Positions 1-64,000 of a stretch of 64,000 nt of DNA are shown piece after piece (positions within the stretch are counted from its first letter, which is position 1; every line of letters starts with the position of its first letter). The notes below the pieces were generated by a model. The model was not told the origin of the DNA. It was given only the letters and a program-made list of their open reading frames with translations, and searched no databases. Source of the stretch: Raphanus sativus (lineage: Eukaryota > Streptophyta > Magnoliopsida > Brassicales > Brassicaceae); contig NC_079517.1 in NCBI RefSeq assembly GCF_000801105.2, forward strand, positions 23,194,973 through 23,258,972, in the 5' to 3' direction. The position numbers and the translations under genes were made by a program.

Positions 1-446
1 TTTCTTAGACTCTTCAAAGCTTGCCGTCAAAAACACTTAGAAGGAATATTTAAGCATTTCCATTAAGTTAAAAATCCGTCAGGGGCAATCTCGTAATTTG
101 GTGAAGTCTTGGTGAAGTAGTCGGCTAAACCATTTTGTCCTCGATATCGATCGACAACACTAGATGTGTATCGATCGATTATAATGTTCTAGTACGCGGA
201 TCTTCTCAGCTACATCGATCGACAACTCAGGATGAGTATCGATCGATTCTAATCGCAATGTTGACTTCCGACTTGGTCTTGAATGGTCAACTCGGGTGTA
301 TTATCTCTTGTACTAAAAAATGCTCCAAAAACATCACTTTATCATGAAACGCTCATGAACCTGAAAACATACCTAACAGGCTAGAAAACACATTATAAAA
401 CACTAGTATACCATGGTAGAAAATGGGTGAAATCCATGGTATATCA
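1..446 (-). repeat. Element A 3' LTR, cut by the window edge
   Basis: On the minus strand this LTR starts TGATATACCATGG at 446, directly after the polypurine tract, and continues out of the window. It matches 8190-8642 closely, with small substitutions and one short indel near 8582. It contains TCGATCGA boxes in pairs about 24 bp apart (near 145/169 and 213/237). Confidence 0.88.
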
Positions 447-461
447 ACTCCCCCAGACTTA
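447..461 (-). other. Polypurine tract of element A
   Basis: On the minus strand AGTCTGGGGGAGT abuts the TG that begins the 3' LTR. This is the expected plus-strand primer site of an LTR retrotransposon. A near-identical second tract lies about 1 kb upstream at 1452-1470. Confidence 0.8.
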
Positions 462-1978
462 CTCCTTTGCTTGTCCTCAAGCAAAAACCAGTAGTCTTTG
501 GAAAAGGTTTGAAAACAGTAGGAACTCAAAGATTCAAAATATTGAAGTCATCACTCTATGGGTTTGCAATTCATATCTAAAAATCCTAATCACAGAAATT
601 CATTATGCCTTATCCTAGCTTAGCAACCAAATTCATCTAGTCCACAACTTAGCAAATCTTATCTGACGTTCCTCTCTACTAACCTCATTTCTTAACATAA
701 AATAAAAGTGCAGGCTTTACCTTGGGAGTATCGAACAAAGGACACATGGATTCAACTCAAACAAGTATCTGAACACACATGTAGTCTTCTCTGGTCCCTT
801 TCTCCCCTCATCTCTCTTCTCTGAATCTCTTATTAGTTTCAATTTCAATAGGTTTCGATGTCACAAAGATCAACTAGTCTATCTCATTGACATTTGTATT
901 TGTAACTCATACATTTTGACAAAGTGTAGCGAATAGTGGGGTCATAGATAATGTACCTACCCCTCGTTTCCACAATGTGTGATCATCCTTGAGATTTAGA
1001 ATAGTGGGATCACGGGTAATGTACCTATCCCTCTGACTCTCAAGAAATCATTTCAATCTTTTATAACTTAAAACTTAGATCTTTGAGATGCCGAAGAGAG
1101 AGAAGGAAGGGAACCAGAAACACACAGACTTTTTACCTTCCAGACTTGTAAGGGGATTCCGATCCAGTGATTTCCAAGCCCCAAGACAAGCAAATAAGGC
1201 AGTATTAGTGTTGGAGGTCAGCTTTGGTTCCTTCAAACAATTTCAGCTAGTGTATATTGTTGATAGGTTGATCCACTTTAGCATCTTTAGTACTATCTGC
1301 AATCAGTAAATCTAGAATGGTGCTAAAGAGTGGTCAAACAGTCAAATATAAATCTATATCAATGTTCTCATTTAATACTTATGTGAAAAATAATTTTGAA
1401 AAACATTTTAAATAAAAACCAAAATAAAAACAATAAAAAACACATATTAGTAGACTCCCCCAGACTTAAATTACACTGTCCCAGTGTAACACATCCGGAG
1501 TGAGGTAAATAAATAAATTATAATAACTGTATATAACAACGACTAAACATGACCGCGATGGTATCGATCGATACGTAAAGATATACGTCGATCGTTAGTG
1601 ATGGTCGTGTTGCGTCGAGCGATGTGAATGGAATGTGTCGGTCGACGGAATCATCATTCTACTTGGATCTTTTAAAAACTGCAAAAATAAAATGCGAAAA
1701 CTAAAAGTAAAAATGTAAAAATAACTTTAAAAGAAAATAAAAGAAAACCTAATAGTGGGTTGCCTCCCACTCAGCGCTTTGTTATAGTCATTTAGCTTGA
1801 CTTTGGTTGGTGTGTGACTCAGGGTGTGCAGAAACTGCTGCTTATCGGACAACAAGCATCAATTTCGTGTCTCCTACTATCAAACCATGTGGCAATGAAG
1901 CTTCGTGTGGCATCATCACTTCTTAGCTGTTTCTTATCTATCTTGAGGACTGTATCTGTGAGCTTCCTCAGAGTATTC
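462..1978 (-). other. Element A 3' untranslated region
   Basis: About 1.5 kb without a convincing gene; it is collinear with the 3' region of D (21236-22541). It holds a small hairpin at 1755-1770 (GTGGG stem), a four-box 24-bp-type lattice at about 1564-1645, a hairpin at 1471-1489 (TTACACT stem) and an internal purine tract at 1452-1470. The part from about 1815 to 1978 encodes, out of frame, the conserved C-terminus of the upstream ORF. Confidence 0.7.
1471..1489 (-). other. 3' UTR hairpin next to internal purine tract
   Basis: A perfect inverted repeat, TTACACT and AGTGTAA around a 5-nt loop. It is conserved in D at 21545-21563, there with loop AGGAC. It sits one base from the internal purine tract 1452-1470. 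Function unknown. Confidence 0.65.
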
Positions 1979-3463
1979 TCAATATATTTGATGTTGCCAA
2001 CCTTCCTGATAGGTGTATTCTGACAACTCCCTCAGCTCATTCTGCATTGCATCAATCTTGTCATGAATCAGCTGATCTCGGTCTGCCAAGGACTCGGTGT
2101 CGATCGATGCTACAACTTGTGCGTCGGTCGTTTCGCTGGGCATTCTGTCGGTCGATCCAGTGTCAACTGTGTCGATCGATTCTGAAGGTTGTCCATGGTA
2201 CTGCAGAGCACGTATATCGTTCTTCATCTGTCGAGTAGTTCTGCATAAGCTGTTCACTCGTTCGTTTACAGTGGCGTCAATGTCATCACTTCTTCCATTA
2301 AGTCTCTCCTCCATAGTATTCATAGCTTCGTATAGCTCATGTTTGATCTGATCAACTTCTACTGCTGTGTATGCTCTCTTTGTTGGTGGTGGCTCGATGT
2401 CGATCAATATGGATCTAGGCCTGTCGATCGATGTCGCGTTTCTGTCACGAAGACCAATATGATCTTGAACTATGCCAATTTCTTGTTGCAACTCGTTCAA
2501 CTGTTGTGACAGTGTATCCAGGTATCGCATGATAGGTGAACTGAAGTGATCGTGATTTTCCTCGTATGATTTCATCCTGTTCTCCAGTGCTGCGAACCTT
2601 GTGTCGATCGATGATGAAGAGTTTGTGTCGATCGACGGGAAAGTAGCATTCTGAGCTTGACCTTTCTCGCAAATTGATGCTAACTCTTTCTGTAGAAGAT
2701 CAATCCTCTTGCTTAACCATTCGACATTGTTGTTGAGAGGGCTGTAGACGTCTCCAATCCTTGTATTGATGTAAGCAATCTCCCATTCATCTCTCTTAGG
2801 TGATGAACATTCTGGTCGGTTCTTGGATGTAGTCTTGCCGATGTCGATCGATGGTACAGGTGCTGTGTCGATCGATATAGGTGGCGTAGCTTCCTTCTCA
2901 AGCATGGTTATAATGTTCCCAATCCCCATTCTTAGCGCTGCCATGTCACTTTGGAAATCTTTATAGCTGATATCCAAAGGCTGGAAAGTATCTTCCACCA
3001 ATGTGCGAATGTCTGCCTCAAGGTGTGCCTGAGCTCTCCATACATCAGTCACCATATCATCTATCTCCTCTCTACTGTAGGGTACTGGTGGTGGTCTGTA
3101 TGCATGGTAAGGGCGTGTGTGTTCTGGAAGGCGTAAGCAACCTTTGTGAAAAAAAGATGCTCTCTCCAGAATTCTCCTTATGTGCTCCTTGGTAACAGGG
3201 ATGATTTCACCATCAACTCCCCTATCATGTCCAATCTCATCTCTGTGGACACCATATTCATCCTTTGATTCCCATTTGAATCTTCTGGATCCATCGGTAT
3301 TAAAGGCACTTCGTCCAAACTTCAAACGTCTGTTGGGCGATCTGACTCTTGCGCTGTCGATCGATCTGGGATACCGGCCGTCGATTAATGGTGATGAATC
3401 GATATCGATCGATGGTGAACTCCTAGGTTGACCGAAACTTTGAGGAACTGTATCCTCTCTCAT
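1979..3463 (-). CDS. Pol-replacing SID-repeat coiled-coil ORF of element A
   Basis: An uninterrupted frame of 494 residues occupying the place of pol. It holds no RT, RNase H, integrase or protease motif. Visible features are many Ser-Ile-Asp triplets spaced exactly eight residues apart (for example residues near 18-34 and a run near 440-470), a conserved block reading GEIIPVTKEHIRRILERA, and heptad-like stretches around EWLSKRIDLLQKELASICE and DQLIHDKIDAMQNELRELSE that suggest coiled coils. D, E and F carry homologous ORFs, so this is a family protein and not chance. Compared with D, the C-terminus is frameshifted after EYTY and the last 60 or so family residues lie out of frame down to about 1815. 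No enzymatic role is visible; a structural or nucleic-acid-associated role is a guess. Confidence 0.6.
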   Translation of the reverse strand: MREDTVPQSFGQPRSSPSIDIDSSPLIDGRYPRSIDSARVRSPNRRLKFGRSAFNTDGSRRFKWESKDEYGVHRDEIGHDRGVDGEIIPVTKEHIRRILERASFFHKGCLRLPEHTRPYHAYRPPPVPYSREEIDDMVTDVWRAQAHLEADIRTLVEDTFQPLDISYKDFQSDMAALRMGIGNIITMLEKEATPPISIDTAPVPSIDIGKTTSKNRPECSSPKRDEWEIAYINTRIGDVYSPLNNNVEWLSKRIDLLQKELASICEKGQAQNATFPSIDTNSSSSIDTRFAALENRMKSYEENHDHFSSPIMRYLDTLSQQLNELQQEIGIVQDHIGLRDRNATSIDRPRSILIDIEPPPTKRAYTAVEVDQIKHELYEAMNTMEERLNGRSDDIDATVNERVNSLCRTTRQMKNDIRALQYHGQPSESIDTVDTGSTDRMPSETTDAQVVASIDTESLADRDQLIHDKIDAMQNELRELSEYTYQEGWQHQIY

Positions 3464-4315
3464 GGTGATGTGGTGGTTGTCCTGGACGTGAGCTAGGATA
3501 TCTGGATGGCAACGTTGCTGTGTGAACAGGTTTTCTGGTCCATTGGCAACTTGGAGGATGTCTGCTATGTCTTCTCTGGTTATCTGCAGAACTCTTCCAT
3601 CTATTGCTCTTGCAAAGCCATCTGTATCCCTGAAAATTCCAAATTCATCAGGTGTTATTGAAACATTCCTGATATCATATGGATCATGAAATCGAGATTG
3701 AACTCTGGTTAGGGCATCGATCGATGGTGCAGTGGTGGTGGCGATCGATGGTGATCGTCTAGCTGCAAGGTTGGATCAATTGTTCTTGGTGTTGCAGTCC
3801 TCCATGGTTAAGTTGCTAATTGCTGGAAGCTGTTGGGTATAAGTTGTTGAGGTTTGAATTTTCGTGGCTGGTGTTGTCAACCTTATATACCCATGTGTTG
3901 CCCTAATCGGTGAAATTCTGATTTTGTCCTTTAAGTCGGCTGGGTCAATATTGATCGATGTGATGCTGGCGATGTCGATCGATGGACGATGTCATTTTAC
4001 TGGATGAAGTAGATAATCGATCGATGATGGACGCTGGATGTCGATCGATTTGGGGAAACAATTTGCAAATCTATCATTCTCCATGTAGTTTTCCCAAGCT
4101 CTTTCTTCCCAATAATCTTCATCATGTTCTTCAATGTGGTTTCCACTGTGGGAAGATCTGGTTGTATCTACTGCAAAACTTTCATGAAATTCGCTATCTG
4201 CCCAACTTCTTACTGAGTAATCATCTTCTTTTCTGTTGGGTGGGATGGCGAAATTCGGATAGCAATGATTTGGTAAATCGAGTTCATCATCTGGTGGGCC
4301 TCTGTCGATCGATAA
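3464..4315 (-). pseudogene. Broken linker between protease and SID ORF, element A
   Basis: No long frame survives. The stretch still has SID boxes (near 3716, 3955, 3977, 4017, 4040 and 4306) and acidic coding fragments similar to the E and F region that follows the protease. It was probably continuous with the downstream ORF in an intact family member; stops and indels now divide it. Confidence 0.5.
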
Positions 4316-5246
4316 TCAATGGTTGGTGTCGATCTCTTCTGAATTGATGGTGTCGATCGATGACGTTGAGGTGCTGTCGATCGATCCCGAGTACTCTGTC
4401 TCATACTCGACTTCACAATGACAAACTGCTATGATACCAAGATCATCTTCTTTTACCACGGTTTTGGCTGGTGGTTTGCCAAGTTTGACAGGGTCGTAGT
4501 GGATATCTGGATCTATCATAGTCAAGAACATCATGTTGGTGTTCATGTCACATATAGCTCCTACTGTAGCCATAAATGCTCTTCCAAGTAAGAGGGAAGA
4601 GTTCCAATTAAGCTTGATGTCTAGGACATGAAAATCCACAGGGACAATAGCATTACCAATCTGTACTTCCAGGTCTCTGATCAAGCCTCCAGAGTTTTTT
4701 CTGAGTGTAGTCCACAAATGTGAAGATCTCTGGTGAAGGCTCTACTTTCAGACCCAGATGGTCTTCCATGACCTTTGGTAAGATGCTGACTGATGAACCA
4801 GTGTCACATAGTTCATGAGGAAATTCAATCCCTTGTACTACACAGGGTATTGCAAACTTTCCAGGATCACTCTTCTTCTTCAATTTAATCTTTTTCCTCA
4901 TATGTTCTCTGACATTGTCAAACCTTCTTCTAATGTCATTTTCAGTCTCCTTTGTTTCTTTGAAGAACATCGACAATCTACTTGTGAAGTAAACCTCCTC
5001 AAAGGGTTTCTATAGTGGGATTCTGATAACTCTCTTAGTGAAACCATCAATCTCCTTCTCATTAGCTTCCCTCTTAAGGTTCTTAGGAGCTTTCTCCTTC
5101 CTACTCCTTAACCTTCTTCCTTCAGTTCCCTCTGATGTTGGTGTAGTGTCTGAAGGGTTACTAGTAGTCTCTGCAGGGTTAGCTTGTGGTTTCGGTGTGG
5201 GTCGGAGTGCATTGATTCGGTTTCTGTCAATCGATGGTAGTTGCAC
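4316..5246 (-). pseudogene. Retropepsin-like protease region of element A
   Basis: Three overlapping or adjacent frames (5010-5246, 4653-4976, 4316-4717) together encode a basic linker (KEKAPKNLKREANEKE), a segment FFKETKETENDIRRRFDNV, and an aspartic-protease core with CDTGSSVSILPKVMEDHLGL. The DTG motif is the catalytic signature of retropepsins. A conserved tail follows: FHVLDIKLNWNSSLLLGRAF. The frame changes near 4700, just after FVDYTQKKLW, so the protease is broken. The C-terminal end runs into SID octads (SIDSTSTS SIDTINSE EID). E and F carry the same protein. Confidence 0.75.
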
Positions 5247-5318
5247 TTGGTATGTGAGAGGTGCGTGTCGATCGATAGGTGGAGAAAAGGGTCGATCGAT
5301 ACGTGTCTCATCTTTTTA

Positions 5319-5879
5319 TCAATCGATGAGTGGCTCGTCTCGTCGGTCGATATCTTCGTAGGTGGGGGTGGGTGGATGAGGATGTGAAGCCGTGAATTCA
5401 GCATGTGTCAAGATTCTAACCGCGTTGCAATCTGCAGTCGTATCAGGAAATGACATCGTTTGTGTCGATCGATGTGGACAATTTGGTGTCGATCGACACC
5501 ACTGTGATCCTCCGAAACTTAGTGAACTTTCCACTTCAAAGTCTCCTTCTTGTAGCTTCTCATGCTTCACCACTTGCCAGAAATCATCATCTATAATGAC
5601 ATTCACGTGGTGTTTCCTGCTTCCTTCCCCTACTTCCTTAGAAGTTCCAATTCTGCTGATAGAGTCTTCAGTTTGGACAATCTGTGTCTCAAGCTTCCTC
5701 ACCTGAGTACAAATGGTGTCTATCCTTGTGTTCAGATTGTTGAAGACAGAGTCAATCTTTCCATTGAAGTCTACTGTAAGCTTCTGATGTCCTTCTAGAA
5801 CTCTATCAATCATGGCATCGAACTTACTCTCCTGGGTGGGTGGTGGTGGGTTTTGGTAAGCTGAGTTGCCGTAGTTCAT
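5319..5879 (-). pseudogene. Gag C-terminal region of element A
   Basis: A 186-residue frame with ESKFDAMIDRVLEGHQKLTVDFNGK and IDTICTQVRKLETQIVQTEDSI, a probable coiled coil that recurs in E (28247-28642) and F (40400-40735). It is followed by HVNVIIDDDFWQVV and a proline-rich spacer ending in an SID-type repeat. It belongs downstream of the gag core and upstream of the protease. No zinc knuckle is visible. Confidence 0.65.
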
Positions 5880-5963
5880 GGTGTTGGTGAAGGGTTTCTG
5901 ATACTGTGAACTCTGGTTGTAGTTACTCTTCTGACCGCTGCCAAAAAAGTTTATGTTTCCACT

Positions 5964-6701
5964 TTAGTTTCCATATCTCTGAAATCCAGTACCTCCAATG
6001 TAGTTCACATCTTCCTCTGTATCATCTCCTCTAGCCTCTTCTTCTTCAGCTGAGCAGACTGGTTGCCCTAAAAATGCATGCAAAGCATCTATCTTGGCTC
6101 TGACTTCATTCATCTGGTTCTCCCCGATGGCTGCAACCGATTTCTTCTTGTCAGAGTCAGTGTTCTTGGTGTTGCTGCTGTTGGCTAGGTTCTCAATAAG
6201 TCTCACAGCCTCTATTGGATTTCTGGTGTTGAAGTTCACCTCGCTAGCAGTATCAAGAGACATCTGATACCTCAAGGCGATACCTCTGTACAAAGTGCTT
6301 AGCAGCTGCACTTCATTAAATCCATGGTGTGGACAGTCTCGCTGGAAAAACTTAAATCTGATCCACGCGTCTTTAAAAGTCTCACCAGGCTTTTGCGTGA
6401 ACGTGGCAATTTTGCTCCTTAAGTCTTCAGCACGTGCCTCATCAAAGAAATTACGCAGGAAGGCGTTTTTAATGTCGGCTCAGGATGTCAGTGATCCTGT
6501 AGGTAGCTGCTTGAGCCAGTGTGAAGCTTCTTCAATCAGTGAGTATGTGAAGAGCTTGCAGAGTATGTAGTCCTCAGGGACTCCATCCATAAGGTCCTCG
6601 AACCTTTCCAGATGGTCCATAGGATGCTCGTGTGATAACCCAAAGAAAGGTATCTGAGACACGAGAGAGTAGTACTGAGGCTTGAGCTCGAAGTTCGGCT
6701 T
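5964..6701 (-). pseudogene. Gag core of element A (Retrotrans_gag-like), frameshifted
   Basis: Frames 6480-6662 and 5964-6311 hold the conserved plant gag block: FFGLSHEHPMDHLERFEDLM, ASHWLKQLPTGSLTSW, an F-x-FFDEARAEDLR-type segment in the broken middle, and LYRGIALRYQMSLDTASEVNF. This pattern matches the retrotransposon gag domain of Ty3/gypsy elements, which forms the capsid. The reading frame is interrupted near 6480 and near 6311. Confidence 0.75.
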
Positions 6702-7172
6702 CTAAATCTCTGGAAGTCGAATAGCTGATCTGTTGGTGTAGTACTCATCAGAACGATTGTACTCTGCCAACGATCGTGTTTGAGCTTTTCCTGTAGTCTC
6801 AACTTCAGGCTCAGGGATTATGTTTCCATGTGCATCTAGCTTCTGACATGTTGCATTACGCAGATGACCATCTTGGTCATACATGTTTCCATTCTCGTCC
6901 TGCGTGAGGATATCAATCGCAACCATGCCTCGCGAGTTAGTATCGATCGATGTACGGTGAGTAGTATCGAACGATGTGGATCGGCAAACGATATCGGTCG
7001 ACGGTGCTGACTGAGTGTCGGTCGACGGTTGAACGTGAATATCAGTCGACGGTACTGCGGTTCTGTCGATCGATGCGGAGCGTAGGTCTTTGCGGATTGA
7101 ACGTTCCAAGTGTGCAGGATCTTCTAAGAATAGTAGTTGATTTCCCTAATTGCTTCTGGTACTGCTGGGCAT
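6702..7172 (-). pseudogene. Gag N-terminus with SID/STD octad repeats, element A
   Basis: The likely start is the ATG at 7172 (MPSSTRSN), shared with E and F, followed at once by an in-frame TAG. The open part from 7109 reads LERSIRKDLRSAS and then octads beginning SID or STD (SIDRTAVP, STDIHVQP, STDTQSAP). A polypyrimidine stretch and CAG lie just upstream of the ATG, as in E and F. The block NMYDQDGHLRNATCQ and SLAEYNRSDEYYTNRSAIR follows and is shared by the whole family. Confidence 0.65.
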
Positions 7173-7267
7173 GTACCTGAAAAGACAAGAAAAATTTTAA
7201 TCAGAAAGGTGGTAAAGAAAAGAAAAACCTAAGATTAATAAAATTAAATCTAATGGCGACCAAAGCT

Positions 7268-7285
7268 CCCCGGCAACGGGCGCCA
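7268..7285 (-). other. Primer-binding site, tRNA-Asp type, element A
   Basis: On the minus strand it matches the 3' end of plant tRNA-Asp(GTC) (TGGCGCCGTTGCCGGGG, recalled from Arabidopsis) with one inserted base. It lies four bases inside the LTR, the usual place. Confidence 0.85.
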
Positions 7286-7289
7286 AATT

Positions 7290-8642
7290 TGATAGTGCTC
7301 AAATTACCCAGTAGAGCTTACTCTCTCAAATAAGAGGTATAGCTGTAATACTTAGGAATCGAATCACGAGGAGCTAGGGAACCAATTAAATATAATCAAT
7401 TAATCAATCCTAGATGAAATTGGTTTTAATGATGAGAATGTAAATAACAATTCCTAAAATGAGCAAGGTAGTTTCTCTAACTAACAATATGATGGGGTGT
7501 TCAAATGAAATGAAGAGTGCTAGACTTAGGGATTTTATTCAGGAATGGAGATTATAATATCTATAAATGCTTGACAAGTTGCTTGCATGATACTATAGAA
7601 CTCAAGCCGCTTAACTCTCAGTGATGTCTCACTGGTTAAATAATCTAGATCTCTGGCCTCAACTGTCGTATGTTGACACAGAAAAAGAGTCGATCGATAT
7701 CCTTTAGAGATATCGAGCGATACACCTTTTGCTCGACGATCGATTCACCTGTCGGGATATCGATCGACGGCTTCTAGATATGCCTAGGCGCGAACCGATA
7801 ATGAACACTAGATCTCAAGGAGGGCGGTTAGCTCTTCTCCAAGAAGATACTAGTTCAAACAGATAATTCAAGATATCAAAGATCCTAGTGATCTATATTC
7901 TAGTTAGCTACTCTAGAACAAGCTTAGGGTGCAATCTATTTGATATAAATCACAACTTAGCAATTATAGTTTGGGGCTAATCTCACAAACCTATTTAAAC
8001 CCTAGATCTAACAAGTAGATTACTCAGACATAGCTAAGCAATTCATAACAATAGATAGATGAAAAAATTGCATAGATAGATAAAGAGTCGAATAACAAAT
8101 GGAGTTCACAAATCTCTCCAATCTCTCAAAACATGTAAAACTCTAGTCTCTCTCTCACACTCTCTGCTTTGCCTCTCAAGACTTGTGTTTCTTTGACTCT
8201 TCAAAGCTTGCCGTCAAAAACACTTAGCAGAAATATTTAAGCATTTCCATTAGGTTAAAAACTTGTTAGGGGCAATCTCGTAATTTGGTGAAGTCTTGGT
8301 GAAGTAGTCGGCTAAACCATTTCGTCCTCGATATCGATCGACAACACTAAATGTGTATCGATCGATTATAATCTTCTAGTACGCGGATCTTCTCAGCTAC
8401 ATCGGTCGACAACTCAGGATGAGTATCGATTGATTCTTATCGCAATGTTGACTTCCAACTTGGTCTTGAATGGTCAACTCGGGTGTATTATCTCTTGTAC
8501 TCCAAAATGCTCCAAAAACATCACTTTATCATGAAACGCTCCTGAACCTGAAAACATACCTAGCAGGCTATAAAACACATTAGATATATAATAAAATACT
8601 AGTATACCATGGTAGAAAATGGGTGAAATCCATGGTATATCA
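7290..8642 (-). repeat. Element A 5' LTR (1353 bp)
   Basis: Begins TGATATACC on the minus strand at 8642 and ends ACTATCA at 7290, giving TG...CA ends. TCGATCGA-type boxes lie at 7690, 7713, 7737, 7760, 8334, 8358, 8401 and 8425, spaced 23-24 bp within each group. A TTAAATA sequence near 8240 may be the TATA box. The flank after 8642 is element B sequence; the target duplication cannot be checked because the other end is outside the window. Confidence 0.9.
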
Positions 8643-9763
8643 TACCGCCAAATAGAGCAATAGGACCTCACCTTCCAAGGGTTTTGAGAGGAGAGGTGGA
8701 GTAGTGAGGTAGGCCTTAAGATCGGATAGGGCTTGCTCACATTTATCAGTCCATTGGAAGTCCTTGGGGTCCTTCAAGGTTTCGAAGAAGGCATGCGACT
8801 TATCGGAATCGCCTGGAGATGAACCTCCTCAGGGCGGCCATCCTCCCTGCCAGCCTTTGGCACCTCCTTGACATTGCGAGGGGAAGGGATCACTTGGATT
8901 GCTCTCACCTGCTCTAGATTTGCTTCGATGCCCCTGTCGGTGACTATGTACCCTAGGAACTTTCCCGAGCTTACTCCGAACGAGCACTTTGAAGGGTTTA
9001 GCTTCATGTTGTACTTCTTGAGAGTGGTGAAGGCTTGTTGGAGGTGCGAAATATGGTCCTCAACATCCAGGGACTTTACCAGCATATCATCAATGTAGAC
9101 CTCCATGGTCTGCCCTATCTGATCGGCGAACATCATGTTGACAAGCCTTTGATAGGTCGAGCCTGCGTTCTTAAATCCAAAAGGCATGGCCTTGTAACAG
9201 TAAATGCCCCCTGAAGTCATGAAAGAAGTCTTCTCTTGGTCGTCAGGATGCATTAGGATCTGGTTATATACGGAGAATGCATCCATGAAACTCATCAGCT
9301 GATGCCAAGCAGTCGCGTCGACTAGCTTGTCAATATGAGGCAAGGGGAAGGGGTCTTTAGGACATGATTTGTTAAGATCCGTGAAGTCGATACAGACTCT
9401 CCACTTCCCGTTCTTCTTCCTGACGACCACTACGTTAGCTAACCACTCCGGATATTGCACCTCTCGTATGAATCTGGCATCCAGTAGGTTCTTGACCTCT
9501 TCGGTTATTATCTCGTCCCTTTCGGGAGCGAACTTCCTCCTCCTCTGTCTGACCGGGGGATGCATCAGATCCACTTTGAGTTGATGCATAATGACGTCAG
9601 GATCGATTCCAGGCATGTCCTCATGAGACCAGTCGAAGCAATCGGAGTTGGACCTTAGGAAGTCGACCAATCTCCTTCTCAGGCCTTCCGGAAGCTTGGA
9701 GCCTATCTTTAAGTTTTGGCTCGAGTTCCCTTCTGTGAGTAGGACTTCATCCATTTCTTCCAC
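8643..9763 (-). pseudogene. Reverse transcriptase of Tat-lineage element B, truncated by A
   Basis: The frame 8774-9763 (329 residues) contains VVVRKKNGKWRVCIDFTDLN, the FPLPHIDKLVD block, MPFGFKNAGSTYQRLVNMMF, and the catalytic YIDD in MEVYIDDMLVKS. These are the canonical Ty3/gypsy RT motifs. After a frameshift near 8790 the homology continues through LTDKCEQAL-like and LLSKPLEGE-like residues to 8643, just at the start of RNase H, where element A interrupts. Residue-by-residue similarity to C (14064-14871) is very high. The motif DWSHEDMPGIDP before RT is typical of Tat elements. Its likely role was DNA synthesis from element RNA. Confidence 0.9.
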
Positions 9764-9831
9764 TTCCGGCTCTTCGGTGAGCGGGGCCGGAAGCCTCTTA
9801 TGTAATTACTATAAGACCTGGGTCTTCCCTT

Positions 9832-12075
9832 TTAGGGTGGTCTGATAGGAGGACCTAGAATTTTCTTGATCTCCCTTGACCCCCTTAATGCCCCAGGGGT
9901 TGGGAACTTGACCAGCTGATGCAAAGTTGAAGGTACGGCTCCCATGTCGTGGATCCAAGGCCTTCCCAATATCACGTTGTATGATGAAGGGCAGTCGACG
10001 ACTAGGAACTTCGTGGCTTGGTTTATCCCCTCGGCATACACGGGGAGAAGCACCTCTCCCATGGTTTGCTTGACTTCTCCACTGAAGCCTGCAAGGGGAT
10101 TCACATTTCTGGTTAAAGCTGTAGGTTCCAACCCTAGGTTGGCGAAGGCCGAATGGAAGATTATGTTGCTAGAGCTCCCATTGTCTACTAGTATTCGCTT
10201 GACCAAGCAGTTTGCTATGGTAAGTGAAATGACCAGGGCGTCGTGGTGAGGAGAAAGGACCTTCTCCTGCTCTCTTGCAGTGAAGCTGATCTCGTCAGTT
10301 CCGAGGAGTAGGCGCTTAGGACCCTCGCCCTCTTGACCGTTCCTGGCGTTGTGAGTACTTCTCTTGGCAGCGGAACTGCTGATTCCGCTTACCTCCGATC
10401 CGCCTGAGATGACATGGATCACCCGATCTTGCTGTGGTGGCAATGCGGGAGCAGCTTCGATAGGGAGACCGGGACCTTCCTTATTTAGAAGATTCTTAGC
10501 CATATCCGAGAGGAACTCCCTTAGGTAGCCTTTCTTGAGGAGCTCGGCGACTTCCATCTTCAGGGCTATGCAATCCTCCGTAGTATGACCATGATCATTA
10601 TGAAATTCGCACCACCGCTTGGGGTTTCGATTAGCCTCTACGGCCTTCATCTTGGGAGGCCACTTGACTTGAGGACCCATTTGTCGTAGGACACCGATCA
10701 ATTCCGGTTTGGATATCTTAAAATGAGAGATATCGGGCCACATGGATACCATCATCCCCTCGGATCTAAGAAGGGGTCGATGTTGGTACCTGCCCCTGCT
10801 CGGATTATTAGTCTCCATAGCAGGCTTGGGATGAGAGGGTTCGTCACAGTCATTCCTAGTTGGCTTTGAGGACTTCTGATCGTACTTTGGACATGCTTTG
10901 GCCCTACTAGCAACATCTTCTTCCCACCTTACTTGAGCCCAAGCACGAGACAATACGTCCTCCATAGTCCTGCACTTGTACTTGATCAGCTCCTTGTATA
11001 GATCTCCTTCCGGGAGTAGGCCCCGCTTGAAAGCTGAGATAGTCGTATCAGCGTTGCACTCAGGGATAGCCACCTTCTCTTTGTTGAAGCGTGCTATGTA
11101 GGTGCGAAGGGGTTCGTTCCTATGCTGGAGGACTTCATAGGGGTCGTCTGAGTTCTTCTCTAGGTTACGACTACTAGCAAATTCCTCTACGAACTTGTCG
11201 CTAAGGGCTGCAAAGGACTTGATGGATTTGGTAGGAAGATTGATGTACCACTGGAGAGCAGGGCCAGTCGAGGTTGATCCGAATCCTTTCCACATGTTAG
11301 CTTCCCGTGCATCCTGAGGGATTGCTACTGCTAGCATACGTTGCTTGTACTGGGCGATATGATTTTCACGATCCCCCGTACCTTCATACATCTTTATGCT
11401 CGGGAAAGAGAAATTTTGTGGCATCTCCACCGAAGCAATCTCTTCCACGAAAGGTGAATAGGAGTAGGACCCTTGATTGATCCTTCAAATAGGAGGAGCT
11501 ACCCCTGGGAGCCTTTCTACCATAGATTGAATGGTGCCGAATCTTTCGGAGACCACCCTTTCTAAGTAGGCTACTAGAGCCGGATCTGAGATCCCAGGAT
11601 CATCGGGTGAGTACTCCTCGTCCTCCGTATCGGAATCGCTATCCACTTGCACTCGGGTCCCATCGTTCATGGCTTCTCGGCCTTCGGGTTCGTTATCGGC
11701 GGAGACGGGTCGATGAGGTGTTCCTTTACCATCGCGTGGAGTGCTGAGAGAAGCCATGGGTCGAACCCTAGTTCGGAACCGCTTTCGCTTGTTGCTAGTT
11801 TCACTGAGGGTCCGGTTCTCTTTTCGAAGGACAAGATTCTCCGCTTCTATGTCGTCTAGCTTCTCGGCGCTCCGCTGTTGTTGCTTAGATTGTTCTCCAA
11901 GTTGGTCTTTCAGGGTTTGAACTTCAAGGAGAAGTTCAGGACCTCCGGGTGTGGTCTCCCGAGCTTTGTGAATATCGGTAATCTGACTTTGAAGAAACTC
12001 GAGCTTGTTGAGGAGCTCGATTTCCCTCGGAGTCATCTCTGCTAGGTTAGTTACGTCCTCTAATGTCATCGTCAC
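9832..12075 (-). pseudogene. Gag-protease of Tat-lineage element B, one stop
   Basis: A single frame from ATG 12075 is broken only by a TGA at about 11485-11487, between residues reading GVAPPI and RINQGS; a CGA-to-TGA change would explain it. Residues 1-195 are a coiled-coil-like N-terminus (QSQITDIHKAR, ENLVLRKENRTL). Next comes the gag core (MWKGFGSTSTGPALQWYINL, FKRGLLPEGDLYKELIKYK), a zinc-knuckle variant WCEFHNDHGHTTEDC, and a protease-like block [21 protein letters not shown]. The usual DTG or DSG is DNG here. The segment [20 protein letters not shown] is typical of Tat gag-pro. It ends at 9832, just before RT. Confidence 0.85.
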
Positions 12076-12089
12076 GTAGTTGAATCACT

Positions 12090-12107
12090 CCCCTCCTTCT
12101 AGCACCA
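12090..12107 (-). other. Primer-binding site, tRNA-Asn type, element B
   Basis: On the minus strand TGGTGCTAGAAGGAGGGG, complementary to the 3' end of plant tRNA-Asn(GTT) (recalled) with one mismatch that is a CpG-type transition. It lies three bases from the LTR. Element G has the perfect version at 38405-38422. Confidence 0.82.
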
Positions 12108-12110
12108 AAC

Positions 12111-12549
12111 TGTTAGGGTATTTTTGTGTAGGATCGTTTAAGTACTACGGAACACTAGAGAATTTGTATAACAGAGTTAGAAATCGAGGGAAAGCGATGT
12201 TATTGAGTATAATGATCGGGACTACAACGTATTGGTGTATAAACCCTAGTTCTAGTCGCCTAAACTTTAATCTCTTAGCCTCCAAAAGTCGATCCCTTAT
12301 TCTAGGGTTTGGGCTCCCCTTTTATAGTTGTAGATGTCGGCTTCAAGTAATAGAACTCTTCCATAATCGGAAAATGGAAGTTTCCCCTTAGGTGGAAAAC
12401 TTCTATTTTCCTCCAAGGGGTCGGTCCGATCTAGGGGGTCGGACCTAAGGCAGGGGTCGGTCCCTAGTCTCTTCTTGAGCAAGGGTCCGGAAGTCGAGGA
12501 CCTATCCGGAAGCTGGAGAAAACTTATGTCTGGATATTTTTCCCCAACA
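12111..12549 (-). repeat. Element B 5' LTR (439 bp)
   Basis: Minus-strand ends TGTTGGGGA...CCTAACA. A diverged copy of almost the same length stands alone at 44414-44853. The short LTR and the tRNA-Asn primer site together fit the Tat lineage. The base after the LTR, 12550, is coding sequence of C. Confidence 0.88.
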
Positions 12550-13580
12550 CGGGATGCACGGGAAGCTACGATGTGCAAGGGATTCGGAACGACCTTGACC
12601 GGCCCTGCTCTTTAGTGGTACATCAATCTTCCCACCAAGTCCATCAAGTCCTTTGCGGCCCTTAGCGATAGGTTTGAGAGCAATTCGCTAGTAGTCGCAA
12701 CCTAGAGAAAAACTCAGATGACCTCTATGAAGTCCTCCAGCATAGGAACGAACCCCTTCGTTCCTACATAGCACGCTTCAACCAAGAGAGGTGGCTATCC
12801 CTGATGCAACGTTGATACGGCCATCGCGGCCTTCAAGAGGGGCATACTCCCGGAGGGAGATCTCTACAAAGAGCTGATTAAATCCAAGTGCAGGACTATG
12901 GAGGATGGGAAGAAGATGTTGCAAGTAGGGCCAAGGCCTATCCGAAGTACGATCTGAAGTCCTCAAAGCCGACTAGGAACGATCGCGATGAGCCCTCTCA
13001 TCCCAAATCAGCTAGGGAGACTAGCAATCCGGGCAGGAGCAGATATCAGCATCGTCCTTTACCTAGATCCGAAGGGATGATGGTATCCACATGGCCCGAT
13101 ATCTCTCATCTTGTGATAACGAAGCCGGAGCTAATCGGTGTCCTACGACAAATGGGTTCTCAAGTCATATGGTCTCCCAAGATGAAGGCCTCGGAGGCTA
13201 ATCGAAACCCCAAGCGGTGGTGCGAATTCCATAGTGACCATGGTCACACTACGGAAGATTGCATAGCCCTGAAGATAGAAGTCGCCGAGCTTCTCAAGAA
13301 AGGCCACCTAAGAGAATTCCTCTTGGACAAGGCCAATAACCTTCTGAACAAAGAAGGTCCCGGTATCCCTACCGAAGCGGCTCCCGCGTTGCCACCACAG
13401 CAAGACCGGGTGATCCATGTCATCTCAAGTGGATCGGAAGTAAGCGGAATCAGCAGAGCCGCGCTGCCAAGAGAAGTACTCGCAAGGCCAGGAACGGCCA
13501 ACAGGCCGAGGGTCTTAAGCTCCTACTCCTCGGAACGGATGAGATCATCTTCACTGCAAGGGAGCAGGAGAGGGTCCTAG
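12550..13580 (+). pseudogene. Gag of Tat-lineage element C, 5'-truncated and frameshifted
   Basis: Starts mid-gag at DAREATMCKGFGTT, exactly where B's LTR ends. Stops break the region up to about 12900 (one within TGPAL*WYIN). From 12888 a 230-residue frame carries DVASRAKAYPKYDLKSS, the zinc-knuckle variant WCEFHSDHGHTTEDC and the proline-rich linker before protease. The protein is close to B's gag. The 5' end of C would lie left of the window, beyond B. Confidence 0.85.
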
Positions 13581-13942
13581 CTCCTCACCACGAGGCCCTT
13601 GTCATTTCACTTACCATAGCGAACTGCTTGGTCAAGCGAATACTGGTTGACAATGGAAGCTCCAGCAACATTATCTTCCACTCAGCTTACGCCGACCTGG
13701 GGCTGGAACCTAAGGCCCTAACTAGGAAGGCGACTCCCCTTGTGGGCTTCAGTGGAGAGGTAAAGCAAACCTTAGGGGAAGTACTTCTCCCAGTATACAC
13801 TGAGGGGATAAATCAGGCCACAAAGTTCCTAGTCGTCGACCGCCCTTCATCGTATAATGTGATACCATTGGATCCACGACATGGGAGCCTTACCTTCGAC
13901 TCTGCATCAACTGGTCAAGTTTCTAACTCCCTGGGGCATTAA
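13581..13942 (+). pseudogene. Protease of element C
   Basis: The 104-residue frame from 13628 contains [20 protein letters not shown], the same DNG variant as in B, and [19 protein letters not shown]. The sequence then shifts frame where B reads [10 protein letters not shown], at about 13860. This would have cut the polyprotein. Confidence 0.78.
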
Positions 13943-14063
13943 GGCGGTCAAGGGAGATCAGGAAAATGCCAGGTCCTGCTATCAGACTACCAAAAAAAGA
14001 AAGACCCAGGTCTTATAGCAATTACAGGAGAAGCTTCCGGCCCCGCATACCGAAGAGCCGGAA

Positions 14064-15134
14064 GTGGAAGAGATGGATGAGATTCCACTCGTAGAAGGGA
14101 ACTTGGATCAGAACTTGAAGATAGGTTCCAAGCTCCCAGAAGGGCTAAGAAGGAGATTGGTCGACTTCTTGAGGTCCAACTCCGACTGCTTTGCCTGGTC
14201 CGATGAGGGCATGCCTGGATTTGATCCTGACGTCATCATGCATCAACTTCAAGTGGATCCAATGCATCCCCCTGAGAAGGAAGTTCACCCCTGAAAGGGA
14301 CGGAATTATCAACGAAGATGTCAAGAATCTACCAGATGCCGGATTCATACGAGAGGTGCAATATCCGGAGTGCCTAGCTAATCTGGTGGTCGTTAGGAAG
14401 AAGAATGGGAAGTGGAGAGTCTGTATCGACTTCACGGATCTCAATAAATCCTGTCCTAAAGACCCCTTCCCCTTGCCTCACATCGACAAGCTAGTCGATG
14501 CAACTGCTGGTCATCACCTGATGAGTTTCATGGATGCATTTTCCGGATATAACCAGATCCTAATGCATCCCGATGATCAAGAGAAGACCTCATCTATGAC
14601 CTCCCGGGGCATCTACTGTTACAAGGTCATGTCTTTCGGATTAAAGAACGCTGGTTCGACCTATCAAAGGCTTGTCAACATGATGTTCGCTGACCAGATA
14701 GGGCAGACCATGGAGGTTTATATTGATGATATGATGGTGAAATCACTGGATGCTGAGGACCATATCTCGCACCTTCAACAGGCATTCACCACTCTCAAGA
14801 GGTACAATATGAAGCTCAACCTTTCAAAGTGTTCATTTGGAGTAAGCTCTGGAAGTTCCTGGGGTATATAATTACCTAAAGGGGCACCGAAGCCAACCCA
14901 TAGCAGGTAAGAGCAATCCAAGTGATACCTTCCCCTCGTAACGTCGAGGAGGTTCAAAGACTGACGGGAAGGATGGCTGCCCTAAGCAGGTTCATCTCCA
15001 GGTTGTCCGACAAGTCACATGCCTTCTTCGAGACCTTGAAGGACCCCAAGGACTTCCAATAGACCGATAAATGTGAGCAAGCCATATCCGATCTCAAAGC
15101 CTATCTCACTACTCCACCTCTCCTCTCGAAGCCC
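14064..15134 (+). pseudogene. Reverse transcriptase of element C, frameshifted
   Basis: Frame 14064-14294 gives KIGSKLPEGLRRRLVDFLRS and the pre-RT DPDVIMHQLQVDPMHP. A frameshift near 14280 leads to 14191-14871 with VVVRKKNGKWRVCIDFTDLN, MSFGLKNAGSTYQRLVNMMF and catalytic YIDD in MEVYIDDMMVKS. After a further break near 14865, broken homology (LTGRMAALSRF type) reaches the RNase H start. It differs from B at scattered residues only, so the two elements are recent relatives. Confidence 0.88.
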
Positions 15135-15935
15135 TTGGAAAGGGAAGTCCTATTGCTCTATTTTGCAGTATCAGAGCATGCGGTCAGTGCGGTCCTGGTA
15201 AGGGAAGAAGGAAGGAAACAGCATCCTATCTACTACGTAAGCAAATCACTGCTAGACGCGGAGACTCGCTATAGTCACCTTGAGAAGCTAGCCCTCACCT
15301 TAGTTAATGCGGCCCGAAAGCTACGCCCCTACTTCCAGGCTCACCAGATCGTGGTGGTCACCTCTTTCCCCATCAAAGCGGTCCTTCACAAGCCGGAAGT
15401 GTCTGGACGACTAGCAAAATGGGCCATAGAGCTGGGAGAGTACGATGTGATCTTCCGACCTGCAACGGCCATCAAGTCACAAGTCATGGCAGATTTCGTA
15501 GTCGAATTCTCTCCTGCCATGCTTCCAGCCTTGGAACAAGAAGTAAATCTTCGCGATAGCGAAGGGGAGAAAGGCGAATGGACGTTATACGTTGACTGGT
15601 CCAGTAACGTAAGGGGCGCAGGCGTGGGACTAGTCCAAACTTCCCCTATGGGGGAATCAGACTCAAGGGCTGTACGATGCAACGAGGCTAAATACGAAGC
15701 TCTAATAGCAGGGCTGACACTCGCCAAACAGATGGGAGTAGAAGACATCCAGGTTTTCAGCGACTCGCAATTAATCATAAGCCAGGTCCAAGGAGATTAC
15801 CAGGCAAAAGATCCGCGTATGTTCAGGTACCTATCAGTGGCTAAATGACTACTCGACAGGTTCCAAAACTGTAAGCTCACTCAGATCCCTAGGGAGCATA
15901 ACTCCCAAGCCGACGCTCTAGCTAATCTAGGGTCC
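15135..15935 (+). pseudogene. Dual RNase H (Ty3-type plus archaeal-type) of element C
   Basis: Residues 1-125 of the 237-residue frame are a Ty3-type RNase H with LLYFAVSEHAVSAVLVREEG and YYVSKSLLDAETRYSHLEKL; the usual first Asp is not seen at LLYFAV. From about 15570 a second domain starts, EWTLYVDWSSNVRGAGVGL, then NEAKYEALIAGLTLA and FSDSQLIISQVQGDY; after an in-frame TGA at 15846 it continues with NSQADALANL. These supply the D-E-D-D residues of the archaeal-like RNase H that is characteristic of the Tat branch. The TGA separates the last Asp. Confidence 0.85.
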
Positions 15936-15956
15936 GCCTTAGAAACCACGTGTCAT

Positions 15957-17235
15957 ATGAGCATCCCACTGCTGGTACTTCAATGGCCCGCGATAGAGAA
16001 AGTGGCGGAACCTGAGGAAGTATCCGTAGTAGATGAAGGAGAGACCTGGATGACTCCTATCATTAACTACCTGAGGTACGACACATTGAATGCAGATCGA
16101 GACGAAAGTCGGAAGATAAGGAGACAAGCTACCAGGTACTGCTCTTCCGAAGGAAAACTATACAGAAGATCCTTATCAGGGCCTTACATGCGATGTCTCA
16201 CCCCTAGAGAAGCCGCCAGGATATTAGAGGAACTTCACGAGGGAGAGTGTGGTTCTCATTCTAGTGGTCGAAGCTTAGTGCTCAGAGCCAGAAGAGCTGG
16301 GTACTACTGGCCAACCATGGCGAGGGACTCCCTCAAACAAGTTAAACTCTGTAGCCAATGCCAGAAGCACGCACCAGTCTCCAATCTTCCACCAGAGAAC
16401 CTCAAATCTCTGAGCTCTCCTTGGCCCTTCCGAAAGTGGGGCATGGACATTGTGGGGAAATTTCCCATGGCACCGGGGCAAAAGGTCTTCCTCCTAGTCA
16501 TGACTGATTACTTCACAAATTTGGTGGAAGCTGAAGCACTAGCCAAGATAACGGATCTCCAGATCAGGAATTTCGTATGGACCAACGTGATCACACGCTT
16601 CGGAACCCCTCAGGAAATCGTCACAGACAACGGACCCCAGTTCACAAGCTATAACTTCCGAAAGTTTCCGAAAGTTCACAGACAACGGACCCCAGTTCAC
16701 AAGCCGAGTCCACTAACAAGACAGTGGTGAATATGCTCAAGAAGCGCCTAGAAGACCCTCATGGGCAATGGACAGAAGAGCTACACGGAGTACTATGGGC
16801 CTATCGGACCACTCCGAAGACGGCCCCCCAGGAGACTCCTTTCTCACTCGTCTATGGTGCTGAAGAAGTAATACCCACGGAGGTACACGTAAGGACCACG
16901 GCCTCTGAATTCCTCTCCCAAGAAGAGAACAACGAGCTAATGTCCCTGAGTCTAGACCTACTCGAAGCCTTAGAAACTTGTCCTACCAGTTGAAAGTAGC
17001 CAAGAGCTATAACAAGAAGGTCAGATCTAGAACCTTCCAGAAAGGGGACTGGGTCTTAAGGCGAGTCTGTGACCACACAAGGGACAAATCAGGCGGAAAA
17101 ATCGCTCCTGGATGGGAGGGTCCCTATAAGGTAATAGAGGTGCAAGGGGCAGGAGCCTATAAGCTGGAAGACAGCGACGGTAAGGTCCAACCCAACTGCT
17201 GGAACGCCTTGCACCTCAAATTCTATCACTTCTAA
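15957..17235 (+). pseudogene. Integrase of element C, locally rearranged
   Basis: Frame 15957-16730 has the HHCC zinc domain (GECGSHSSGRSL and CSQCQKHAP), the first catalytic Asp in WGMDIVGKFP and the second in VTDNGPQFTS. A 26-28-base segment around GTTCACAGACAACGG is repeated at about 16675-16704, and some 25-30 residues are missing after it. The residues AESTNKTVVNMLKKRLE, which hold the likely third catalytic Glu, continue out of frame into 16724-16993. The C-terminal domain is at 16978-17235 (KGDWVLRRV, GWEGPYKVIEV, AGAYKLEDSDG). The gene cannot give a normal integrase. Confidence 0.88.
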
Positions 17236-17990
17236 CGTAAGGTTCCCTGATCAAGCTTTATATATCACTACTATTGTTATTATATATTTAAGTACACTGG
17301 TTTCCTACTCTTATGTATCCGATAACGTCTCCGGACTAAGCTTATAAAATACATTATTAGTTACGGCTAAAAGGGTTATAGGAACTCCACTGTACTTAAA
17401 GGGGCATACTAGCTAGGTCAGGCCTTAAAGGACCTTAAATATTAGCAAACCCCATATACTAGTGAGACTACTCACATGGGTGTACAACATATAAGGAACA
17501 GGTCTGATCAATCCTATTACATTGTCTGCACCTCGGGCCCTGCGTAAAGGCTATAAGACCAAAAATTATGTGGGGACCACCGTACTAGTGCTACCCAAAC
17601 CCCTGCATTAAAGACGCTACGAGCTAAATACATGCAGGGGCATGACGTACAACTGCAAAGTATTGTAATCAGATGCTGACGGCTGATATGCAGGAAGGAA
17701 ATGTGCGAAAAAACCGTTTAGCACCAAAAATTTAATACTTATCCAGACGTGGAAAGTAGTGTGTCTGGTGTGAAGTCGCTCCGCGGGGCAGGCCCACGCC
17801 AGAACACCATAAGTCTAAGCGTGACCTTTTCTGCAGAAAGGTAGAGTGCAGCATTGAGATTCATGAGAGTGGCATATACCTCCGGGTGGCAGAGTGCGGT
17901 TTCTCAATAACAAGATCGGTAGTGGTTCCCCCCATGGGGAGCATAATAAGATCACAAACCTCCCATAATGCATACGACCCCAGTGTCTAT
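17236..17990 (+). other. Element C 3' region before the tandem repeats
   Basis: No gene is seen. The sequence follows the integrase stop directly, with scattered AT-rich and CT-rich segments. It is probably the untranslated 3' part of C. No LTR boundary was found. Confidence 0.5.
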
Positions 17991-18560
17991 GACGAACCTC
18001 CGGGTTCAATACTGCCTCAGGGTCTATAAAAATCTTCGGGTTCAGTACGGCCTCAGGGTCTATAAAAGAACCTCTGGGTTCAACACGGCCTCATAGTCTA
18101 CAAAGAACCACCGGGTTCAATACAGCCTCTGGGTCTGTAAGGAATCTCCGGATTCAAGATCACCTAAGGGTTGATCAAGGACCTTCGGGTCTAACTGGTC
18201 TTCGGATCTAATAAGAACCTCAAGGTTTAAGGATCTTTGAATCCAAATACCAACCTTTGGGTTTGCCAAGGACCTCAGGGTTCAAAGGCATCAACCTCCG
18301 GGTTCGAGGTATCCATTGGGTTTAATCACGGTCCTAGGACCTAAAGATTAAACCTCAACACTCAGAAACCTCAGGGTTCAATGAGAAAATCTTCGGGTTC
18401 AATAAAACGGCCTTCGGGCCTAGGTAAGCAACCTCAGGGTTCAAGGCCTTAAGAACTTCTGGGTTCTATGGCTCAAGAACCCCAGGGTTCACACCGAGCT
18501 AGAACTCTAGGGTTTTAAGCAAGGATCTTTCATTCCAAAACTAAAACTCAGGTTTTTTAA
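17990..18560 (+). repeat. Degenerate tandem repeats in the 3' region of element C
   Basis: A unit built around CCTCCGGGTTCAA or CCTCAGGGTCTATAAA recurs more than twenty times, mostly 20-30 bp apart, and decays toward the right. Tat and Ogre elements are known to carry variable tandem repeats between integrase and 3' LTR. The array has no coding frame. Confidence 0.78.
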
Positions 18561-19024
18561 TATTGGATTACAAGGTCTAATGCTTCTCTACTTATTTCAG
18601 GGTTCAGTCAGTTTAATAACGGGATCCAGGTCCTAGACTCTGATATCCTTCCAAGGGTCCGGCCCTTACAAGGTTCCAGCACAGCCAAGGATCCAGCCCT
18701 TCTTACATACCTACACGTCCACCTAGACGTCTTTGCATCCCGGAGATACGAAATTTGCTCAACGAGGTCTAAACCCCTAGGCTGTCAACGCAGCAACAGG
18801 GTCCCAGTCCTAGATTCCAAAAATCCGCCTAGAAGATTATGTTCTTTCCAAAAAGACCTGTGCTCAAAGGCCTCATGAACAGCTCCAATCAAGAGATAGT
18901 TTCAGAGAATGACAAAGGAGTGGATCCAAGAAACAACAGAAGAAGGCGAAAATGATAAGTATTATTATTATGCTATCAAATGTCCTTATTCGGCTACAAA
19001 ATCATCAAAACCCAGGGAGAAAAG
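18561..19024. other. Unassigned 3' region of element C
   Basis: I see no gene and no clear repeat beyond a few decayed GGGTTC motifs. It lies between the tandem repeats and the antisense ORF and is presumably part of C. Confidence 0.4.
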
Positions 19025-19945
19025 CTACAATATAAAATAAAGCATAAGTAGTAAAAACACTTCAAGGCTTTGGATGATGCGGCGCCGAAGGAAAAGCATC
19101 AAGTCCACCTCACCCATTCGCCGAACCCCGAACAGGCTCTCCAATAGGTCCCAGCGGTTTATATTTCTCTCCGACCACTCCTTAACAAGCTCCCAACGAG
19201 CTTGCTCACGGGCCCACTGCACGGTCAAAGCTTGATGAGTTATCACCTCTTGAAGCTGGTTACGAAGGAACAGGACTTCCAAATGCGGTGGAACACGCCG
19301 GCGTGGACCAAACAATCTGCTACCTCCAGCATTTCTCAGGGTCTAGGAAGTCGCAACCGAAGAGACAAAGGAAGGCGACGCATAAGATCGTGTCCTCTGA
19401 GATTTGGCCTTACAATATTCGTCATACATCCATGATATTGAAGCCCTGGGAATCCCACCTAAAAGACGGCACGGCAAAGGGTCAAAATCATTTCCATATC
19501 TGTTTGAGAGAAAGAAAAGCTGTCTTACCCCAAATACGGCTGTGGCGTAAAGACATCTGGCTCATCAGAAATAAAATCCAACGAAATCTCCTGGGAATGC
19601 CTTTTGCCAACTTCACAAAAGTCTCGCCAGCATGGAATACCGGCCGGAAGACCTCTGCGAAAAACATTACATGAGATGGGGCGGTGACACAAAATCTATT
19701 TTAACCAAGACAAGAGAAGCGTACCGACGGATCGCCAAAAGAGAGGATAGCGTGGAGCATCATTAACCTTGATAAACACATATCTCCTGTTCCAGAAGTC
19801 GTTGGAAGGAAAACTCCCTCGGACACCCCTAGGAGGTTCGTCCACCAAAGGCTCACCATCTCGAGACCAGATTTGGTAAAAACCCTTCTTGTTCGACAGA
19901 GGAAGGAAGGAATAGGAATACAAAATTTCAGGTAATCCGAAGAGG
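19025..19945 (-). pseudogene. Antisense ORF relic of Tat element C
   Basis: On the minus strand, 19696 to about 19945 reads LPLSNKKGFYQIWSRDGEPL, then PRGVRGSFPSNDFWNRRYVF and PRYPLFWRSV. A second block follows (ETFVKLAKGIP, then in a shifted frame SDEPDVFTPQPYLG), and a last frame is at 19025-19315 (QLQEVITHQALTVQWAREQA). Tat and Grande elements are known to have an antisense ORF between integrase and 3' LTR, and the position and style fit. A GT...AG pair at 19655-19724 (70 nt) would join two blocks in frame, so an intron is possible. Function unknown. The upstream end is fused to D at about 19945. Confidence 0.6.
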
Positions 19946-21222
19946 AAGAGAGTGACGAATTTGGTGTCCACAGAAATGAGTTTGGACATGCTAGGGAAGT
20001 TGATGGTGAAATCATCCCTGTCACCAAAGAGCACATAAGAAAAATCCTGGAGAGAGCATCTCTTTTTCAGAAGAGTTGTTTAAGCCTTCCACAACATGCA
20101 CGCCATTACCATGCATACAGAACAGCACCAGTACCCTACAGCAAGGAGAAGATAGATGATATGGTGATTGATGTGTGGGGGAGCCCATGCACACCTGGAG
20201 GAAGAATTCCGCACACTGGTGGAAGGTACCTACCAGCCATTGGATCGCAGCTATGAAGATCTTCAAAGTGATATGGCAGTGCTAAGGATGGAGATTGAGA
20301 GCATTAGAACCATGCTTGAGAAGGAGGTTACGCCACCAGTATCGATCGACACAGCACCATCGCCAGCCATCGATATTGGCAAGACTACATCCAACACCCA
20401 ATCAGAATGTTCATCACCTAAAAGAGATGATTGGGAGATTTCTTACATCAATACACGGATTGGAGACGTCTACAGCCCTCTCAACAACAATTTCGAATGG
20501 TTAAGCAAAAGGATTGATCTTCTACAGCAAGATTTGGAAACAATTTGCTAGAAGGATCAACCTCAAAGTCATAACGTGACATCGATCGACAGGACTAGAC
20601 CCACATCGATCGACATCGAGAAACCACCAGCGCAGACAGCATGCACAGCAGCAGAAGGTTATCAGATCAAACATGAGCTATACGAAGCTATGGATGCAAT
20701 GGAGGAGAGGCTCAACAGGAGATGTGATGACATTGACGACCCTCTCAGTAAAAGAGTGACCAACCTATGCAGAGCTACTGGTCTATTGAAGAATGAGGTA
20801 CTTGCTATTCAGAAAACTCTTGAGTACCAAGGACAGCTTTCAGAATCGATCGACACAGTTACCACTGGATCGACCGACAGAACTCCCAGTGAAACGATTG
20901 ACGCACATGTTGTAGCATCGATCGACACTGAGTCCTTGACAGACAGAGATCAGCTGATTCATGACAAGATCGACGCTATGCAGAATTAACTGAGGGAACT
21001 GTCAGAATACTCCTACAACACCGTCTACAGGAATGTTGGCAGCATCAAATCAATTGAAAGAAATCTGAGGAACCTCACAGATGCCATCCTCAAGATAGAT
21101 GAGAAACAACTCAGAAGTGATGATGCCACAAGAAGCTTCATTGCCACATGGTTTGATAGGAGGAGACCCGAAATTGATGCTTGTTGTCCAACAAGTAGCA
21201 GTTTCTGCACCAACTGAGTCAC
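19946..21222 (+). pseudogene. SID-repeat ORF of element D, 5'-truncated
   Basis: Homologous to the 494-residue ORF of A: DEFGVHRNEFGHAREVDGEI near 19952, then a 1-nt frameshift near 20180, then LVEGTYQPLDRSYEDLQSDM, EWLSKRIDLLQQDLETIC and a TAG at 20549. A second frame from 20576 has SIDRTRPT SIDIEKPP and the octads SIDTVTTG STDRTPSE TIDAHVVA SID. A TAA at about 20987 replaces a Glu codon of A, after which the C-terminus continues (LSEYSYNTVYRNVGSIKSIE, DDATRSFIATWFDRRRPEID) to 21222. D therefore shows the full family C-terminus that A has lost. Confidence 0.65.
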
Positions 21223-21235
21223 ACACTAACAAAGC

Positions 21236-22541
21236 CAGCTAAATGACTATAACAAAGCGATGAGTGGGAGACAACCCACTATTAGGTTTTATTTTCTCTT
21301 TTGATATTTTTACATTTTTACTTTTATTTTTCGCATTAATGTTTTGCAGATTTTTAAGATCCAAGTAAAATGATGATTTCGTCGACCGACACAATCAAGT
21401 CGCGTCGTTCGACACCACATGACCATCCCTAACGATCGATGTATCTCTATATGTATCGATCGACGCCATCGCGGTCAGGTTTAGTCGTTCTATCTTGTTA
21501 TATTAAGTACTTATGATTTATTTCTTCACTTCACTCCGGCTATGTTACACTAGGACAGTGTAATTTCAGTCTTGGGGGAGGTTTACTTATATGTGTTTTT
21601 ATTTTGGTTTTTATTTAAAATGTTTTCAAAATTATTTTTCGCATAAGTACTAAAATGGGGACATTGATATTGATTTATACTTGATTATCTAACCACTCTT
21701 TAGCACCATTCTAGATTACTGATTGCAGATAGTACTAAAAATGCTAAAGTGGATCAACCTGTCACCTATATACACTTGCTAAGATTGTTTGAAGGAACCA
21801 AAACTACCTCCAACACGAATACTGACTTTATTTGCTTGTCTTGGGGCTTGGTAATCACTGGATCGGAATCCTCTTACAAGTCTGGAAGGTAAAAAGTCTG
21901 TGTGTTTCTGGTTCCCTTCCTTCTCTCTCTTCGGCATCTCAAAGATCTAAGTTTATGATATAGAAGATTGAAATGATTTCTTGAGAGGCAGAGGGGTAGG
22001 AGTGTCTCCTGCGACCCCATTATTCTAAATCTCAGGGATGATCACACATTGTGGAAACGAGGGATATGTAAATTACCTGAGACCCCATTATTCGCTACAT
22101 TTTTCAAAATGTATGAGTTACAATTGCAATGTCAATGAGGTAGACTAGATGACCTTTGTGGCATCAAAACCTATTAAAATTGAAACTAATAAGAGATCCA
22201 AAGAAGAGAGATGAGGGGAGAAAGGGATCAGAGAAGACTACCTGTGTGTTCAGATACTTGTTTGAGTTGAATCCATGTGTCATTTGATTGATATTCCCAA
22301 GGTAAAGCCTGCGCTTTTATTTTATGTTAAGAAATGAAGTTAGTAGAGGGGAATGTCAGATTAGATTTGCTAAGTTGTGGACTAGATGAATTTGGTTGCT
22401 AAGCTAGGATAATGCATAATGAACTTCTATGATTATGATGTTTAGATATGAATTGCAAACCCATAGAGTGATGACTTCAATGTTTTGAATCTTTGAGTCC
22501 CTACTATTTTCAAACCTTTTCCAAAGACTACAGAGTTTTTG
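21236..22541 (+). other. Element D 3' untranslated region
   Basis: About 1.3 kb collinear with A's 462-1800 in inverted orientation. It keeps the GTGGG-stem hairpin (21264-21279), the SID-box group at 21382, 21405, 21432 and 21456, the TTACACT hairpin (21545-21563) and the internal purine tract (21571-21581). No gene seen. Confidence 0.7.
21571..21581 (+). other. Internal polypurine tract of element D
   Basis: CTTGGGGGAGG, about 0.97 kb upstream of the LTR and just after the TTACACT hairpin. It matches the tract at the LTR boundary (22542-22552). Element A has the equivalent at 1452-1470. Confidence 0.55.
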
Positions 22542-22552
22542 CTTGGGGGAGT
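22542..22552 (+). other. Polypurine tract of element D
   Basis: CTTGGGGGAGT directly before the LTR start TGATGTACC at 22553. Confidence 0.8.
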
Positions 22553-23545
22553 TGATGTACCATGGATTTCACCCATTTTCTACCATGGTATAATGGTATT
22601 TTTATTATATAACTAATGTGTTTTCTAGCTTGTTAGGTATGTTTTCAGGTTCAGGAGTGTTTCGTGATAAAGTGATGCTTTTGGAGCATTTTGGAGTACA
22701 AAGAGATAATATACCCGAGTTGACCATTCAAGACCAAGTCGGAAGTCAACATTCAGAGAAGAATCGATCGATACTCATCCAGAGTTGTCGATCGATGTAG
22801 CTGAGAAGATCCGCGTACTAGAAGATTATAATCGATCGATACACATTTAGTGTTGTTGATCGATAGCGAGGACCGAATGGTTTAGCCCACTACTTCACCA
22901 AGACTTCACCAAATTACGAGATTTTCCCTGACGAGTTTTTAACCTAATGGAAATGCTTAAATACCCTGCTAAGTGTTTTTGACGAAAAGCAAGCTTTTGC
23001 AACCAGAGAGAAAAGCAAGCAGAGAGTGTGAGAGAAAGCTAGAGTTTTATTTGTTTTCAGAGATTGGAGAGATCATTGAGAGATTTGTGATTGAACTCCA
23101 TTTGTTTTATATTTTCTATCTAATGCAATTTCTTTACATATCTTGTGTTATGAATTGCTTAGTTATGTCTGAGTAGTCTACTTGTTAGATCTAGGGTTTA
23201 AATAGGTTTGTGAGATTAGCCCCAAACTATATTTGCTAAGTTGTGATATTCATCAAATGGATTGCACCCTATGCTTGTTCTAGAGTAGCTAACTAGAGCA
23301 TAGATCACTAGGATCCTTATATCTTGAATTATCTGTTTGAACTAGATTGTCTCCTGTTGAGAAGAGCGAAAGCCCTCCTTGAGACCTAGTGTTCATTATC
23401 GGCTCGTGCCTAGGCATTTCTCGAAGCCGTCGATCGATATCCCAACTGGACAATCGATCGGCGCTGCGAAAGGTGTATCGATCGATATTTCTAAAGGATG
23501 TCGATCGACTCTTTTTCTGGTCAACAGACGACAGTTGAGATCAGA
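22553..23545 (+). repeat. Element D LTR, 3'-truncated
   Basis: Starts TGATGTACCATGG and aligns with A's LTR until GACAGTTGAGATCA near 23543, where the sequence changes to an inverted E-type LTR. About 350 bp of LTR are missing. SID boxes at 23430, 23454, 23478 and 23501 are 24, 24 and 23 bp apart. The TATA-like sequence TTAAATA is near 22960. Confidence 0.82.
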
Positions 23546-24258
23546 CTTGCTGTCGAGTCATAGATTAGGGTATAGACCGACTTGCTGTCGCATGTATCGA
23601 TCAATATGCTGTCGTATTTATCGATGCGCTACTAGTAAGCTTTACCGATCGTAGGTTGAATACAGTTCACCAAACAATCACCCAGTCAGCTGTCGCTTGT
23701 TCCAGATGAGTTGCTGGCTCTAAGAAGATAGATCTAAGGATTGTATCTTTGTATTCATGTGTAGGTAAGCAACTCCTACACAAGCATTAAGCATGATCTT
23801 CAAAGATGACTATCACATGATCAGGTAATCATATTTTGGGATAATCTTTCATACCTATTTGAGCCTCAAATCTAACAAAGGTGTCTACTCAGACATAGCC
23901 AAGCAACACATAGAAAAAATCATAAAAAGCTCTTTAATAGAATAGATAAATAAATGGTGTTCAAGAATGCTCTCAGATTTGACAACTCTCTCTCTCACTA
24001 AAACTATGAAACTAGAAACTATCTTAGAAAAACCGTGGTCTGCCAAAACACATAGGCAAGACATAAATACTAGAATAAATAGGTTAAAACACGTCAGGGG
24101 CATTATGGTAAATAGATGATATATTGGGCTTCAAGTCGGCTGTGACCAAATGTGAGCTTCTGCGGCTGAGTGTCGATCGATAGTACTGAGTGTACATCGA
24201 TCGACGCACGTCTCTCATTGTCGACCTCGGATGGTCGATTTGGTCCTTCTCGGGTATA
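23546..24258 (-). repeat. Element E 3' LTR, truncated at both ends
   Basis: Aligns with E's 5' LTR over the part equal to about 30190-31000. It lacks the LTR start (U3 end) at about 24258 and the LTR end on the left at 23546. It holds fewer of the 24-bp repeats than 30216-30320. Confidence 0.78.
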
Positions 24259-24458
24259 AAAAATCATAACTATAATTAACGTTATACCTGACCGAGACCA
24301 TATCGATCGATGTAGATGAAAGATTGTCGATCGTGGCGGATGTGGTGATGTCGATCGATGTCGACTTGGACGTGTCGGTCGATAGAGAAGGTAAACGTCT
24401 ACTCGGATCTTTTTTTTATAGACTTGCATGAAATAAATACGAAAATAAGTAGTAAAAA
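24259..24458 (-). other. Element E 3' UTR, shortened
   Basis: Only about 200 bp remain where A and D have 1.3 kb. SID boxes at 24303, 24327, 24351 and 24375 are spaced exactly 24 bp in non-coding DNA. The missing part and the LTR start appear to have been deleted together. The GTGGG-stem hairpin, at the 5' edge of this region in A and D, is at 24487-24502. Confidence 0.65.
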
Positions 24459-26954
24459 TTAATAGTAATAATAAAAATACCTAATTGTGGGTTGTCTCCC
24501 ACTCAGCGCTTTGTTATAGTCATTTAGGTTGACTTTGGAGGTGAGTGACTTAGTTGGTACAGAAACTGCTACTTGTTGGACAACAAGTATCAACTTCATG
24601 TCTTTTCCTATTGAACCATGTGGCAATGAAGCTTCTTGTGGCATCATCACTTCTGAGCTGTTTCTCATCCATCTTGATGGTGACATCTGTGATGTTCTGC
24701 ATTCGTTTTTCAAGTTATTCAATGCTGCCTTCATTCCTGTAGATGGTGTTATAGGCATATTCTGATAGCTCCTTCAGTTCCTGCTGCAAGGCGTTGATCT
24801 TGTCATTAAATAGCTGTTCTCAGTCTGGCAAAGACTCGGTGTCGATCGATGCTACAATATGTGCGTCGGTCGTTCCTCTGTGAGCTCTGTCGATCGATCC
24901 ATTGTTATTGGCATCGATCAATGCTGAATGCTGACGTTGATACTCAAGAACTCTCTGAATAGCGAGTATTTTGTTCTTCAGTAGACCAATGGCCAAGCAC
25001 AAGTTGGTCACTCTGTCGTTGAGAGGATCGTTAATGTCATCACATCACTTGTTGAACCTCTCCTCCATAGTATCCATAGCTGCGTATAGCTCTTGTGTGA
25101 TTTGATCAACCTCTTCTGCAGTGTATGTAGTCTTCGCTGGTGTTTGCTCGATCGATGCAACAGTTACGTAATCAATCAGTGTCGGGTTATCAGTATCGAG
25201 CAACACAAGAGGTGTTGCGTCGGACGATTAACATGTTTAAGGTTGAGTTGCAAGTTGTCTCCGAATATCCGTGATGTTTTTAACTAATCTTTATGTGCGT
25301 GGGTACAGAGTGTCGAAGTGCTCATCGAATGACTCATGGACAGCATCCAACTGTCTGTGGTATTCTTCCTCTGCATCCCCCAAGGCTGTATATAACTTAG
25401 AGATCATCCTGTCAACTTCTTCTTGAGTGTATGTAGCTTTCCTTCTTTGAGTGGCTGGATCTTCTGATGTGTCTGACCAGCTTCTCCTCTGTCCCATGTG
25501 GGTGTCGTGTGCTCTTGCTCCATACTTCGGCTTGTAATGGAATTCTGAGTTCCATCCATCATTGTTGGTGTAGCAATCGATCGATGCGACCTCTCTGGCG
25601 TCGATCGATTCCGAGTGCTCAGCGGCTGGTTCGTGTGGGTAGACGACCGATAGGGGTGTAGGAGTGTAGATAGGTGGTTGCGTCGTTTGTGCATCGATTT
25701 GCCTCTGGATTGTCTCCATCTCTTGTTGCAAAGCATTCATCATGTTGGATAGTGCATCCATGTCATTGCACATTGGATAGTAGGAATGACGAAGTGTGTC
25801 TTCAAAATAATTTAGCTGTCTTTCCAATCTCATGAAGCGTCTGTCGATCGATTGAATATAGTCACCATCGATCGATCTCTGTTAACCTGATGGTAAACAC
25901 CGTCAAGTTTGCACTTGAAATCATTCATAGAATCATACTGAATGGTATAGATCTCATTCAGCTTCTCATCCACCTCCTCTCTACTGTAGGGTTTTGATGT
26001 AGCAGACATTGGCTTCTTATCAGCTCTTCTCTGGCCTTCTGTATCCCTGAAATTTCCAAGTTTCTCGGATGTTAGACAATCATGACCTAATTCCTTATTT
26101 ATATAAGAACCGGGTGGTAAGGGTTGAGTATCGATCGATTTGGGTGCATTCCTGTCGATCGATTTCGTGTTGTGCAGCTGGTGTGGAAGTTTGTAGTTCG
26201 AAGCTTCTCCATTAGGGTTAGAAGATGGTGTAGTCATCTTGATTGCTTCTAGGGTGTGTGAAATAACTTCTAACCCGTGGTTTCTTATATAGGGCTCCAT
26301 ATCTCCAATTTTTCCAATTTTGGAATTTCTTTTTTCCAAATTTCCAATTTTCTCCATTTCAGTTTGACTAGTATCAATCGATACACAAGTGTTTGTGTCG
26401 ATCGATTTCTCCTCGTGTTGTCCTCGACGTGGACATATGTCGTTCGATGCTGACGGTGATGCGTCGCTGGATTCGGGTAGCATGGTTTTAGTTGATGTAG
26501 ATCCATATCGGGTGAGAACTCCTTGTTGATCTGTAGCTGGTGTTTTCTTATGGTTCTCTTCATGTTCTTCCTCGTTTTGGGAAGGTGTAGTAGCTTCTAG
26601 CGCAAAGATGGGATAGTAGTGTGATGGTAATCCTTCGTGCTTAGTAGAAACTTTTGTATCGATCGATGCACATCGAGATGTGTCGATCGATTTCCAATGA
26701 TTTGATATCAGGATCGGTTTGTGACTAGTGCCTTCCGTGTAGTTGGTTGCATGTGGTGGTTGGATGAAAGAGTGGAGGAAATTGTGGGTGGGAACTTCAT
26801 CTCTTCGGTGGAAAGAGTATTTTATTTCTCTTTCTTTCCAGTAGTCTTCATCATACTCATCTTCCCCGTTGTTCACTGTAGGGTGATGTACTACTGTTGT
26901 ATGTGTATGAGATGTTTCTGTTGTAATCCTCATCATACTCCTCTTTTTTCCCAA
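24459..26954 (-). pseudogene. SID-repeat ORF of element E, broken
   Basis: Three main frames: 25830-26954 (374 residues), 25291-25833 (180 residues) and 24459-25011 in pieces. The first begins after the protease tail and contains SIDTSRCA SIDTKVST, SIDTNTCV SIDTSQTE and SIDRNAPK SIDTQPLP, each an eight-residue step, and then SKPYSREEVDEKLNEIYTIQ. The second has YTQEEVDRMISKLYTALGDAEEEY, coiled-coil-like. The last holds the conserved end (LRSDDATRSFIATWF type) in a shifted frame. A homologous ORF is intact over 494 residues in A. Confidence 0.62.
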
Positions 26955-27385
26955 TAATGTTGCTCATCATACTCCTCTTCATGGTTATCCACTGCATATG
27001 TAGGCACGTAGTGGTCTGGTTCCCAACTCCCAACTGAATTATCACCGGAAAAGTGATCAACTTCGTACATAGGTGTACTATCAATTGCTGTGGAGTGAAA
27101 ATTGTCGCCTGAATCGATCGATATAATTAATGACTGGCCGATCGATGGCTGGTTAGCTGTGTCGATCCATGACTATGTAGGACTGTCGATCGATTCCGAG
27201 TATTCTGTTTCGTACTCGACTTCACAGTAGCGTTGTGCTACGAGTTTAGCTTCTTCTGGAGGCTGGTTACTGGACGTCTGTGGCTTGAAAATCTTGACTG
27301 GATCATAGTAAATCTTTGGGTTGATCAGAGTCAAGCACATCTTGTTTGTTTGTTGATCACAAACAGCTCCAACTGTGGCTAAGAA
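26955..27385 (-). pseudogene. Protease-to-SID linker of element E
   Basis: Broken frame with the family tail CHCEVEYETEYS-type residues near 27220, followed by SID boxes and an acidic, tyrosine-rich segment (YEVDHFSGDNSVGSWE type). F has the same segment at 43080-43400. Confidence 0.5.
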
Positions 27386-28020
27386 TCATCTTCCAAGTAG
27401 TATAAAAGAATTCCAATTTAACTTTATGTCTAAGACATGGAAGTCAATTGGAACTAAGGCATTACCAATCTGTACCTCAAGGTCTTTGGTGACTCTCAAT
27501 GAACTCTTCTTTGAACAATCTACAAAGCAAAAGATTTTTTTTGTAGGTTCAATCTTCAGACCTAGATGATCTGCTATAACCTTTGGTATGATGCTGGCTG
27601 ATGCTCCTGTATCACATAATGCCCTGGTGATTTCAATGCCCTTGATGCGGCATGGAATATTAAATTCCTCTGGGTCACTCTTCTTCTTCAAGGTAATCTT
27701 GTTCTTCAGCTCATCTCTGACTTGGTCGAATATCTTCTCAATATCAGCCTCCGTAACTTTAGTCTCTCTCAAGAACATCCACAATCTATGTGTGAAGTAA
27801 GATTCTTCAAAGGGTCTTTCAATTGGAACCTTCAAGACTCTCTTCTTGAAATTTCCAACTCTGTAGGGTTAGCCTCTCTTTTAAGATGCTTGGGAACCTT
27901 CTCTTTCCTTTTTCTTAAGGTTCTTCTTGCACTTTCCTTTTCTATCTCCATAGGCTCTGATGTATTCTCAACCTCTTCTGATTGGTTATCTGAAAGGTTT
28001 GGGTCAGGGTTTGAGTGCAT
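27386..28020 (-). pseudogene. Protease region of element E
   Basis: Frame 27832-28020 is the basic linker (RRTLRKRKEKVPKHLKREAN). Frame 27386-27835 carries FLRETKVTEADIEKIFDQVR, the protease core RALCDTGASASIIPKVIADH and NALVPIDFHVLDIKLNWNS. DTG is present. A frameshift near 27835 separates linker and protease, and a stop follows FILLGR at 27386. Confidence 0.75.
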
Positions 28021-28246
28021 TGATCTTGGTTATGTCGATCTTTGGTAGTTGCACTCTCGGTTTAGGGACTTCGCATCGATCTATGAGAGTAGTGTCCTGT
28101 CGATCGATGGTGGTAGCAGTAGGGGGATCGATGTCTTCCTCTTCGGATCGATCGTCGAAAGGGTGGAGTGGGTTCGGGTGTTTCTCTGAGAATTCTTCAT
28201 GCGTTATTATCCGAACTGGGTTGCTTGTAGCCGTAGATCTAATGGA

Positions 28247-29706
28247 CTATGTCGATCGATTTTGTAGCTCGAACATCGAACGGTAGTCTTCTTCCCACGT
28301 CGATCGATCACGTTCATCTTCTATCGATCGATGGGTGTCAATATTCATAGCATCACCGGCTCCAACAACCTTCTTATGGAGGTTCCCATATTTATCCACT
28401 ACCCAGAAATCTTCTACCACAATAGCATTGATGTGGTGTCTTATGAGATCTTCTTCTATGGCTTTGATGAAGGCTTCTTGTCTCTTGATAGCTTCAGAAG
28501 TCTGAACAACTTGTGTCTCCAACTTTTTCACATGAGTGCTCAAAGTGTCAAACTTGGAGATTAAACTGTTGTACACCACATCTATCTTCCCATTGAAATC
28601 TACTATGAGCTTATGTCGACCCTCTAGAACTGACTCAAGCATAGCTCCAAACTTGCTCTCTTGAGTAGGTGGTGGTGAATTCTGGTAGAAGGAATTTGCG
28701 AGGTTCTTGTTGCTGTTGAAGTTGTTGCTTCTGAAGGCATTTGCGAGGTTCTTGTTGCTGTTGAAGGTTCTTGTTCTGGTAGAAGGAATTTGCGAGGTTC
28801 TGCAGGCTTCTGCTTGAATGTAGCAATCTTAGTCCTCAAGTCTTCTGCGCGTGCTTCATCAAAGAAGTTGATCAAGAAAGCATTCTTGATTTCATTCCAG
28901 GAAGTAAGAGATCCTGGTGATAGTTGCTTAAGCCATTGCAAAGCTTCTCCAGTAAGAGAGTTCTTGAAAAGCTTAAATAGTAGGTAGTCAGCTGGTACTC
29001 AATTGGCTTTGACAACTGATATGAGATCCTCGTACCTCTCTAGATGGTCCATAGGATGCTCGTTAGGTGCTCCACTGTAGGGTATATGTCTTACAAGTGT
29101 GTAGTAGATAGGTTTCACCTCAAAATATGTCCTCTGTATTTCTGGAGGGCGGATTGCAGATCTGTTGGCATAGTATTGATCTTGGCGGTTGTAGTCAGCC
29201 AGTGATCTGTTTCTGGTGGCCTTGTCTACAGCTTGAGCAGCAGTTGCAGCAGCTTCAGCTTCTAGATCAGGGATTGCGATCCCCTGATCATTAATTGTTT
29301 GACCTGCTGTATTACGCATGTGACCATCTTGGTCACACAGGTTTCCATGTTCGTCCGCTCGGAGTATTAAAGTCGCGACCATGTTCTCATTATCGATCGA
29401 TGCGCGAGATGCGGTACCGGTCGATGTCGGATGAAAGATGTGAGACGACGGGTACTGAAAAGTATCGGTCCATGTGGATGGAGTAGTATCGATCGATATC
29501 AGAGTGAGATCGATCGATGTCGGTGAACTGGTATCGGTCGGCTGTGACTGAAACTCGGTAGACGGTTGGCGGTGAAAGTCGGTCGATGCACAGGTAGGTG
29601 TATCGTTCGATGCGGAACGCATCTGTTTGCGGATTGAGCGTTCCAAAGCAGCGGGGTCAGCAGACAGTAATTCCTTGTTTTCCTTGCTTCTGGTTATGCT
29701 GGACAT
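28247..29706 (-). pseudogene. Gag of element E, with internal deletion
   Basis: The 235-residue frame from ATG 29706 has MSSITRSKENKELLSADPA, SID/STD octads, MRNTAGQTINDQG, SLADYNRQDQYYANRSAIRP and the gag start YSGAPNEHPMDHLERYEDLI. It breaks near 28999 and resumes with LQWLKQLSPGSLTSWNEIKN and FDEARAEDLRTKIATFKQKP. The block with LYRGIALRYQMSLDTAS in A is missing; in its place three short repeats (coding QQQEPRK-like residues) lie at about 28690-28800. The C-terminal coiled coil is at 28247-28642. Confidence 0.72.
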
Positions 29707-29800
29707 GCATCTGAAAAGAAAAATAAGAAAGATTTATCAGTGACAATAGTAACTAAAAAAAAACTAGACTTAAATAAAATCTAATGACGATCAAAGCTTT

Positions 29801-29815
29801 TCGGCAACGGCGCCA
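29801..29815 (-). other. Primer-binding site, tRNA-Asp type, element E
   Basis: Minus strand TGGCGCCGTTGCCGA, matching 14 bases of the tRNA-Asp(GTC) complement. It is four bases from the LTR. Confidence 0.85.
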
Positions 29816-29819
29816 AATT

Positions 29820-31160
29820 TGATACTTTCTCAAATTACCCTATAGCAATATTACTCTTATCAAAAGAGGTCAATTGTATTACCTAGGGATCGAATCCACA
29901 AAGAGCTGAGGAATCAATAGATCTTATTGTGATTAAGCTAGGCTAAAGATTTGTTACTAGTGCAGTGAAAATAAAATTAACAATGAATTGGTTTGAGCAG
30001 GACAATTACTCAAGATGATTGGATGGGTTAACTAGTATCATTTAAAAGAGTTAGATCTAAGGTTGCTATTCAGGTTATCATGATTATAGAGGTATGATTC
30101 CTATGTGAGATGCTTGCATGATATTAAAGAACCAAACTAAACAATAGCCCAACAGTCGTTGCGACCATCTATTACTAGAACCTATGAACACCCCCAGGCG
30201 GGTCATAGATTAGGATATCGATCGATATGCCTATGCATGTATCGATCGACTTGCTGTCGCATGTATCGATCGATATGCTGTCGCATGTATCGATCGATAT
30301 GCTGTCGCATGTATCGATTGTCATTTATCCTGCGTCTATCAATTGATCACTCTATATGAATATCGATCGATGCGCTACTAGTAAGCTTTAACGATCGTAG
30401 GTTGAATACAGTTCACCAAACAATCACCCAGTCAGCTGTCGCTTGTTCCAGGTGAGTTGCTGGGTATAAGAAGATAGATCCAAGGATTGTATCTTTGTAT
30501 TCATGTTTAGGTTAGCTACTCCTATACAAGCATTAAGCATTATCTTCAAAGATGAATATCACATGCTCAGATAATAATATTTTGGGATAATCCTTCATAC
30601 CTATTTGAACCTCAAATCTAACAAAGGTGTCAACTCAGACATAACCAAGCAACACATAGACAAAATCATAAAAAGCTCTTTAATAGAATAGATAAATAAA
30701 TGGTGTTCAAGAATGCTCTCAGATTTGACAACTCTCTCTCTCTCTCACCAAAACTATGAAACTAGAAACTATCTTAGAAAAACCGTTGTCTGCCAAAACA
30801 CATAGGCAAGACATAAATACTAGAATAATTAGGTTAAAACACGTCAGGGTATTATGGTAAATAGATGGTGTCTTGGGCTTCAAGTCGGCTGTGACCAAAT
30901 GTGAGCTTCTGCGGCTGAGTGTTGATCGATAGTACTGAGTGTACATCGATCGACGCGCGTCTCTCATTGTCAACCTCGGATGGTCGATTTTGTCCTTCTC
31001 GGGTAAAATATCTAAAGTACTCCAAAATTCTCCAAAATCATCATCTTTCTTCCATTAGCTCATGTACCTATAAATATGCAATAAAGACCCTAGAATGGAT
31101 ATAATATCCAAAACTACCAATAAACCATGCATAAAAGTGGGTCAAAATCATGTTATATCA
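29820..31160 (-). repeat. Element E 5' LTR (1341 bp)
   Basis: Minus-strand start TGATATAACATGA at 31160 and end AAGTATCA at 29820. It contains five SID boxes in exact 24-bp register (30216-30320), a further pair 24 bp apart (30922, 30946) and a CT microsatellite near 30732. Confidence 0.88.
30216..30320 (-). repeat. 24-bp tandem repeats carrying TCGATCGA boxes
   Basis: Five copies of TATCGATCGA start at 30216, 30240, 30264, 30288 and 30312, exactly 24 bp apart; the spacer in the middle copies is TATGCTGTCGCATG. The last box is altered (TATCGATTG). It lies within an LTR, so it is not coding. Confidence 0.9.
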
Positions 31161-31180
31161 GGTAATTTGAGCAAGTATCA
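31161..31180 (+). repeat. Last 20 bp of element F's 5' LTR
   Basis: GGTAATTTGAGCAAGTATCA matches the LTR ends of A and E and sits just before F's primer site. The rest of this LTR has been displaced or lost where E abuts at 31160. Confidence 0.75.
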
Positions 31181-31184
31181 AATT

Positions 31185-31201
31185 TGGTGCCGTTGCCGGG
31201 G
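31185..31201 (+). other. Primer-binding site, tRNA-Asp type, element F
   Basis: TGGTGCCGTTGCCGGGG, one mismatch from the tRNA-Asp(GTC) complement, four bases after the LTR end. Confidence 0.85.
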
Positions 31202-31302
31202 AGCTTTGATCGTCATTACATTTTATTTAAGTCTAGGTTTTACTTTTTGTCACCTTTTATTTGTTACTGATATTTTTTTTACTTTCTTTTCTTTTCAGGT
31301 GC

Positions 31303-32355
31303 ATGCCCAGCATAACCAGAAGCAAGGAAAACAAGAAATTATTGTCTGCTGACCCCGCTGATTTTGAACGTTCAATCCGCAAACAGATTCGTTCCGCATC
31401 GATCGATACACCCGCTTGTGCATCGAATGATTTTCATAACCAACCGTCTAACGAGTTTCAGACACCGCCGAACGATACCAGTTCACCGACATCGATCAAT
31501 CTCACTCTGACATCGATACTATTCCATCCACATCGACCGATAATTATCAGTACCCGTCGACTCACATCTTTCATCCGATATCGACCGATACCGCATCTCG
31601 CATATCGATAGATACTGAGAACATGGTCGTGATTTTGATACTCCAAGCGAACGGACATGGAAACCTGCGTGGTCAAGATGGTCACCTGCGTAATGCAGCA
31701 GGTCAAAAGATTAATGATCAGGAGGCTGCAATCCCTGATCTATAAGCTGAAGCTGCTGCAGCAGCTGCTCAAGCTGCAGAAGAGGCCACCAGAAACACAT
31801 CACTGGCTGACTACAACCGTCCAGATCAATACTATGCCAACAGATCTGCAATCCGCCCTCCAGAGATTCAGAGGACTGATTTTGAGGTAAGCCTATCTAC
31901 TACACACTTATAGGACATATACCCTACAGTGGAGCACCTAATGAGCATCCTATGGACCATCTACAGAGGTACGAGGATTTCATATCAATTGTCAAAGCCA
32001 ATGGAGTACCAGCTAACTACCTACTTTGCAAGCTTTTCAAGCACTCTCTTACTGTAGAAGCTTTGCAATGGATTAAGCAACTACCACCAGGATCTCTTAC
32101 ATCGTGGAATGACATCAATAATTCTTTCTAGATCAACTTCTTTGATGAGGCACGCGCAGAAGACTTGAGAACTAAAATTGCTACATATATGCAGAAGACT
32201 GCAAAACCTTTCAGAGGTTGTTGGGTCCGTTTCAAGACCTATCAGAGAGACTGTCCACACCATGGTTTCAACCAAGTGTAGCTACTTAGCACTTTCTTCA
32301 GAGGTTTAGATCTGGTCTACCAGACAGCTCTAGATACAGCTAGTGAAAAAAACTT
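31303..32355 (+). pseudogene. Gag N-terminus and core of element F
   Basis: Begins MPSITRSKENKKLLSADPAD, preceded by CTTTTCAGGTGC, which resembles a 3' splice site. The SID/SND octads are partly decayed. Family blocks MRNAAGQKINDQE-like and SLADYNRPDQYYANRSAIRP follow, then EHPMDHLQRYEDFI and ALQWIKQLPPGSLTSWNDIN with stops in between. It ends in LDTASEKNF, where G is inserted. The next residues, NFNTRNPEEAVRLIENL, are found at 40003 on the other side. Confidence 0.75.
32351..32355. other. Target-site duplication of G, left copy
   Basis: AACTT immediately before the TG of G's left LTR, matched by AACTT at 40003-40007. Confidence 0.9.
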
Positions 32356-33852
32356 TGTGGGAACCGAAATTCGCACTGTCGATTTTTATTAAGTAAATCG
32401 GAGGAAAGCTAAGTAAACCTAACTTTCCCTGAAGGTCCGGATTCTCTGCGACAACCAACGACAAGTGATCAAATAAATACGGAAAGGTTTTATTAAGATT
32501 TGAGACTGGACCTTAAGGAAGGCTGCCTACGTACCCCTTTCGAGGATCAAGTCGGACGTAGTTCAGTTGGAAGGGTTTGAACAAGAGATCGAACTGCCTG
32601 GCGGAGTTCGTCTAGTACGAGCGTTAGTCATAGAAACGGGCCTGTCGAGAATAATGCCTAGGGTTTCTATGTGCGGAACTCTAAGTAAAAGGATTGTTAG
32701 ATCCTTCCGAGAGAGACATGAGTCTGCGGACAAGATTAAAATAGAACGAGAGGCGGCCAGACGTTCTAGGTCCTGCCTTGCTAGTCTACCGCCTAAATTC
32801 TAAGTTCTTAAGCTAACATGAGCTCTCTAGGTCTCCAATCTCGGATTTGCTTTCCCTCTAGGATTTTTGCTCTGCCTTTCCTTCTCTCCCAAAGCTCCTT
32901 TATATACTCTTTCTTATGACAGTCTATTCTCCTTTTGGGCCGCGAAGCGGGCTTTTTCCATTTTCGTCGGCCTTCATGTTTATCGGGAAACTTGACATTT
33001 ATCTTCGGGAAACTTGACATTTATCCTTCTGGAAATTTATCATTTATCTTGTTATGTAAAGATAAACGTAAATCGTCGTATCTATCTCAGATAATCGTAA
33101 GCGGACTGTCCAATCGCGTTTGGTCCCTTTCGGACCGTCTCTGGGACTTCCGTTGTTTTCTACGATTTCTTCGGAAGATCTTCAATCCTTCGTAGAGTTG
33201 AGATGAGTGGTGTCAACCATCACTGTTTCGCACAAAGAATTTAAGATCTTCCTTCCCGTTGATATCTTACGAGTTTCCGAAGTGTTTCCGACGATCTTAG
33301 TTTGGAGTAAGAACGGGAGTTTTGTACGCGGAATCTCAACGATTCGTTCCGCGAAAACTTGGAAAAGACGCAAAGTACAGACTTCTGACGGCCGGGGCCT
33401 AGAACTTATGCACGGAAGCTTGTCGCCCGACGACCCGAGCCAGCACTGGGCTAGCCGCCCGGCGGCCATGGCCAGCACGGGCGCTAGCCGCCGGCGGCCA
33501 CGACCAGCACGAGGGCTAGCCGCTCGGCGGCCACGGCCAGCACGGGCGCTAGCCGCCGGCGGCCACGGCCAGCACGGGGGCTAGCCGCCCGGCGGCCACG
33601 GCCAGCACGGGCGCTAGCCGCCCGGCGGCCACGGCCAGCACGGGTGCTAGCCGCCCGGCGGCCACGGCCAGCACGGGCGCTAGCCGCCGCCGGCCACGGC
33701 CAGCACGGGGGCTAGCCGCCCGGCGGCCGCGACCGGGGTCGGCTGCTCGGTTCCTTCGGTTTACGGGTGTTCGTGTTCGTTTTTCGGAGGGTTTTTCGTG
33801 TGACAAATAGACTTAGCCATTGATTTCGAGATAACCGTTTTTGACCCCAACA
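32356..33852 (-). repeat. Element G 3' LTR (1497 bp)
   Basis: Minus-strand ends TGTTGGGGTCAAAAACGG...TTCCCACA. A TATA-like sequence lies near 32899-32906 and a poly(A)-signal-like AATAAAACC near 32486 on the minus strand. U3 carries the 33-bp minisatellite. Confidence 0.92.
33430..33735 (-). repeat. 33-bp GC-rich minisatellite in G's 3' LTR
   Basis: Nine copies of a 32-33-bp unit around GCTAGCCGCCCGGCGGCCAC. It lies in U3, about 500-850 bp upstream of the TATA-like site. The repeat opens alanine/arginine-rich frames on both strands that are not genes. Confidence 0.9.
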
Positions 33853-33866
33853 GTTAGCCCCCCAGC
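33853..33866 (-). other. Polypurine tract of element G
   Basis: Minus strand GCTGGGGGGCTAAC directly before the 3' LTR. Confidence 0.75.
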
Positions 33867-36800
33867 CTGTAAGACGCGGAGACGATCTTGCGGGCGGAAG
33901 TTATGAGTTGAAAATCGAAATTTTTGGCTAAGAATATTTCATTGCGGAAATCCGCATCACCTTTGATTGTCGATCTCGAACGTGACGTCGGGATTCGTTG
34001 CTCAATGTGAAGAAAGAAAAGAACACATGTCCTCGTAAGTCCGTCGTCTTCAACAAAAGATTCAGAGGAAACGGGGACTTGCAAGTTAACGAAGAGGACT
34101 TCGACTCGAGTCTCGTTGGTCCGAATTCCGTGTGCACCCTTGTCCCGGATTTGGATGGTTCGGAGGATCAAGACCACACAGTCGAGGTTTGCGAAGCCGG
34201 CGCGTATGAGACGTGCAGCGGTGGTGCGACCAATGGAGGCGACGGTCGTTCCTACTTTGGGTGAGTTTTGATGAAGGCGGCGTTTCGGAGAACGCCTAGG
34301 TTTACCAATCCCTTTAGGGATTTTTATTTTGATTGTGTTCCGGCTGTTGGTTGGCCATTATGTATGATTTCGGAACTGGCCGTTGGTGGCTTTGAATCCC
34401 TGCCCTTTTAGGGCGTTTTACTGAATTCACGGTATGCGTTTATAAAATATTTTGCGTTTTAGAACTTCTGTTTATCGAAGTTAGAGGGACAGAGTGTGAC
34501 TTGTCGTCTCATTCCTGCCTCCCTGACGATCACCGTATTCGTAGTTTGTACAAAGCGAGATTTTCCTGCGGTTTACGATTTACACGAAAATTCGTGGAAA
34601 CGTATAGACTTGAGTGAAGAGACAAGTTTTGGGATCTCGCGTCGTTGACGCTTTACCTATGAGATGTTTAAGATACCAGCAAGGCTGGGTTTAGGGCAAG
34701 ACCTAGGTTTACTCTCAGACTGAGGCTGTGCGATGACAAATCGGCTTTCATTTTGCCTGTTTGTGATTTTAACCTGATTCGTACCGTTTTAAAATCCGCG
34801 AAGTGGTATCGGCTTATATGATTTGTATGGGCACGAATCGAGCTACTTCCTTTACGAAGTGCTGAACCAAATTTTGATTTTTTGTATAGCGCGCTATGGG
34901 ATCCTTGTCGGATGTAAAAGAGCCTACCCTTAGGTGGCTTGTCTGTTTAGGACGTTAGAGTTCGTTTGTTGTGATCAGCAACAACGATATGATGCCGTTT
35001 AGAAGGCGTATGAAGGTTTTAATCGAAAAACGGATGTTCGGGCACGAAGCGACGTCTTGCAGTGCTTTGAAGTTTGTTTTTCTTATGCCATAAAGGACTA
35101 TGGGCTTTTAGAAATCGCGGAATGTTTCCGGGCGATAGTTTTATGGTTTGTTTGGTGGATACTGGATCCATTGTAGAGGCCGTTTAGCGATTGGCGAATT
35201 TGTTTGCGAAGAGTTTCGAAAATTCGGTTTCTGCGTTTGTAAAGAGTTTCGAAAATCCGGTTTCTTTAAAATCGTGGGAGTATACGAGAATACACATTTC
35301 AAATGTGTACGAGTTAATTTTCCCTTGTGCCGCATTTCAAATGTTCGCGGGCTATGAGATGTTTTGCGAAAGTCCGTAGTCAGAAACTGTTGTTTCAGTT
35401 TGGACGTGCAAGTATATTTGACCCAGGGAGAAGCGTCTACCTTTGAGAAGTGTTGGCGTTCTTGGATTTTATGGATGACTCGTATAACTCTTGGAGCTTT
35501 GTCACGAGTGTTTCTCTTCATGCTTTGTTTAAGGGGTGTACAGAACTTAATCGATCAATGATAAGTTCAAATTTTTCCGTTAACCGAATGGTTGTTAGGA
35601 CTGATTTTATTATGAGGAATTTATCGCATGATTTCCGCTTTTGGGTTTTGAAACACAGTTGATCGCGTAATGGTCACTTGGCGTTTTATGACAATCATGG
35701 ATTATCGTTTGGCCGTTAAGTGATTGGAGCGGCGGTCGTTCAGCTTTTTTGTCTTGGCGTGAAGGCTGTGTTCAGCCGTATAACCAAGGAGTTGGTAAAC
35801 GATCAGACCATGACCCTTTCACATTAAGGTCGTATTGGTTTACGATTGTCCTTAATAGTGATGCCGAATTCAGGTTCGGGCTTTATGGAAAGGAGTAGTT
35901 GGCCGAGGGCCGAATAGCGTTCGTTGAGATAGACATGCAAATCTTAGCGGAGTTTTCCAAGTTACGGGTGATGGATTTTTGAAATGATTTTCCACTTTAG
36001 GTTTCAGTTATACGAAAGTAATCGATGACTGGTTTCATGGAGATAGAATATCGCAGATAGTCAAAGTAGCACTGTTTCTGTGGGTTATACTGGAAATGTT
36101 TCCGCTTTGATTTCGTCTTTTAATGAAAGTTCTTCGAGTTACTCATGGAGTTTTACCGAAGGTTATTTCGTTAATTTTGTTGCTCACCATCGTGCTATTA
36201 GTCTGACGTTGTAAAAGTTTCTTGTCGCGAGTTTGCAACAAGAGACGGCGTAGAGTTTTCAAGACTATGTTTGTAACGGTTTGACCACGCCGTTATGCCG
36301 CTAGTGTTTCGGACGAATCTTAGAGTGTCGTTTGCCTTTTGAAAGGAATTTTTTCTTTAGGAAGTAGAATGAGTATGCCAAGGATGCGTGGCGATCGTTT
36401 CTCGGTTTTTCGAGAGATTAGATCGGTCTGCATGTTCTGCCTAGACAGTCAAGGAACAATAGAACAAAACTGGAAGAAAATGCCTAAGACTTAGCTTGCT
36501 AGAGTATCCACCTAGGTCCTAAGTTCCCTAAATTTTCCGGCAGTTTACAAGACGTTTTCATTCCTATCCTACGAAAAGATTAAAACCTTGATAAAACTTT
36601 CAAAGTCGGACGTACCTTAGTCTCTTTGATTATTCTTTACTCGATATTGCCTCATGTCTGTTCCTCTGTCTTCTAACGTTTCATTGTCAAAGGACTTCGA
36701 AAAGTCTGATACTGAATCGAGAATCGATTTTCGATGAAATCTTGGCGAAAATATCGGTATGAGAGAGAGATATTAACGCCTAAGTTCATGTCCTCATTTC

Positions 36801-37189
36801 TTTCGTACTGCTGGTTACCTAGTACCAGAAGGAACAATGCAGAACCGTTGAAACAAAGGGAGGAGAAGTAAGCGATAACTCGAAGAAGGCTAAGGTGGGC
36901 GGACAAGTGAAAATGATTGGCAAGACGTCACTTAAGTGAGGCTTCTTGTTTCGTCAAGCTATGAGCAAACTGGTCAGGTCAAGAAGCTTGCGATCTTGTT
37001 ATACTTTACGAATGATGTTTCGTAAAATATTGTCGAGCTTTTATTTAACGAGAGTTATTCAACAAAATGTTGTCGAGTTAATTTTACGGAAAGTGTTTCG
37101 TAAAATTGGTTTGGATAGTCGTTGGGTCAATCTTTACGAGGATTGGCCGTGCTTGACGAATGTTGTGTCGCCCGACAACCAGCGCAGTA

Positions 37190-37440
37190 CGGGTGCGCTA
37201 GTCGTCTGGCGCCTAGAGGCAGCACGGGGTCTAGCCGTCCGGCGGCCAGAGCCAGCACGGGGGCTTGCCGCCCGGCGGCCAGAGCCAGCATGGGGGCTAG
37301 CCGCCCGGCGGCCAGAGCCGGCATGGGGGCTAGCTGCCCGGCGGCCAGGGCCAGTACGGGGCCTTGCCACCCGGCGGCCAGGGCCAGCACGGGGGCTAGC
37401 CGCCCGGCGGCCAGGGCCAGCACAGGGGCTAGCCGCCCGG
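37190..37440. repeat. Internal 33-bp GC-rich array of element G
   Basis: About eight units around GCTAGCCGCCCGGCGGCCAG; the same period as the LTR array but with AGAG or AGGG variants in the unit. It is probably derived from an LTR-type U3. Confidence 0.82.
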
Positions 37441-37589
37441 GACTGTGCTTCCTCGCGGGACTTGCCTGTTTTTCTCGGTTTCTCTTGAGGTTTCTCGATC
37501 AACACTTGGTTTTTCCGAGGACCTTCAGGTATCGATTTCATCTTAATCGATCTTGATCCCAGCAAGAAGTCATTTCCTAGAACGTTGTT

Positions 37590-37750
37590 GATTTTTTATT
37601 TTACGAGAGTTATTTTACAAAATGTTGTCGAGTTAATTTTACGGAAATTTTTTTGTAAAATGTTGTCGAGTTTAATCATGCAAAAGCTGTCTTGTAAAAT
37701 ATTATCGAGAATTTATTTTACGAAAGGTTTTCCGTAAAATGTTATCGAAT
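37590..37750. repeat. Repeated TTTTACG/CGTAAAA palindromic segments
   Basis: Three to four segments of about 45-55 bp with TTTTACG, CGTAAAA or TGTAAAA arms and a TGTTGTCGAGTT spacer. A related pair is at 36990-37110. Each segment could fold into a short hairpin. Not coding. Confidence 0.6.
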
Positions 37751-38043
37751 TTTAACATTAGAAACGCTGTTTCTCAAAAAACATTTAAACTCGAAACCCT
37801 ACTCGCTGAGATTTCTCAAACTCGGTATTTAGACCGTCATATCAGTCTTGGGCTCGATCCTATTCTAAAATCGTATGTGGGCCATTTAGCCGCGATCCGG
37901 GCCCCTTTTGGGCCGTCTTGGGACTTATACGTTTTTACGATTTTTCCTTAGAAACAGCCGTTGATGTGACGCTGGTTTTTCCGAAAGGATTTCAATTCCC
38001 CGTATAGTTAAGGCGACTAGTGTTCAAGCTAACCATAGCCGTT

Positions 38044-38367
38044 TTATACGGCAGGTAGGAATCCGTCTCGATGACCAAGTCTTTTATAAATTTTCCCGAA
38101 GTCTTTCTTTGATAATCCCAAGGGAGGGGGGTTGTGTCCATGGACCCGAGGATCGTGTTGCAGGAACTTGGACGGGGTGCATTGTTGATATGACCCGAAC
38201 TTGGTCGGGATGGTCCGTTCTCGGGACGTTTGTCCGTAAGATGATAATCTTATATAACCGTTTGCATAAGCGTTGGTCGTAGGAACAGTCACTGCTGAAG
38301 TTGTTTTACCAGCGTCGATGTGAGCTGCGAGTTTGTCTTTCATATTTCCAGACATTACTTTGATCAA
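38044..38367 (-). CDS. Small ORF after G's primer site, unknown
   Basis: A 107-residue frame starting MIKVMSGNMKDKLAAHIDAG about 60 bp inside the element, the normal place for gag. It contains SGNMKDKLAAHIDAGKTTSA and PSKFLQHDPRVHGHNPPP. I do not recognise a gag domain or zinc knuckle. It may be a relic of an N-terminal gag or a chance frame. Confidence 0.35.
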   Translation of the reverse strand: MIKVMSGNMKDKLAAHIDAGKTTSAVTVPTTNAYANGYIRLSSYGQTSRERTIPTKFGSYQQCTPSKFLQHDPRVHGHNPPPLGLSKKDFGKIYKRLGHRDGFLPAV

Positions 38368-38404
38368 GCGTTTTGCGGCCGTAAGAGTAAGAGTAATCCG
38401 TCCC

Positions 38405-38422
38405 CCCCTCCTTCTAGCGCCA
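38405..38422 (-). other. Primer-binding site, tRNA-Asn type, element G
   Basis: Minus strand TGGCGCTAGAAGGAGGGG, a full 18-base match to the complement of plant tRNA-Asn(GTT) as I recall it, three bases from the LTR. Confidence 0.88.
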
Positions 38423-38425
38423 AAC

Positions 38426-40002
38426 TGTGGGAACCGAAATTCGCACTGTCGATTTTTATTAAGTAAATCGGAGGAAAGCTAAGTAAACCTAACTTTCCCT
38501 GAAGGTCCGGATTCTCTGCGACATCCAACGACAAGTGATCAAATAAATGCGGAAAGGTTTTATTAAGATTTGAGACTGGACCTTAAGGAAGGCTGCCTAC
38601 GTACCCCTTTCGAGGATCAAGTCGGACGTAGTTCAGTTGGAAGAGTTTGAACAAGAGATCGAACTGCCTGGCGGAGTTCGTCTAGTATGAGCGTTAGTCA
38701 TAGAAACGGGCCTGTCGAGAATAATGCCTAGGGTTTCTAGGTGCGGAACTCTAAGTAAAAGGATTGTTAGATCCTTCCGAGAGAGACATGAGTCTGCGGA
38801 CAAGATGAAAATAGAACGAGAGGCGGCCGGACGTTCTAGGTCCTGCCTTGCTAGTCTACCGCCTAAATTCTAAGTTCTTAAGCTAACATGAGCTCTCTAG
38901 GTCTCCAATCTCGGATTTGCTTTCCCTCTAGGATTTTTGCTCTGCCTTTCCTTCTCTCCCAAAGCTCCTTTATATACTCCTTCTTATGACGGTCTATTCT
39001 CCTTTTGGGCCGCGAAGCGGGCTTTTTCCATTTTCGTCGGCCTTCATGTTTATCGGGAAACTTAACATTTATCTTCGGGAAAGTTGACATTTATCCTTCT
39101 GGAAATTTAGCATTTATCTTGTTATGTAAAGATAAACGTAAATCGTCGTATCTATCTCAGATAATCGTAAGCGGACTGTCCAATCGCGTTTGGTCCCTTT
39201 CGGGCCGTCTCTGGGACTTCCGTTGTTTTCTACGATTTCTTCGGAAGATCTTCAATCCTTCGTAGAGTTGAGATGAGTGGTGTCTTAATATAACCATCAA
39301 TGTTTCGCACGAAGAATTTAAGATCTTCCTTCCCGTTGATATCTTACGAGTTTCCGAAGTGTTTCCGACAATCTTAGTTTGGAGTAAGAACGGGAGTTTT
39401 GTACGCGTAATCTCAACGATTCATTCCGCGAAAAACTTGGGAAAGACGCAAATTACAGACTTCTGACGGCCGGGGTCTAGAAATTATGCACGGAAGCTTG
39501 TCGCCCGACGACCCGAGCCAGCACGGGGGCTAGCCGCCCGGCGGCCACGGCCAGCACGGGGCTAGCCGCCCGGCGCCCACGGCCAGCACGGGCGCTAGCC
39601 GCCGGCGGCCACGGCCAGCACGGGGGCTAGCCGCCCGGCGCCCACGGCCAGCACGGGCGCTAGCCGCCGGCGGCCACGGCCAGCACGGGGGCTAGACGCC
39701 CGGCGGCCACGGCCAGCACGGGGGCTAGCCGCCCGGCGGCCACGGCCAGCACGAACGCTAGCCGCCCGGCGGCCACGGCCAGCACGGGCGCTAGCCGCCC
39801 AGCGGCTACGGCCAACGCGGGGGCTAGCCGCCCGGCAGCCACGGCCAGCGCGGGGGCTAGCCGCCCGGCGGCCACGGCCGCGACCGGGGTCGGGTGCTCG
39901 GTTCCTTCGGTTTACGGGTGTTCGTGTTCGTTTTTCGGAGGGTTTTTCGTGTGACAAATAGACATAGCCATTGATTCGAGATAACCGTTTTTGACCCCAA
40001 CA
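38426..40002 (-). repeat. Element G 5' LTR (1577 bp)
   Basis: Near-identical to 32356-33852. It is 80 bp longer, mostly because its 33-bp array has two more units. Confidence 0.92.
39505..39890 (-). repeat. 33-bp GC-rich minisatellite in G's 5' LTR
   Basis: Eleven copies of the unit seen at 33430-33735, where there are nine. The two LTRs of one insertion were identical at birth, so the arrays have changed length since, unless the change arose during copying. Confidence 0.9.
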
Positions 40003-40007
40003 AACTT
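40003..40007. other. Target-site duplication of G, right copy
   Basis: AACTT, identical to 32351-32355. It also forms the first codons of the resumed F gag (NFNTRNPEEA). Confidence 0.9.
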
Positions 40008-41025
40008 CAACACCAGGAATCCAGAAGAGGCTGTGAGACTTATTGAGAACTTGAGAACTAGCAACAATACCAAGAACACAGATTATGAAAGGAGAAAAGC
40101 GGCCAATGTCTTAGAAAAGGAGCAGTTGGACAGTGTTACAAGATACTGAAGAAGCAAGTTAGTTTTGCTGAAGATGTAGAAGCTGTAGAGACTGATGAGG
40201 AAGAAGATGTGAACTACATAGGAGGATTCCAGAGATATGGGAATCTGAATCAGAACAAGAACTTCTATGGCAACAGTCATAGGAGTAATTTCAACCAGAA
40301 TTCATAGTACCAGAAGCCCTTCAGCAACAGCAACAACAACTAGAACAGCAACAAGAACTCACCAATTCTTTCTACCATAATCCACCACCACATACTCAGG
40401 AGGGCAAGATTGGAGCCATGCTTGACTCAGTTCTAGAGGGTCAACAAAAGCTCACAGTGGATTTCAACGGGAAGATAGATGATGTGTACAATAGCTTGAC
40501 CTAAAAGTTTGACACTTTGATCACTCGTGTGAAGAAATTGGAGACACAAGTGGTTCAGACTTCTGAAGCTATCAAGAGACAAGAAGCTTTCATCAAAGAC
40601 AGAGAGGAAGATCTCATCAGACACCACATCAGTGTTATTGTGGTAGATAATTTCTGGGAAGTGGATGGACATGGGAACCCTTATAAAAAGGTTGCTGGAA
40701 GCCGGCGATGCAATGAATATCGACACCCATAGATCGATAGAAGATGAACACGATCGATCGACATGGGAAGGAGACTACCGTTCGATGTTCGAGGTAGGAA
40801 ATCGATAGACAGAGTCCACAAGATCTACGGCTACGAGCAATCCAGTTCAGATAATTACACATGAGGAGTTTGCAGAGAAACACCTGAACCTACTCCACCC
40901 TTTCGCCGATCGATCCGAAGAGGAAGAAATCGATCCCCTTACTGCTACTTCCATCGATCGACATGACACTACTGTCATCGATCGATGCGAACTTCCTAAA
41001 TCACAAGTGCAATTACCTAAGATCG

Positions 41026-41030
41026 ACATG
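41026..41030. other. Target-site duplication of solo LTR H, left copy
   Basis: ACATG, matched by ACATG at 42278-42282. Confidence 0.88.
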
Positions 41031-42277
41031 TGTTGGCGTCAAAAACGGTTATCTCGAAATCAACAGCTAAGATTATTTCCTATCTATGGACTTTCCGCGA
41101 AACAATCATTGAAAGAAAGATCGGAAAAGAACGGACGCGACCGAAGCATGGTCCCAGGCGCCGGTGGCTGCGACCAAGGCACGGCCTCGGGCGCCGACGG
41201 CTGCAACCAAGGCGTGGCCCCGGGCGCTGGCGGCTGCGACCGAGCCGCGGCCCCGGGCGCCGGCGGCTGCGACAACGCCGTGGCTCCACGCGCCGACGGC
41301 TGCGACAACGTCGTGGCTCCGCGCGCTGGCGGCTGCAACCGTGTCGTGGCCCCGGGCGCCGGCGGTTGCGACCGTGTCGTGGCCCCGGGCGCCGGCGGCT
41401 GCGCCCACCTAATCTCGGCCTGTCCGACTTATATCGTTTTCCGTGACTTCCATATACTTTCGTATGGTTGTGTCATCTCAGCTACGGACCTAGTGTCTCT
41501 TGGTTCGTCTCGATTAAAGTTATCGTCTAAGTTTTACGACTAAAACTGAGAAGGTTGGTTTTCTCGTAAAGTGTATCGTTTAAAACAAGAACGATTGACT
41601 TAAACATCGATTCTTTAAGCTATACGATTTATTTTACGAAGAAAGGCAATCTTTCCGAAAAATCGTATAAACGTTCAAGGGCTTGAAACGTGCCCACAGA
41701 CTAACTTACGATTTTAAGGATTCAGGCCCAACAAAGCTATGACGGTTTATTCTATTTCCCGAAAATAGGATAAATGTCAAGTTTCCAAAGATAAATGTAA
41801 AAATTCGAAGATAATTATGAAGATCGACGAAAAATGGGATATTCCCAAAAAGAGATAAACTTGGGCCCAAAGGCGAAAGAGTAGCAAGGCCACCGACCTA
41901 GACATGTATATAAAGAGGGCTGGAGAAGAAGAAAGAGGGATCCGAAAATAAGAGACCTAGAGAATTCATGTTAGCTTAGAGAACTTAGGGCTTACGTGGT
42001 TAGACTAGCGAGGCAAGGTTAGGACATTTTAATGCCTGCAGCTCTATCTTTTCGGTCGTAGCATATCTCTTCTCTTTTTCGGAGAAACCTTGTATTCGTA
42101 TCGTTCAATTAATAAAACGCCATCGAGCGACTTTCTATTTACGTTTTGTCATTTTTTTTCTTTTTCGATTTCGTGTGGTTACGCAGAGAATCCAGACCTT
42201 CTGGAAAAGTCGGGTTGTCTTGGCCTTCCTTCGTATTTTATTTTTAAAAATCGACAGTGTGAATTTCGGTTCCCACA
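41031..42277 (+). repeat. Solo LTR H (1247 bp), related to G's LTR
   Basis: Ends TGTTGGCGTCAAAAACGG...TTCCCACA, the G-type termini read on the plus strand, flanked by ACATG on both sides. No second LTR or interior is present, so an insertion collapsed by LTR-LTR recombination. A TATA-like TATATAAAG lies near 41907 and AATAAAA near 42112. The bulk sequence is diverged from G's LTR. Confidence 0.9.
41145..41410 (+). repeat. 33-bp GC-rich minisatellite in solo LTR H
   Basis: About eight 33-bp units around GGCGCCGGCGGCTGCGACC, in the same U3 position as G's array but with a different unit sequence. It opens glycine/alanine-rich frames on both strands that are not genes. Confidence 0.88.
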
Positions 42278-43140
42278 ACATGACCAAGATCGATGCACTC
42301 AAGACCCGACCCAAACATTCAGATAACCAATTAGAAGAGGCTGAGGATACATCAGAGCCTATGGAGATAGAAAAGGAAAGTGCAAAGAGGACCTTAATAA
42401 AAAGGAAAGAGAAGGTCCCCAAGAACCTTAAAAGAGAGGCTAACCCAAAAAAATTGGAGAACTTCAAGAAGAGAGTTTTGAAGATCCCAATAGACAGACC
42501 CTTTGAAGAAGCTTACTTCACACACAGATTGTGGATGTTCTTCAGAGAGACAAGAGTTACAGAGGCTGACATTGAGAAGATGTTCAACCTAGTCAGATAT
42601 GAGCTGAAGAATAAAATTACCTTGAAAAAGAAGAGTGATCCTGGGGAATTCATTATTCCATGCTACATCAAGGGAATCGAAATCACCCGTGCACTATGTG
42701 ATACAGGAGCATCACCCAACATCATACCAAAGGTTATAGAAGATCATCTAGGTATGAAGATAGAACCTACAAAGGAGTTCTTTTGCTTTGTAGATTGTTC
42801 AAGGAAGAGTTCATTGGGAATCACCAAAGACCTTGAGGTACATATTGGCAATGCCCTAGTTCCAGTTGACTTTCATGTCATAGACATAAAGTTAAATTGG
42901 AATTCTTCTCTATTACTTGGAAGATGATTCTTAGCCACTGTTGGAGCTGTTTGTGATTTGCAAACAACCGAGATGTGCTTGACCCTGATCAACCCGAAGA
43001 TTTACTATGATCCAGTCAAGATTGTCAAGCCACAGACGTCCTGTAACCAGCCTCCAGATGAAGCTAAACTCGTAGCACATTGCTACTGTGAAGTCGAGTA
43101 CGAAACAGAATACTCGGAATCGATCGACAGCCACACATAG
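42278..43140 (+). pseudogene. Protease region of element F
   Basis: Follows H's right duplication in frame: the acidic/basic linker (EPMEIEKESAKRTLIKRKEK), FFRETRVTEADIEKMFNLVR, the protease core RALCDTGASPNIIPKVIEDH and NALVPVDFHVIDIKLNWNSS. DTG is intact. A TGA after LLLGR at about 42925 interrupts the tail, which resumes CLTLINPKIYYDPVKIVKPQ and HCYCEVEYETEYS. Confidence 0.78.
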
Positions 43141-44413
43141 TTATCGATCGACACTGCTACCCAGCCATCGATCGACCAGTCAGTTGTTACATCGATCGAT
43201 TCAAGCAACAGTTTTCACTCCACATCGATTGATAGTACACCTTTGTACGAGGTTGTTCACTTTTTCGGTGATTATTCAGTTGGGAGTTGGGAACCAGACT
43301 ACTACGTGCCTACATGCGCAGTGGAGACATATGAAGATGATCATGATGAGGAATACATGAGGGAAAAGGATGATGAGTATGATGAAGATTACTAGAAAGA
43401 AAGAGAGATTGAGTACTCTTTCCTTCGAAGAGATGAAGTACCCACCGATATTTTTCCCACCCTTTCATCCAACCACAACACACATACACCTACCACAAAG
43501 GCACCAATCACAAACCGATCCTAAGATCAGACAATTGGAATTCGATCGACACATCTCATTGGGCATCGATCGATACGAAAGTTTTTACAGAGCATGATAG
43601 ATTGCCAGCACACTGCTACCCTACCTTTGCCGTAGAAGCTAATACACCTTCCCAAAACTAGGAAGAACATGAAGAGAACCATAAGGAAGCACCCGCTACC
43701 GATCTACAAGGAGTTCTCGCCAGATATGGATCTCCGTCACATGGAACCATGCTACCCAAATCGAGCGACAAACCACAGTCAGAATCGATCGATATCAGTA
43801 CAAGTCGTAGACAACACGAGGAGAAATCGATCGGCACAACTACTAGTAAATCGATCGATACTCGTCCAACCGTCATGAAAAAAATTGGAAATTTCAAAAA
43901 AGGAAATTCCGAATTTGGAAAAATTGGAGATATAGAGCACTATAAAAGAAGCCATGGGGTAGAAGCTACTTCTCAAACCCTAAAAGCAGTAAAGATGCAT
44001 CAGCCACTTTCCAAACCTCAAGCTAATGGAGACGCATTCAGTTGCAGACTTCCCCATCAGCTACACAACACGAAATCGATCGACAAGCATTCATCTGAAT
44101 CGATCGATACTAAGCTCTTATCATCCAATTCTCATATTAATACTAAGTTAGATCACGATTACCTAAGACCAAATAAAATTGGTAATTTCAGGGACACAGA
44201 AGGCCAGAGAAGAGCTGCAAAAAGGCCAATGACTGCTATATTAAATCCTTAGAGCAGAGAAGAGATGGATGAGAAGCTGAATAAAATCTACACCATTCAG
44301 TATGATTAAATGAATGATTTCAAGTGCAAACTTGATAGTGTCTACCATCCCCTCAATGACAAGATTACCTGGCTGACCAAGACCCTGAAGCAGCTTTCAG
44401 ACAACGTCATCAT
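43100..44413 (+). pseudogene. SID-repeat ORF of element F, broken
   Basis: Starts in the octads SIDTATQP SIDQSVVT SID, with a TAG in the first. An acidic Tyr/Asp segment follows, then frames near 43669-43878 and 43749-44252 (SIGTTTSK SID, SIDKHSSE SIDTKLLS, RDTEGQRRAAKRPMTAILNP). The equivalent E segment precedes EEVDEKLNEIYTIQYDSMND, also seen here at about 44255-44320 with stops. The ORF is cut at 44413 by an LTR before its C-terminal half. Confidence 0.62.
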
Positions 44414-44853
44414 TGTTATGGTATTTTTGTGCAGGGTAGTTTTAGTACCACGGAACACTAGAAGATTTGTAATAGAAAGCAAGAAATCGAGACTAAGGAG
44501 ATGTGTTTTGAGTATTGATTGAGTCTACAACGTGTTTGGGTGTATGAACCCTAGTTCTAGCCGCCTAAACCCTAATATCCTAGTCTAGAAAGTCGATCCC
44601 TTGTTCTAGGGTTTGGGTTCCCCTTTTATAGATGTAGATGTCGGCTTCAAGTAGGGCGAACACTTCCATAATCAGAAAAATGGAAGTTTCCCCTTAGGCG
44701 GAAAACTTCTATTTTTCTCCAAGGGTCGGTCCGATCAAGGGGGTCGGACCTATGGCAGGGGTTGGTCCCTGGTTTCTTCTTGAGCAAGGGTCTGGTGATC
44801 GATGACGTAGCTGGAAGCTGGAGAAAACTTATGCCTGGTATTGTTCCCCAACA
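44414..44853 (-). repeat. Solo B-type LTR (440 bp)
   Basis: Closely parallels B's LTR at 12111-12549 in length and ends (TGTTATGGTA...CCCCAACA on the plus strand). Left flank ATCAT and right flank GTTTT do not match, so this is either a recombined solo LTR or a junction with flanking DNA rearranged. Confidence 0.82.
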
Positions 44854-45365
44854 GTTTTCTCTTTGGACATAGTCTCTCTTTAGATGCCTTGTCTTCTTGC
44901 GTTGAGTTAGGCCGGTGTTGAACCCAATTTTGGACATAGGCTAAATGGGCTATATTTAAAAATGGGCTGTAAAAGAACAAGACCCTTAGCGACGTCAACG
45001 AAGTAGAAGAGGAGGTCGCCGAGGTCGAGAAGGTCGCGAAAACAGTTACAAAAATAGCAGAGTCAAGCTTATAAAAGGGAGAGGAGATCAATGCTAATGG
45101 GACAGAGAAAACCCTAGAGAGAGAGCACACCACACATTTTCATCTTTCTCACTTCGTTTTAGATATTACTAATGATCGACCTCCTTGTTATAATCGATCT
45201 CTTAATTATTCTTTGTACTCGACCTCTTAATCAATAAAAGTCCATTTTTGTCTATCGAATTCCGATTACATCGTTGTGTTCTAAGGATATCGTTGCCTAC
45301 ATCTCTTGTCACCTAGTTTACTTACAAACACTACAAAATACTGAGTGTAGATTTTAGGTTCTACA
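44854..45365 (+). repeat. LTR 3' part of element I
   Basis: Contains TATA box TATAAAA at 45070 and poly(A)-signal-like AATAAA at about 45233, and ends GGTTCTACA just before a primer-site-like sequence. The start is not defined; it is cut by or fused to the 44414-44853 LTR. Confidence 0.7.
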
Positions 45366-45367
45366 TT

Positions 45368-45383
45368 TTGGCGCCGACAGTGG
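45368..45383 (+). other. Primer-binding site of element I
   Basis: TGGCGCCGACAGTGGG directly after the LTR end; it resembles the TGGCGCCGTCTGTGGG site of many plant Tat-type gypsy elements. I cannot assign the tRNA. Confidence 0.6.
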
Positions 45384-45442
45384 GTAAGATAAACGAAAAA
45401 CATCCTTGCTAAGAACCCGATCTAGGATTTCTAAGCACGATT

Positions 45443-45620
45443 ATGGATCCAAATCAATCTGGAACCCCTCAACAAAGATCCGACAACGACGATCCAATCG
45501 GAGTCGACCAAGGGGTCAACCTACCGATCGGGCAAGCTCCACCAGCTGGGGTCATGGCCTCTGACCGATCCGGACCCCGAGTCTGGAGTCGAACTGGAGA
45601 TAGATCTCCGATAGACAGGT
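45443..45620 (+). pseudogene. Gag N-terminal fragment of element I
   Basis: From the ATG at 45443: MDPNQSGTPQQRSDNDDPIG and VNLPIGQAPPAGVMASDRSG. Position and low-complexity acidic/proline content fit the N-terminus of a Tat-type gag. It is cut at about 45620, where J-family LTR sequence begins. Confidence 0.5.
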
Positions 45621-45880
45621 TATTAACTCAGTCTTAATTCCGTTCATCTCAGCTTAGCCCGTGCTAAGCTGAGTCCAATTCAATAATAAAACCCTAAGGA
45701 CTCTATCATGCAATAGAGTGATATAATCTAATCTATAATCTATATGCAGACTCGATCTATCCTAAATTCCAAATGGAATTCAAACAAACCAACTCACAGT
45801 GTTCTTTGCCGATAAGCAGCTGCTTGATCGGAGAGGACTTAGCCAAACCCAACCTCGACATCTTGAATGGATTGGTTTTG
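45621..45880 (-). repeat. J-family LTR fragment, minus orientation
   Basis: Matches 48240-48490 and 52380-52670 nearly base for base. It joins a plus-orientation LTR fragment at about 45880. Confidence 0.82.
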
Positions 45881-46617
45881 TGTAGCCTTAGTTTAGATTT
45901 CTTGCTAAGGCTATATTGATTGTTATTTTGGGTTGTCTGGGTTAGTTTTAGGTTGGGGTAGAGGTAGCCAGCTCACTGAGTAACATTAGGTTACTCATCC
46001 ATCTCCGTTGTCCTTTTTGCAGGTTTCTTTAGTAGGACGATCGGATAGCTTGGTGCTGGACGTTAGGACCGCCGGTGTAGATTTTCATGCCTTTTGTAAA
46101 TGGTACCTTGTGAATTGTGTTTAGTTGACTCGATTTGGCATTAGGCCGGGCGCCAGTCTTGAATTATTTTGCTGTATGAATACTTCTTTAAATCAATAAA
46201 GCAATTGTTTTATATGCGCTTCATGAGTACTCTGATATTTGACTAGTCCGGTTTAACACAACGTTAGGTCGTTGTACGGGTTGAAAAGCCTTAGGCCTCG
46301 ATCTAACGGAAAACGTTAACTCTTGATACGGGTTGCAAAGCCTTATGTCTTGAGTTAGCGGGACGAGTTAGTGGATGAACTGGTCTAAGTCGTGGAGTAA
46401 ATTTTGTGACTCTGACCGGATCGTCCCTATCCCGTCACGTAGCGCTTCCGGACCATGGTGTTGGGTTGGACGGTCAGTCATGTTCTTGTTTGATTGTTGG
46501 CTGGCCGGTTGGCCTTTCATCTCCAACCCTTGGCGTTGGTCGCTCCGTCGGTCATGTTCTTGTTTGATTGTTGGCCGGTGGTTTGACTTATGTCTAGGAC
46601 GGTTCGGGGGTGTTACA
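45881..46617 (+). repeat. Element J 5' LTR, 3' portion
   Basis: Ends CGGTTCGGGGGTGTTACA at 46617, followed by an initiator-tRNA primer site. It includes the GAGTAAC hairpin at 45975-45996, a pyrimidine tract with CAG near 46020 and AATAAAG near 46195. Confidence 0.85.
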
Positions 46618-46621
46618 GAGG

Positions 46622-46633
46622 TGGTATCAGAGC
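46622..46633 (+). other. Primer-binding site, initiator tRNA-Met type, element J
   Basis: TGGTATCAGAGC, the classic complement of the initiator tRNA-Met 3' end, four bases after the LTR. Confidence 0.9.
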
Positions 46634-47355
46634 ATGGTTACGTCCATGCTTCCGGAACTCATGATTTAATCGGTTTTCAAATATTTTATCGAGTCAAATG
46701 AGTCACAAAAGGCATTAGGAAACCGGTCACATCCAGCGATAGGATTTATTGTTTTAGGAATTAATATTAGATAGAGGAGTTTATAATTGCTAGGTTGTTG
46801 GTTAGTTTTGCGGTTAGGTGGTTAGTTTTTGTTGGGTTAGTTGTTGACTAACTTGCGTGTGAGTGTTCTTTTAGTTGCAGCTTGTAAGTGTGTTCGTTGA
46901 TCGGCACTTTAATGGTGAAAACCTTAAAGTGAAAGGAGTTCGAGGCCAAAAACCCAAAGACGAAGAGATAGAGTGAAGATGGTTCAGAGGACTGGACAGT
47001 GGTATGGACTGGACAGATGGAGAGAAGCGAGACTTCGTTGGGAAAAGACTTCAGCAGTATCTGGGTATCAGGAGCAAGAATGATCTATCTGATAGAAAGG
47101 ATAGTATCATGGGAAATCAGTGTTATGGCAGAGGCAAAGCAAGATGACCCAGTGATCATTCCATTGAAGAGAGACAGAGATGAGTATGGAGACCAAAGAA
47201 ACCGAAAGAGAGATTCCAAGGGTGAATCGACAAAGAAGCACATCAAGTGATCAAGACCGTGAGATGAAGTGATCCAAGGAGAGATATTATCATTCAGAGA
47301 GAGCATGTCGTGAAGCTGAGCAGTTACACACTTAAGAATTCGAGGACGAATTCTA
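46634..47355 (+). other. Interior of element J
   Basis: About 720 bp. The longest frame, 46999-47250 (83 residues, starting MVWTGQMERSETSLGKDFSS), has no recognisable domain; its end is lysine/arginine-rich. No gag, protease or pol. A partial inverted copy of the end is at 49987-50150. Confidence 0.55.
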
Positions 47356-47371
47356 TTAAGGGGGGGGAGAA
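47356..47371 (+). other. Polypurine tract of element J
   Basis: TTAAGGGGGGGGAGAA immediately before the 3' LTR start TGTGATAACCCG. Confidence 0.85.
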
Positions 47372-47746
47372 TGTGATAACCCGCCCTTAGGGGTAAAATG
47401 GTCGAGATCGACAAAGTCGGAGTTTGGAGCCAAGCTTTTGGGAATCAAAAGATGAGGAGGAATGTTGAGTTTTGATCATTTCAAACTTAACATGGTTCAG
47501 AGAAAATAGAAGATTGGTCGAGCATCAACTTGGTGGTCGAATCGCGGGCGACAACGATGGATCGAGAAGTTTCAAAGTATGAGAAGGTCAAGAATGGATC
47601 GTAAGTGAAGCATGAGTCGAAGTAAGCTGCTCTACCCTTATCAGAAGAATCTTATATTGATCAGACAGACGTTTTGGAAGCATAACATTTTTGGAAGCAC
47701 GACGGGATAGAAGCTCGACGTTTTTGAAGCATGACGTGACTTAGCC
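47372..47746 (+). repeat. Element J 3' LTR, first 375 bp
   Basis: Identical in layout to 53273-53646, then switches at GACTTAGCC into the opposite-strand LTR 47747-49986. Confidence 0.85.
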
Positions 47747-49986
47747 CGTCTCTCTGAGTCATCCCGATCCAGCGAATAAGGGGTTTCCTTAAACCCTCTA
47801 AATACGAGGCAGCGAGGAAACACTAATCAACCCTAAACAAGCCTAGTATGTGCGGGTTACGCACATACTGTCGGCAATACACACACAACACTATCCTAGA
47901 CTCTAGACTCTACAACTAACAACTAGTACCAGTAATCCGGCCTATATGGCCTAAGACTACTAATACCATCATCTAAATACTAAACAACGATATCAACAAT
48001 AAACTACTCAACCGGTTAGTCACTCCCTTACCAAGAGCTGACTAACCTCAAACAACAAGATTAAATAAACAAGCAAGCATTTAATTAATCTACCAAGCAA
48101 TCAACTCAATCAAACCGTTACCCAGATAGTTAAGCCTCCTGCTATGAAACTATCTTTAAAGATAACGGAAACCTGCACTCAACCAAATAACCAAGCAAGA
48201 ATAGAAGACATGATGCATCCTAGTCCTAGTCCTAGTCAGGTTATTAACTCAGTCTTAATTCCGTTCATCTCAACTTAGCCCGTGCTAAGCTGAGTCCAAT
48301 TCAATAATAAAACCCTAAGGACTCTATCATGCAATAGAGTGATATAATCTAATCTATAATCTATATGCAGACTCGATCTATCCTAAATTCCAAACGGAAT
48401 TCAAACAAACCAACTCACAGTGTTCTTTGCCGATAAGCAGCTGGTTGATCGGAGAGGACCTAGCCAAAACCCAACCTTGACATCTTGAATGGACTGGACT
48501 GGACTGATCTTGACTTGGACAGAACCTCCCCTGATACGGGTCTGGACAGGACTCAACTCGAGCAGAACCTCCCCTAGCTGCTGGACGATTTCTTCGGACT
48601 TTCGGCAGAGTATCGAGCTACAAATCTTCGACTGAACTGAACCCATGGATCTGAACTGACCTTGGACAGCACCTCCACTTGATCACCAGAGAATATGACT
48701 TGCTTGGACGAATTGGTTTGGACAGAGGATCCCCTAGACACTCACTCGAAATCAGTAGAGAATCTGATCTCGAAAACTCTCTAAAATGCTCGAAAAAGAT
48801 CGGAACCTCTTGCTTTCTTTTTCTACTTTCTCTCTCTCTCTCTCTAGGCACGTTGGGGAGTGATTTTGGTGTGTGATTGATGAATGAAATGGGCAGGGGT
48901 CGTGGGGTTTATATAGGATACATCAGCGAATCAGGTTCAGGTTGGTGGCAGCCCGTGTGTCGCTTCGCATGGCTCCGGACGCATGCGTCGCGGCACCTCG
49001 TGCTCCACATGTCTGATGGCATGACCAGAGTGTCCTGCAGGGTGACACCACACCTTCCACATGTCTGATCCACGTCCTGACCTAATCCAGTTCGACACCA
49101 CAGAGCACACATGTCGATCTGCATGCTTCGATCGCAGGTTGCGCGGCACCTCGTGCTTCTGTGTGTCAAGCTGCATGTTCTGGCTTCATGCACGGCGACA
49201 CCTCGAGCTTGTGTAGACACTCAGCTGCTTAATGGATAAACATCACGTCCTGACCTCTCAGATCAAGCCACCTCGAGCTTCTTGGTTTATTTGTGCGGTT
49301 TCGGTCCTTCTGGTGAATTTTCGACCCGCGATCAATCTTGAATATTTTTCTGCTCCCGTTCTGATGCTCTGAATATTATTAATAGACTCCATAGGGATTC
49401 TGAACTTGAAGAAAAATATATCCCGAGCCTCCGGCTTTCTCGAAAAATAGACAATACCGAAATCAGGGTTTTCGGTCGATTTCGGGTTTTCCCGTCGTGC
49501 TTGCTTCCCGTCATGCTTGCTTCCCGTCCTGCTTAATTCCCGTCCTGCTTCCGACTTATAATGTCTCTGAAATAATATTCCGCTCACACGAAGTTTCGGG
49601 GAAAACTTAGTGGCTAAGTCACGTCATGCTTCGAAAACGTCGTGCTTCTATCCCGTCGTGCTTCCAAAAAGGTTATGCTTCCAAAACGTCCGTCTGATCA
49701 ATCTAAGATTCTTCTGTAAAGAGTAGAGCAGCTTACTTCGACTCATGCTTCACTTACGATCCATTCTTGACCTTCTCGTACTTCAAAATTTCTCGATCGA
49801 TCTGTATCGTCCGCGATTCGACCACAAAGTTGTTGCTCGACCAATCTTCTATTTTCTCCGATCCATGTCAAGTTTTAAATGATCAAAACTCAACATTCTT
49901 CATGACTCTTTGATTCCCAAAAGCTTGGCTCCAAACTCCGAGTTTGTCGATCTCGACCATTTTATCCCTAAGGGCGGGTTATCACA
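47747..49986 (-). repeat. J-family LTR, minus orientation, 3'-truncated
   Basis: Sense start TGTGATAACCC at 49986. It includes the TATA-like CCTATATAAAC at 48908-48918, a GA/CT microsatellite near 48830 and the stem-loop at 48115-48177. It is cut on the left at 47747. Confidence 0.85.
48115..48177 (-). ncRNA. LTR stem-loop after CAG, copy 1
   Basis: Minus strand: CAGGTTTCCGTTATC, inner stem GATAGTT, loop with CATAGCAGGAGGC, closing AACTATC and TAACGG. It pairs in two nested helices. A putative cis RNA element, not a gene. Confidence 0.5.
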
Positions 49987-50150
49987 TTCTCCCCCCCTTA
50001 ATAGAATTCGTCCTCGAATTCTTAAGTGTGTAACTGCTCAGCTTCACGACATGCTCTCCCTGAATGACAATATCTCATTGGATCACTTCGTCTTGCTGTC
50101 TTGATTACTTGATGTGCTTCTTTGTCGATTCACCCTTAGAATATCTCTTT
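49987..50150 (-). other. Purine tract and interior end of a second J element
   Basis: Inverted equivalent of 47240-47371: purine tract, GAATTCGAGGACGAATTC and the preceding interior, cut at about 50150 where an LTR end follows. Confidence 0.75.
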
Positions 50151-50407
50151 TGGTAACACCCCCGAACCGTCCTAGACATAGGTCGAACCACCGCCAACAA
50201 TCAAACAAGAACATGACCGACGGAGCGACCAACGCCAAGGGTTGGAGATGAAAGGCCAACCGGCCAGCCAACAATCAAACAAGAACATGACTGACCGTCC
50301 AACCCAACACCATGGTCCGGAAGCGCTACGTGACGAGCTAGGGACGATCCGGTCAGAGTCACAAAATTTACTCCACGACTTAGACCAGTTCATCCACTAA
50401 CCACATC
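50151..50407 (-). repeat. J-family LTR end fragment, tandem to the next LTR
   Basis: About 250 bp of LTR end (sense ...GGGGGTGTTACC), repeated almost identically at 50408-50658. This makes a tandem duplication of the LTR end. Confidence 0.8.
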
Positions 50408-51146
50408 TGTAACACCCCCGAACCGTCCTAGACATAAGTCGAACCACCGGCCAACACTCAAACAAGAACATGACCGACGGAGCGACCACGCAAAGGGTTA
50501 GAGATGAAAGGCCAACCGGCCAGCCAACAATCAAACAAGAACATGACTGACCGTCCAACCCAACACCATGGTCCGGAAGCGCTACGTGACGGGCTAGGGA
50601 CGATCCGGTCAGAGTCACAAAATTTACTCCACGACTTAGACCAGTTCATCCACTAACTCGTCCCGCTAACTCAAGGCATAAGGCTTTGCAACCCGTATCT
50701 AGAGTTAACGGTTTCCGTAAGATCGAGGCCTAAGGCTTTTCAACCCGTACAACGACCTAACGTTGTGTTAGACCGGACTAGTCAAATATCAGAGTACTCA
50801 TGAAGCGCATATAAAACAATTACTTTATTGATTCAAAGAAATATTCATACATTGAATAATTCGAGACCGGTCCCGGCCTAACGCCAAAATCGAATCAACT
50901 AAATGCAAATCAAAAATACCGTTTAACAAAAGGCAAGCAAATCTACACCGGTGGTCCTAACGTCCAGCACCAAGCTATCCGATCGTCCTACTAAAGAAAC
51001 CTGCAAAAAGGACAACGGAGATGGATGAGTAACCTAATGTTACTCAGTGAGCTGGCTACCTCTACCCCAACCTAGAACTAACCCAGACAACCCAAAATAA
51101 CAATCAATATAGCCTTAGCAAGAAATCTAAACTAAGGCTACACAAA

Positions 51147-51207
51147 CCGTTACTAAGTTAGACTTGGCCTCCCGCCATGATCTAACTTCGAGTAACGGGA
51201 ACCTGCA
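51147..51207 (-). ncRNA. LTR stem-loop after CAG, copy 2
   Basis: Minus strand CAGGTTCCCGTTACT, with TCTAACTTAGTAACGG closing; loop CATGGCGGGAGGCC. Confidence 0.5.
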
Positions 51208-51474
51208 TGAAAACAAGTCAACAACCAATCCCCTAGTTAACCATGTATACGCCTTAGTTCAATACTTGTGTAGTGTTAGACATCTAGACTATACAAGTAT
51301 CATCAATCGGTCGACCAACAATCAGACAAGAACATGATCGGCCAACCAATGATACCACATAGCTTTATCATCCACCACCCTTCACAAGCAATCCTTCAGA
51401 CACATACATGCTAACATCAGGCCTACACTAACCAATACACACCAATCAACAAGCACAAACTACTATCTAATAAC

Positions 51475-51536
51475 CCGGTTACTAAGTTAGACTTGGCCTC
51501 CTGCCATGATCTAACTTCAAGTAACAGGAACCTGCA
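51475..51536 (-). ncRNA. LTR stem-loop after CAG, copy 3
   Basis: As copy 2, with CTGTTACT opening and AGTAACCGG closing. Confidence 0.5.
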
Positions 51537-52254
51537 AGCAAATCAATCAACCACAAGCACAATAAAAAGATACTAATACTACGACTCGATCTAATACGTA
51601 ACACCGTATATCAGTGTTACACTTACTCTAGGGTTCCACAACCCTCTACGACACTCTAATAAAACACAACACTCTAACCAATACTCTAACCCGGGAAATG
51701 GTGATTTCGTGTTCATCCCCAAAATCGGCAACATCCTAACTTCATACCACAAAGGCCAGAAGAGAGGAACTTTCAACCGACCGCGGCCCACAGTCCTTCG
51801 GGTCACCGCTCGACAGCCCACAGTCCTTCGGGTCACTGTCACATTACACCGTCGTGTAATCACTCAGCCATAGGCCATGATCGCGTCTCTCTGAGTCTTC
51901 CCGATCCAGCGAATAAGGGGTTTCCTTAAACCCGCTAAATACGAGGCAGCGAGGAAACACTAATCAACCCTAAACAAGCCTAGTATGGGTGGGTTACGCA
52001 CATACTGTCGGCAACACACACACACAACACTATCCTAGACTCTAGACTCTACAACTAACAACTAGTACCAGAATCCGGCCTATATGGCCTAAGACTACTA
52101 CTACCATCATCTAAAAATACTAGACAACAATATCAACAATAAACAACTCAACCGGTTAGTCACTCCCTTACCAAGAGCTGACTAACCTCAATCAACAAGA
52201 TTAAATAAACAAGCAAGCATTTAATTAATCTACCAAGCAATCAACTCAATCAAA

Positions 52255-52317
52255 CCGTTACCCAGATAGTTAAGCCTCCTGCTATGAAACTATCTTTAAA
52301 GATAACGGGAACCTGCA
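52255..52317 (-). ncRNA. LTR stem-loop after CAG, copy 4
   Basis: As copy 1 (GATAGTT and AACTATC inner stem), with CCGTTA and TAACGG outer stem. Confidence 0.5.
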
Positions 52318-53250
52318 CTCAACCAAATAACCAAGCAAGAAAAGAAAACATGAAGCATCCTAGATCTAGTCCTAGTCAGGTTATTAACTCAGTCTTAATT
52401 CCTTTCATCTCAACTTAGCCTGTGCTAAACTGAGTCCAATTCAATAAAATAACCCTAAGGACTCTACCATGCAATAGCGTGATCTAATCTAATCTATATG
52501 CATACTCGATCTATCCTAAATTCCAAGTGGAATTCAAACAAAACCAACTCACAAAACTATCCTAAATTCCAAGTGGAATTCAAACAAACCAACTCACAGT
52601 GTTCTTTGCCGATAAGCAGCTGGTTGATCGGAGAGGACTTAGCCAAAACCCAACCTCGACATCTTGAATGGATTGGACTGGACTGATCTTGACTTGGACA
52701 GAACCTCCCCTGATACTGGTATGGACAGAACTTAACTCGAGCAGAACCTCCCCTAGCTGCTGGACGATTTCTTAGGACTTTCGGTAGAGTATCGAGCTTC
52801 AAATCTTTGACTGAACTGAACCCATGGATCTGAACTGACCTTGGACAGCACCTCCACTTGATCACCAGAGAATATGACTTTCTTGGACGAATTGATTTGG
52901 ACAGAGCCTTCCCTAGGCACTCACTCGAAATCAGTAGAGAAACTGATCTCGAAAACTCTCTAAAACGCTCGAAAAAGATCGGAACCTCTTGCTTTCTTTT
53001 TCTACTTTCTCTCTCTCTCTCTAGCAACGTTTGGGACTGATTTTGAAAGGTCTGGATGAATGAAATGGCAAGGGGTCGTGGGGTATTTATAGTATACACC
53101 AACCAGTAAGGTTTCACCACCCAAGTGCCCGTGTGTCGTCTCGCATGCTTCCGGTTGCATGCGTCGCGGCACCTCGTGCTCCACATGGCGGTCAGCATGG
53201 ATCAAACTCATGCAGGATGACACCTCTCTCCTGCCTGGACGACCAGATGT

Positions 53251-53272
53251 CTATTAAGGGGGGGGGGGAGAA
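53251..53272 (+). other. Polypurine tract preceding the full-length J-family LTR
   Basis: CTATTAAGGG with a run of about twelve G, then AGAA, directly before TGTGATAACCC at 53273. No interior precedes it; the sequence to the left is truncated opposite-strand LTR. Confidence 0.8.
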
Positions 53273-54342
53273 TGTGATAACCCGCCCTTAGGGGTAAAAT
53301 GGTCGAGATCGACAAAGTCGGAGTTTGGAGCCAAGCTTTTGGGAATCAAAAGATGAGAAGGAATGTTGAGTTTTGAACATTTCAAACTTAACATGGTTCA
53401 GAGAAAACAGAAGATTGGTCGAGCATCAACTTGGTGGTCGAATCGCGGGCGACAACGATGGATCGAGAAGTTTCAAAGTATGAGAAAGTCAAGAATGGAT
53501 CGTAAGTGAAGCATGAGTCTAAGTAAGCTGCTCTACCCTTATCAGAAGAATCTTAGATTGATCAGACGGACGTTTTGGAAGCATAACATTTTTGGAAGCA
53601 CGACGGGATAGAAGCTCGACGTTTTCGAAGCATGACGTGACTTAGCCACTAAGTTTTCTCCGAAACTTCGTAAGAACGGAATATTATTTCAGAGACATTA
53701 TAAGTCGGAAGCAGGACGGGAATTAAGCAGGACGGGAAGCAAGCATGACGGGAAGCAAGCACGACGGGCAAACCCGAAATCGACCGAAAACCCTGATTTC
53801 GGTATTGTCTATTTTTCGAGGAAGCCGGAGACTCGGGAAATATTTTCCTCCAAGTTCAGAATCTTTATGGAGTCTATTAGTAATATTCAGAGCATCAGAA
53901 CGGGAGCGGAAAAATATTCGGGATTGATCACGGGTCGAAAATAAGCCGGGGAGGCCGAAATCGCGCAAATCGACCGGGAAGCTCGAGGTGGCTTGATCTA
54001 AGGGATAAGAACGTGGTGTCAATCATCTGATGACCTATCTGTCTACACAAGCACGAGGTGCCGCCGTGCATGGGAGCAGCACATGCAGCTTGACACACAG
54101 AAGCACGAGGTGCCGCGCAACCTGCGATCGAAGCATGCAGATCGACATGTGTGCGCTGTGGTGTCGAAATGGATTAGATCTGGACGTGGATCAGACACAT
54201 GGAAGGCGTGGTGTCTTCATGCAAGCCATCATGTACATGCTGAGTGCCATGTGGAGCACGAGGTGCCGCGACGCATGCGTCCGGAGCCATGCGAAGCGAC
54301 ACACGCGCTGCCACCAACTTCGATCTGATTCGTTGATGATAT

Positions 54343-54351
54343 CTATAAATA
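54343..54351 (+). promoter_or_regulatory. TATA box of the J-family LTR
   Basis: CTATAAATA, about 1.07 kb into the LTR, followed within 75 bp by a GA repeat. Equivalent sites are near 48910, 53090 and 58018 on the minus strand. Confidence 0.6.
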
Positions 54352-54873
54352 CCCATGATCCCCTGATGATTTCATTCATCCTCACACACCAAAAATCACT
54401 TCCAAACGTTGCTAGAGAGAGAGAGAGAAAGTAGAAAAAAGAAGCAAGAGGTTTCGAGTTGTTTTGAGAGTTCTAGAGCATTTTCAAGTTCCGAAACTCT
54501 GCCGAGAAGTTCTGAAGTATTATCCAGCAGCTAGGGAAGTATCTGTCCATATCAGTTCGTCCAAGGGAGTTAGTTTCTTCAATGATCAAGTGGAGGTGCT
54601 TTCCAAGATCAGTTCAGTTCAGTCGAAGATTTGAAGATCGATACTCTGCCGAAAGTCCGAAGAAATCGTCCAGCAGCTAGGGGAGGTTATGCGCGAGTTG
54701 AGTTCTGTCCAGACCAGTATCAGGGGAGGTTATGTCTAAGTCAAGATCGGTCCAGTCCAGTCCATTCAAGATGTCGAGGTTGGGTTTTGGCTAGGTCCTC
54801 TCCGATCAACCAGCTGCTTATCGGCAAAGAACACTGTGAGTTATAGTCAATTGTTTGCTAAGCTGTTTTCATG

Positions 54874-54934
54874 CAGGTTCCCGTTATTTGGAGGTTGGAT
54901 CATGGCAGGAGGCCAGGTCTAAACTGAGTAACGG
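54874..54934 (+). ncRNA. LTR stem-loop after CAG, copy 5
   Basis: CAGGTTCCCGTTATTTGG, loop CATGGCAGGAGGCC, closing TAACGG. A short segment starting CTGTGAGT lies about 45 nt upstream and could be a splice donor. Confidence 0.5.
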
Positions 54935-55347
54935 TTTGATTAGTTTATAGTTGAGATTGATTAGTTAATAGCATGCTTAGTTATTGCTTGAGAATCGTAG
55001 TAGCATGCTAATCATTAGGTTGCTTGGTTAGTTAGCAAATGCGCTTAGATGATATCGTTAGGTTGTTAGATTGCTTGCTTGTTTATTTAATCTTGTTGTT
55101 TGAGGTTAGTCAGCTCTTGGTAAGGGAGTGACTAACCGGTTGATTTGATTAGTTATGATATTGTTGTTAGTGTTGTAGAGTTAGAGTGTGTATGCCTTGC
55201 TAGGCTTGGTTAGGGGTTGATAAGTGTTTCCTCAACCTCGTACCCGGCGGGTTTAAGGAAACCCCTTATTCGCTGGATCGAGAGCACTCAGAGAGACGGG
55301 GTCATGGCCTATGGCTGAGTGGTTGCACGAAGAGGTAATGACCGGCA

Positions 55348-55480
55348 GTGACCCGAACGTACTGTGGGCTGTCTCGTGGTGACCCGAATGTACTGTGGGC
55401 CACGATCTTCGTGTGACAACCGGCAGTGGCCCGAACGTACTGGGGCTGTCGCACGGTGACCCGAACGTACTGTGGGCCGC
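55348..55480 (+). repeat. GTGACCCGAACGTACTG repeat cluster in LTR
   Basis: Four units start at 55348, 55379, 55426 and 55456; the pattern is two roughly 30-bp subunits repeated once after about 78 bp. Other copies (51777-51850) have fewer subunits. Confidence 0.75.
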
Positions 55481-55646
55481 GTTCGGTTAATATTCCTTCT
55501 CCTGGTCTTTGTGATAGGGAGATAGAATATTTCCGAGGATGATGAGGAGGAACACGAAGTCACCATTCCCCGGGTTAGAGTGTCAAGTAGAGTCGAGTAG
55601 TAGTATTAGTTCTTGTTATTGTGATTGTGGTTGATTGATTTGCTTG

Positions 55647-55704
55647 CAGGTTCCTGTTACTTGAAGTTAGATCATGGCAGGAGGCCAAGTCTAACTTAGT
55701 AACC
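55647..55704 (+). ncRNA. LTR stem-loop after CAG, copy 6
   Basis: CAGGTTCCTGTTACTTGAAG, loop CATGGCAGGAGGCC, closing CTAACTTAGTAAC. Confidence 0.5.
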
Positions 55705-57125
55705 GGATTTATTAGATAGTAGTTTCTGATTGTTGATTGCTGTGTATTGTTTAGTGTAGGCCTGATGTTGGCATGTATGTGTCTGAAGGATTGCTTGTGA
55801 AGGGTGGTGGATATCAAAGCTATGTGATATCATTGGTTGGCCGATCATGTTCTTGTCTGATTGTTGGTCGACCGATTGATGATACTTGTATAGTCTAGAT
55901 GTCTAACACTACACGAGTATTGAACTCAGGCGCATATATGGTTAACTAGGGGATTGTAACTCACTGAGTAACATTAGGTTACTCATCCCTCTCCGTTGTC
56001 CTTTTTGCAGGTTTCTTTAGTAAGGACGATCGGATAGCTTGGTGTTGGACGTTAGGACCGCCGGTGTAGATTTGCTTGCCTTTTGTATACGGTATTTTTG
56101 AGATTGCATTTAGTTGACTCGATTTGGCATTAGGCCCGGCCCAGTCTTGAATTATTCAATGTATGAATATTTTCTTGAGTTAATAAAGTAATTGTTTTAT
56201 ATGCGCTTCATGAGTACTCTGATATTTGACTAGTCCGGTCTAACACAACGTTAGGTCGTTGTACGGGTTGAAAAGCCATAGGCCTCGATCTAACGGAAAA
56301 CGTTAACTTCGGGTACGGGTTGCAAAGCCTTATGCCTTTAGTTAGCGGGACGTGTTAGTGGATGAACTGGTCTAAGTTGCGGAGTAAATTCTGTGGCACT
56401 GACTGGATCGTCCCTAGCTTGTCATGTAGCGCTTCCGGACCATGGTGTTGGGTTGGACGGTCAGTCATGTTCTTGTTTGATTGTTGGCTGGCCGGTTGGC
56501 CTTTCATCTCCAACCCTTGGCGTTGGTCGCTCCATCGGTCATGTTCTTGTTTGATTGTTGGCCGGTGGTTCGACCTATGTCTAGGACGGTTCGGGGGTGT
56601 TACAGACATCCTAACTTCCTACCACAAAGGCCAGAAGAGAGGAACTTTCAACCGACCGCGGCCCACAGTCATTCGGGTCACCGCTCGACAGCCCACAGTC
56701 CTTCGGGTCACTGTCACATTACACCGTCGTGTAATCACTCAGCCATAGGCCATGATCCCGTCTCTCTGAGTCATCCCGATCCAGCGAATAAGGGGTTTCC
56801 TTAAACCCGCTAAATACGAGGCAGCGAGGAAACACTAATCAACCCTAAACAAGCCTAGTATGTGCGGGTTACGCACATACTGTCGGCAACACACACAATA
56901 CTATCCTAGACTCTAGACTCTACAACTAACAACTAGTACCAGTAATCCGGCCTATATGGCCTAAGACTACTAATACCATCATCTAAAATACTAAGCAACA
57001 ATATCAACAATAAACAACTCGACCGGTTAGTCACTCCCTTACCTAGAGCTGACTAACCTCAATCAACAAGATTAACTAAACAAGCAAGCATTTAATTAAT
57101 CTACCAAGCAATCAACTCAATCAAA

Positions 57126-57187
57126 CCGTTATCCAGATAGTTAAGCCTCCTGCTATGAAACTATCTTTAAAGATAACGGGAACCTGC
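57126..57187 (-). ncRNA. LTR stem-loop after CAG, copy 7
   Basis: As copies 1 and 4: GATAGTT and AACTATC inner stem, CCGTTA and TAACGG outer stem. Confidence 0.5.
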
Positions 57188-57683
57188 ACTCAACCAAATA
57201 ACCAAGCAAGAATAGAAAACATGATGCATACTAGTCCTAGTCCTAATCGGTTATTAACTCAGTCTTAATTCCGTTCACCTCAGCTTAGCCCGTGCTAAAC
57301 TGAGTCCAATTCAATACTAAAATAACCCTAAGGACTCTACCATGCAATAGTGTGATATAATCTAATCTATAATCTATATGCAGACTCGATCTAACCTAAA
57401 TTCCAAATGGAATTCAAACAAACCAACTCACAGTGTTCTTTGCCGATAAGCAGCTGGTTGATCGGAGAGGACTTAGCCAAAACCCAACCTCGACATCTTG
57501 AATGGATTGGACTGGACTGATCTTGACTTGGACAGAACCTCCCCTGATACTGGTCTGGACAGAACTCAACTCGAGCAGAACCTCCCCTAGCTGCTGGACG
57601 ATTTCTTCGGACTTTCGGCAGAGTATCGATCTTCAAATCTTCGACTGAACTGAACCCATCTTGGACAGCACCTCCACTTGATC

Positions 57684-57783
57684 NNNNNNNNNNNNNNNNN
57701 NNNNNNNNNNNNNNNNNNNNNNNNNNNNNNNNNNNNNNNNNNNNNNNNNNNNNNNNNNNNNNNNNNNNNNNNNNNNNNNNNNN
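57684..57783. other. Assembly gap (100 N)
   Basis: Exactly 100 N. Both sides are the same LTR region (TTGATC and ATCAGAGAAT); other copies read TTGATCACCAGAGAAT there, so the true gap may be very small or may hide a rearrangement. Confidence 0.99.
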
Positions 57784-59093
57784 ATCAGAGAATATGACTT
57801 GCTTGGACGAATTGGTTTGGACAGAGCCTTCCCTAGATTTTGGATAATACTTCAGAACTTCTCAGCAGAGTTTCGGACCTCAAAAATGCTCTAGAACTCT
57901 CAAAACAACTCGAAACCTCTTGCTTTCTTTTTCTACTTTTTCTCTCTCTCTCTAGCAACGTTTTGGAGTGATTTTGGTGTGTGGAGAATGAATGAAATGA
58001 GCAGGGGGTCGTGGGTATATATAGGATACATCAGCAAATCAGATTGAAGTTGGTGGCAGCGCGTGTGTCGCTTCGCATGGCTCCGGATGCATGCGTCGCG
58101 GCACCTCGTGCTCCACATGGCTGGCTGCATGATCAGGATGTCATGCTAGGTGACACCACGCCCTCCAGATGTCTGATCCACGTCCAGATCTAATCCATTT
58201 CGACACCACAGCGCACACATGTCGATCTGCATGCTTCGATCGCAGGTTGCGCGGCACCTCGTGCTTATGTGTGTCAAGCCGCATGTGCTGCTCCCATCCA
58301 CGGCGACACCTCGTGCTTGTGTAGACAGATAGGTCATCAGATGATTGACACCACGTCCTGATCCTTTGAATTGAGATACCTCGAGCTTCTTGGTTCATTT
58401 GTGCGGTTACGGTCCTTCCGGTGAATTTTCGACCCGCGATCAATCTTGAATATTTTTCTGCTCCCGTTCTGATGCTCTGAATATTATTAATAGACTCCAT
58501 AAGGATTCTGAACTTGAAGAAAAATATCTCCCGAGCCTCCTGCTTCCTCGAAAAATAGACAATACCGAAATCAGGGTTTTCGGTCGATTTCAGGTTTTCC
58601 CGTCGTGCTTGCTTCCCGTCATGCTTGCTTCCCGTCCTGCTTGCTTCCCGTCCTGCTTCCGACTTATAATGTCTCTGAAATAATATTCCGCTCACACGAA
58701 GTTTTGGGGAAAACTTAGTGGTTAAGTAACGTCGGCCTCAAAAACGTCGAGCTTCTATCCCGTCGTGCTTCCAAAAATGTGATGCTTCCAAAACGTCCGT
58801 CTGATCAATCTAAGATTCTTCTGATAAGGGTAGAGCAGCTTACTTCGACTCATGCTTCACTTACGATCCATTCTTGACCTTCTCATACTTTGAAACTTCT
58901 CGATCCATCGTTGTCGCCCGCGTTTCGACCACTGAGTTGATGCTCGACCAATCTTCTATTTTCTCTGAACCATGTTGAGTTTGAAATGATCAAAACTCAA
59001 CATTCCTCCTCATCCTTTGATTCCCAAAAGCTTGGCTCCAAACTCCGACTTTGTCGATGTCGACCATTTTACCCCTAAGGGCGGGTTATCACA

Positions 59094-60270
59094 AGTATCC
59101 TCTTCCGAGGATAGACGAGTTGTTGGATCAGTTAAGGGGCGCAAGTTGGTTTTCAAAGATCGACTTGGCGTCGGGCTATCATCAGATTCCAATCACAGAA
59201 GGTGATGTCATGAAGACTGCATTTAAAACTCGTTATGGACAATACGAGTTCGTGGTAATGCCTTTTGGCCTTACTAACGCACCAGCGCTTTCATGAGATT
59301 GATGAATGAAGTCTTCCATGATTATCTCGATAAGTTCGTGATAATTTTCATCGATGACATTTTAATATACTCCAAGACGAAGGAGGAACACGAAGCACAT
59401 TTGAAGCTAGTAATGGAACGGTTAAGAGAGCAGAAGCTATATGCAAAGTTCAGCAAGTGTTCTTTTTGGAAGAGAGAGATCGGGTTCTTGGGGCACCGAG
59501 TGTCCGGAGAAGGAGTTTCTGTAGATTCAGAAAAGGTGAGATCCATTGAAGAATGGCCAAGGCCAACTACGGTAACAGAGGTAAGAAGTTTCCTTGGGTT
59601 GGCCGGGTACTATCGAAAGTTCGTCAAGGACTTTTCATCGATCGCGAAGCCTATGACAAAGTTGACTGGAAAAGGAGTTCCATTCATCTGGGGAAATGAA
59701 ACGGACGAAGCATTTCAAGGATTGAAGAAATCTTTGACCACAACACCGATATTGGCATTACCTGAACAAGGTAAACCTTATACTGTGTACGCAGATGCCT
59801 CTAGGGTTGGATTGGGTTGTGTGCTGATGCAGGAAGGCAAAGTCATTGCTTATGCATCAAGGCAACTCAGGAAACACGAAGAGAACTACCCAACCCATGA
59901 CTTAGAAATGGTGGCAGTGGTGTTTGCATTAAGAATTTGGAGGTCCTACTTGTATGGTGAAGTCGTGGAAGTATTCACGGATCATAAAAGTCTCAAGTAC
60001 TTGTTCACACAACCTGATCTGAACCTCCGACAAAGGCGATGGATGGATTTTGTAGCAGACTACGACCTGAAGATTCAATATCACCCCGGCAAAGCTAATG
60101 TAGTCGCAGATGCACTAAGTCGTAGGAAGTTAGCGTCCGATGTTGGACAAGAAGTGGAAGCGTTATCGAGTGAGCTCAAGCTGATGAAATTATGGGCCGT
60201 AGAAGGAGAGCCAAGTGAGCCTTTGGGTATTCGTGCAATAAACCAGGCGAGTTTGCTCGCACGGATCAAG
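59094..60270 (+). pseudogene. RT and RNase H of chromovirus-like element K, 5'-truncated
   Basis: Begins mid-RT at [20 protein letters not shown], with [20 protein letters not shown] and [13 protein letters not shown] 1-nt frameshift at about 59290 leads to [20 protein letters not shown], whose FIDD is the RT catalytic motif. RNase H follows: [52 protein letters not shown] and [10 protein letters not shown], giving D, E, D and D. Gag, protease and the RT N-terminus are missing, replaced by a J-family LTR. Motifs fit a chromovirus of the Tekay/Del type. Confidence 0.9.
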
Positions 60271-61728
60271 CAAGAGAAACAACGCGATGAAAAATTAAAA
60301 AAAATTATCGAGGAAGTCAAGAATCAAGAAGGTCAAAACCAAAGTGGCTATCATTTGGCGGCTGATGGTATACTTCTACTTAATGGCAGAATCTCAATAC
60401 CTCAGGGAGAAGGGTTACGAGATGAGATTTTGAAGTGGGCACATCACTCGTTACTTAGTATCCACCCTGGGAGTACGAAGATGTACCGAGATATTTGAAG
60501 ATATTATCATTGGCCAGGAATGAAGAAATCAGTGGCGCGATGGGTGGCTCAGTGTCAGACCTGTCAACAAGTCAAGATTGAGTATCAAATTCCAAGAGGG
60601 TTGTTACAAAGCTTACCAATACCTCAGTGGAAATGGGATTCCATATCTATGGATTTAATTACTGGATTACCCACGGCTCGAGGAAGATTGAATAATGCAA
60701 TATGGGTGATTGTCGACAGATTGACGAAAGTGGCGCACTTGTTACCTATGAAAGAGACTGATAAAGTAGAAGTATTGGCAGAGATGTATGTGGACCACAT
60801 TGTGAAGTTGCATGGTGTGCCAACAGATATAGTCTCTGATCGAGATCCTAGATTTACCTCAAATTTTTGGAAGGCGTTACAAGAGCATTTGGGGACCCAG
60901 TTGTTCATTAGCACCGCGTATCATCCTGAGACAGACGGCCAAACCGAGAGGACCATTCGCACCATAGAAGACATGATGTGAATGTGTATATTAGATTGGA
61001 CGGGAAGCTGGGAGAAACATTTACCATTAATCGAATTCTCCTACAACAACATCTATCATTCTAGCATAGGTATGGCACCATATGAAGCGCTTTATGGTCG
61101 GCCATGCAAAACGCCTTTATGCTGGACCGAAGTTGGAGAAAGAAGAGAGTTCGGACCCGCAGTTGTAGAAGAGACGATGAGAAAGCTAGAGATCATTCGA
61201 GCCAATATGAAGAAAGCGCAGGATAGACAAAAGAAATATGTCGATCAGTCAAGACGAGAAGTGGTGTTCAGTATTGGTGATTGGGTTTATCTGAAAGTAT
61301 CACCTCAGAAAGGAAAAGATCGATTTGGGAAGGTCGGGAAACTAGCGGTAAGATTCATCGGGCCTTACCAGATTACAGAACGAATCGGAAAAGTAGCTTA
61401 TCGTCTAAACCTACCTGAAGAGATGCGGATACATCCGGTGTTTCACGTATCAATGCTGCGAAAGCATATCTATGATCCTAATGCTATTGAGACGAAGAAG
61501 ATTGAAAACCTGCAAACAAACCTCACATATCCAGAGGGACCGATCCGAATAGGTGAACGGCGGTTACGAAAGTTAAAGAACCGGGAGATTTCTCAAGTCA
61601 AAGTTTTCTGGGGAAAGCGGAACCGTGTAGTTGTTACTTGGGAAGAGGAGTCAAGATTTAGATCATCGCATCCAGAGTTCTTCCATGAAGATGTAGTGAT
61701 GGAAGAAGGGGAACCATCGAAACCTTAG
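60271..61728 (+). pseudogene. Integrase of element K, two stops
   Basis: Continues the RNase H frame to a TGA at about 60496 inside the zinc domain ([20 protein letters not shown], then [11 protein letters not shown] and CQTCQQVK). The catalytic core is in 60520-60981: [35 protein letters not shown] and [20 protein letters not shown], giving D, D and E. A TGA at about 60979 (probably from CGA) splits it from 60982-61728, with the C-terminal domain GDWVYLKVSP, VGKLAVRFIGPYQITERIG and HPVFHVSMLRKH. A chromodomain is not obvious in the basic tail. Both stops are TGA. Confidence 0.9.
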
Positions 61729-61751
61729 AGAATTCGAGGACGAATTCTTAT

Positions 61752-61764
61752 AAGGGGAGGAGGA
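61752..61764 (+). other. Polypurine tract of element K
   Basis: AAGGGGAGGAGGA immediately before the LTR start TGTAATATCCCG. Confidence 0.85.
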
Positions 61765-62386
61765 TGTAATATCCCGTATTTCTGAGGAAGAATTATTTTG
61801 AAATAAATAATTCGAATAATTTATTTTTGGAGAATTTATTATGTGTTCGTAATTTATTCTCGAAAATAAAAATATTTCGACGATGAAATACGAAATTCTA
61901 ATAGTTTTGACGAGAAGTGGAGTCGTCGAAATTTGACTACAATTTAGTGATATGATGCAATGTCATTAAAAATAAGTCACTAGCTTAATTGGATAATTAA
62001 GCTATTTTTCTTCAAGGGAGAGGTGACCAATGAGAATGGTGGTTTCACCAAAATTAGATTGATTATTAATGGTTAAAGGGAGGAGGAAGAGGACGTGTCA
62101 AATAAAAAGAGAAGGTGATGATCAATCTAATTCTCATGCACAAATGCATGTTGTCGTGGTCAAAAGGGAGAAGGGAGGAGAGATACGTGGTTAAACAAGA
62201 AAGAAAGAAAAGAAATAATATGCTTACTCATTATTTTGAGTACGTGGCTTGATTTGGAAGAAACAAGTTATGCCTTGAGGCATAGTCATGATCTGAACAT
62301 GGCATGAAGAGAATAAAGACCAAAGCTTAGTCATATGGCCAAATGGAGAGTGTGACAACTGTCACCATATTACACATCAAAGTTGC

Positions 62387-62395
62387 CTATAAAAG
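62387..62395 (+). promoter_or_regulatory. TATA box of K's LTR
   Basis: CTATAAAAG in a position comparable with the J-family TATA, about 620 bp into the LTR. Confidence 0.6.
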
Positions 62396-62696
62396 GAAGG
62401 TCAACCTCCTCCATTTCTCGACCATCTCAACGTGACCAGGAGAGAAGAGAAGAAAAGTGAGTAGGAAGAGAAAAGAAATAAAAAAGAAAAAGGAAGAAAA
62501 AGAGAGATAGAAAAATAAGAAAAATAATATTAGAGAGTTACCAAGAGAAGCAAGATCGTGGGATTATCGATACGGAACTAAGACGAAGATTTGGAGTGGA
62601 TAAAAAGGGTTTGGTCAGCTTCCGGAATCTAAGAGTCAAGCCACATCGGTTAATCACTGTGAGTCACGGTTAATTGTTTGTTAACAATTTTTAATA

Positions 62697-62757
62697 CAGG
62701 TTCCTGACATCGGAAACGGTTCCTAAGCTATGAAAGCCGGACCGGTCTAGGTGTCAG
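62697..62757 (+). ncRNA. LTR stem-loop after CAG, copy 8 (K)
   Basis: CAGGTTCCTGACATCGG with loop CTATGAAAGCC and closing GGTGTCAG. The stem CTGACA/TGTCAG differs from the J stems but still pairs. CTGTGAGT lies about 45 nt upstream, as in copy 5. Confidence 0.5.
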
Positions 62758-63839
62758 TTTGTGGTTCTGGGGCTTGAGATGAAGTTTGTGCTAAGTGGAT
62801 AGCAAGACTAGTCTAAGCACTCGGATTATTGTAATTGTGTGTTTATTATATATTGTTGGTATGTACGTACCTCGTGTTGGTACTGTTGTATTAGAACCTC
62901 GTAGTGGTTCTAGTAGTTACAGATCATTGCTTCCTCAAATGATACCACTAAGCCGGTCGTGGTCCGGAAAGTGGTGGGCTCGGTTTAACTTGGCCTGATC
63001 ACCAAGGCCGAGTGACCCACGTTGATGTGACAGCCCCCGGCGAGTCCGATAGAGGACCGGGGCACGGCGATTCCGATTGAGGACCGTGACCGGGCGGATT
63101 CCCGAGCGCCTACGCCTTTGTGGTGTAATAGTGAAGGAATTGCCGGTGTCCCTTGTATGGAGGAAGAATGATTCTGTTGGGCCCTAGGATTATATATATG
63201 CATCTTGATTTATTATTTACAGCTTAAATGTTTTGTTTATTAATTGTTGAACTACCTGTCTTGCTTGTGTTTGGGGTTGGGTTTGGGGTAACGGGTAGTT
63301 GTATATGCTAGATTGGGAACCCTGTCTCACTGAGTGAAATTAGTTCGCTCACTCCTCACCATTCTTGCAGGTAACAAGTAGTAAAGACCATAGCGCTCGC
63401 GGAACTGAAGGAGCTGGTGTAGATTGGACATCTTTTGCTAAAGGCTCGTTTCAAGATATATAAATGTATGTTTTACTTTAGGCTGCGTCCATGGACCATA
63501 TGTATAATATTTTGGGCTTGTGAACTCAATATAATATATATATATATATATGATATAAAGTATGTTTTATATTCGAGACGTGTCGAATCTGATATTAGGT
63601 TAGTACGACCTAACACAACTCTATGACTCGGAACGGGTTGCAAAGCCTAAGACCGAAGATTAGAGGAAACGAGTTTTGAATGGATAATCTGGGTTAGTTA
63701 ATCTTATTGTGTGACTTGGAAAATCTATTCTTAACCCGTTGTAATATTTCTTGACCGGGCAGAGGAAGGTCTTTTGGGCATGTTTTATTTACTGCCTGAC
63801 TGGCTGACCGATGTCTAAAAACGGTTTGGGGGTGTTACA

Positions 63840-64000
63840 GAGCCGCTGTCGATCGATGCTTTCCCGTGGAGGTCGATCGATGCCGTTTTGTTTGTGTTGC
63901 TCGACGTCATAAGTTTTAGCATGGTACGGGATGGGAGGATGTGGGTGTTGAGCAGCGAAATCTAAGTAGCTCTGGATTTGAACAGTACTGCATGACCCTA
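63840..64000 (-). pseudogene. SID-family fragment flanking element K
   Basis: On the minus strand it reads YLDFAAQHPHPPIPYHAKTY, similar to A's EFTASHPHPPTPTYEDIDR (about 5320-5410), and then ASIDLHGK ASID in a shifted frame. Boxes at 63849 and 63873 are 24 bp apart. It is cut by the window edge. Confidence 0.65.

Follow-up and report, generated by a model that had tools for sequence, protein, structure and literature searches.

A two-fold-symmetric motif at 24-bp steps across LTRs, UTRs and coding DNA of a Gag-protease retrotransposon family in Raphanus

The box TCGATCGA, in its flanked form RTCGATCGAY, is a two-fold-symmetric nucleic-acid motif that extends across the LTRs, UTRs and coding DNA of a Gag-protease family of retrotransposons (SID elements). 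Coding and LTR boxes are kept as nucleotides, in all three reading frames. Each box is a putative site for a homodimeric DNA-binding protein that would mark these elements, an interpretation of the sequence to which we give an even chance.

The box lattice and the elements that carry it

In the window, the whole 64,000-nt stretch that was analysed, there are 91 exact copies of TCGATCGA, against 1.36 expected under a first-order Markov model. With up to one mismatch allowed, 24 bp is by far the top inter-box distance (57 pairs), with 20 pairs at 48 bp and 14 at 72 bp. A segment-by-segment count places 90 of the 91 boxes in SID-family elements, which occupy about 25.8 kb; the remaining 38.2 kb, including other LTR elements, holds one. 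After merging of similar spacers between neighbouring boxes of the window and of the sampled loci L078-L098, 12 distinct contexts remain at 24 bp, 8 at 48 bp and 7 at 72 bp, and the next distance, 23 bp, has 5. Genome-wide, box pairs 22-26 bp apart number 8159 (reversed-pattern control, 1) and those 27-56 bp apart 4181 (control, 18), the assignment of pairs to elements being made at sampled loci only; 7401 of the 8159 carry the R..Y flanks at exactly 24 bp (RTCGATCGAY-N14-RTCGATCGAY; control, 0). The five sampled loci with a whole or near-whole element have 24-36 exact cores each. The recurrence at 24-bp steps proposed by the sequence-only reading is thus borne out by the commonest distance, the near-restriction of window boxes to one family and the genome-wide excess; in this genome the excess persists once similar spacers are merged, and boxes also lie outside coding DNA. 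Other genomes were compared through their proteins only.

Among viral contigs, 69 stretches have a 24-bp pair, none of them resembling the window by blastn or tblastx, and a further viral-contig scan gave no relative. A literature search found no title or abstract start describing such a lattice, and none of the papers containing TCGATCGA, among the matches listed, is about a plant retrotransposon by its title.

Table 1. SID elements and their box-bearing parts in the window
Feature	Position	Strand	Content
SID element A	1..8642	-	31 exact boxes
A parts	3' LTR part 1-446, 3' UTR, SID/coiled-coil ORF 1979-3463, 5' LTR 7289-8642	-	
A upstream coding	to about 5500	-	protease, gag C-end
A 494-aa ORF	1979..3463	-	SID boxes in rapidly diverging linkers that join predicted helices (structure and conservation taken from Raphanus homologue P0001)
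A box pair, 24 bp	5465..5496 (boxes 5465/5489)	-	Arg-Ser reading (CRSTPNCPHRST) in ORF 5319-5879
A 5' LTR boxes	7690..7767	-	7690, 7760 exact; 7713, 7736 one mismatch; steps 23, 23, 24
A 5' LTR boxes	8334..8433	-	8334/8358 exact; 8402/8426 one mismatch each; steps 24, 44, 24
SID element D, 5'-truncated	19950..23545	+	12 boxes
D parts	coding about 19960-21150, 3' UTR, LTR 22553-23545	+	
D LTR boxes	23430..23508	+	23430, 23478, 23501 exact; 23454 one mismatch
SID element E	23546..31160	-	31 boxes
E 3' side	3' LTR about 23546-24259, 3' UTR, SID coding about 24500-27800	-	
E 5' side	protease, gag ORF 28999-29706, 5' LTR about 30101 to 31008 or 31160	-	
E 3' UTR boxes	24303..24382	-	24303, 24351 exact; 24327, 24375 one mismatch
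E 5' LTR 24-bp tandem array	30216..30318	-	exact boxes 30218, 30242, 30266, 30290
SID element F	31161..44420	+	14 boxes
F coding	protease-bearing ORF 42175-42927; SID coding to 44252	+	
LTR element nested in F	32356-40002		zero boxes
Right-edge box pair	63849..63880	-	probably part of L090-type SID element

Most box positions of the sequence-only reading stand, with corrections (Table 1). The right-edge pair (63849, 63873) is exact; in the D LTR and the E 3' UTR the arrays are real, with 23454, 24327 and 24375 each one mismatch away from the box. In the E LTR four boxes are real but 2 bp off, and 30312 is no box (two mismatches). In the A LTR, 7690, 7760 and 8334/8358 are exact, 7713 has one mismatch, and 7737 and 8401/8425 are really 7736 and 8402/8426, one mismatch each; in the SID ORF of A, 3357 and 3405 are exact and 3381 has two mismatches. 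The 3' UTR label in E rests on alignment with the A 3' UTR (1513 onward). The four-box layout at 8334..8433 is repeated in the L079-type LTR. The PBS and 5' LTR of the right-edge element probably lie past the window (L094, antisense).

Structurally, SID elements are LTR retrotransposons. Four complete LTR pairs of about 1.34-1.43 kb with a PBS were found, and paired LTRs, TG..CA ends, target-site duplication, PBS and polypurine tract were all present when tested, the polypurine pattern at L079, L084 and L088. Matching 5-bp target-site duplications flank 10 elements (including L084, L088 and L090); that of L079 is imperfect and others are not readable. The box was rejected as an insertion target, as 0 of the 10 duplications read resemble it. 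The PBS presumably fits tRNA-Asp. This tRNA is among those used by non-chromoviruses, according to PMC6317226.

The coding capacity of the elements covers Gag, protease and a linker/coiled-coil region; one sampled copy has an unbroken 1832-aa ORF in which Pfam recognises gag (Retrotrans_gag) and protease only. No RT, RNase H or integrase was detected inside the elements by tblastn at 12 sampled loci, several of them partial elements, with five RT/RH/IN window queries whose mutual matches reach E 1e-8 or better; the sole matches, at L089 and L096, are on the opposite strand, past the last box. On this sample the elements differ from autonomous Ty3/gypsy elements (Athila or other), which have these domains inside. 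The 1832-aa ORF has no match to Athila ORF-1 (PF03078), and separate PF03078 loci are present elsewhere in the genome; as this domain is reported in only 16% of Athila elements (PMC6317226), its absence does not exclude the Athila clade. A first look at the genome gave 2058 candidates for the protease, and 150 of these were scored. Neither Pfam, nor a low-confidence structure model (P0001, mean pLDDT 49.6), nor Foldseek, which gave no match at E <= 0.001, pointed to a DNA-binding family or fold in the encoded protein. Since 14 of the 15 SID sites of P0001 fall in stretches with pLDDT < 50, the coding boxes sit in low-confidence linkers of the model that are probably disordered.

Coding and LTR boxes are kept as nucleotides

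The unbroken ORF contains 26 boxes, 20 in the frame read as Ser-Ile-Asp (SID) and three in each of the other two, whereas synonymous shuffles of the ORF gave a mean of 3.05 and a maximum of 8 in 1000. Of the coding boxes in 15 sequences (those among 19 that have coding marks), 166 fall in the SID frame, 31 in a second and 29 in the third; some of the copies are frameshifted. The frame bias toward SID is real; the earlier claim that coding boxes always read Ser-Ile-Asp fails in the unbroken ORF, as in the Arg-Ser pair of element A. Codons were compared at 182 in-frame SID tripeptides, which come from 15 of the 19 sequences and are not independent. Ser is TCG in 176 of 182 (137/1089 elsewhere), Ile is ATC in 170 (384/890 elsewhere) and Asp is GAC in 145 (418/1077 elsewhere), the Asp wobble base lying outside the palindrome; the third base before SID is a purine in 179 of 182, against 49%.

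In 103 homologous proteins, SID pairs at 8-aa spacing occur 263 times, against 0.02 in shuffles. At the same spacing RS occurs 16 times (1.4 in shuffles) and DR 23 times (2.0 in shuffles); among 21 DR pairs listed, five are cases of SID with R next to it, and 13 belong to a single homologous IDR array shared by five proteins. Between Raphanus and 38 Brassica proteins, identity at 15 SID sites is 0.91 for S, 0.63 for I and 0.89 for D, and at the neighbouring residues (-5 to -1 and +3 to +7) it is 0.08-0.40.

LTR alignments at 65-75% identity (29 distinct query boxes, 64 instances) have an identity of 0.964 in box columns, against a background of 0.744, and CpGs are kept at 0.923 in boxes against 0.497; LTR-only counts are preferred, as the broader non-coding mask included gag. 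Boxes outside LTRs and masked coding DNA show 0.741 against 0.715 in such alignments (10 distinct boxes), so that at this divergence the proposed conservation in non-coding DNA is borne out for LTRs, with no clear excess in UTRs and other parts. The LTR parts of two subfamilies, unalignable by blastn, both have 24-bp box pairs. Together, codon bias, reading frames, the synonymous shuffle and LTR conservation uphold the earlier view that it is a pattern of the nucleic acid that is kept, and not the peptide.

Between the two LTRs of single elements, box columns differ at 13 of 512 and other columns at 371 of 14831 (14 pairs; of 20 pairs, 10 were omitted as LTRs without overlap and one for 14% divergence). 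Boxes thus change after insertion at the background rate, and selection therefore acts on replicating lineages. Mutational protection of box CpGs is not claimed. CpG loss in boxes and elsewhere was 5/100 and 29/211 in a first nine-pair set (p 0.02; realigned, 5/86 and 29/225, p 0.10), 2/41 and 10/131 in five new pairs (p 0.73), and 7/127 and 39/356 over all 14 pairs, where the first signal faded to a non-significant p 0.08; a seven-pair unpolarised count gave 4/62 and 34/171 (p 0.015).

What might read the box

In terms of purines and pyrimidines the box flanks mirror each other, with R before and Y after in both coding and LTR copies and in 7401 of the 8159 genome-wide pairs, which makes a dimeric-protein site the best of the proposals of the sequence-only reading, the others being a packaging or chromatin signal and a template tied to 24-nt siRNAs. 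LTR box ends are A..T (49), G..T (47), A..C (16), G..C (5) and other (1), with R and Y independent; in coding boxes A..C is commonest (160/226). The phasing proposed with such a site is doubtful. With a B-DNA repeat of about 10.5, a step of 24 bp spans some 2.3 turns of the helix and is not a multiple of the repeat, so that neighbouring boxes face different sides of the helix, and helical phasing is rejected. The strict 24 bp may be a frame-neutral duplication unit that was later kept.

A homodimeric protein would bind each box, and dense coverage of the whole element would mark these copies specifically. The likeliest use of such marking would be activation or de-silencing, as for VANC21 on VANDAL21; alternatively, a partner element might use the mark to pick out the copies that it helps. 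The source of the protein could be the element itself, the host or an autonomous partner that was not seen, and in linkers any of the three peptides might be tolerated. No trans factor for the boxes was found. A fuller picture, possible rather than probable, is an address code written over the whole element: a family without its own polymerase genes would have evolved a dense lattice of one symmetric DNA site in regulatory and coding sequence, by which a dimeric protein, probably encoded by a mobile element, would recognise, coat and de-silence or mobilise exactly these copies, the protein sequence of the family being bent to the DNA code in three frames.

A function at the RNA level is a somewhat unlikely alternative, in which transcript boxes would self-pair (so as to dimerise the genome or package it together with a partner) or bind Gag or another RNA-binding protein, aiding particle entry. 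On the sense strand, TCGACCGA exceeds its reverse complement TCGGTCGA by 36 to 0 in coding and 17 to 3 in non-coding copies, and by 5 to 1 among distinct contexts on the lattice; these and the mismatch counts omit loci of uncertain orientation. A symmetric duplex site predicts no such imbalance, which therefore counts against it, and the strand asymmetry of the variant keeps an RNA role in contention. The 3' flank is likewise asymmetric, with A preferred after the core on the sense strand and, in non-coding copies, Y next. A full-length transcript would contain boxes from every element part, Gag and protease are kept without RT or IN matches, and raw non-coding one-mismatch counts somewhat favour C>T (17) against G>A (10). 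Against pairing, the A..C ends that prevail in coding boxes cannot pair, R and Y vary independently in LTRs, and the central C of TCGACCGA would break self-pairing. Moreover, among distinct lattice contexts C>T at positions 1 and 5 accounts for 10 and G>A at positions 2 and 6 for 8, small numbers, although only C>T keeps G-U pairing.

It is improbable that the boxes are a host chromatin signal, recruiting a heterochromatin or pericentromere factor that favours retention of copies there. Among the matches listed, which appear to run in order of position, the earliest box pair of contig C1 (26.3 Mb) is at 15.1 Mb, with none in the first 15 Mb; however, plant LTR elements ordinarily cluster pericentromerically. 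All four PF03078 Athila matches scored on the part of C1 below 16.87 Mb (scoring covered 92 of 501 candidates) are without a listed box pair within 5 kb, consistent with such a signal; boxes are thus not general to Athila-like elements.

A relic of duplication, in which slippage or template switching spread a 24-bp unit and the lattice is unselected, is disfavoured and quite improbable. A 24-bp unit preserves the frame, a genuine tandem array of 24-bp units is present in the E LTR, and a 41-bp LTR piece bearing a box pair is itself duplicated. Yet spacers diverged while boxes stayed, wobble bases inside boxes are frozen, the boxes are conserved across genera, and LTR box identity is high between lineages while change within elements is at background. 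Peptide selection, with Ser-Ile-Asp every eight residues as the kept feature, accords with the SID-frame majority of the unbroken ORF and the 263 SID pairs but is very improbable, given frozen synonymous positions and the same lattice in other frames and LTRs, and as sole cause it is ruled out by the codon and frame tests.

The lattice is a clear natural example of a DNA or RNA code that constrains coding sequence in each of the three frames, within a family abundant in a crop genome (8159 box pairs), and it explains many annotated "uncharacterized" or "hypothetical" Brassica and Raphanus proteins with SID repeats. If a protein reads the boxes, sequence-specific TE marking would extend from VANDAL DNA transposons to LTR retrotransposons, and the motif would be ready for fishing out the factor.

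Comparison with known systems

The Su(Hw) site array of Drosophila gypsy and the subterminal TNPA repeats of En/Spm are, like the SID lattice, clustered binding sites inside a mobile element, but they lie within a single UTR or at the element ends and are not known to be spread through coding DNA. TR-GAG elements resemble SID elements in having two LTRs, an intact ORF with gag, neither RT nor IN detected, and signs of recent insertion. The Arabidopsis TR-GAG has a single 562-aa GAG ORF, whereas SID elements have a Gag-protease-linker/coiled-coil ORF (1832 aa in one sampled copy), with a protease and a long extra region, and the lattice.

To the Athila/OTA clade of Ty3-gypsy there is a likeness in PBS and presumed tRNA (PMC6317226); SID elements differ in having Retrotrans_gag, no PF03078 match and no pol found. 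HIP1 of cyanobacteria (GCGATCGC) is also a highly iterated palindrome with a CGATCG core, but it is genome-wide in bacteria and methyltransferase-linked (PMC4390886), whereas the SID box is concentrated in one TE family.

There is also a likeness to the VANC21 motif arrays of VANDAL21, which are dense, in the same orientation and of tandem-repeat origin (PMC5735166). Both systems have a short motif with degenerate pyrimidine ends, dense in one TE family, and in both tandem-repeat contexts turn over while the motif stays (PMC5735166, PMC10398659). As in VANC-type systems, the SID motif is dense and family-specific (90 of 91 window boxes); unlike there, it is not mainly non-coding, with 26 boxes in one unbroken ORF. 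VANDAL21 is an Arabidopsis MULE, a DNA transposon, and its motif YAGTATTAY is non-palindromic, mainly non-coding and bound by a known TE-encoded protein. SID elements, in contrast, are LTR retrotransposons with a palindrome in LTR, UTR and coding DNA in three frames, and their binder is putative.

A 24-bp lattice in one element family

The palindromic box TCGATCGA occurs in 91 exact copies in the window, against 1.36 expected, and, with one mismatch allowed, the commonest box-to-box distance is 24 bp (57 pairs), followed by 48 and 72 bp. The 24-bp recurrence noted in the sequence-only reading is borne out, although several of its box coordinates were shifted by 1-2 bp or fell on degenerate boxes. 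Ninety of the 91 boxes lie in one element family, within about 25.8 kb (SID elements A, D, E and F and a right-edge piece; SID, Ser-Ile-Asp, is read from the box in one frame); the remaining 38.2 kb, other LTR elements included, holds one. Across the whole assembly (433 Mb), with the reversed pattern as control, there are 29,483 single boxes (control 7,524), 8159 box pairs at 22-26 bp (control 1) and 4181 at 27-56 bp (control 18). RTCGATCGAY-N14-RTCGATCGAY is found 7401 times (control 0); pairs of this form, spaced by exactly 24 bp with a purine (R) before and a pyrimidine (Y) after both boxes, make up 90.7% of those at 22-26 bp. The lattice is genuine, has its boxes concentrated in a single family and spans coding and non-coding DNA.

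Four complete LTR pairs (each about 1.34-1.43 kb; 5' start TGATAT, 3' end ATCA) were found, 10 elements have matching 5-bp target duplications, the PBS TGGCGCCGTTG(C/T)CGG follows the 5' LTR, and several elements contain a purine tract. One sampled copy, whose LTRs are 99.4% identical over 332 columns, has an unbroken 1832-aa frame encoding Retrotrans_gag (Pfam, E 3e-21), an aspartic protease with a weak match (4.8e-05, short of Pfam's cut-off; the match in L096, another sampled radish locus, passes it at 6.3e-07), then SID linkers and a coiled coil. RT, RNase H and integrase were not found inside SID elements at 12 sampled loci, some partial. The protease query gave 2058 first-look candidates, and all 150 scored matched. 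Protein searches yielded 103 homologues, named as Brassica or Raphanus except for two unnamed; in the structure model of a Raphanus homologue (mean pLDDT 49.6), 14 of 15 SID sites lie in stretches with pLDDT <50, between predicted helices.

An inverted repeat, GCTTGAGGACAAGC, lies upstream of the polypurine tract in some sampled copies, including loci L079 (8140) and L084 (1649) and the window (484). At locus L090 (2883-4253), the gag ORF of a related SID element has at its N-terminus an array in which SIDTVH is interspersed among short T(V/I)H repeats, followed by a Retrotrans_gag match. A short element at locus L080 (1745-2640 and 5340-6211; direct repeats 84% identical) bears box pairs but does not fit the PBS pattern searched for; it is possibly another box-bearing family.

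Other repeats in the window
Position	Feature	Remarks
32356-40002	Nested LTR element inside SID element F	LTRs about 92% identical; no box
33410-33728, 39488-39879	GC-rich 33-bp tandem repeats	In LTRs of nested element
37197-37440	Third array	Nested LTR element
41137-41407	Different GC-rich 33-bp repeat, about 8 copies	Upstream of the protease part in SID element F; translates as Gly/Ala-rich repeats in an ORF
45600-59100	Several copies of same sequences	Direct and inverted
49489-49550, 53709-53768, 58597-58658	16-bp tandem repeats	
50153-50657	256-bp tandem duplication	

Conservation of the boxes

The frames supported by homology come from 15 of 19 sequences, which are related copies; in them SID is nearly always written TCG ATC GAY: Ser is TCG at 176/182 sites (137/1089 outside SID), Ile is ATC at 170/182 (384/890) and Asp, whose wobble base falls outside the palindrome, is GAC at 145/182 (418/1077). 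The wobble base preceding SID is a purine at 179/182 sites versus 49% elsewhere. Synonymous shuffling of the unbroken frame gave a mean of 3.05 boxes (maximum 8 in 1000 shuffles). The claim that coding boxes always read Ser-Ile-Asp fails: with the SID frame first, frames are used 20/3/3 in the unbroken frame and 166/31/29 over all coding boxes, some copies being frameshifted. Among the 103 proteins, 8-residue spacing was seen 263 times for SID (0.02 in shuffles), 16 times for RS (1.4; 12 proteins) and 23 times for DR (2.0); of the DR rows, some are SID then R, and a single IDR array common to five proteins accounts for most of the rest. Between the Raphanus protein with 15 SID sites and 38 Brassica proteins, S, I and D are kept at 0.91, 0.63 and 0.89, and positions -5 to -1 and +3 to +7 at 0.08-0.40.

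Where LTRs align at 65-75% identity, the identity of box columns is 0.964 and that of other LTR columns 0.744 (29 distinct query boxes), CpG is kept at 0.923 versus 0.497, and 73% of 64 box instances are whole; these instances are non-independent, and choosing query-exact boxes favours boxes, a bias that also affects the CpG comparison. In UTR and unmasked gag, the sequence left once LTRs and masked coding DNA are set aside (10 distinct boxes), no clear box excess was seen in this class (0.741 versus 0.715), though closer alignments (75-82%) gave an excess, at 0.964 versus 0.831. The sequence-only reading also placed the spacing in non-coding LTRs, and 24-bp box pairs occur in LTR stretches of two subfamilies that blastn left unaligned (145-612 and 145-647). 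In coding parts and LTRs alike, conservation of the boxes is at the nucleotide level; Ser codon choice, the three frames, the shuffles and the LTR identity all uphold the proposal that the DNA or RNA pattern, not the peptide, is kept.

The two LTRs of an element are identical at insertion. In 14 such pairs, 13/512 box columns differ, as do 371/14831 other columns, indicating that boxes are not mutational cold spots; they are retained while the lineage replicates. Slower loss of box CpGs (p 0.02 in a first set) was unconfirmed over all 14 pairs (p 0.08).

Candidate reader of the boxes

Bases flanking LTR boxes are A..T (49), G..T (47), A..C (16), G..C (5) and one other, and the two ends vary independently. 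RNA self-pairing would explain such R..Y-symmetric but independently varying flanks less well than would a dimeric protein that binds duplex DNA. Strand asymmetry speaks against strict symmetry, and the reading may instead be oriented or RNA-level: after the core, A is preferred on the sense strand, followed in non-coding copies by Y, and TCGACCGA is commoner than its reverse complement (raw counts 36 to 0 in coding and 17 to 3 in non-coding DNA; 5 to 1 in distinct contexts).

No DNA-binding family or fold was recognised in the encoded protein. A non-exhaustive search found no autonomous partner; on one radish contig below 16.87 Mb, none of the four scored Athila ORF-1 hits had a box pair within 5 kb among the pairs listed. 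We infer both a binder and a function for the boxes, and the guess at function is guided, by analogy, by the TE-encoded VANC21, which locates VANDAL21 via YAGTATTAY motifs packed densely into tandem repeats (PMC5735166). VANC21/VANDAL21 is the closest precedent for the SID-element boxes.
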